Below, piece after piece: positions 1 through 30,236 of a stretch of DNA of 30,236 nt (positions are counted from its first letter, which is position 1; each line of letters opens with the position of its first letter). Position numbers and translations under genes: made by a program. Source of the stretch: a virus; IMG/VR virus record IMGVR_UViG_3300010883_009484, positions 1-30,236 of that record; one strand, written 5' to 3'. Under the pieces are notes generated by a model. That model did no database searches. It was not told where the DNA came from and worked only from the letters and a program-made list of their open reading frames with translations.

Positions 1-1
1 A

Positions 2-1633
2 TCAATTGGTAGACAAAACGGAACTATTGAATTTAAAAATACGCTTTATGATGTTTCTGCAGCACTTGTAGGATTTGATACTACAAGTTACGATGTGCTA
101 ACATTTGATAGTTTACCTGCAACTGAAACTAGAATTATTCTTAACACAATAAAGAATAATATATTTGTTAACGATCTAGCACTTGAATATAATAAATTAT
201 TCTTTGCAAGTTTACGTTATGTGTTTGCAGAACAAAGTTATGTTGACTGGGCATTTAAATCTAGTTTCTTAAAAGCAAAACACAATGTAGGCGAACTAGA
301 ACAAAAAGTTAACTTTCAAAACGATAACCTTCCTAGTTATGAAGCATACATTAAAGAAGTTAAGCCTTATAAAACTAAGATTAGAGAATATTTAAGTTCA
401 TATGAAGCAATTGATAATTCACAAACAATTACAGCAGACTTTGATTTGCCAGCAAGATATGTAGCTGCACAAGATAGTATAGTGCCGCAAGTTGTTAAAA
501 TTACTGACGGTATTATTCAAGCAAACAATCCTGAAGAACTTGCAATATTTCCAAACAAGAGTTGGGCAGATAATTTAGGATACAAAGTATTATCAGTTGA
601 AATAGCAGATGCAGGCGCTGGATATACAATGGCTCCAGAAATTACTATTGAAAATAACAATGGTACCGTAGCAACAGCAATTGCAACATTAGGTCAAGGC
701 GGAAAAATTAATAAAATTACAGTAGTTAATCAAGGATCGGGTTATCTTAAAGCTCCTACAGTAACAATTAACGGTTCACTTGGAACAGACGGTAGAGAAG
801 GCAAAGCATTTGCTATCATAGGCGATAGTGCTGTTAGAAGTTTGCAAACAGTTATAAAGTTTGATAGAGTATCAGGAGTATACGAATTTGTAACACTGAA
901 TACTACAGAAACATTTGCTTCCGGCGGTAAAACTTTTAACTTTAATTTAAAATGGCCAATGGATGTAAAAACTTCAAGAGTAGCAGTATTTGAAAACAAC
1001 GAAGAAGTATTATCAAGAAGATATACATATTCAAACATACTCGATACATCTAAAGGATATAATAGGTACTTTGGACAAATTAAATTTATAGATCCACCGG
1101 CGGCTAATGCTGAAATTAGAGTAGACTACTTTAAGTCAATTAATTTATTAAAAGCACAAGACCGTATTAATTTAGCATATGCTCCTACTGGAGATAACTT
1201 TGGTAACACATTGGGACAGTTAATGAGTGGTGTTGACTATGGCGGAGTTGAAGTAACATCGTTTGACTTCGGCGGCACTACAGGTTGGAATAGTTCTCCG
1301 TGGATGGCTCAAGGATGGGATATTTTTGATGCAGACTTTGAAGACGAAATTTTCCAACTAAGTGATGATAGCACACGTATTATAACGTTTGCTACACCAT
1401 TAGAAAATGACACAACTTATAACGTATATAAAAACGGCATAAGAATTGATGCAGCTGATTGGGATCCGTCAGTACCGTCCCCTACAAATCCAAATGCCCT
1501 TATGTTGACAATTACAGGCGCAGGCCAAACAGGTATTGCATTATATGACGATGATGCTCCTGTAGAATCTACAATTATTGTGTTTGATGAACAATTAATT
1601 CCTACAGCACCAGGTGATGTTATCATAATTTGA
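2..1633 (+). CDS. Large virion structural protein, N-terminal part (5' end beyond window; ends at in-frame TGA)
   Basis: The frame is open from base 2, so the true start lies left of the window; a GTG at 95 is only an internal codon. About 543 residues are visible. Visible residues ~196-275 hold two copies of a Gly-rich repeat of the form GxGYxxAPxxTI, of the kind common in large phage tail proteins. A later stretch (~400-430) is Gly/Asp/Trp-rich (QLMSGVDYGG ... GWNSSPW ... GWD). There are no signal peptide, membrane segments or catalytic motifs. The frame meets TGA at 1631-1633, but the same frame stays open beyond it to 4213, so this is probably the front of one giant baseplate or tail-fibre structural protein. 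The structural assignment comes from composition, repeats and neighbours; I cannot match it to a specific T4 gene product. The stop could be a nonsense mutation, a sequencing error or a recoded codon. Confidence 0.75.
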   Translation, partial: SIGRQNGTIEFKNTLYDVSAALVGFDTTSYDVLTFDSLPATETRIILNTIKNNIFVNDLALEYNKLFFASLRYVFAEQSYVDWAFKSSFLKAKHNVGELEQKVNFQNDNLPSYEAYIKEVKPYKTKIREYLSSYEAIDNSQTITADFDLPARYVAAQDSIVPQVVKITDGIIQANNPEELAIFPNKSWADNLGYKVLSVEIADAGAGYTMAPEITIENNNGTVATAIATLGQGGKINKITVVNQGSGYLKAPTVTINGSLGTDGREGKAFAIIGDSAVRSLQTVIKFDRVSGVYEFVTLNTTETFASGGKTFNFNLKWPMDVKTSRVAVFENNEEVLSRRYTYSNILDTSKGYNRYFGQIKFIDPPAANAEIRVDYFKSINLLKAQDRINLAYAPTGDNFGNTLGQLMSGVDYGGVEVTSFDFGGTTGWNSSPWMAQGWDIFDADFEDEIFQLSDDSTRIITFATPLENDTTYNVYKNGIRIDAADWDPSVPSPTNPNALMLTITGAGQTGIALYDDDAPVESTIIVFDEQLIPTAPGDVIII

Positions 1634-1948
1634 AAAACAACATCAGATGGTAGCTTTATTGCTGATCCAGAGAGTTATGATACAGCAATTAGCGGTGGTG
1701 ACTTAGTATACTCAACTGCAACAGGTTTAGATGCCGCAAGTATTAATATTGATGGTGATGGATTTGTAACTCAAACAACAAGTAAAGGTCCAGAAGAAAT
1801 TGTACCAGGACAAGTTCTAGATACACTAGATTTACAAGTATACGAAAAACCAAAAGGCGGAGCAAGTCAAATTACTTCAAGGAACTATATCGGTAACGGT
1901 GTACAAACTATATTTGATATTGGATCAGTTATTACACAAACTGAAAAC
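1631..1948 (+). other. In-frame TGA and open bridge joining two halves of one structural gene
   Basis: TGA at 1631-1633 interrupts an otherwise continuous frame from base 2 to 4213. The 315 bases after it (1634-1948) contain no other gene and read in frame without a stop as acidic, Gly/Thr-rich structural-type protein (beginning KTTSDGSF, later NIDGDGFV and TTSKGPEE), matching the style of both flanks. This stretch has no in-frame ATG or GTG. The first possible start is TTG at 1949, with no Shine-Dalgarno sequence before it. The bridge is therefore coding sequence of the same gene. CGA or AGA (Arg) or TGG (Trp) would each need one base change to give TGA. The base after the stop is A, a context known in E. 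coli to favour UGA leakiness. Confidence 0.7.
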
Positions 1949-4213
1949 TTGTTTATTAAAGTAAATTATAATATTATAAACAAGACAGATTTTGTTCTTA
2001 ATTTTAATACAAATCAACTAATATTTAATACGCCTCCAGGAAACAACGAACGTGTTAGTATTATAAATGTAGGATTTAGTGCAACAACAATTCTTGACAT
2101 TGATTCATTTACAGGCAACGGCACAGCAATTGACTTTTTAACAAACGCACAGTTTGAAGCTAATGCAGTATCTTATGTAACTGTTAATGGCGTAACTACT
2201 GATGTTAGTCTTATTGAATCTGATGATACATATGACACTTCAGGTAACTTTGTAATTAGGTTTGCAACACCGCCAATTAATGGTGCTGTAATACAAATGC
2301 TAATTGCTACAGGCGGCATTGAAATTCCGCAACAATATAGTACAGTTACTATTGACGAAATAATTGCAGACGGATCTTCAACTAGTTATCAACTATCTCA
2401 AGCACCATTTGAAGATAAGCCAGAACAGCAGTTTGTACTGGTTAAAGTTAACAACCAAATACTTGAAGGCGGATATAGCCAAACATTTAAAGTTAAGAAA
2501 AATTTAAAAGAATATCAATTAGATTTAACACAAATTCCAGTAGCAAGCATTAACAGTTATGATTTATTAGTATACCTAAATGATGTTGAATTAGAATATT
2601 TACAAACTTGGACATTTGAAGGCGCAGGCTCTTTTGATTCATCACTAACTGCACAGTCACAACCAGGTTCTACGCTAACACTAACACAAGGTATTGGCGA
2701 AGAAGGAGATGAGTTAAAAATAGTTGTTGTTACAGGCAGTGATTATAGAATGGGCTATTTAGATTCTAGCAACGACTTTATTAAAACACCAGATACAGTA
2801 TACTTTGATTCAGTATATCCAGAAGATACAAAAATTGAAATTATGCAATTTAGTAACGATAAGAGTCAGGGTATTGAACGTCAGTCGTTTGAAGTTACTG
2901 AAAAGACTGAAACAACTCCAGGTACTCCTTTATATTATAGTTTTGGATTGCTAAGAAAAGGCATTATTACATTACGTAAGCCAGCAAGAGATTCTGAGTA
3001 TGTTTGGGTAACTAGAAACGGCACATTATTAATGCCTAATGTAGATTATATTGTTACTTCAAACAAAAACTATGTAAAACTTGCAGAACAGCCGCAAGAA
3101 GGCGACAAGTTACAAGTAATTCATTTTGCAGAAGAAATTGTTGTTAATAAATTTGGATGGCGCCAGTTTAAAGATATGTTAAATAGAACTCATTACAAGC
3201 GTTTGCAAGAATTACAACATTTAGCACAACCATTAAACTGGTATGATGATGTAATTGAAGTAGTTGATGCAACAGATCTTCCAAATCCAGAAACAGACTC
3301 TAAGTATCCAGGGATTATCTTTATTGAAGGTGAACGCATTGAGTACTTTAGAAAAGCTGGTAATACTTTACTACAGTTACGTAGAGGAACATTAGGAACA
3401 GGTATTAAGCAACTTTATGAAGCAGGCGCAATGTTTATGGAACAAGGTGCAGGCGCAACACTACCTTACAAAGATGACAAGCAAGTTGTAACAGTTACAG
3501 CTGGCGGTTATAGTACAGGTAGTGAAACATATGAAAATAGTAGCGGAATGAGTGTTACTAGTGTAGCATATGATTTTAATAATAACACAGCATTTCCGTT
3601 AGGCGGTCAAGTGTGTACTGTTATAGGAACAGGATTTACTAATCGTGCTGAAATATATGTTGGAGATACACTAGTAGTGACTACATTTATGTCATCAACT
3701 GAACTAACATTTGTTACTCCGGCATTATCAGTTGGAGCATATGACTTAATTGTAGTAAATCCATTTACAAGTACTCCAATTGATACACCTCAAACTAGTT
3801 TTGTACTTAATGGAGGTATTAAATATGTGCAAGTATTATTACCATTTGCTCCAATACCAAACCCAACAAGTGCAGTAGGATGGTATAAAAATACTATTCC
3901 TGAAGAGTACTGGGAAGCACAAGATATTGAAGTATTTGTTGCAGGCAGCAGATTGCGTAAAAAACCAACTAAATTGTATAACTACACTGAGCAAGATTCG
4001 CCAGAAGGTGATATTAATTTAGAAGCAGAATTTGCGGTAAATAAAGCTGTAGGTGCATATGTAAGACTAACAGTACCACCAGCACAAGGATCTACTGTGA
4101 ATATCTTTAGAACAACCGGAAAAACTTGGTCAGATGTAGGAGAAACCATTGCAAGTAGCGATTCTAATGTTGCTAAATTCTTGCGTGACCGCACAACTGA
4201 GCTACCACGATAA
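1949..4213 (+). CDS. Large virion structural protein, C-terminal part, with IPT/TIG-like domain
   Basis: This is the same frame as the 2-1633 segment; 1949 is the first formal start (TTG) after the in-frame TGA, and it lacks a ribosome site. The product (754 aa from there, 860 counted from 1634) is beta-rich with repeated hairpin units (RNGTLLMPNVDYIV type). Residues ~536-620 resemble an IPT/TIG immunoglobulin-like fold (FPLGGQVCTVIGTGF, then IYVGD, ELTFVTPAL, GAYDLIVVNP), which is found in phage tail and fibre proteins and in adhesins. An Arg/Tyr-rich stretch around 405-430 (NRTHYKRLQELQHLAQPL) precedes a GERIEYFR hairpin. It ends TAA at 4211-4213, inside a late-promoter octamer. It is most likely the C-terminal part of a baseplate or fibre structural protein; the exact T4 counterpart is unknown. 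Confidence 0.75.
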   Translation: MFIKVNYNIINKTDFVLNFNTNQLIFNTPPGNNERVSIINVGFSATTILDIDSFTGNGTAIDFLTNAQFEANAVSYVTVNGVTTDVSLIESDDTYDTSGNFVIRFATPPINGAVIQMLIATGGIEIPQQYSTVTIDEIIADGSSTSYQLSQAPFEDKPEQQFVLVKVNNQILEGGYSQTFKVKKNLKEYQLDLTQIPVASINSYDLLVYLNDVELEYLQTWTFEGAGSFDSSLTAQSQPGSTLTLTQGIGEEGDELKIVVVTGSDYRMGYLDSSNDFIKTPDTVYFDSVYPEDTKIEIMQFSNDKSQGIERQSFEVTEKTETTPGTPLYYSFGLLRKGIITLRKPARDSEYVWVTRNGTLLMPNVDYIVTSNKNYVKLAEQPQEGDKLQVIHFAEEIVVNKFGWRQFKDMLNRTHYKRLQELQHLAQPLNWYDDVIEVVDATDLPNPETDSKYPGIIFIEGERIEYFRKAGNTLLQLRRGTLGTGIKQLYEAGAMFMEQGAGATLPYKDDKQVVTVTAGGYSTGSETYENSSGMSVTSVAYDFNNNTAFPLGGQVCTVIGTGFTNRAEIYVGDTLVVTTFMSSTELTFVTPALSVGAYDLIVVNPFTSTPIDTPQTSFVLNGGIKYVQVLLPFAPIPNPTSAVGWYKNTIPEEYWEAQDIEVFVAGSRLRKKPTKLYNYTEQDSPEGDINLEAEFAVNKAVGAYVRLTVPPAQGSTVNIFRTTGKTWSDVGETIASSDSNVAKFLRDRTTELPR

Positions 4214-4216
4214 ATA
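4209..4216 (+). promoter_or_regulatory. Late-type promoter octamer GATAAATA
   Basis: GATAAATA fits the NATAAATA consensus of T4-like late promoters (T4 TATAAATA). It sits 20 bases before the ATG at 4236, and the stop codon TAA of the upstream gene (4211-4213) is embedded in it. AGGA at about 4224 can serve as ribosome site for the next gene. Confidence 0.55.
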
Positions 4217-4235
4217 CTATTAGTAGGAAACAAAT

Positions 4236-4850
4236 ATGGCAGACAATTTAAAAGATTTAAACGGAGTATTATTACAAGGGCACATTAAAATTAGTGATCC
4301 TGAAAGTGGTGATATTATTGTAGATAAGCGTAATGCAATCCATTATGAGAATATGAGTATCTCCTTGGCAGAGTCAATTGGTAACAGTGGCACTGGTTGG
4401 ATTTATGAAATGAGCTTTGGTAATGGCGGCACAAGCGTTGACCCTACAGGTATTATTACATACTTAACTCCAAACTCAACAGGTACAAATGCAAGTTTGT
4501 ACAACCAAACATACACTAAAGTAATTGATGATCAAAGTGTTAATAACTTAGATCCAATTCGTAATAAGATTGAAACAAGACACGTTAGTGGTACAAACTA
4601 TACAGACATCCTTGTTAGCTGTTTACTAGATTATGGTGAACCAAGTGGACAAGATGCGTTTGATAATGCTACAGATGAAACAAGTTCTTATATTTTTGAT
4701 GAACTTGGTTTGCGAGCGTATTCAGCATCAGGTACAGGCAGATTATTAACACACGTTATTTTCCATCCTGTACAGAAAAGTTTGAATAGATTAATCCAAG
4801 TTGATTATACTGTTAGAGTACAATCACTTTCAGGCTTTAACGAGGTGTAA
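4236..4850 (+). CDS. Putative virion/tail structural protein, 204 aa
   Basis: ATG at 4236 follows a TAGGAAAC ribosome-site-like sequence and a late-type octamer. The product has no signal peptide or membrane segment. Its N-terminus reads GHIKISDPESGDIIVDKRNA, then a segment rich in Gly, Asn and Thr (NSTGTNASLYNQTY), then a C-terminal beta-rich segment ending in VDYTVRVQSLSG. It lies between the giant structural gene and the first fibre gene, separated from the latter by 5 bases (GAGGTG overlaps its own end and can serve the next start at 4856). Late-type control and location argue for a small baseplate or fibre-connector protein. I do not recognise a named family with certainty, so the role is inferred from context. 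Confidence 0.7.
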   Translation: MADNLKDLNGVLLQGHIKISDPESGDIIVDKRNAIHYENMSISLAESIGNSGTGWIYEMSFGNGGTSVDPTGIITYLTPNSTGTNASLYNQTYTKVIDDQSVNNLDPIRNKIETRHVSGTNYTDILVSCLLDYGEPSGQDAFDNATDETSSYIFDELGLRAYSASGTGRLLTHVIFHPVQKSLNRLIQVDYTVRVQSLSGFNEV

Positions 4851-4855
4851 TAGAG

Positions 4856-6895
4856 ATGCCATATACAATTCCATATACAGACGAAGCAAATAACGGTACA
4901 ATCACTGTAATTGATAATACTATTGACCAAACAACTAGTTTAAAATTTCCAGGTAAAAATACTACTTCATACGGTACAGCCGTTGCAGAAAACTTTTTAC
5001 ACTTATTGGAAAACTTTTCTAGTAATACAGAGCCGGCAAGAGCAGTTGAAGGCCAACTTTGGTATGATACAACTCAACCAAGACCGCAACTTAAAGTATA
5101 TGACGGAACGTATTGGCTACCATCAGGTGGATTAAACAAAACACCAGGTGCACCAGACGCAGGCAGAGCAGGTACAACAGGCGATTTATGGGTAGACACA
5201 GACAATCAACAACTTTACCTTAATTCAGGTTCAGGTTGGGTACTAGTAGGACCTAGCTTTAGTGACGGTCTTTCTACTGGAGCAACACCATTGACAGTTA
5301 TAGGTGTTGACAACATTTCATATACTGTATTACAAGTTGAAGTTGGTGCAAGACCAGTAGCTATTATTAGTAAAGACAGCTTTACACCTAAAGTTGTTAT
5401 TCCTGGATACACAGTTATTAATCCAGGAGTAAACTTATCAACTACAGATTTCTTAGGAACAGGTTCAGTACCTAAGTTTTATGGTATTACAGAAAAAGCT
5501 GAAAACTTAATTGTAAACAATACTCCAGTTGCAGCAGGAAACTTTTTACGTGGCGATGTAAGTAGTACAACACTATTTCCAATAAATGTACAAAACAATA
5601 CAGGACTTATTATTGGTACAGATGCAGCGTTAAATATTGGTGTTGACGGTCAAGCAGGTGTAATTAGACACCAAATTGAAGGTTCAAATATTGATTTTCA
5701 AATTAAAAATAACGGTACTACTAGAACAGTACTAAGAGTTGATTCTGCACAGCGAGTTGGTATTAACAACTTTGCTCCTGACGAGTCATTAGACGTAGTT
5801 GGAAATATTAAAACAGATTCAAGTATGTTTGTTAATGGCACTACACAAAGTGATACAACTAACACAGGTAGTATTATTGCCAAAGGCGGCGTAGGTGTTG
5901 CTAAAAATTTAAATGTTGGCGGAACAGCACAGGTGCTAGGAGTTACTACACTTGCTAATACTATTCCAGATGGTAACAACACTAGAGACTTAGGTGCACC
6001 AGCATCTAAATGGCGTAATATGTATGCAACAACTTTTGTTGGTAACGTAACAGGTAACGTAAATGGTACAGTATCAGGTATTGCTGGATCAGCAAACAAA
6101 CTAACTTCTGCAACAGCATTTAGAATTGCAGGTGACGTTGCAACTAGTGTTGATGTAGTTTTTGATGGACAAACAGACGGCACCTTAAAAATATTTAATA
6201 CTACAATTTCAAATGAAATTGTTTCAGGTAAAGATCAAACAGTTAATTCACAAATTGATGATGAATTACTAATCAACAGAACAACAGGTGATACGGGACT
6301 ATATAAAATTTCAAGAGGAAATTTGTTAAAAGCAGTTCCAACTAACCCTCCAGGAGTGGTAATGCCATATGCAGGAACAGTTATTCCGCAAGATTGGTTA
6401 TTATGCGACGGGCAAATAGTAAGAATTGCTGACTACGGCGTATTATTTGAAACAATTGGTTATAGCTTTGGTGCTAGAACTAGTATTGCAGCAGGTAATT
6501 TTAGAGTACCAGATTTAAGAGGAAGAACGCCTCTAGGTGCTGACAATATGGGAGGTGTTAGTGCTGATACTGTAACAGCAGATTATGCAGATGGTATTGG
6601 ACAAGTTGGTGGTTCAGAATTAGAAGCAATTGCACTTGAAAACTTACCAGAACACGAACACGATATGCGCGGCGATTCCGGAGACCAGTTCTACGGTATT
6701 AGAGATATTAGCGGAACTCCATCAGATGATGATGCTATTGTTTATGATGCACCTAATGCTTCTGGTAATGGTCAAGCTCTTTCTAACAGTGGTGGTATTT
6801 TAACGCCTGACGTTGACACTGTCTTAGGACAAGCGTTGAATATTATGAACCCAACATTGACGTTAAACTATATTATCTATACGGGCAGGACATAA
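4856..6895 (+). CDS. Tail fibre protein with phage tail-collar domain
   Basis: 679 aa, ATG at 4856 after GAGGTG. Residues ~12-190 form a module shared with the next two genes (TIDQTT ... ENFLHLLENF ... GQLWYD at 66-71 ... DLWVDT ... VLVGP near 130). The middle (~270-420) is fibre-like, with a DESLDVVGNIKT repeat-type stalk and an NTRDLGAPASKWRNMYATTF motif typical of phage fibres. Residues ~497-570 are a tail-collar domain (PPGVVMPYAG, DWLLCDGQ, FRVPDLRGRTPLG). Near residue 599 the motif LPEHEHD contains the His-x-His pair often seen in short-tail-fibre tips, where trimers bind metal. Together these indicate a receptor-binding or adaptor fibre protein. It is separated by 2 bases from the next gene, so the two are probably co-expressed late. 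The domain call is strong; its position in the virion is inferred. Confidence 0.9.
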   Translation: MPYTIPYTDEANNGTITVIDNTIDQTTSLKFPGKNTTSYGTAVAENFLHLLENFSSNTEPARAVEGQLWYDTTQPRPQLKVYDGTYWLPSGGLNKTPGAPDAGRAGTTGDLWVDTDNQQLYLNSGSGWVLVGPSFSDGLSTGATPLTVIGVDNISYTVLQVEVGARPVAIISKDSFTPKVVIPGYTVINPGVNLSTTDFLGTGSVPKFYGITEKAENLIVNNTPVAAGNFLRGDVSSTTLFPINVQNNTGLIIGTDAALNIGVDGQAGVIRHQIEGSNIDFQIKNNGTTRTVLRVDSAQRVGINNFAPDESLDVVGNIKTDSSMFVNGTTQSDTTNTGSIIAKGGVGVAKNLNVGGTAQVLGVTTLANTIPDGNNTRDLGAPASKWRNMYATTFVGNVTGNVNGTVSGIAGSANKLTSATAFRIAGDVATSVDVVFDGQTDGTLKIFNTTISNEIVSGKDQTVNSQIDDELLINRTTGDTGLYKISRGNLLKAVPTNPPGVVMPYAGTVIPQDWLLCDGQIVRIADYGVLFETIGYSFGARTSIAAGNFRVPDLRGRTPLGADNMGGVSADTVTADYADGIGQVGGSELEAIALENLPEHEHDMRGDSGDQFYGIRDISGTPSDDDAIVYDAPNASGNGQALSNSGGILTPDVDTVLGQALNIMNPTLTLNYIIYTGRT

Positions 6896-6897
6896 GA

Positions 6898-8754
6898 ATG
6901 AGTTATAAATTAAATAAAACTGACGGCGAATTACTAGTAGAGTTAGCAGACGGCATAATTGATACAACAACTACAGATATAACACTAGTAGGTAAAAATT
7001 ATTCAGGGTTTGGTGAAAGTATTAACGAAAACTTTATCAAAATGATGGAGAACTTTGCCGGAACTGGTGTTCCAGGAAATCCACTTACAGGACAATTATG
7101 GTACGATAGTAGCGAAGCCAGACTAAAATTATACGACGGAACTACATTTAGAACAGCAGGCGGTCCTATTGTAAGTAATACAAGACCTAATATGGTTGCT
7201 GGTGATATATGGATTGATAACGAAAACAACAAAATGTATTTTTATGATGGTACTGACTTAGTATTAGTTGGGCCAGAGTATGATGCAGGTCAAGGACAAA
7301 CAGGATTTGAAGTTGCATCAGTTATTGATATTTCTGCACGTGAGCGTGTTGTACTTAAAATATGGATTGGTGGTACACTATTTGGTGTTATTACAAAAGA
7401 AGAATTTAGATTAGCAGCTGACAACAAAATTGCAGGATTTCCAAATGATCCAGACGACATTGTTGTTCCAGCAAGACAATTATATAGACAAGGTATTAAC
7501 TTAGTTGATACAGATTTTATTTATAGAGGTACGTCTGAAAAAACTTTATCATTAGTTAACGCAGACGGTGTTGCATTTACATCAGCTGACTTTTTACCTA
7601 CAACTGGTAACGGAGAAACAACTGGTAGTATTAAAATTAAAAAAGCTGCTGGACTAAGTGTTGGTATTGATGATACAGAATATATGACTCTGAAAGTTGA
7701 TGGTACAACTACAGTACTAGAAAATCAACAAAGCGGAACAGACATTGCATTTAGAACTAGATCAGGCAACAGCTTTTCAAATGCATTAAAAATTAAGACA
7801 CAAACTAGTAGTATTGGCATATTTGTTGACGATCCACAGTATACACTTGATATTTCAGGAACACTACATACTACAGGTAATACAGTTATTGATGGTGATT
7901 TAACAGTAAACGGTGAAGCAACATATGTTAACGTAACTAACATTCAAGTAGAAGATAAAAATATTGAATTAGGCCAGGGTGACGGTGCAATTGGCACAGA
8001 TGTTGACATTGACGGCGGCGGAATAATTTTAAAATCATCAGACGGTGATAAAAGTATATTATTTGATAACGGTAATGACTCTTTTGATGCTAATATACAC
8101 TTTAATTTAACTTCAGGTAATTCATTTAAAATTAATGATAACCAAGTACTAAGTGCAACAGCGTTAGGCACAGGAATTACAAGCGCATTAGGATTAGCGC
8201 AAGTTGGAACACTTGTAGATTTACAAGTAGATAATATTGAATTAGACGGAACTACCATTAGTACTACTGGGTCGGGACTAATTATAGATTCATCAGGTGA
8301 TGTTAGTGTTTCAAGTAATAAAATTATAGATGTTAACGATCCAACAGCGGCACAAGATGCAGCAACTAAAAATTATGTAGATTTAGAAATTAATTCAGAA
8401 CCTGTAGTATTTGCATTAGATACTACTGGATTAACAGTACCAACAGCTGGTAATCCATATAATGATGTTATTGGAATTATACAAACACTATTTCCAGCAG
8501 CAGAAAAAACTAACGGAACGCAAGCAAGAATTTCCTGTACTTCATATACAAACGTGCAAGTAACAGGTATTGATGTGCAGAGTGCAATGAGTAAGAGTTA
8601 TTTGTCAGTATTGTCAGACGATTCATCAGCGCAATCTGTGGTACAAGATGTTAACTTTAGTCCAGTAAATGCTAATGCTAATTTAACACCAACAAGACAA
8701 ACTATGACGCTTCAAGTGTCAGGAGGAGTATGGACTTGGGTCAGTACAGCATAA
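6898..8754 (+). CDS. Tail fibre-like structural protein (paralogue 2 of tandem set)
   Basis: 618 aa, ATG at 6898, 2 bases after the previous stop with AGGA upstream. The N-terminal ~190 residues repeat the module of its neighbours (IIDTTTTDITLVGKNYSGFG, ENFIKMMENF, GQLWYD at 65-70, DIWIDN, LVLVGP, then VITKEEF). Residues ~320-440 carry stalk-type repeats (YTLDISGTLHTTGNTVIDGD, NIELGQGDGAIG, GGGIILKSSDGDKSI). Residues ~478-495 hold DPTAAQDAATKNYVD, a very common phage-fibre motif at the base of trimeric beta-structured regions. It has no collar domain, so it probably takes a different place in the fibre or a different receptor role than the upstream paralogue. No enzyme motif is seen. Confidence 0.85.
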   Translation: MSYKLNKTDGELLVELADGIIDTTTTDITLVGKNYSGFGESINENFIKMMENFAGTGVPGNPLTGQLWYDSSEARLKLYDGTTFRTAGGPIVSNTRPNMVAGDIWIDNENNKMYFYDGTDLVLVGPEYDAGQGQTGFEVASVIDISARERVVLKIWIGGTLFGVITKEEFRLAADNKIAGFPNDPDDIVVPARQLYRQGINLVDTDFIYRGTSEKTLSLVNADGVAFTSADFLPTTGNGETTGSIKIKKAAGLSVGIDDTEYMTLKVDGTTTVLENQQSGTDIAFRTRSGNSFSNALKIKTQTSSIGIFVDDPQYTLDISGTLHTTGNTVIDGDLTVNGEATYVNVTNIQVEDKNIELGQGDGAIGTDVDIDGGGIILKSSDGDKSILFDNGNDSFDANIHFNLTSGNSFKINDNQVLSATALGTGITSALGLAQVGTLVDLQVDNIELDGTTISTTGSGLIIDSSGDVSVSSNKIIDVNDPTAAQDAATKNYVDLEINSEPVVFALDTTGLTVPTAGNPYNDVIGIIQTLFPAAEKTNGTQARISCTSYTNVQVTGIDVQSAMSKSYLSVLSDDSSAQSVVQDVNFSPVNANANLTPTRQTMTLQVSGGVWTWVSTA

Positions 8755-8767
8755 TATTTGCAAAAGC

Positions 8768-8775
8768 GATAAATA
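8768..8775 (+). promoter_or_regulatory. Late-type promoter octamer GATAAATA
   Basis: GATAAATA lies in the 47-base gap between two fibre genes, 26 bases before the ATG at 8802, and fits the NATAAATA late consensus of T4-like phages. A strong ribosome site CAGGGG at 8786-8791 lies between it and the start. Confidence 0.55.
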
Positions 8776-8801
8776 TTACAATAAACAGGGGTTAAACAAG
8801 T

Positions 8802-10322
8802 ATGGCATATACTATCGACAAATACAACAGAACAGTCCTAACAGTAGTTGAGGACGGAACTTTAGATCAAACCACTGACATTAAGTTAGTCGGTAAGAAC
8901 TATGCGGGCTACGGTGAGATACAAAACGAAAACTTTGTTTTCTTACTAGAAAACTTTAGCGGTTCAACTTCGCCACCAAAAGCAATTTCAGGGCAAATTT
9001 GGTTTGACAGTGGACAAAGTAAATTAAAATTTTATGACGGCAGCAAATGGCGTACAACAGGCGGCGCCGAAGTACTTCCTACTGCCCCAGCAGGACTCAC
9101 ACAAGGTGATTTTTGGTGGGACACATCAAACGAACAATTATATGCTTATAACGGATCAGACTTTGTATTAGTAGGTCCACAAGATGCTGGCGACGGCGTA
9201 ACCCAAATGCAATCACGTTCAGTACGTGATACTTCAAACGTAACCCACTCAGTCATTGTTTCTGTTGTTAATGACACTGTATTACACGTTATTTCAAATG
9301 AAGAATTTGTTATTGATAGTGCAGATGCAGAAAATAGAATTCCTGGATTTGATGTTGTTAAAAAAGGTATTACACTTATTAACACACTGGCATCAACTAA
9401 TGGTATTACATCAACTGACCACATTTTTTGGGGTACAGTATCAAATGCGAAAAAACTTAACGGTATTGATGCAAGTAACTATGTTACTTCTTCCCCAGGT
9501 GCTGCAACAACATTTACAAATTTAGTAGAATTTGCAGACGCAGGTATAGCAATTGGTGACTCAAATGATTTCCGTGGCTTTATTGAGGACGACAACAAAG
9601 CAGTATTACAAAATACTGCAAGTATTATTACAATGAAAACATTGACTCTTAATACAGCAGACTCAAATAGACCAGCAGAAACACCAGGATCAGTTGCCCT
9701 TAAATCAAACTCTTTTGAACCATCATTTACAGCAGACAATGTAACAATTTCAACAATGGATATTGGCGCAGATAATGCAAGATGGAATAGAGTATACGCA
9801 ACTAACTTTATTGGTACATCAGAAAAGGCATCCGCGCTAGTTGTTAATGGTAATAATAGACAAGGTGATATTGCAGCAACTTCAAATACTATTGCTGTAC
9901 GTGACGCTAGTGGCGATTTACGTGCTGGAATATTTAGAGGTGTTGCACTAACAGCTAAATTTGCTGACTTAGCAGAAAAATACATAACATCAGGAGACTT
10001 AATACCTGGTACAGTAGTTGCAGTTAGTGATAAAGACAATATTGAAGTAGAAGAAGCTAATATTGGCGATATTGCAATGGGAGTTGTTTCAACAGACCCG
10101 GCACTTATTATGAATGAAGGTTTAGAAGGCGGGCAGGCAATTGCTCTTAAAGGCAGAGTTCCAGTTCGTGTTACAGGACCAGTTAAAAAAGGACAAGCAG
10201 TATACGTACACAATGACGGTTGTGCAAGCACAATTATTAACGGTGGAACACTGGTTGGAATCGCGTTAGCAAATGATATGCACGAAGAAGAAAAATTAGT
10301 CGAGTGCGTTCTAAAAGTATAA
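8802..10322 (+). CDS. Tail fibre-like structural protein (paralogue 3) with C-terminal DLAEKY domain
   Basis: 506 aa, ATG at 8802 after CAGGGG. The N-terminal module matches the two upstream fibre genes (TLDQTTDIKLVGKNYAGYG, ENFVFLLENFSG, GQIWFD at 64-69, DFWWDT, FVLVGP near 124, VISNEEF). The centre includes DNARWNRVYATNFIGT, the same fibre motif as in the first paralogue (ASKWRNMYATTFVG). From residue ~390 a distinct domain starts with DLAEKYITSGDLIPGTVVAV and continues through IGDIAMGVVSTDPA, LKGRVPVRVTGPVKKGQAVY to the end. DLAE(K/N)Y-type C-termini recur in marine phage fibre proteins, and I recall a relation to peptidase_G2/auto-processing-type fibre domains, but no cleavage residue can be verified by eye. 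Role: fibre or baseplate appendage, assigned from paralogy and context. Confidence 0.85.
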   Translation: MAYTIDKYNRTVLTVVEDGTLDQTTDIKLVGKNYAGYGEIQNENFVFLLENFSGSTSPPKAISGQIWFDSGQSKLKFYDGSKWRTTGGAEVLPTAPAGLTQGDFWWDTSNEQLYAYNGSDFVLVGPQDAGDGVTQMQSRSVRDTSNVTHSVIVSVVNDTVLHVISNEEFVIDSADAENRIPGFDVVKKGITLINTLASTNGITSTDHIFWGTVSNAKKLNGIDASNYVTSSPGAATTFTNLVEFADAGIAIGDSNDFRGFIEDDNKAVLQNTASIITMKTLTLNTADSNRPAETPGSVALKSNSFEPSFTADNVTISTMDIGADNARWNRVYATNFIGTSEKASALVVNGNNRQGDIAATSNTIAVRDASGDLRAGIFRGVALTAKFADLAEKYITSGDLIPGTVVAVSDKDNIEVEEANIGDIAMGVVSTDPALIMNEGLEGGQAIALKGRVPVRVTGPVKKGQAVYVHNDGCASTIINGGTLVGIALANDMHEEEKLVECVLKV

Positions 10323-10325
10323 ATA
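10318..10325 (+). promoter_or_regulatory. Late promoter octamer TATAAATA
   Basis: An exact match to the T4 late consensus TATAAATA, placed over the stop codon (TAA at 10320-10322) of the upstream fibre gene and 29 bases before the ATG at 10355. An AGAGG ribosome site lies between them. Confidence 0.7.
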
Positions 10326-10354
10326 ACTACGTATATAATTAAGAGGTACAAAAA

Positions 10355-11338
10355 ATGGCAGTTAACGATGGCGACAACATTACCGCAGCCCAATATAATG
10401 GTTTGCAAAGTAGAATTGAACAAGTACTTGGAACTGGTTCCGGAGACTTTGGATATGGTAACTCTGTATCAAGCGATCAAGTAACTGCAGGTGACTCTGT
10501 AACAGCTGGTCAAATGGATAATCTACGCTCTGATATGGGCAAATGTTGGACACACCAAACAGGCGACAATATTCCATTAGCTAATATAGCAGTAGGTAAT
10601 ATTATTGGTGCAGACGCAAGCGGAACTGGTGTTACATTTGACAACTCAAACAATTATACTATTAGCGGATCAATAGCTAATGGCGGATTTAATGATTATT
10701 TGTCAAAAATGACTGAACTTGAAACTAACCGTTTTGATATTGACAGTGGCGAACAAACTGTAGCTGATAGCGCTGGCATTACAAGAACAACATCGTGGAA
10801 CGGAACAATTTCTGCTACATTTCGAGTAAGTTTTGGCAATGCAAATAACCGAAGATACTTTTTTAACTCCGGCGGCGAACTTAGAATAAGCGTAGCGGGA
10901 GCAAATGGTACAGGATCAAAAGATAGTGATTGGTCATCAATCCTATCAAACCCAGGACAGATACGAATGGGTTATAATTATACAACTATTAGCGGATCAA
11001 ACAATGGCGTTACATTAAGTTCACTTGGTAACGACGCGATGTCATCATCATATCAAGAAATATTTAAGAAAGTAGGTACTGCCGCAGTATACGCAGAAAA
11101 CTACTGGAAAGTTGAAGCAAGAATAACTAATGTTTCTACGTTTGAATTTAAAGTAACACTTGTAGACGATGATGCAGGTGACAGACCAGACCCAAGTCCA
11201 CCACCACCATTTGGACCATTAACAGATGAAGACGTTACTCTAGATATTACAGGAACTTTTGCTATGAGACGTGCAACAGGATCTAATATTGCTTATCCTG
11301 CACCGACTCCTGCTGTATCGATAACAGACAACTTCTAA
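10355..11338 (+). CDS. Putative tail fibre/virion protein, 327 aa
   Basis: ATG at 10355 follows AAGAGG and an exact late-type octamer. The first ~75 residues are acidic with two similar ITAAQYNGLQSRI / VTAGQMDNLRSDM units, possibly an attachment module. The rest is Ser/Gly/Asn-rich and beta-structured, with NRRYFFNSGGELRISV (~168-183), a segment typical of phage virion proteins, and a short Pro loop (PDPSPPPP) near residue 280. There is no collar domain, no shared module with the three upstream fibres and no catalytic motif. It is the last gene of the late structural block; the next gene has a different promoter type. A fibre or decoration protein is likely, but the exact role is unknown. Confidence 0.75.
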   Translation: MAVNDGDNITAAQYNGLQSRIEQVLGTGSGDFGYGNSVSSDQVTAGDSVTAGQMDNLRSDMGKCWTHQTGDNIPLANIAVGNIIGADASGTGVTFDNSNNYTISGSIANGGFNDYLSKMTELETNRFDIDSGEQTVADSAGITRTTSWNGTISATFRVSFGNANNRRYFFNSGGELRISVAGANGTGSKDSDWSSILSNPGQIRMGYNYTTISGSNNGVTLSSLGNDAMSSSYQEIFKKVGTAAVYAENYWKVEARITNVSTFEFKVTLVDDDAGDRPDPSPPPPFGPLTDEDVTLDITGTFAMRRATGSNIAYPAPTPAVSITDNF

Positions 11339-11360
11339 GTAAATTATTTCTAAATAACAC

Positions 11361-11389
11361 TTGACATAACACCGATATTCATATATACT
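11361..11389 (+). promoter_or_regulatory. Sigma70-type promoter TTGACA-N17-TATACT
   Basis: TTGACA at 11361-11366, a 17-base spacer, then TATACT at 11384-11389, with expected transcription start near 11396. AGAGG at 11403-11407 sits 6 bases before the ATG at 11414. This is a near-perfect host-type (early) promoter at the border between fibre genes and the enzyme cassette. TATAAATG at 11392-11399, one base off the late octamer, overlaps the same region, so the cassette may be read both early and late. Confidence 0.7.
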
Positions 11390-11413
11390 ATTATAAATGA
11401 ATAGAGGTTTCTT

Positions 11414-11767
11414 ATGGACGAAAGATTAGAAAAAGCATTAGACTTTTCAAACTATATGGTTACGCTTAACAGTCAAAAGCGTGTACTTAAAGAAAAATTT
11501 AGAGAACAAACAGTATTTTATCATCTAGGTGGTCAATTTACAGTCAATAAACAATTAATGACTTTTGTTAGTATGCTTGTTGAGCAAGGTAATGATGAAG
11601 ACATTGTATTAGTTGACGATAATGAAACTCCTATTATGGTCAAAGACCTAGCAGACTTCCAATCTGAAATATTAAACACTTATTTTACTGCTGCAAATGA
11701 ATATCACGCTGAGTATGAAAAGTTACGTAAGAACAGGAGTGTGGAGAAACTAGTTGAATACAAATAA
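11414..11767 (+). CDS. Small charged protein of unknown function, 117 aa
   Basis: ATG at 11414 with AGAGG upstream; first gene after the sigma70-type promoter. The product is soluble, Lys/Glu-rich and mostly predicted helical at both ends (MDERLEKALDFSNYMV and EYHAEYEKLRKNRSVEKLVE), with a short beta-like middle (DIVLVDDNETPIMVKDL). There is no signal peptide, membrane segment or Cys motif. It could be a chaperone, adaptor or coiled-coil scaffold. The next gene begins inside its last codons (14-base overlap), so expression is coupled to the glycosyltransferase that follows. I do not recognise a named family. Confidence 0.75.
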   Translation: MDERLEKALDFSNYMVTLNSQKRVLKEKFREQTVFYHLGGQFTVNKQLMTFVSMLVEQGNDEDIVLVDDNETPIMVKDLADFQSEILNTYFTAANEYHAEYEKLRKNRSVEKLVEYK

Positions 11768-12644
11768 AGGTATACTAGTTTTTGCTAGAAATAATGCCCA
11801 AATAGATTATTGTAAACAAGCATACTTTCTTGCAAAAAGAGCAAGAGAGTATTTAGATGTGCCTACAAGTATAGTTACTGATAGCACAGAATACTTATTG
11901 TCAACATACCCTGATGCAGAAGATGTATTTGACAAAATTATTAGTATTGTTTGGAAAGAATCTGACCTAACAGAAAATACAACTTTATCAAATCACGAAG
12001 ATCATAAAATTAGAACATTTTATGATGGAACTGTTATTGAGAAAAAACTTCAATTTAAAAATGAAACAAGAACATTAGCATATGATGTATCACCATATGA
12101 CGAAACTTTAATCCTAGATACTGATGTTGTAATATGTAATGATGTTTTTAAGCAATGTTTCAATCAATCACACAATTTTTTGATATACAGAACTTCATAC
12201 GATCTTGCAGACATTAATAGAGCAGGTGTATTTGATAGAATTTCAGACACTAGTGTAGATTTTTATTGGGCAACGTGTGTATTTTTTAGAAAATCTCCTG
12301 CTAATAAATTATTTTTTAATTTACTACAACATATACAAGAAAACTGGCAGCACTATAATAACATATTTCAGATTAATACTCCTTACTATCGAAATGATTA
12401 TAGTTTTGCAATTGCTATTCATATTATGAATGGTTATCAAACTGGTGATTTTGCAAAGCCAATGCCAGGAGTATTGTATTATACTACTGATAAAAGCATT
12501 TTATGGGAATTAGGTAAAGACGAGCTGTTACTATTGTTAGAAAAAGAATTATACAAAGGCGAATATACTCCATTGCGTATTAAAAATGCAAATGTACACG
12601 TAATGAATAAGTTTAGTTTGAATAGGTGTATTGATGAGCAGTAA
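11754..12644 (+). CDS. GT-A-fold-like glycosyltransferase, 296 aa
   Basis: TTG start at 11754 with GGAG at 11743-11746; it overlaps the previous gene by 14 bases. The N-terminus KGILVFARNNAQIDYCKQAY is a beta-strand/helix opening like nucleotide-diphospho-sugar transferases, followed by TSIVTDS. At residues ~114-127 is PYDETLILDTDVVI, whose Asp-x-Asp (122-124) is the expected metal and sugar-nucleotide site. The immediate downstream gene has the same block (PYDETIVLDSDVLV), so the two are paralogues. They would transfer a sugar from a nucleotide donor to an unknown acceptor in the cytoplasm. Family membership is inferred from fold-type motifs (GT8-like is possible); substrate unknown. Confidence 0.7.
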   Translation: MNTNKGILVFARNNAQIDYCKQAYFLAKRAREYLDVPTSIVTDSTEYLLSTYPDAEDVFDKIISIVWKESDLTENTTLSNHEDHKIRTFYDGTVIEKKLQFKNETRTLAYDVSPYDETLILDTDVVICNDVFKQCFNQSHNFLIYRTSYDLADINRAGVFDRISDTSVDFYWATCVFFRKSPANKLFFNLLQHIQENWQHYNNIFQINTPYYRNDYSFAIAIHIMNGYQTGDFAKPMPGVLYYTTDKSILWELGKDELLLLLEKELYKGEYTPLRIKNANVHVMNKFSLNRCIDEQ

Positions 12645-13461
12645 AGGTTTTTTAATTTATGCTTCGGGCAAAGAGTTTGTAACACAAGCATATCTTTGTG
12701 CGTTAAGTATTCGTGCTTCAGGAAACAAATATCCTGTTAGTATTGTCACAAACGACAAATTATCAGCAAAATACAAAAAAGTATTTGATAAAGTAGTTGA
12801 TATTCCTTGGTATAAGGAAACAACTAGTAGATTTCAAACAGAACACAGGTGGAAAAACTATCACGCAACTCCATATGACGAAACTATTGTTTTAGACAGT
12901 GATGTATTAGTGCAACAAGACCTAGAAGCATTTTGGAGTTTAATGAAAAACTATGATTTATATTATCCTTCAAGAGTGTTTACATATAGAAAAGAATTAA
13001 TTACTAATAGCTTTTATAGAAAAGCATTTGTAAAAAATAACTTACCTAGTGTATATAATACTTTGCATTACTTTAAAAAATGCGACTTATGTAAAGAGTA
13101 TTATACGTGGGTAGAGCTTATCTGTAACAACTGGGAATTATTTTACGGCAACTTTTGTCAAGAATTTTATCCTAAACAACCTAGTATGGATATTACAGCA
13201 GCTATTGCAGCCAAAATTATGAACATTGATACACAGTTCACAAATGCTACATTAGATCTGCCAATGATTGTGCATATGAAGCCTGCAATACAAAACTGGC
13301 TAAATGAAACTAGTTCGTGGCAAGACAGAGTTGGTAGTTATATTGCAGATGATGTAACGCTAAAAGTTGGTAACCATTTACAAGATACTGTTTTTCATTA
13401 TACAGAAAATGATTTTGTAACAGATGCTATAATTAGGAAGTATGAACAATGTCAAAATTAG
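12634..13461 (+). CDS. GT-A-fold-like glycosyltransferase, 275 aa (paralogue of the preceding gene)
   Basis: I chose ATG at 12634, since AGGTG at 12624-12628 is correctly spaced; a TTG lies one codon earlier. It overlaps the previous gene by 11 bases. It opens SSKGFLIYASGKEFVTQAYL and has SIRASGNKYPVSIVTND, then PYDETIVLDSDVLV with Asp-x-Asp at residues 88-90. A Cys-rich stretch (KKCDLCKEYY) near 150 is not present in its paralogue. It is shorter by about 30 residues ahead of the DxD. It probably adds a second sugar or acts on a different acceptor in the same pathway. The glycosyltransferase call rests on the DxD block and paralogy; substrate cannot be told. Confidence 0.7.
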   Translation: MSSKGFLIYASGKEFVTQAYLCALSIRASGNKYPVSIVTNDKLSAKYKKVFDKVVDIPWYKETTSRFQTEHRWKNYHATPYDETIVLDSDVLVQQDLEAFWSLMKNYDLYYPSRVFTYRKELITNSFYRKAFVKNNLPSVYNTLHYFKKCDLCKEYYTWVELICNNWELFYGNFCQEFYPKQPSMDITAAIAAKIMNIDTQFTNATLDLPMIVHMKPAIQNWLNETSSWQDRVGSYIADDVTLKVGNHLQDTVFHYTENDFVTDAIIRKYEQCQN

Positions 13462-14024
13462 CATACGTAATCTTTAACAAAGACTCAGGAGCAATTATCA
13501 GTGTTGGTAACGAAGCATCTGAAACTGATAGCTATATTCAAGTACCGTTAGTTGATGTACTTACAATTATTACAGGCGATGAACGAGCAACTAATTATCA
13601 CGTACAGTATAATCCAAAAACAAAAGAACTTGAGTTTCAGTCAAAGCACGAATTTACTTTAGATTCAACAACAGTTAAAGATTTTATTTACGAGTTACCA
13701 CAAGATAGTATTGATGACGCTGATGTTCAAGTAATACAAGATATACCTAATTCTTGTTGGAAAATAAAACTAGGTGATTCTTTAAAATCTAACATTAAAA
13801 ATAAAGGCATTAATTTAAATGCTAGATTTTTGTTTAGTATTACTAAGAAAGGTGACCCTAACATATTGTACAAAACTCTTAATGTGCATATAGGCCAGAC
13901 GGTCTCTGATAATTACTGTATAGTACCATTTGATATGCCGTTTGAAACAACGAGTGTGCCTATAAGTGTTTACACGTCGAGAAGATTTGACACTTATCAA
14001 CTAACGAGGATTGTTAATGAGTAA
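13449..14024 (+). CDS. Protein of unknown function, 191 aa
   Basis: ATG at 13449 with AGGAAG at 13435-13440, overlapping the previous gene by 13 bases. The product has no membrane segment, signal or recognised catalytic motif. It alternates short beta-like strands (KLAYVIFNKDSGAIISVG at the start, ARFLFSITKKGDPNILYKTL near 120-140) with acidic turns, so it looks like a beta-sandwich or structural accessory. Its place between glycosyltransferase-like genes suggests either a carbohydrate-binding partner or a virion part that is decorated. Neither is shown by the sequence. Confidence 0.65.
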   Translation: MSKLAYVIFNKDSGAIISVGNEASETDSYIQVPLVDVLTIITGDERATNYHVQYNPKTKELEFQSKHEFTLDSTTVKDFIYELPQDSIDDADVQVIQDIPNSCWKIKLGDSLKSNIKNKGINLNARFLFSITKKGDPNILYKTLNVHIGQTVSDNYCIVPFDMPFETTSVPISVYTSRRFDTYQLTRIVNE

Positions 14025-14910
14025 AATTAGAATAGTAGATCAAGATATTATCTTTTTGTCATATGACGAGCCTAACGCAGAAAAAAATTACGCAGATTTG
14101 TGTGCAAAAGTACCGTGGGCAAAACGTGTACACGGAGTAGAAGGTTCAGATGCAGCACATAAAGCCTGTGCTGACCTAAGTGAAACAGAATATTTTATTA
14201 CTGTTGATGCAGATAACATTGTGGACCAAGAGTTTTTAAATGTAGAAGTTGATTACGAACAATTAGAACTATCACCAGAGCACGTTTTTAGTTGGTGCGG
14301 CAAAGTACACGTTAACGAACTAATGTACGGCAACGGTGGACTAAAAATGTGGACACGTAAGTTTGTACACAATATGAAAACACACGAACATTCGGAAGAT
14401 GGCGATGAAAGAGGCAAAGTAGAATTTTGTTTTGATGACAAGTATCATCAGTTTAATGAAAACTACAGTGTTTCCTATACTAACGCAACACCTTGGCAGG
14501 CTTGGAGAGCAGGTTTTAGAGAAGGTGTTAAAATGAGTTTAGATCAAGGCGCCAAAGTTAGTGATATTAGAAAAACGTGGTTTCAAAACTTTGATCGTTT
14601 GCGTATTTGGTGCTCAGTTGGTGCCGATGTAGAAAATGGACTATGGAGTATGTATGGTGCTCGTGAAGGCCTGTACAAAACTATGTGTACAGACTGGGAC
14701 TATGCAGAAGTGCGTGATTTTAAATGGCTTAATTCATATTGGAAAGACAAAGTACAAGACGAAAGCGATCTATTAGAAGCAATTGAAGATTACGGCAACA
14801 AGTTAAGATCAAACCTTGGATTAGAAATTGCTGAATTAGATGCAAATGGCAGTCATTTCTTTAAATCTTTATATCACAATACTCCAAGAGTAATTAGGAA
14901 GAAAAAATGA
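14017..14910 (+). CDS. GT-A-like glycosyltransferase family protein, 297 aa
   Basis: ATG at 14017 with CGAGGA six bases ahead; an upstream TTG at 14011 is less likely. It overlaps the previous gene by 8 bases and ends in an ATGA overlap with the next. It opens DIIFLSYDEPNAEKNYADL, then WAKRVHGVEG, then TEYFITVDADNIVD with Asp-Ala-Asp at 64-66, as in GT-A enzymes. A conserved C-terminal block (DRLRIWCSVGADVENG ... GAREG) recurs in the shorter gene at 21280, so the two are paralogues. The C-terminal ~70 residues are extra and end in Lys-rich RVIRKKK. The likely role is sugar transfer in the same pathway; acceptor and donor are unknown. Confidence 0.65.
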   Translation: MSKIRIVDQDIIFLSYDEPNAEKNYADLCAKVPWAKRVHGVEGSDAAHKACADLSETEYFITVDADNIVDQEFLNVEVDYEQLELSPEHVFSWCGKVHVNELMYGNGGLKMWTRKFVHNMKTHEHSEDGDERGKVEFCFDDKYHQFNENYSVSYTNATPWQAWRAGFREGVKMSLDQGAKVSDIRKTWFQNFDRLRIWCSVGADVENGLWSMYGAREGLYKTMCTDWDYAEVRDFKWLNSYWKDKVQDESDLLEAIEDYGNKLRSNLGLEIAELDANGSHFFKSLYHNTPRVIRKKK

Positions 14911-16289
14911 ATAATGAACTAGAAAAAATTAAGAACATTATTCCAATTACTGACGCAACAATCAGTCCCACATTCTGTATGGCTAAATGGCATCATACAA
15001 CTATCTATCTTGCAACAGGCGAAACGCACAGTTGTTATCATCCAGCACCTCATAAAATTCCGCTGGAAGAAATTAAAAACAACCCTAGTGCATTACATAA
15101 TACAAAAGAAAAAAAAGAACAACGTAGGCAAATGATTAAAGGCGAAAAGCCTAGCGGATGCAACTATTGCTGGAAGATTGAAGCAATGGGTAAAGATTTC
15201 GTTAGTGATAGACACATTAAAACTGCGAGTATCTATACTCCAGAACGACTCACAGAAATTAAAGAAAACGGATTCAATTATGACATCAACCCTGAATATA
15301 TCGAAATTAGCTTCTCGAACGAATGTAACTTTAAGTGCGGTTACTGTCATCCAAAAGCCTCGAGTAGATACTACAACGAAATCAAACAACACGGCCCGTA
15401 CAAAACCTCAACCGACCATAGACAAGACATAGATTGGTTTGAAATTTATCAAAAGGAAGATGATAATCCTTATGTAAAAGCCTGGTGGGAATGGTGGCCT
15501 GAAGTTAGTAAAACATTAAACATTTTACGTATTACTGGCGGCGAGCCTCTTATGCACAAAAGTACTTGGGAATTATTTGAACGATTAGATAAAGATCCTA
15601 AACCACATCTACAGATTGAAATTAATAGTAATATGGGCGTTAAGCCTAAACTAGTAGAAAAACTTGTTAGTGCAGTTAAGAAATTAAAAGCAGATGGTAA
15701 AATTAAAAGTTTTAAATTATACACTAGTATTGATACTTGGACAGGAAGAGCTGAATACACACGAACAGGTTTAGATATTAACCTTTGGGAAAAAAACTTA
15801 GACTATTATCTTTCTAATACAGGCTGGCCCGTAACGTTTATGATTACGTTTAACTTGTTTAGTGTTACAAGTTTTGATACTTTACTTGCTAAAATACTAG
15901 AGTGGCGAAAAAAGTATAACGGAGATCAAAATTCAACACAATGGCAGCGTGTAAGATTTGATACTCCGCATTTAAAAGAACCTACTATATATGATATGAA
16001 TATTTTACCTAAAGAAGAATTTATACCGTATATGGAAAGGCATTTACAGTTCATCGAAAACAATATGGACAATGCCGATCGCACTAAATTTACAACTTTA
16101 GAATACGAAAAATTTAAACGTGTTGTAGAGTATATGCGAACAACGCATTACGATAGTGTTGCATTAAAGCAAGCACGTAAAAACTTTTATAATTGGTTTA
16201 CAGAACACGATCGTAGAAGAAACACAAATATTATAGAATCATTTCCAGAATTAGAAAACTTTTGGAAATTAACACAGGAAGAACTATGA
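14907..16289 (+). CDS. Radical SAM protein with N-terminal cysteine-rich (twitch/SPASM-like) domain, 460 aa
   Basis: It starts at the ATGA overlap (14907) with AGGAAG upstream. Residues 24, 43, 85 and 88 are Cys (FCMAKW, HSCYHP, GCNYCW), which could hold an auxiliary iron-sulfur cluster in an N-terminal module. The core motif CNFKCGYC gives Cys 140, 144 and 147 for the radical-SAM 4Fe-4S cluster, with YIEISFSNE ahead of it. ITGGEPL near residue 209-215 is the SAM-binding GGE motif. EINSNMG follows as the next strand. Enzymes of this class split SAM to the 5'-deoxyadenosyl radical and abstract hydrogen from a substrate. Auxiliary-cluster radical SAM enzymes often act on peptides or sugars. It has the same architecture as the gene at 25273. 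The codon pattern around 15230-15420 is richer in C-ending codons. Substrate unknown. Confidence 0.9.
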   Translation: MNNELEKIKNIIPITDATISPTFCMAKWHHTTIYLATGETHSCYHPAPHKIPLEEIKNNPSALHNTKEKKEQRRQMIKGEKPSGCNYCWKIEAMGKDFVSDRHIKTASIYTPERLTEIKENGFNYDINPEYIEISFSNECNFKCGYCHPKASSRYYNEIKQHGPYKTSTDHRQDIDWFEIYQKEDDNPYVKAWWEWWPEVSKTLNILRITGGEPLMHKSTWELFERLDKDPKPHLQIEINSNMGVKPKLVEKLVSAVKKLKADGKIKSFKLYTSIDTWTGRAEYTRTGLDINLWEKNLDYYLSNTGWPVTFMITFNLFSVTSFDTLLAKILEWRKKYNGDQNSTQWQRVRFDTPHLKEPTIYDMNILPKEEFIPYMERHLQFIENNMDNADRTKFTTLEYEKFKRVVEYMRTTHYDSVALKQARKNFYNWFTEHDRRRNTNIIESFPELENFWKLTQEEL

Positions 16290-17314
16290 GCAAAACAGTA
16301 TTAGTAACAGGCGGTGCAGGCTTTGTTGCACATCATTTAGTTGACAAAATTTTAACAGAAACTGACTGGAGGATTGTTACCTTAGATAGATTAGATTATA
16401 GTGGCAATTTAAATAGATTACACGAAGTAATGTTAAAACATCCGGAAAAAGAAAGACAACGAGTACGTGTAATACATCACGACCTTAAAGCAGAACTTAA
16501 CCCACAAATCAGAGCAATGATTGGTAAGGTTGATATGATTGCACACCTTGCAGCCGGTTCACACGTAGATAGAAGTATTACATATCCTATGGAGTTTGTA
16601 CTAGACAATGTTGTAGGTACTGCAAATTTACTTGATTATGCTCGTAATCTTGATACTCTAGATATGTTTGCTTATTTTTCAACAGATGAAATATTTGGGC
16701 CAGCACCGGGCAATATAAAATATAAAGAAAATGACAGATATAACAGTACAAATCCATACAGTGCTTCAAAAGCGGGAGCCGAAGAGCTAGTTGTAGCATA
16801 TGAAAATACTTACGGACTTCCTAGTATTATTACACATACTATGAATGTATTTGGTGAACGCCAAAACGCAGAAAAATATATTCCAATGTGTATTAAGAAA
16901 GCAAGAGACAACGAACTTGTAACAGTACATTCAAATGCTGAAAAAACTATTGCAGGATCACGTCATTATATCCACGCTGAAGATGTTGCAGATGCTTTAA
17001 TGTTCTTATACAATTACGATCTAAGTAAGTTAGGACCAGACGAAACTGGTGCAAAGTGTCAAAAATTTAATATTGTAGGTAGTACAGAAATTAACAACTT
17101 AGAACTTGCACAGTTTATTGCAGACACACAAGGCAAACCATTAAATTATGAAATGGTAGACTTTCATAGTAGTCGTCCAGGACACGATTTGCGTTATGCA
17201 CTAGATGGTTCTAAGATGGCTGATATGGGATGGCAGCCCAGCAGTGCTTATGATAAATTAGAAAAAGTAATCGACTGGACATTGAAAAACAATAGGTGGT
17301 TGGTTAATGGTTAA
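16286..17314 (+). CDS. NAD-dependent sugar-nucleotide dehydratase/epimerase, dTDP-glucose 4,6-dehydratase-like, 342 aa
   Basis: I chose ATG at 16286, in an ATGA overlap; a TTG start further up would sit inside the previous gene. Residues 6-13 (LVTGGAGF) are the Rossmann NAD-binding loop. STDEIFGP (132-139) provides the catalytic Ser/Thr-Asp-Glu region and YSASK (158-162) the catalytic Tyr-xxx-Lys. SRHYIHAEDVADAL and the FGERQNAEKYIPM block match the 4,6-dehydratase branch (RmlB-like). The length is typical for the family. It would convert an NDP-glucose-type sugar to a 4-keto-6-deoxy intermediate, in NAD-dependent fashion in the cytoplasm, feeding the surrounding glycosyltransferases. Which nucleotide sugar is used cannot be told. 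Confidence 0.88.
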   Translation: MSKTVLVTGGAGFVAHHLVDKILTETDWRIVTLDRLDYSGNLNRLHEVMLKHPEKERQRVRVIHHDLKAELNPQIRAMIGKVDMIAHLAAGSHVDRSITYPMEFVLDNVVGTANLLDYARNLDTLDMFAYFSTDEIFGPAPGNIKYKENDRYNSTNPYSASKAGAEELVVAYENTYGLPSIITHTMNVFGERQNAEKYIPMCIKKARDNELVTVHSNAEKTIAGSRHYIHAEDVADALMFLYNYDLSKLGPDETGAKCQKFNIVGSTEINNLELAQFIADTQGKPLNYEMVDFHSSRPGHDLRYALDGSKMADMGWQPSSAYDKLEKVIDWTLKNNRWLVNG

Positions 17315-18074
17315 TTTTCAACAACTATTACAGTCCGTTGAAAATTTTAAAACTACCGAGCCTTATAATTACAGCGTGATTGAAAACTTTTTAGAAGATG
17401 ATTGTGCCCGTAGTGTGGCACAAGAATTTCCTGACTTTGATAGTAAAAATTATAATGGAAATTATACTAATCAGATTGAACTTAAAAAGACTTGTAATAT
17501 CTGGGATAGATTTTTGCCCAACACTTATAAACTTTTACACTATTTAAATAGTCCAGAGTTTGTTGACCAAATGTGTATGCTTACAGGATGCGATGAATTA
17601 ATTGCAGACCCTGGATTACACGGCGGCGGACAACATATACACCCAAACGGCGGTAAACTTAATCCTCATCTAGATTATAGTATTCATCCTAAATTAGGAT
17701 TGCAACGTAAATTTAATTTGTTGATATACCTAACGCCAGACTGGAACGAATCGTGGGGAGGAGATTTTGGTATATGGAACAAAGACCATACACTAAACAC
17801 ATCTATTTCTCCACAGTTTAATCGTGCTATCATTTTTGACACAACACAAGATAGTTTACACGGGTTATCAACACACGTAAATTGTCCAGATAACAAAACA
17901 CGAAATAGTATTGCTGTATATTGCCTTACTCCTGCTCCTAAAGATGCAGATAAAAGAAACCGTGCATTGTTTGTACCAACTGAAGAACAAAAAAATAATA
18001 AAGATATTTTAGATTTGATTGAAAGACGAAGTAAAGTGTCAGGGAAAAATGTAGAAGAATGGGATCGAAAATGA
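17307..18074 (+). CDS. 2-oxoglutarate/Fe(II)-dependent oxygenase, 255 aa
   Basis: ATG at 17307 with AGGTGG at 17293-17298, overlapping the dehydratase gene by 8 bases. The double-stranded beta-helix motif set is visible: PHLDYS gives His121 and Asp123, DSLHG gives His185 (Fe ligands), and KTRNSIAVY gives Arg199 for the 2-oxoglutarate carboxylate. GGGQHIHPNGG precedes the first ligand as in prolyl-hydroxylase-like enzymes of phages. The reaction would be O2-dependent hydroxylation or similar oxidation of an unknown peptide, sugar or small molecule. The tail (EWDRK) runs into the next gene by an ATGA overlap. Placed among sugar and radical SAM genes, a surface-modifying role is plausible. Confidence 0.85.
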   Translation: MVNFQQLLQSVENFKTTEPYNYSVIENFLEDDCARSVAQEFPDFDSKNYNGNYTNQIELKKTCNIWDRFLPNTYKLLHYLNSPEFVDQMCMLTGCDELIADPGLHGGGQHIHPNGGKLNPHLDYSIHPKLGLQRKFNLLIYLTPDWNESWGGDFGIWNKDHTLNTSISPQFNRAIIFDTTQDSLHGLSTHVNCPDNKTRNSIAVYCLTPAPKDADKRNRALFVPTEEQKNNKDILDLIERRSKVSGKNVEEWDRK

Positions 18075-19393
18075 ACTTTTTATTTCAAGAAGAGACGCAA
18101 AGAAGAAACATTACTAACTGTGACGATATTAATCCATCACAGTTTAGAAGATTTACAAAAAGTCCGTTAGTTGAAACTATTTTACGTTTTAAGAAATTAA
18201 AATGGATCTTTAAAGACTTTGATAGAGATACTATAGTTGTTGACTCTTTAAGTAAAAGAAAACGCTATGACAAATATATTATAGCAACCGGAGTTGGTCA
18301 CGCTCCTGTTGATTGGTGTGGGTCACTTGATCTAGACAAAGATTATGATTCGCATATGAAACCAAGAAATACAATTTTTTATTACCTAGATCCAAAAATA
18401 CTTTCAGCAATGCGTAAAGGCAAAGCATTTTTACTTATGGATCAAAGTCACGAAGGATATCACAACGATTGGTTATTTGACTGGTTCCACGATGCTTGTC
18501 AAAAATATAATGTTCCGCCCTCAGCAGTTATCTATGTAACAGGCAACCTTGCAGTTGATACACAGTATAAAGAATGGTGCAAAACAAACTTGCCAAATAG
18601 TAAAATGTGTGTTATTCCACACATACAATTTGACGAATATATGTGGGATGCCGCTAAGAAACAAAGAAAAGTAATTCCAACAGTTAGTGATCATTTAGAA
18701 TATAAAACTAAAAATAAAAAATTAATAAAAACATACAATTGTTTTCAAAAAAGAAATCGCCCGCATCGTATATGGATGTTCCATCATTTATACAATAATG
18801 ATTTACTAAAAGACGGACTTAATAGTATGAATGATTTTACAGTTAGAGATTCATACTACGAAGGTAAACGAATAGAACAATCTCAATATGATGAATATAA
18901 ACATCTGTTGCCAATGTATCCTAGAAAAGAGTTAGACCAACAATTACAAACAGCATTCACAGGACCGTTAGGCGGAAACTTTGAACAAGATTTATATTAC
19001 CAAGAAGTAAGAGACTCTTGGGTAAGTGTTGTTAGTGAAGCATCTTTTGCAGAACGTACTTGTTTTATTAGTGAGAAGTCTTTTAAACCAATTGCTACAC
19101 AACACCCTTTTATTATATACGGAAATAAAAATAGTTTATCTTATCTAAAAGATATTGGATACAAAACATTTGATGGATTTATTGACGAATCATACGATAA
19201 ATTAGAAACGTGGGATAGACTAGATGCTATTCTTAAAGAAATTAAAAAAATTAAAAGTATGTCACATACAGAAAAATTAGATTGGTTTAGTAGACAGCGA
19301 GATATTTTAGAACATAACTTTGAAATACTAGAACGTAATTCAACTGAAGTGCCAATTGCATTTGATACGTTAAAAAACTATACAGGAAGATAA
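18071..19393 (+). CDS. Putative GT-B-like glycosyltransferase, 440 aa
   Basis: ATG at 18071 lies in an ATGA overlap with the previous stop (an in-frame ATG at 18059 is also possible). The N-terminal half is hydrophobic/aromatic with KYIIATGVGHAPVDW and KAFLLMDQSHEGYHND, without a DxD. Residues ~326-360 hold SFAERTCFISEKSFKPIATQ followed by HPFIIYGNKNSLSYLKDIGY. The SEKxFKPI block resembles the donor-binding motif of GT-B enzymes such as the fucosyltransferase/exostosin-like group. No signal peptide is present, so the enzyme is cytoplasmic. It is the only GT-B candidate in the window, among three DxD GT-A-like genes and a fourth at 21280. It ends TAA directly abutting the next ATG. Confidence 0.6.
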   Translation: MNFLFQEETQRRNITNCDDINPSQFRRFTKSPLVETILRFKKLKWIFKDFDRDTIVVDSLSKRKRYDKYIIATGVGHAPVDWCGSLDLDKDYDSHMKPRNTIFYYLDPKILSAMRKGKAFLLMDQSHEGYHNDWLFDWFHDACQKYNVPPSAVIYVTGNLAVDTQYKEWCKTNLPNSKMCVIPHIQFDEYMWDAAKKQRKVIPTVSDHLEYKTKNKKLIKTYNCFQKRNRPHRIWMFHHLYNNDLLKDGLNSMNDFTVRDSYYEGKRIEQSQYDEYKHLLPMYPRKELDQQLQTAFTGPLGGNFEQDLYYQEVRDSWVSVVSEASFAERTCFISEKSFKPIATQHPFIIYGNKNSLSYLKDIGYKTFDGFIDESYDKLETWDRLDAILKEIKKIKSMSHTEKLDWFSRQRDILEHNFEILERNSTEVPIAFDTLKNYTGR

Positions 19394-20464
19394 ATGTTTC
19401 ATCATCAAATTAAAAAAATTAATAACGATTTAAAACGTACTAAACGAGCTATTATAAGTTTTGGATGTTCTTTTGTTGAAGGCCAAGGAGCAATTGATCA
19501 AGACCTATATGAAACTTCTGAATGGAGTATGGACCACGTTGGTATTCCAATGACTGCTAATTTATCAAAAAAAGAACGCGATAGACTATTAAAAACCAAT
19601 CCGTTGTTATACACAAATTTACAAGGTGAAATTCAGTGGGAAAAAATGGAACAGAAGAATGCATTTGTAAATGTTTTATGTAACAAGTACTATGGTAATT
19701 CTTGGACACCTATTAATTTTGGTATTCGAGGAAGGGGCAATCGAGCATCGATAAGAAATTTATATTATTGGCCTGAGCTACAATTAAAACGTGCGAAAGA
19801 AATTATAGTTGTGTGGTCACCTAGTGGGATGGAAAGATATGATTTTGTAAATGACGTATTTGATGAGCATAATATGTTTCACACAGTATGGCCACATAAA
19901 AATCAAGACCATTTGCAAGGTCCGCGAAAGCAATTATGGGATGCCTATGCTGATGGTGTATACACTGAGAAGCAAGCAGTTCTTGAAACTATTGCAACTG
20001 CACTTGAACTAAAAAATTGGTGTACGGCACATAAAGCAAAATTAATTATTACTCCAGCGTTTGATGAAGGGTATACAAAAAAGAATATGATTCAGAGATT
20101 GAATGATATCTGCATAAGAAATGGTGACAATGTGTTGCAACGGCATTTTAGATCAGGCGAAAATTCAATGAAAGAAGCATTGCTTCGTAAAAAACAATAT
20201 TATGCAGGGTATTCAGATACTATGACTAAGATTGTTGAACAATGGCCGTGGGAAGATATGTTTAAGCCGCAGGATCAGTTAACGTTTGCTCAGTTGTGTA
20301 CTAAGCAAGAAAAAGAACAAGTTCATTTTTGGGAATACAGTGGAAAAGGCTCACCTAATGACTGGATAACAGTTTGTGCCCATCCTAGTGCTAAAGGTCA
20401 CGATTTGTTTGCAGAGGAAATTTATAAAAAAATAGAAGGCGTTTATAAAAATGGGAACATTTAA
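19394..20464 (+). CDS. SGNH/GDSL-type hydrolase or acyltransferase, 356 aa
   Basis: ATG at 19394 immediately after the previous TAA, with AGGAAG upstream. Residues 19-31 (RAIISFGCSFVEG) carry the Gly-Cys-Ser nucleophile block (Ser26), NFGIRGRGNRASIRNL (~108-123) supplies the block II/III-type Gly/Asn residues, and CAHPSAKGHDLFAEEIY near the C-terminus gives His330 and His336 as the general-base block. The order and spacing fit the SGNH superfamily, whose members hydrolyse or transfer acyl groups on sugars and lipids. The central ~150 residues (EKQAVLETIATALELKNW ...) are an insertion-like helical region. It overlaps the next gene, also SGNH-like, by 14 bases. Substrate unknown; deacetylation or acylation of glycan is a reasonable guess. 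Confidence 0.75.
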   Translation: MFHHQIKKINNDLKRTKRAIISFGCSFVEGQGAIDQDLYETSEWSMDHVGIPMTANLSKKERDRLLKTNPLLYTNLQGEIQWEKMEQKNAFVNVLCNKYYGNSWTPINFGIRGRGNRASIRNLYYWPELQLKRAKEIIVVWSPSGMERYDFVNDVFDEHNMFHTVWPHKNQDHLQGPRKQLWDAYADGVYTEKQAVLETIATALELKNWCTAHKAKLIITPAFDEGYTKKNMIQRLNDICIRNGDNVLQRHFRSGENSMKEALLRKKQYYAGYSDTMTKIVEQWPWEDMFKPQDQLTFAQLCTKQEKEQVHFWEYSGKGSPNDWITVCAHPSAKGHDLFAEEIYKKIEGVYKNGNI

Positions 20465-21248
20465 GTGGTCATCGGCTAAAAATTTACCTTGGTATTTTGA
20501 TAGAAAAAAGTTTCAACAGTTAGGGTGGATAACCTTACCAGATCATAGAGACAGCTCAGTAATTACTAATCATTTTGCAATGGGAGATACCTACCAGCTG
20601 TATAAGAAAAACAAGACAGCACTAGGACCTAATTGGCATTATTTTAATAAGCAAATAACATACACTTGTAACTCACAAGGATACAGGGCACCCGAATTTG
20701 ATACAGTTGATTGGAAAAACAGTATTGTAGTTTTTGGTTGTTCAATGGTAGCAGGTATAGGTGTTGATGATACAGAAACTATTACACATCAATTACATTT
20801 AAAATCAGGTCGACCTGTAATTAATATGGGAGCACCGGGTGCAGGCCTTGATGTTACTTTGTGGAATAATTTTATACTTAACTCACAATATCCAAAGCCT
20901 TGGGCAGTAGTAAACCTATTTACAAATTTTCATAGATTTTGTATATACAGAGAAAAGGATGTAAGTTATGTAGGTCCTTGGGACGACACTAATCCAGCAT
21001 ATACAAGTTATATGCAACACCCTAATCATAGTGTAATCAAAGCAATGCAACAAACAGACCAAGTTAAGTATATGTGGCAAGATACTAGAACATTTTATGG
21101 CTCGTTTTTTGACGAGTCAGCACACCACGCAAGCACAGATCATAGATTGCTATTTCATAATACTGCTAGAGATCTTCAACACTGTGGTCTAAAAGATAAT
21201 AAAAGAAATGCTGCACTAATTTGGTCGTATCTACAAACTCCAGCTTGA
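20451..21248 (+). CDS. Second SGNH-like hydrolase, 265 aa
   Basis: ATG at 20451 inside the previous gene (14-base overlap). SIVVFGCSMVAGIGV places the nucleophile Ser98 in a GCS block, followed by PVINMGAPGAGLDVTLWNNF, whose Gly and Asn fit blocks II/III. ARDLQHCG near residue 239-246 supplies the Asp-x-x-His pair (241/244). It belongs to the same superfamily as the upstream gene but is not a close copy; the N-terminal ~90 residues are different and hold several Trp. The stop TGA (21246-21248) lies within the -35 box of the next promoter. Likely an esterase or acyl-transfer partner of the preceding enzyme; substrate unknown. Confidence 0.72.
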   Translation: MGTFKWSSAKNLPWYFDRKKFQQLGWITLPDHRDSSVITNHFAMGDTYQLYKKNKTALGPNWHYFNKQITYTCNSQGYRAPEFDTVDWKNSIVVFGCSMVAGIGVDDTETITHQLHLKSGRPVINMGAPGAGLDVTLWNNFILNSQYPKPWAVVNLFTNFHRFCIYREKDVSYVGPWDDTNPAYTSYMQHPNHSVIKAMQQTDQVKYMWQDTRTFYGSFFDESAHHASTDHRLLFHNTARDLQHCGLKDNKRNAALIWSYLQTPA

Positions 21249-21273
21249 CAATAATAGTATAAGGTGTTATAAT
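21245..21273 (+). promoter_or_regulatory. Consensus sigma70 promoter TTGACA-N17-TATAAT, apparently leaderless
   Basis: TTGACA at 21245-21250, exactly 17 bases, then TATAAT at 21268-21273: both hexamers perfect. The ATG at 21280 starts 7 bases after the -10 box ends, about where transcription should begin, so the first message may have little or no leader. An AAGGTG at 21261-21266 lies inside the promoter spacer and is too far and too early for normal initiation from this start. Confidence 0.75.
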
Positions 21274-21279
21274 TACAAG

Positions 21280-21957
21280 ATGTATGATATCGTTTTTATC
21301 AGTTATAATGAAGCATATGCTGAAGATAACTGGAATATGTTAAAAAGTAGGTTTCCAACGGCTAAAAGAGTGGACGGAGTAAAAGGAATTCATCAAGCAC
21401 ATATTAAGGCAGCAAAGAAATGCTTTACTAAGATGATTTGGGTTGTTGATGCAGATGCTCAAATAGTTGATGACTTTGATTTTAGTTACGAAGTTGACAA
21501 ATACTCACTGGATGCTGTACACGTTTGGAGAAGTAGAAATCCTATAAACAGTCTTGAATACGGATATGGAGGAATTAAATTATTTCCTAGAAATTTAACA
21601 CTAAAGATGGATATTACAAAAACAGATATGACTACTAGCATTAGTGACAAGTTTAATGCAATACCAGAGGTATCAAATATTACAGCATTTAATACAGATG
21701 AATATTCAACTTGGCGCAGTGCATTTAGAGAATGTGCTAAGTTAGCAAGTAAGACTATAGAGAGACAAAACGAGGAGGAAACAAATGAAAGACTTAGAAT
21801 TTGGACAACAGTGGGAAAAGACAAACAGTTCGGCGAATACTGTATTAAAGGTGCTATCGCTGGCAGGGAGTTTGGGCTTTCTAGCAAGCCTAATTTACAA
21901 TTAATAAACGACTTTGATTGGTTATATGAACAATTTTCAAAAAATACCGTGGAATAA
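21280..21957 (+). CDS. GT-A-like glycosyltransferase family protein, short form, 225 aa
   Basis: ATG at 21280, supported by alignment of its first residues (MYDIVFISYNEAYAEDNW) with the paralogue at 14017. AKRVDGVKG, then MIWVVDADAQIVD with Asp57-Ala-Asp59, then EYGYGGIKLF, and a C-terminal ERLRIWTTVGKD ... GAIAG block match that paralogue region by region, but the C-terminal extension (~70 residues) is missing. The likely enzyme type is the same (nucleotide-sugar dependent transferase). It is directly driven by the consensus promoter, so it would be strongly expressed early. It overlaps the following radical SAM gene by 32 bases. Confidence 0.65.
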   Translation: MYDIVFISYNEAYAEDNWNMLKSRFPTAKRVDGVKGIHQAHIKAAKKCFTKMIWVVDADAQIVDDFDFSYEVDKYSLDAVHVWRSRNPINSLEYGYGGIKLFPRNLTLKMDITKTDMTTSISDKFNAIPEVSNITAFNTDEYSTWRSAFRECAKLASKTIERQNEEETNERLRIWTTVGKDKQFGEYCIKGAIAGREFGLSSKPNLQLINDFDWLYEQFSKNTVE

Positions 21958-22930
21958 TATTACAGAGTTTGGGCAAAAGACTCTGCTCAATACCAACCTC
22001 TTCACAGTCTCTTGGATACTAGCTAGGTTTTGTAATTACAATTGTAGCTATTGTTGGCCATATGCAAGGTCAAGTACACCTGATCATCAAAAATTAGAAG
22101 TATACCTTAAAACATTAGACAGTATCAAAGCGCAGGCTCGTGCAAACGGCTTTACAGACTTTCACTTTAGTTTTAGTGGGGGAGAACCTACAGCATATAA
22201 ATACTTTGGGGAGATTATAGATCATTATTGCAGTGATGCAACACCCGAATATCAAAGTATACATATGACAACTAACTTGTCACCTGGAAGTAAATGGTGG
22301 AACAAATGGATAGAGTCAACAAATGCTTTGCAACGTAGAAGTATAACAGCAAGCTATCACGCAGAGTTTGCTAATGAACAAGAGTTTGGAGATAAATGTC
22401 TTCAGCTTATGAAAGGTGGCGTATATGTTACGATCAATCAAGTTATGGTTCCTGAAATGTTTCAAGAGCTTTACGAACGCTTACAACGATTTGCCGCCAG
22501 AGGCATTAATGTTACTCTCAAACCCCAATCTGATCCTACCGCCAGTTTCGTGGTACACGGATACCAGCAAGATCAAATCGAAAAAATGCAAACAGGGTTC
22601 CCTCAAAGAATCCCAGAAGCCTTTAAAGGAATAATTTCTACATTAGGTGTAGAGCTTATAGATGATAAAGGTAAAAAATACTACGTAGATCAAGCAGAAC
22701 GCTTCAATGCGTTTGGATTTAACAAGTTTAAAGGCTGGACCTGTAATGCAGGGTACCAAGGATGCGTTATACGTGAAAACGAAGTAAAACGCAGTTATAG
22801 CTGCCAAGATGAACCATTAGGCACGTTAGACGGCGGGTTTGAGCTGTTTAAAGCACCATCTAAGTGCATTACTCCTAGTTGTGTAAGCAGTGCAGATAGT
22901 AAACTTCCAAAGGTAAAGTATGAAAGTTAA
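21926..22930 (+). CDS. Radical SAM protein with C-terminal cysteine-rich tail, 334 aa
   Basis: I chose ATG at 21926; an upstream TTG is internal to the previous gene. The motif RFCNYNCSYCWPY gives Cys 36, 40 and 43 of the SAM-binding 4Fe-4S cluster, and FHFSFSGGEPTAYK has the GGEP motif. MTTNLSPG is the next strand. The C-terminal part has KFKGWTCNAGYQGC ... SYSCQDE ... KCITPSC, enough Cys for at least one more metal cluster, as in SPASM/twitch enzymes. It is similar in this tail to the genes at 27712 and 29715(-). It overlaps the methyltransferase-like gene by 11 bases. Bases 22500-22620 use unusually many C- or G-ending codons for this window. Substrate unknown. Confidence 0.88.
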   Translation: MNNFQKIPWNNITEFGQKTLLNTNLFTVSWILARFCNYNCSYCWPYARSSTPDHQKLEVYLKTLDSIKAQARANGFTDFHFSFSGGEPTAYKYFGEIIDHYCSDATPEYQSIHMTTNLSPGSKWWNKWIESTNALQRRSITASYHAEFANEQEFGDKCLQLMKGGVYVTINQVMVPEMFQELYERLQRFAARGINVTLKPQSDPTASFVVHGYQQDQIEKMQTGFPQRIPEAFKGIISTLGVELIDDKGKKYYVDQAERFNAFGFNKFKGWTCNAGYQGCVIRENEVKRSYSCQDEPLGTLDGGFELFKAPSKCITPSCVSSADSKLPKVKYES

Positions 22931-23525
22931 TATACAAGACGTATTATTTTGGATGGATGCTATTCGAGACAGTGATGATAGGTATCGCACACTTGAAAGT
23001 TTTTGGAAAGGCCAAGTAAACAGTAAAGTATGGTTAGCTGAGAACCTAATAGGATTTGTACCTGTTAGACCGTTAAATATCGTCATATACGGTGGTTGGA
23101 ACGGTGTGCTGGCAAGTATACTCTTTAACTCTAACATTGCTATACAACGCATTACAAGCGTTGATATAGACCCTGTGTGCGAAGATATAGCAAACACTGT
23201 AAATAGACGCTACGTAGATCAAAGCAAGTTTACAGCAATAACAGCAGATATGACAACAGTTATAGATGAGTCTGCTGACGTTGTTATTAATACCAGTTGT
23301 GAGCATATTACACAGGAACAGTATGACAAATGGTTGAACAATCAACCAAATAATGCTACAATTGTGTTGCAGAGCAATAACTATTTTAACTTAGACGAGC
23401 ATATTAGATGCAGTACGGATTTAGAGGATTTTGTGCGTATGAGCAACATTAATCCTTATTTGCGTAAAACATTAGAAACACTCAAGTATGATCGTTATAT
23501 GTTAATAGGTAAAAAGAATGTTTAG
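22920..23525 (+). CDS. SAM-dependent methyltransferase-like protein, 201 aa
   Basis: ATG at 22920 with AAGG upstream, overlapping the preceding gene by 11 bases. LNIVIYGGWNGVLASILF (residues 52-69) fits the class I motif I loop in degenerate form (GGWNG in place of GxGxG). ITSVDIDPVCEDIA provides the acidic residues (Asp82 or Asp84) that hold the SAM ribose, FTAITADMTTV is motif II-like, and DVVINTSCEHI (~119-129) is motif IV/V-like. The length is short but adequate for a Rossmann methyltransferase core. Methylation of a sugar, peptide or small product of the neighbouring radical SAM enzymes is possible. The degenerate glycine loop makes activity uncertain. Confidence 0.7.
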   Translation: MKVNIQDVLFWMDAIRDSDDRYRTLESFWKGQVNSKVWLAENLIGFVPVRPLNIVIYGGWNGVLASILFNSNIAIQRITSVDIDPVCEDIANTVNRRYVDQSKFTAITADMTTVIDESADVVINTSCEHITQEQYDKWLNNQPNNATIVLQSNNYFNLDEHIRCSTDLEDFVRMSNINPYLRKTLETLKYDRYMLIGKKNV

Positions 23526-24585
23526 GTTTAGTGAATTAAAAAATATACATCTAGAAATTACAAATAGATGTCAAGCAAGTTGCCCAATGTGCAGCAGAAA
23601 TATTCACGGAGGTCTTGAAAATCCGTTAATTAAAAACCAAGACTGGACTACTAACGACTTTAAAAATATATTAAGTGAAGAAGTGTTGTATCAACTACAA
23701 GGATTTTATTTTTGTGGTAACTTTGGCGATCCTATTATTAATAATGATCTAATAGAAATGTGCGAATATAGTACAGGCGTTAATCCTAATTTGTATATTA
23801 GAATACACACTAATGGAGGCGCACGAAGTAAAGATTGGTGGAAAAAACTTGCAAAGGCATTGCCACCGGCGCATAATGTTATTTTTGCAATTGACGGATT
23901 AGCAGACACGCACAGTTTATATCGTGTTGGTACAGACTTTAACAAAGTATTAGAAAATGCAAAAGCATTTATTCAAGCAGGCGGCACAGCAGAATGGGCA
24001 TTTATTAAATTTAAACATAACGAACATCAACAACTTGCGTGTGAAGCACTAGCAAAAGAACACGGCTTTGCTAGATTTACATATAAAGACAGCGCACGAT
24101 TTGTTGCTACTGAAAAATTTCCAGTGTATGATGCAGACGGCAACACAGTACGTTATTTAGAACCTCCTACTGGAAGCAAAATTAATCTTATTACACAAGA
24201 TGTAATTGACAACTACCAAGATATTTTAGATGCAAGTGAAATTGATTGTTACGTTGTACAAACAAAAGAAATTTACATAGACGCATATAAAAAAGTTATG
24301 CCGTGCTGTTTTCTTGCAAGCACCCCTTACAACTATTCAACACCTAATGACATTGCAAAGGATATTAAACGACAAATTGATTTACAATATAACGATCTTA
24401 TTTACGATCTTGGTAATACAAATGCATTAAATTATTCCATTAAAGAAATTATTAATTCTACAAGTTGGCAATTAGTATGGGACAAATATTGGAATGAGAA
24501 AAAATTAATTACTTGTGCAAGAACTTGCGGAGTTAACAAACTTAGCAAACCAAAAGATCAATTTATTCAAAAGGTAGAATTATGA
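23518..24585 (+). CDS. Radical SAM protein, single-core type with C-terminal Cys, 355 aa
   Basis: ATG at 23518, overlapping the previous gene by 8 bases. ITNRCQASCPMCSRN gives Cys 18, 22 and 25 of the 4Fe-4S site. The GGEP motif is replaced by FCGNFGDPIIN (~62-72), a variant known in other radical SAM families, and RIHTNGGARS follows. C-terminal Cys include EIDCYV (244), MPCCF (263-264) and CARTCGVN (333 and 337), consistent with a SPASM-like auxiliary cluster. IFAIDGLADTHSLYRVG is a typical substrate-side strand of peptide-modifying and sugar-modifying members. It ends in an ATGA overlap with the PP-loop gene, so the two products may act together. Confidence 0.87.
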   Translation: MFRFSELKNIHLEITNRCQASCPMCSRNIHGGLENPLIKNQDWTTNDFKNILSEEVLYQLQGFYFCGNFGDPIINNDLIEMCEYSTGVNPNLYIRIHTNGGARSKDWWKKLAKALPPAHNVIFAIDGLADTHSLYRVGTDFNKVLENAKAFIQAGGTAEWAFIKFKHNEHQQLACEALAKEHGFARFTYKDSARFVATEKFPVYDADGNTVRYLEPPTGSKINLITQDVIDNYQDILDASEIDCYVVQTKEIYIDAYKKVMPCCFLASTPYNYSTPNDIAKDIKRQIDLQYNDLIYDLGNTNALNYSIKEIINSTSWQLVWDKYWNEKKLITCARTCGVNKLSKPKDQFIQKVEL

Positions 24586-25280
24586 TACACTTTAATGCAG
24601 ATTGGAAAAACATTGGCATTAGTTTAAGTGGTGGGGCCGATAGTGCGTTATTAGCATACCTAGTATGTTCACAAATTAAAGATACTAAAGTGCATATTCT
24701 TAGTCACGTAAGAATGTGGAAGACACGACCGTGGCAGCGTTATGATAGTATACGTGTTTTTGAATGGTTACAGCAACGCTTTCCGAATATAGAGTTTGTA
24801 AGACACGAAAACTTTATTCCGCCTGATCTTGAGTACGGCGACAAGGGTGCTTACATTGAAGATGAATATGGCCAAATACGCAGCGGAGATCAAATTATTG
24901 TAAGAGCTCACGCTGAATGGATTGCAGTAACACATAATCTTAATGCTTGGTATGCCGGCAAAACTAAAAACCCAAGCGATCCTACAATCACAAAAGGTAT
25001 GCCAGATAGAGATATTATAGTTGAAGATCCTAACGAATTAGTAAAGGATCACAAAGGAGTTGCAGTGTGTCATCCGTTTTTGTATACTGAAAAAGATGAA
25101 ATTATTGCTCAGTATGTATCTCATAATATTCTCGACTTATTAAATATTACTCGTAGCTGTGAAGGCGATTTTGCTGACATTGATTACACAACGTATACTC
25201 CAAATCAAATAGTTCCAGAGTGTGGAGAATGTTTTTGGTGTCAAGAGCGCAACTGGGCAAAGGAAAAGAATAATGTCTGA
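24582..25280 (+). CDS. QueC-like PP-loop ATPase, 232 aa
   Basis: ATG at 24582 (ATGA overlap). ISLSGGADSALLAYLV has the PP-loop signature SGGxDS (Ser16-Ser21), which binds ATP pyrophosphate in adenylating enzymes. The C-terminus has SCEGD (Cys193) and ECGECFWCQERNWA (Cys214, 217, 220), the zinc-site arrangement of 7-cyano-7-deazaguanine synthase QueC, which E. coli has at 231 aa; the gap before the CxxCxxC part is longer here (20 residues versus 8 as I recall for QueC). It would adenylate a carboxylate and form an amide or nitrile from ammonia. The neighbours are not the usual QueD/QueE pathway, so the substrate may be new. LPS amidotransferases of the WbpG type are an alternative. Confidence 0.75.
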   Translation: MIHFNADWKNIGISLSGGADSALLAYLVCSQIKDTKVHILSHVRMWKTRPWQRYDSIRVFEWLQQRFPNIEFVRHENFIPPDLEYGDKGAYIEDEYGQIRSGDQIIVRAHAEWIAVTHNLNAWYAGKTKNPSDPTITKGMPDRDIIVEDPNELVKDHKGVAVCHPFLYTEKDEIIAQYVSHNILDLLNITRSCEGDFADIDYTTYTPNQIVPECGECFWCQERNWAKEKNNV

Positions 25281-26661
25281 CTTAGAAAATTATAAAGCAG
25301 AAATAGAAAAGATATCGGGTACACCTACTTTTTGCGTCTTACCTTGGATACACTTTGCTACACGACCTAATGGTGATATGAGATTATGTTGTAGTGCAAA
25401 CGCAAGTGGTGCAGGTGATGATCACGAAGTAGGATTAGTTAAAATGGAGGATGGATTACCAGCAAACTTTGGTAAGCATACTCCAATGGAAGCCTGGAAC
25501 AACGAGTATATGAAAAGTGCAAGGCGCACTATGTTAGCAGGACAAGTGCCTGCAAGTTGTCGTAAATGTTTTAAAGAAGAAAGCCAAGGAGTTGTAAGTA
25601 AACGTATTTGGGAAACAGGTACTTGGCACAGAGATGAGAATGGGGTAGATATTCCTTATTTAATTGAACAAACTAAAGCAGACGGAACAGTACCGGAAGA
25701 GTTAGTTTACTTAGATTTAAGATTAGGTCACACTTGTAATATTAAGTGTGTAATGTGTAGTCCGCACGATAGTAGCAAATGGGTAGCAGATCATAAAAAA
25801 CTTATTCCTTTATTGCAGGATCCTGAAGTTAAAAGGCAAATGCAATTTGATAAAAGTACATTCAATAATAAGTGGCACGAAAAAGATACGTTCTGGGAAG
25901 AAATGTATGCACAGATACCTAATCTAAAACAAGTGTACTTTGCAGGCGGTGAGCCTCTAATGATTAAAGAACACAAAATGTTTATTGAAGAAATCATTAG
26001 GCAAGGTTATCAAGACAAAATATTGTTACGTTACAATTCAAATGGACTGTTAGTAGACGAAGATTTAATTCAGTTATGGTCAAGGTTTAAAAAAGTAAAG
26101 TTTGCTATTAGTATGGATGCTAGTCACGGACGTGATGAATACATACGTTTTCCTACAAACTTTGATACTGTAGAAAAAACACTACATATGCTTGACAACA
26201 CTCCTGACAACATACAAACAAGTTTAGCAACAGCAATACAAATATTCAACGTAAAACATTTGCCAGACTTTATGAAGTGGAAACTTGAAAGCGGATTTAA
26301 GAAATTAAATAACGGCACAGTCCCTGGCGGAGTACAAATGGGCGGTGGCTTAGTTAATATGCACTTACTGTACATTCCGACTTTCCTTAGTATACAAATA
26401 CTACCAGAACACGACAAGCAAGAAGTTAAAGAACGCTTTATGGACTTTAAAGATTGGTTATGGAACAACTACAGACAAGACGACGACTTTTGGAAAAATA
26501 ATCCTTATGGATGGAAACGTTGGGAAGCGGTTCTTAATCATATGAACGCACAGGATAATAGTCACTTGTTGCCGGGCTTTAAAGAATATACAAACAAACT
26601 TGATGCAATACGTAATCTAAACGCAGCAAAAGTATTTCCTGAATTGGCACATTTATTGTAA
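25273..26661 (+). CDS. Radical SAM protein with N-terminal cysteine domain, 462 aa
   Basis: ATG at 25273 with AAAGGA upstream, overlapping the PP-loop gene by 8 bases; a farther TTG lies inside that gene. The N-terminal domain has FCVLPWIHFAT (Cys21), MRLCCSAN (39-40) and ASCRKCF (96 and 99). The core CNIKCVMC gives Cys 155, 159 and 162, and FAGGEPL near 223-230 is the SAM-binding motif. SMDASHGRDEYIRFPTNFD matches the substrate-side strand seen in twitch/SPASM proteins. The layout (Cys-rich N-domain, then radical SAM core) is the same as in the gene at 14907. Partners: the PP-loop protein before it and radical SAM gene after it (TAATG, one-base overlap, no clear ribosome site, suggesting re-initiation). 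Confidence 0.88.
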   Translation: MSDLENYKAEIEKISGTPTFCVLPWIHFATRPNGDMRLCCSANASGAGDDHEVGLVKMEDGLPANFGKHTPMEAWNNEYMKSARRTMLAGQVPASCRKCFKEESQGVVSKRIWETGTWHRDENGVDIPYLIEQTKADGTVPEELVYLDLRLGHTCNIKCVMCSPHDSSKWVADHKKLIPLLQDPEVKRQMQFDKSTFNNKWHEKDTFWEEMYAQIPNLKQVYFAGGEPLMIKEHKMFIEEIIRQGYQDKILLRYNSNGLLVDEDLIQLWSRFKKVKFAISMDASHGRDEYIRFPTNFDTVEKTLHMLDNTPDNIQTSLATAIQIFNVKHLPDFMKWKLESGFKKLNNGTVPGGVQMGGGLVNMHLLYIPTFLSIQILPEHDKQEVKERFMDFKDWLWNNYRQDDDFWKNNPYGWKRWEAVLNHMNAQDNSHLLPGFKEYTNKLDAIRNLNAAKVFPELAHLL

Positions 26662-27725
26662 TGGATAAGTTTACTACAATTGAACCTGTAAGAGATAAGT
26701 TTTTTCACGTTGAGTGGGAAACCACTCTAAAGTGCAATCTTGATTGTAGTTACTGTGGAGATGGTCACGACAATAGTTTACCTCACCCAAGTTTACGAGA
26801 AAGTCTTAATACTGCTGACTTTATATTTGAGTATGTAAGTCATTATATGCAACTAAAGCCAAAAGAACATAGACACGTAAACATTAATGTGTTCGGCGGT
26901 GAAAGTTTGTTTCATCCTAAGATACCAGACATTTTAAAATATTTAAGAAGCAAAAGAGAACTGTATGATTTTTCTTGTAATGTAAGTACAATTACTAACG
27001 CTATTGTAGGACCTCATCTTTGGGGAAGACTAGTTGATTTATTAGATTATTTTACAATTAGTTTTCACGCAGAAAGCACACCAAAACAACAGCGTATGCT
27101 AAGAAACAATGTGCTGTACTTAATGAAGCACGACAAGCAGTTTCAAGTAAACATTATGATGCATCCTAAACACTGGGAAGCCTGCCGTGATATGGAAGAA
27201 TGGTGTAAACAGCAAGGTGTAAGATATCACTTGCGTCAAATTGACCATTCTATTTTTGACAGACGATTTAATTATTCAGCAGAACAAAGCGAATACCTTA
27301 CAGGAGAAAAACCTGTAGGATTAGCTACAATAGCATTGGCGGCAGTTACAGGACAAATTAATTTATCAGAGTCTGGTAGAGCGTGTTGCGGTGGACAAGA
27401 ATTATGTTGTGGATCAGCAACAACTGAATGGGTGCCTGGAAATAACTTTAAAGGTTGGCACTGTTCAGTAAATGAGTTTTTTCTTTATATCAAACAAAAC
27501 ACTGGCGAAGTTTATACTAACAAAGATTGTAAAATGAACTTTAATGGCAGTGTTGGTCCTATTGGACATTTATCAGATACTCCTGCTATACTAGAAAGTA
27601 TAAAAAATACTTCACCTATTATATGTAAGAAAAGAAGTTGTTGGTGCGGGATATGTGCGCCCAAGGCTAAAACACAACACGAGTATGAACGAATAATGGT
27701 AAAGTATCACGATGAAACTAACTAG
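26661..27725 (+). CDS. Radical SAM protein with two C-terminal Cys clusters, 354 aa
   Basis: ATG at 26661, sharing one base with the previous stop. TTLKCNLDCSYCGDG gives Cys 25, 29 and 32, and NVFGGESLFH (~78-87) is a GGE-type motif. The C-terminal third has ACCGGQELCCG, FKGWHCSVNEFFLYI, YTNKDC and SCWCGICAPK, about ten Cys in all, which could bind one or two auxiliary iron-sulfur clusters. It is most similar to the minus-strand gene at 28664-29728 (same CCGG, FK-W-CSVN, CGxCxPKAK blocks). Substrate unknown. It overlaps the next gene by 14 bases. Confidence 0.88.
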   Translation: MDKFTTIEPVRDKFFHVEWETTLKCNLDCSYCGDGHDNSLPHPSLRESLNTADFIFEYVSHYMQLKPKEHRHVNINVFGGESLFHPKIPDILKYLRSKRELYDFSCNVSTITNAIVGPHLWGRLVDLLDYFTISFHAESTPKQQRMLRNNVLYLMKHDKQFQVNIMMHPKHWEACRDMEEWCKQQGVRYHLRQIDHSIFDRRFNYSAEQSEYLTGEKPVGLATIALAAVTGQINLSESGRACCGGQELCCGSATTEWVPGNNFKGWHCSVNEFFLYIKQNTGEVYTNKDCKMNFNGSVGPIGHLSDTPAILESIKNTSPIICKKRSCWCGICAPKAKTQHEYERIMVKYHDETN

Positions 27726-28683
27726 AGTTGAAAATAACTTAAAGCCAAATCAGTTGCGTATTGAATATATGCTTGGTAATTTATGTAACCATAAATGTTC
27801 ATATTGCTTCCCGGGCAGTAATGAAGGTTCACATCCTTGGCCGGACATTGATCAAGTTAAAACAAATCTTTCACATTTACTTAATCATTATGTAAAGCAG
27901 GGTAAAGATTATTTCCAATTATATCTAATTGGCGGCGAACCAACACTATGGAAAGAGCTTCCTGAATTTTGTCGTTATTTCAAACAGAATTTTAATTGTC
28001 AAATTAATATTAGTACTAACGGGTCAAGATCAGTATCGTGGTGGGAAAGAAATGCAGATTGTTTTGATGTTGTTGAAATTAGTGTGCATCACGAATTTGC
28101 AAAAGTAGAACATCTTAAAAAAGTTTCAGATTTGATTTATAAAAAGAACATTTACGTAAACTGCAATGTACTAATGGATTATGGGTATTTTGATAAATGT
28201 AAAGCTATTATTGAGCAGCTAAAGACAAGTAAAAAACGCTGGCCAATTATTGCAAAGACGGTAAACATAAATGGCGCAACATTTTATAATCCTGAAGAAA
28301 CAACGTATCTTGAAAAAAGTCTTAAACGTGTACCTAACTTACTTTGGTATTGGCGTAATAAAATAGACACAGAGTTAAAACTTAAACTTACATTTGAAAA
28401 CGGCACAACTAAAAAAGTTACTGGAGATAATTATATTTCAGTACACAACCTAAATAAGTTTGAAGGTTGGACTTGTGAACTAGGCTTAGATGTAATAAAA
28501 ATATTTCAAGAAGGCAATATTAAATCTAATTGTCAACAAACACTGTATAGATTAAATCGCGATTATAATTTATATGATAAAGATTTTGTTAAAGACTTTA
28601 GTCCACGATTGTGTAATGTAATTTGTGAACAAAAGATTTGTGGCTGTAGTGGCGAAATTAGTATTAATAAGATTGCACCTTAA
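27712..28683 (+). CDS. Radical SAM protein with Cys-rich tail, 323 aa
   Basis: ATG at 27712. MLGNLCNHKCSYCFPG gives Cys 25, 29 and 32; LYLIGGEPTLW near 81-91 is the GGEP motif; INISTNGS follows. The tail NKFEGWTCELGLDVIKIF ... SNCQQT ... LCNVICEQKICGCSG has at least five Cys and aligns with the tails of the genes at 21926 and 29715(-). It ends TAA at 28681-28683, converging with the minus-strand radical SAM gene and overlapping it by 20 bases. No terminator hairpin is visible in the overlap. Substrate unknown. Confidence 0.87.
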   Translation: MKLTRVENNLKPNQLRIEYMLGNLCNHKCSYCFPGSNEGSHPWPDIDQVKTNLSHLLNHYVKQGKDYFQLYLIGGEPTLWKELPEFCRYFKQNFNCQINISTNGSRSVSWWERNADCFDVVEISVHHEFAKVEHLKKVSDLIYKKNIYVNCNVLMDYGYFDKCKAIIEQLKTSKKRWPIIAKTVNINGATFYNPEETTYLEKSLKRVPNLLWYWRNKIDTELKLKLTFENGTTKKVTGDNYISVHNLNKFEGWTCELGLDVIKIFQEGNIKSNCQQTLYRLNRDYNLYDKDFVKDFSPRLCNVICEQKICGCSGEISINKIAP

Positions 28684-29728
28684 TAATTTCTTTATAATCT
28701 TCAAATGACTTTGCTTTGGGAACACACATACCACAACCACATCTTAGGTTTGGACATACTATTGTTTCATTTTTATTTTTGTTAGCATATTCAATTATAG
28801 CATCAGTGTTACTAAGGTTACCTAACGGGCCTCTTAGACCGTTGTGTAGTGCTTGGCACGTTTGATGATGGTATACGCTGCCAGTATGTTGATCAATGTG
28901 TAAGAAGTACTTGTTAACGCTACAAAACCAATCTTTAAAGTGTGTATCAACCATTGTAACTTCTTGCCACTCGTTGTTTACTTTACCTTTTAAACAGCGT
29001 CCGCCACAGCATTTACGTCCGAGCTCAGTTCCAGCTCGAGTGCCTACAGCAGGCTTTGGCATATTAGTGTAATCAAAAAACCAATTTTGTTGTTCGTCTG
29101 TGTAGTCGTGAGTTGTTCTACGTTGACTGCCATCACTGTCAGTAAACCACCCTTTGCGTTCTGCATTGCCATCGCCAATCGGGCGTGGATTATGTGTAAT
29201 ACCTAGTTCTTTAAGTTCTTCGCATACTGCTACACCTTCATCCCAATTATCAGTGTGTAGCATTACATTAACTTGTAACCATATTCCTTTAGCGTGTAAC
29301 AATTTAATGTTGTCTAATGTTTGTTGTTTTAGTTTGCTATGCCCTTCTGTGTGATAACTTACTGTAACACCTTCAAATAGCTCTGTTATACGATCTGTAT
29401 TTTTAGGATGCCAAGCACCGTTGGTAGTTAAACTAAGTCTAAAACGTGTTTCGTTATTTTTAATGTACTCAGCTAATTGCCAAAATGCAGGATTAACAGT
29501 AGGTTCGCCGCCTGTAAAGTTTATATTAACTAGGTCAGAATAGATGCTAGTATATTCTTTTACAAACTTAAATGTGCGTAATAATTCTTCATAGCTGTGG
29601 GGAGAACTAATGTTGTCGTGACGGCTTATTTCGCAATAACTGCAATCAAAATTACACCTACGCCCAGTGTCCCACGTAACCATTAATCGTTCGGGGCCTG
29701 TAAGATTTATAGCATCAGTTACTATCAT
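28664..29728 (-). CDS. Radical SAM protein with two C-terminal Cys clusters, minus strand, 354 aa
   Basis: ATG at 29728 (a TTG lies one codon ahead). TGRRCNFDCSYCEIS gives Cys 25, 29 and 32 from that ATG, NFTGGEPTVNP near 69-79 is the SAM motif, and LSLTTNGAWH follows. The C-terminal third has RKCCGGRCLKG, FKDWFCSVNKYFLHI, HHQTC and CPNLRCGCGMCVPKAK. These blocks mirror the plus-strand gene at 26661, so the pair are paralogues in opposite orientation. It overlaps the upstream minus-strand gene by 14 bases. Together with that gene it forms an outward run from the right edge converging on the plus-strand cassette. Confidence 0.88.
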   Translation of the reverse strand: MIVTDAINLTGPERLMVTWDTGRRCNFDCSYCEISRHDNISSPHSYEELLRTFKFVKEYTSIYSDLVNINFTGGEPTVNPAFWQLAEYIKNNETRFRLSLTTNGAWHPKNTDRITELFEGVTVSYHTEGHSKLKQQTLDNIKLLHAKGIWLQVNVMLHTDNWDEGVAVCEELKELGITHNPRPIGDGNAERKGWFTDSDGSQRRTTHDYTDEQQNWFFDYTNMPKPAVGTRAGTELGRKCCGGRCLKGKVNNEWQEVTMVDTHFKDWFCSVNKYFLHIDQHTGSVYHHQTCQALHNGLRGPLGNLSNTDAIIEYANKNKNETIVCPNLRCGCGMCVPKAKSFEDYKEIIKVQSY

Positions 29729-30236
29729 CAATTTGTTTCACATCTATTTTAGTTAGTGGAATATCAGCAGCACAAGTACACCATTTGCGTGTGCAGTCAA
29801 TCCATTCTTCGGGAGGCTCAAATGTACCTTTGTATATATTACCTAAACTACCGCCTACTCTACACGTAGCACGATGCACATCACCGTCCCAATTAATCAT
29901 TAAACTTTCAATACCTGCTGAACAACTCCAACCTTCAAATTGGTTAAGTTTATGTTTGATAATATCATTGGCGTGCATATAATGTTCATCGTCAATTACA
30001 GTATTTGCCATAGCTTTTGCAGGCTTGCTAAGTATCCATTCAAGATCTTTTTCTTTGTAGCGCATATCATCAAACCAGTCACGGTCATCAGCTTCTGTCC
30101 AACGTATTCGTCTAACTACATACGGAATATTATGTCCGTCAAACATATTACAAGCAGCCTTAACTTTGTCCATATGTTCGTGGTGCGCCATTACATTTAC
30201 TTGGAATGGAATATTCTCTAGTGTTTCATTTAACTG
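29715..30236 (-). CDS. Radical SAM protein, C-terminal part only (5' end beyond right edge)
   Basis: The frame is open to the right edge (30236); the ATG at 30191 is internal. The visible residues start QLNETLENIPFQVNVMAHHE, which aligns with the QVNIMMHPKHW and QVNVMLHTDNW strands of the two other radical SAM proteins nearby, so the core Cys motif should lie outside the window. The tail has FEGWSCSAGIESLMINWDGD ... HRATC ... DCTRKWCTCA, like the genes at 21926 and 27712. About 173 residues are visible. It is the eighth radical SAM protein in the window by my count. The core motif itself cannot be verified here. Confidence 0.75.
   Translation of the reverse strand, partial: QLNETLENIPFQVNVMAHHEHMDKVKAACNMFDGHNIPYVVRRIRWTEADDRDWFDDMRYKEKDLEWILSKPAKAMANTVIDDEHYMHANDIIKHKLNQFEGWSCSAGIESLMINWDGDVHRATCRVGGSLGNIYKGTFEPPEEWIDCTRKWCTCAADIPLTKIDVKQIDDSN

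Follow-up and report, generated by a model that had tools for sequence, protein, structure and literature searches.

Phages with many radical SAM genes are already known, including Campylobacter phages, a Tara T4-like genome and pelagimyophages with radical SAM islands. The Campylobacter phages CP220 and CPt10 (Firehammervirus) carry 11-12 radical SAM genes and an interchangeable 10-kb module (PMC2853527). The host recognition cluster (HRC) of pelagimyophages is a variable, tail-adjacent and GT8-rich region with radical SAM cassettes (PMC7029224), and the T4-like marine phage genome TARA_ERS488813_N000010 (183 kb) contains 12 radical SAM genes and genes for Fe-S handling (PMC5332604). No earlier account of a conserved radical SAM core was found in the literature.

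The sequence analyzed here (the window, 30,236 nucleotides in length) belongs to a T4-like phage and resembles TARA_ERS488813_N000010 in combining this ancestry with many radical SAM genes. CP220 and CPt10 are also T4-related and contain five radical SAM genes in a compact module, together with NDP-sugar transferase domains, upstream of the tail fibre genes. However, their C- and E-type radical SAM proteins are only about 25-27% identical to those of the window, and they encode an amidinotransferase, whereas a QueC-like ATPase (PP) was not found and the module gave no match to the transferase MT. The pelagimyophage HRC shares with the window a T4-like phage background, an island next to tail genes, GT8-type genes and radical SAM cassettes. 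The HRC is an island between VrlC and gp14; in the window, VrlC was not identified, tail genes lie on one flank of the island, and the contig ends before the opposite flank. Additionally, C- and MT-like genes are present in an HRC-type island of the isolate Mosig EXVC030M, but the matches are weak (26-27% identity), PP is missing, and there are two PF04055 matches. We found no sign of a cyanophage, because psbA was missing from all 22 records searched, and the late-promoter-like motifs TATAAATA and CTAAATA were no more frequent than expected by chance.

Layout and partner proteins of the island

The island comprises an overlapping gene run at about 11.4-28.7 kb and a convergent set from 28.7 kb, and tail genes adjoin its start. 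The coordinates given are accurate to within alternative start codons, and genes are on the plus strand unless stated otherwise. A tail collar protein (4856-6895; PF07484 Collar, 61.9 bits; PHROG tail families) flanks the island, and a protein with same-place homologues in relatives (10355-11338) lies between the tail genes and the run. The run is opened by u11414 (11414-11767), whose position is kept in seven other contigs, followed by the GT8-like glycosyltransferase GTa (11754-12644; profile A11 versus glycogenin, E 2.5e-5), the GT8-like or mannosyltransferase-like GTb (12631-13461; PF11051, 24.4 bits, cut-off 22), a small protein of conserved position without a family match (13449-14024), and GTc (14017-14910). 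GTc has an invariant DxD and is a putative, unconfirmed GT-A-like glycosyltransferase, for whose profile no PDB relative was found; a short paralogue, GTc2, is encoded at 21280-21957. After the first radical SAM gene, the run contains genes for a nucleotide-sugar epimerase/dehydratase (SDR, 16286-17314; PF16363, 158 bits; phrog_540), a 2OG-Fe(II) oxygenase (17307-18074; PF13640), a protein without assigned function present in 19 contig groups (18059-19393), and two proteins that look SGNH-hydrolase-like by eye only and had no family match (19394-20464 and 20451-21248). PF11051 and PF16363 thus occur in the same run, a combination that would fit a glycan biosynthesis island and is not constant in relatives.

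MT (22920-23525) has a predicted class I SAM-dependent transferase fold (AF2 pLDDT 95.6), and Foldseek ranked MtNAS (nicotianamine synthase) first among more than 1,000 similar folds. This match, the varied tailoring enzymes, the amidinotransferase, carbamoyltransferase and aminotransferase genes of analogous islands, and the viperin-like scores of several enzymes would all fit a diffusible, natural-product-like small molecule, such as a metallophore or a compound that inhibits rival bacteria or phages. We consider such a product distinctly unlikely, since the modelled MT match appears generic given the number of similar folds, the best score for the viperin family (NF038283) was 49.3 bits, far under its cut-off of 180, and the window showed no recognisable synthetase, exporter or precursor peptide.

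PP (24582-25280) is a QueC-like PP-loop ATP pyrophosphatase with an invariant SGGxDS motif and a four-Cys site (phrog_1550). The Cys site and the PHROG match, as well as the presence of QueD and FolE families in CP220, another phage with a radical SAM island, would be consistent with hypermodification of phage DNA bases, 7-deazaguanine-like, by PP and the radical SAM enzymes. Nevertheless, PP scored 18.4 bits against PF06508 (cut-off 22), QueD was missing from 11 of the 15 contigs tested, including the closest long relative (G001), QueD and FolE were together in none of the 15, and no radical SAM protein of the window reached the QueE cut-off. A preQ0/DNA pathway was therefore rejected, and base modification is highly improbable.

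The island genes overlap from end to end (over 1,131 gene pairs, the median spacing was -8 bp), and in the window the only uncovered DNA within 14907-30236 is 31 bp (21249-21279), outside the radical SAM genes and their neighbours. Therefore, a precursor peptide has no coding room in the island, in agreement with the remark in the earlier note that no substrate peptide was evident, and a RiPP cluster with its own dedicated precursor gene was rejected.

Types and cysteine motifs of the radical SAM enzymes

Seven genes of the window, all with intact frames, exceeded the curated cut-off of PF04055 (Radical_SAM) with E-values from 8e-16 to 1e-9, and their proteins have CxxxCxxC motifs starting at residues 140, 36, 18, 155, 25, 25 and 24. 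The eighth, F (29715-30236, minus strand), runs off the contig end, so that only its C-terminal half is present, and has no CxxxCxxC. Its full-length homologues of about 300 aa, which are 73-77% identical, carry the motif near residue 24, indicating that F is a truncated radical SAM protein. These results bear out the claim of the earlier note that eight radical SAM genes are packed into 15 kb, including the profile search that it had proposed.

Alignments showed that auxiliary-cluster cysteines outside the core are conserved in all four types, by which the enzymes are classed as SPASM/twitch proteins. A2 (14907-16289) and A1 (25273-26661), both PF04055 members, have an N-terminal twitch domain and were the only radical SAM proteins of the window to pass NF033640 (N_Twi_rSAM, cut-off 170 bits), with 325.7 and 384.9 bits, respectively. 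Their N-domain aligns with the twitch domain of BtrN, in which the domain order is swapped. D1 (26661-27725) and D2 (28664-29725, minus strand, convergent to the main run) are CCGG-type proteins and form the only clear paralogue pair (33% identical), each with a separate clade across phages. The N-terminal Cys pair and the CCGG pair had been correctly recognised before. In contrast, the proposed grouping of B (21926-22930; PF04055, 47.3 bits), E (27712-28683) and F by a GW-x-C tail is weak, because the CCGG pair also has this tail; B and E each have a twitch-like tail and a clade of their own. The description of C (23518-24585) as a single-core protein was mistaken, as it has a SPASM/twitch-like cysteine tail in which C244, C263 and C264 each occur in at least 90% of sequences and C333 and C337 are invariant. 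Pairwise identity among the radical SAM enzymes of the window was at most 33%.

The (beta/alpha) barrel was judged by a structure model for D1 only, and the other radical SAM proteins were assigned by profile. The D1 model (AF2 pLDDT 89.1) has a partial (beta/alpha)6 barrel and matches solved radical SAM enzymes; the best whole-length matches were anSME, CteB and ChlB, which are peptide or protein modifiers of similar overall architecture. D1 has eight conserved auxiliary cysteines, but it is only 11-16% identical to these enzymes and its island contains no precursor peptide. This resemblance might mean that the targets of the enzymes are proteins of the virion itself, such as the tail fibre, in a proteusin- or sactipeptide-like maturation of a structural protein for which a small precursor would be unnecessary. 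The tail genes adjoining the island and the Asp/Arg-hydroxylase-like proteins that recur near it in relatives also point in this direction. Against it, glycosyltransferase-like genes are in the same run, A1, B, C and GTc occur as a set in a bacterial chromosome at a site that lacks phage genes, and the loci, spanning only about 10 kb on each side, revealed no tail protein that is conserved along with the island. On balance, such modification of a virion protein is unlikely, while somewhat more plausible than a small-molecule product.

Recurrence of the island and its probable role

We followed the island across 195 groups of viral contigs. The number of radical SAM genes had a median of 7 in long loci and reached 22 on one contig, and the closest long relative had 15. 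The enzymes of the window fall into separate clades; each has distinct orthologues in further phages, mostly as a single copy per locus, and they are under purifying selection (dN/dS 0.06-0.18). The gene order recurs among loci, in which the MT-fold protein and the QueC-like ATPase accompany the radical SAM genes, and the island is contiguous with a similar order in independent contigs, as the earlier note had suggested checking. Because the enzymes are distinct, co-ordered, under purifying selection and mostly represented by one orthologue each, it is well supported that they belong to a single pathway or act as a set on a single class of substrate. This agrees with the earlier view that simple duplication is unlikely and that a multi-step pathway is involved.

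Radical SAM enzymes are frequent in cofactor synthesis. The island could also consist of auxiliary metabolic genes that are only loosely related to one another and enhance the cofactor or energy metabolism of the host, as put forward for CP220 (PMC2853527). We regard this explanation as very unlikely, since none of the window proteins scored above the equivalog cut-off of any cofactor enzyme, and the recurring order and single-copy orthologues favour one dedicated pathway. The puzzle of the iron cost of these enzymes, raised in the earlier note, is eased only in part: A-type Fe-S carriers were present in 15 and IscU in 11 of 35 radical-SAM-bearing phage records. However, their enrichment in contigs rich in radical SAM genes was not significant (Fisher p=0.49 and 0.13, respectively), and neither was found in G001.

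Taken together, the locus is best read as a tailoring island, whose most likely product, with a probability of roughly 45%, is an unusual sugar or glycan decoration on a host-cell surface polysaccharide or on virion proteins that contact the host. We infer the glycan substrate from several lines of evidence. The GT8-like GTa and GTb and the nucleotide-sugar SDR share a run with the radical SAM genes, and the order tail gene, GTa, GTb and GTc is preserved in seven other contigs. In a Bdellovibrionia chromosome, orthologues of GTc, GTc, A1 and C, B are located together with no phage genes at the locus, and other bacterial loci pair A-type proteins with a carbamoyltransferase, a glycosyltransferase, a YdjC-like protein and APS kinase. 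The same is suggested by comparable islands in Mosig EXVC030M (DegT aminotransferase and carbamoyltransferase) and CP220 (NDP-sugar transferase domains) and by the structural relatives BtrN and SpeY, twitch radical SAM enzymes that act on sugar-like rings. Conversely, G001 lacks the PF01370 epimerase and PF00535 GT2 matches, epimerases in other relatives are often distant from the island, the glycosyltransferase assignment of GTc is the putative one given above, and the best whole-length matches of D1 modify peptides or proteins. PagP in Vibrio phage K566 was considered as envelope evidence and rejected, as the annotation was unsupported by Pfam.

In the proposed glycan tailoring, the glycosyltransferase-like proteins, the nucleotide-sugar enzyme, the oxygenase, MT and PP would act beside at least eight non-redundant SPASM/twitch-type radical SAM enzymes. 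Each radical SAM enzyme would generate a 5'-deoxyadenosyl radical for a C-H step, such as dehydrogenation, epimerisation, deoxygenation or bond formation; PP may activate a carboxylate for amide- or nitrile-type chemistry, and MT may move a SAM-derived group onto the substrate. The decorated surface could then change receptor recognition and exclude competing phages. A bolder proposal, which is possible but rather doubtful, is a widespread and so far undescribed phage pathway, partly shared with Bdellovibrionia chromosomes, in which at least eight non-redundant SPASM/twitch enzymes work with the QueC-like ATPase and the class I SAM transferase and modify surface glycans or virion proteins in a chemically new way. 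The enzymes would form the parallel sets A1-E-D1 and A3-F-D2, with the A3 gene expected beyond the contig end.

Significance for T4-like phages

Radical SAM genes of phages have previously been counted mainly as unexplained metabolic extras. Here, they form an ordered, mostly single-copy core that is common to many phages and partly to a bacterial chromosome, and this core provides a defined pathway with named components open to expression and assay. Should this pathway yield a surface glycan or protein modification not seen before, T4-like phages would change recognition during infection by oxygen-sensitive chemistry, and the islands would make many still unexplored radical enzymes available.

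Identity and packing of the radical SAM genes

The seven complete genes, A2 (14907), B (21926), C (23518), A1 (25273), D1 (26661), E (27712), and, on the minus strand, D2 (28664), all scored above the Pfam curated cut-off for radical SAM proteins, with uninterrupted frames and a CxxxCxxC motif in each. The eighth gene, F (29715-30236, minus strand), extends past the contig end and shares 73-77% identity with homologues of ~300 aa, which carry the core motif near residue 24. The radical SAM identity is thus directly shown for seven of the eight genes listed in the earlier note and established through homology for the eighth. Thirteen of the 15 gene junctions from 14907 on overlapped, one was flush, and one had a 31-bp gap; neighboring core-gene pairs in relatives (n = 1,131) had a median spacing of -8 bp, with 92% flush or overlapping. 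This overlap leaves no space for a precursor peptide, in agreement with the earlier remark that no substrate peptide was evident.

The A-type proteins A2 and A1 belong to the NCBI N-terminal-twitch subfamily (326 and 385 bits, cut-off 170). The profile of their N-terminal domain aligned with the twitch domain of BtrN, which is C-terminal in that enzyme, whereas it is N-terminal in the window proteins, indicating a swapped domain order. B and E share a twitch-like tail in which C255, C274, C305, and C310 (E numbering) are invariant, and the D-type proteins each carry eight auxiliary cysteines, all of them conserved. The predicted structure of D1 (pLDDT 89) gave full-length, low-identity matches to anSME, CteB, and ChlB. 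C had been described as a single-core type, but a conserved Cys tail is also present there.

A recurrent set of orthologues

Six scans of IMG/VR yielded 370 loci, which together with the window and phage CP21 formed 195 groups. Loci of 15 kb or longer were present in 134 groups, 108 of which contained at least five radical SAM genes (median 7, maximum 12 per locus over the 134), although these counts describe the make-up of the island and not its prevalence among phages, since the loci were recruited with island genes. Whole contigs carried up to 22 such genes (G005, 117 kb), and the nearest long relative, G001 (159,618 bp), has 15 together with a Gp23-type capsid gene. The island is therefore recurrent and not a one-off.

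Where alignable, the radical SAM enzymes of the window shared ~21-33% identity with each other, and each formed its own clade with counterparts from other phages; they are a set of orthologues rather than copies. B, D1, D2, F, A3 (a type seen in relatives), and the SAM-transferase-fold gene MT (22920) never occurred twice in any of the 134 long loci, while the QueC-like PP (24582), A1, and E were two-copy in two loci each, and C and A2 were multi-copy in 34 and 4. The orders B>MT>C (27 loci), C>A1 (52), A1>E (63), A1>E>D1 (17), A3>F>D2 (20), and PP>A3 (48) recurred, and PP>A1 (8) and D1>E (4), as in the window, were minority orders. D1 and D2 are sister clades, which suggests an old duplication within two parallel sets, A1-E-D1 and A3-F-D2; some deep branches were poorly supported in both trees, which do not settle the relation of E to F. 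Pairwise dN/dS values to relatives were 0.06-0.10 for radical SAM genes and 0.06-0.18 for all island genes measured, these being approximate because synonymous sites are near saturation.

Published examples include the Campylobacter phages CP220 and CPt10, with 11 and 12 radical SAM genes, five within a 10-kb module (PMC2853527), and a Tara T4-like genome with 12 such genes and Fe-S handling genes (PMC5332604). Host-recognition islands of two related pelagimyophages differ by radical SAM cassettes (PMC7029224), and radical SAM and glycosyltransferase genes are enriched in Tasman Sea viromes (PMC7150976). Searches of an open-access library turned up no earlier account of the conserved core, of its QueC-like partner, or of the counterpart in Bdellovibrionia. 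In the isolate Vibrio phage K566 (L380), six PF04055 matches, mostly A-type, fall within or close to a single 30-kb stretch; the PagP annotation of this phage lacked Pfam support. Among 15 radical SAM-rich contigs, the FolE (GTP cyclohydrolase I; G001, G002, G020, G021, G032) and QueD (PTPS; G015, G017, G019, G025) families were mutually exclusive, and IscU adjoins an A-type Fe-S carrier gene on several such phage contigs (e.g., G018 83363-84029).

Bacterial counterparts

A genome scan with the MT alignment gave 13 loci, and MT>A-type pairs were found in two Pseudobdellovibrio MAGs. Two Bdellovibrionia MAGs (G037 and G038) encode 19 A-type proteins per genome, many within ~30 kb, an island denser still than that of the phages. 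In one of the two, a chromosomal locus (L413) flanked by MoxR ATPase and S49 peptidase genes carries two copies of the glycosyltransferase-like GTc followed by A1, with C and B in the opposite direction; these proteins are 35-50% identical to those of the window. This independent GTc-A1-B-C linkage is the strongest argument for one functional unit, as judged from gene content in MAGs, where binning errors are possible. Other loci of these genomes combine A-type genes with carbamoyltransferases, a glycosyltransferase, a YdjC-like protein, or APS kinase.

An A-type cluster in G038 (L407-L408, contig C1, ~745-775 kb) includes Asp/Arg-hydroxylase-like and aminotransferase-like genes. In L416 (G038 contig C3, 170-190 kb), APS kinase, a PAPS-reductase-domain protein, and an HMGL-like (isopropylmalate-synthase-type) protein are encoded close to a PP homologue and to A- and C-type genes. 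Distant MT homologues (35-39%) occur in alphaproteobacterial genomes (L383, L385), with neighbors glycosyltransferase-like by eye only.

Setting and possible role of the island

The overlapping run starts at 11414, adjoining tail genes (Collar domain at 4856). The order u11414 (11414..11767), GTa (11754), GTb (12631), a small protein, and GTc (14017) is kept in seven other contigs, including that of G001. GTa and GTb are GT8-like, their shared profile matching glycogenin (E 2.5e-5), and GTb and one relative passed the mannosyltransferase cut-off. GTc, with an invariant DxD, is a putative glycosyltransferase for which profile searches confirmed no family. A nucleotide-sugar SDR (16286) and a 2OG-Fe(II) oxygenase (17307) follow. 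Among the neighbors that recur in relatives are Asp/Arg-hydroxylase-like proteins, as well as a radical SAM family with a B12-binding domain (e.g., L115:15789-17282), which lies near the island in 34 contig groups and is absent from the window. Just before the island, TATAAATA at 10318-10325 (+), 30 bp upstream of gene 10355, resembles a T4 late promoter, a motif whose overall counts were no higher than chance.

The placement beside tail genes and the structural neighbors of D1 are in line with enzymes that modify a virion protein, the main rival explanation, which we consider less probable than a surface-glycan role. MT and PP accompany the radical SAM enzymes as constant partners. The MT model (pLDDT 95.6) has a class I SAM-transferase fold, with nicotianamine synthase as the best Foldseek match among >1,000 similar folds, so that this match does not fix the exact reaction. 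PP, a PP-loop protein in which SGGxDS is invariant, resembles QueC in its four-Cys site but scored under the QueC family cut-off. A pathway for DNA-base modification is an unlikely reading of the island.

G001 had no PF01370 or PF00535 match and epimerases in other relatives are often far from the island, both of which count against a role in a surface glycan. Nevertheless, that role is the one we prefer, at a probability of roughly 45%, because glycosyltransferase-like and nucleotide-sugar genes stand in the run with conserved linkage, and because of the bacterial contexts and the analogous islands in Mosig (with DegT aminotransferase and carbamoyltransferase) and CP220 (with NDP-sugar transferase domains). 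That the island constitutes a pathway is well supported, and its product may contribute to a surface glycan.
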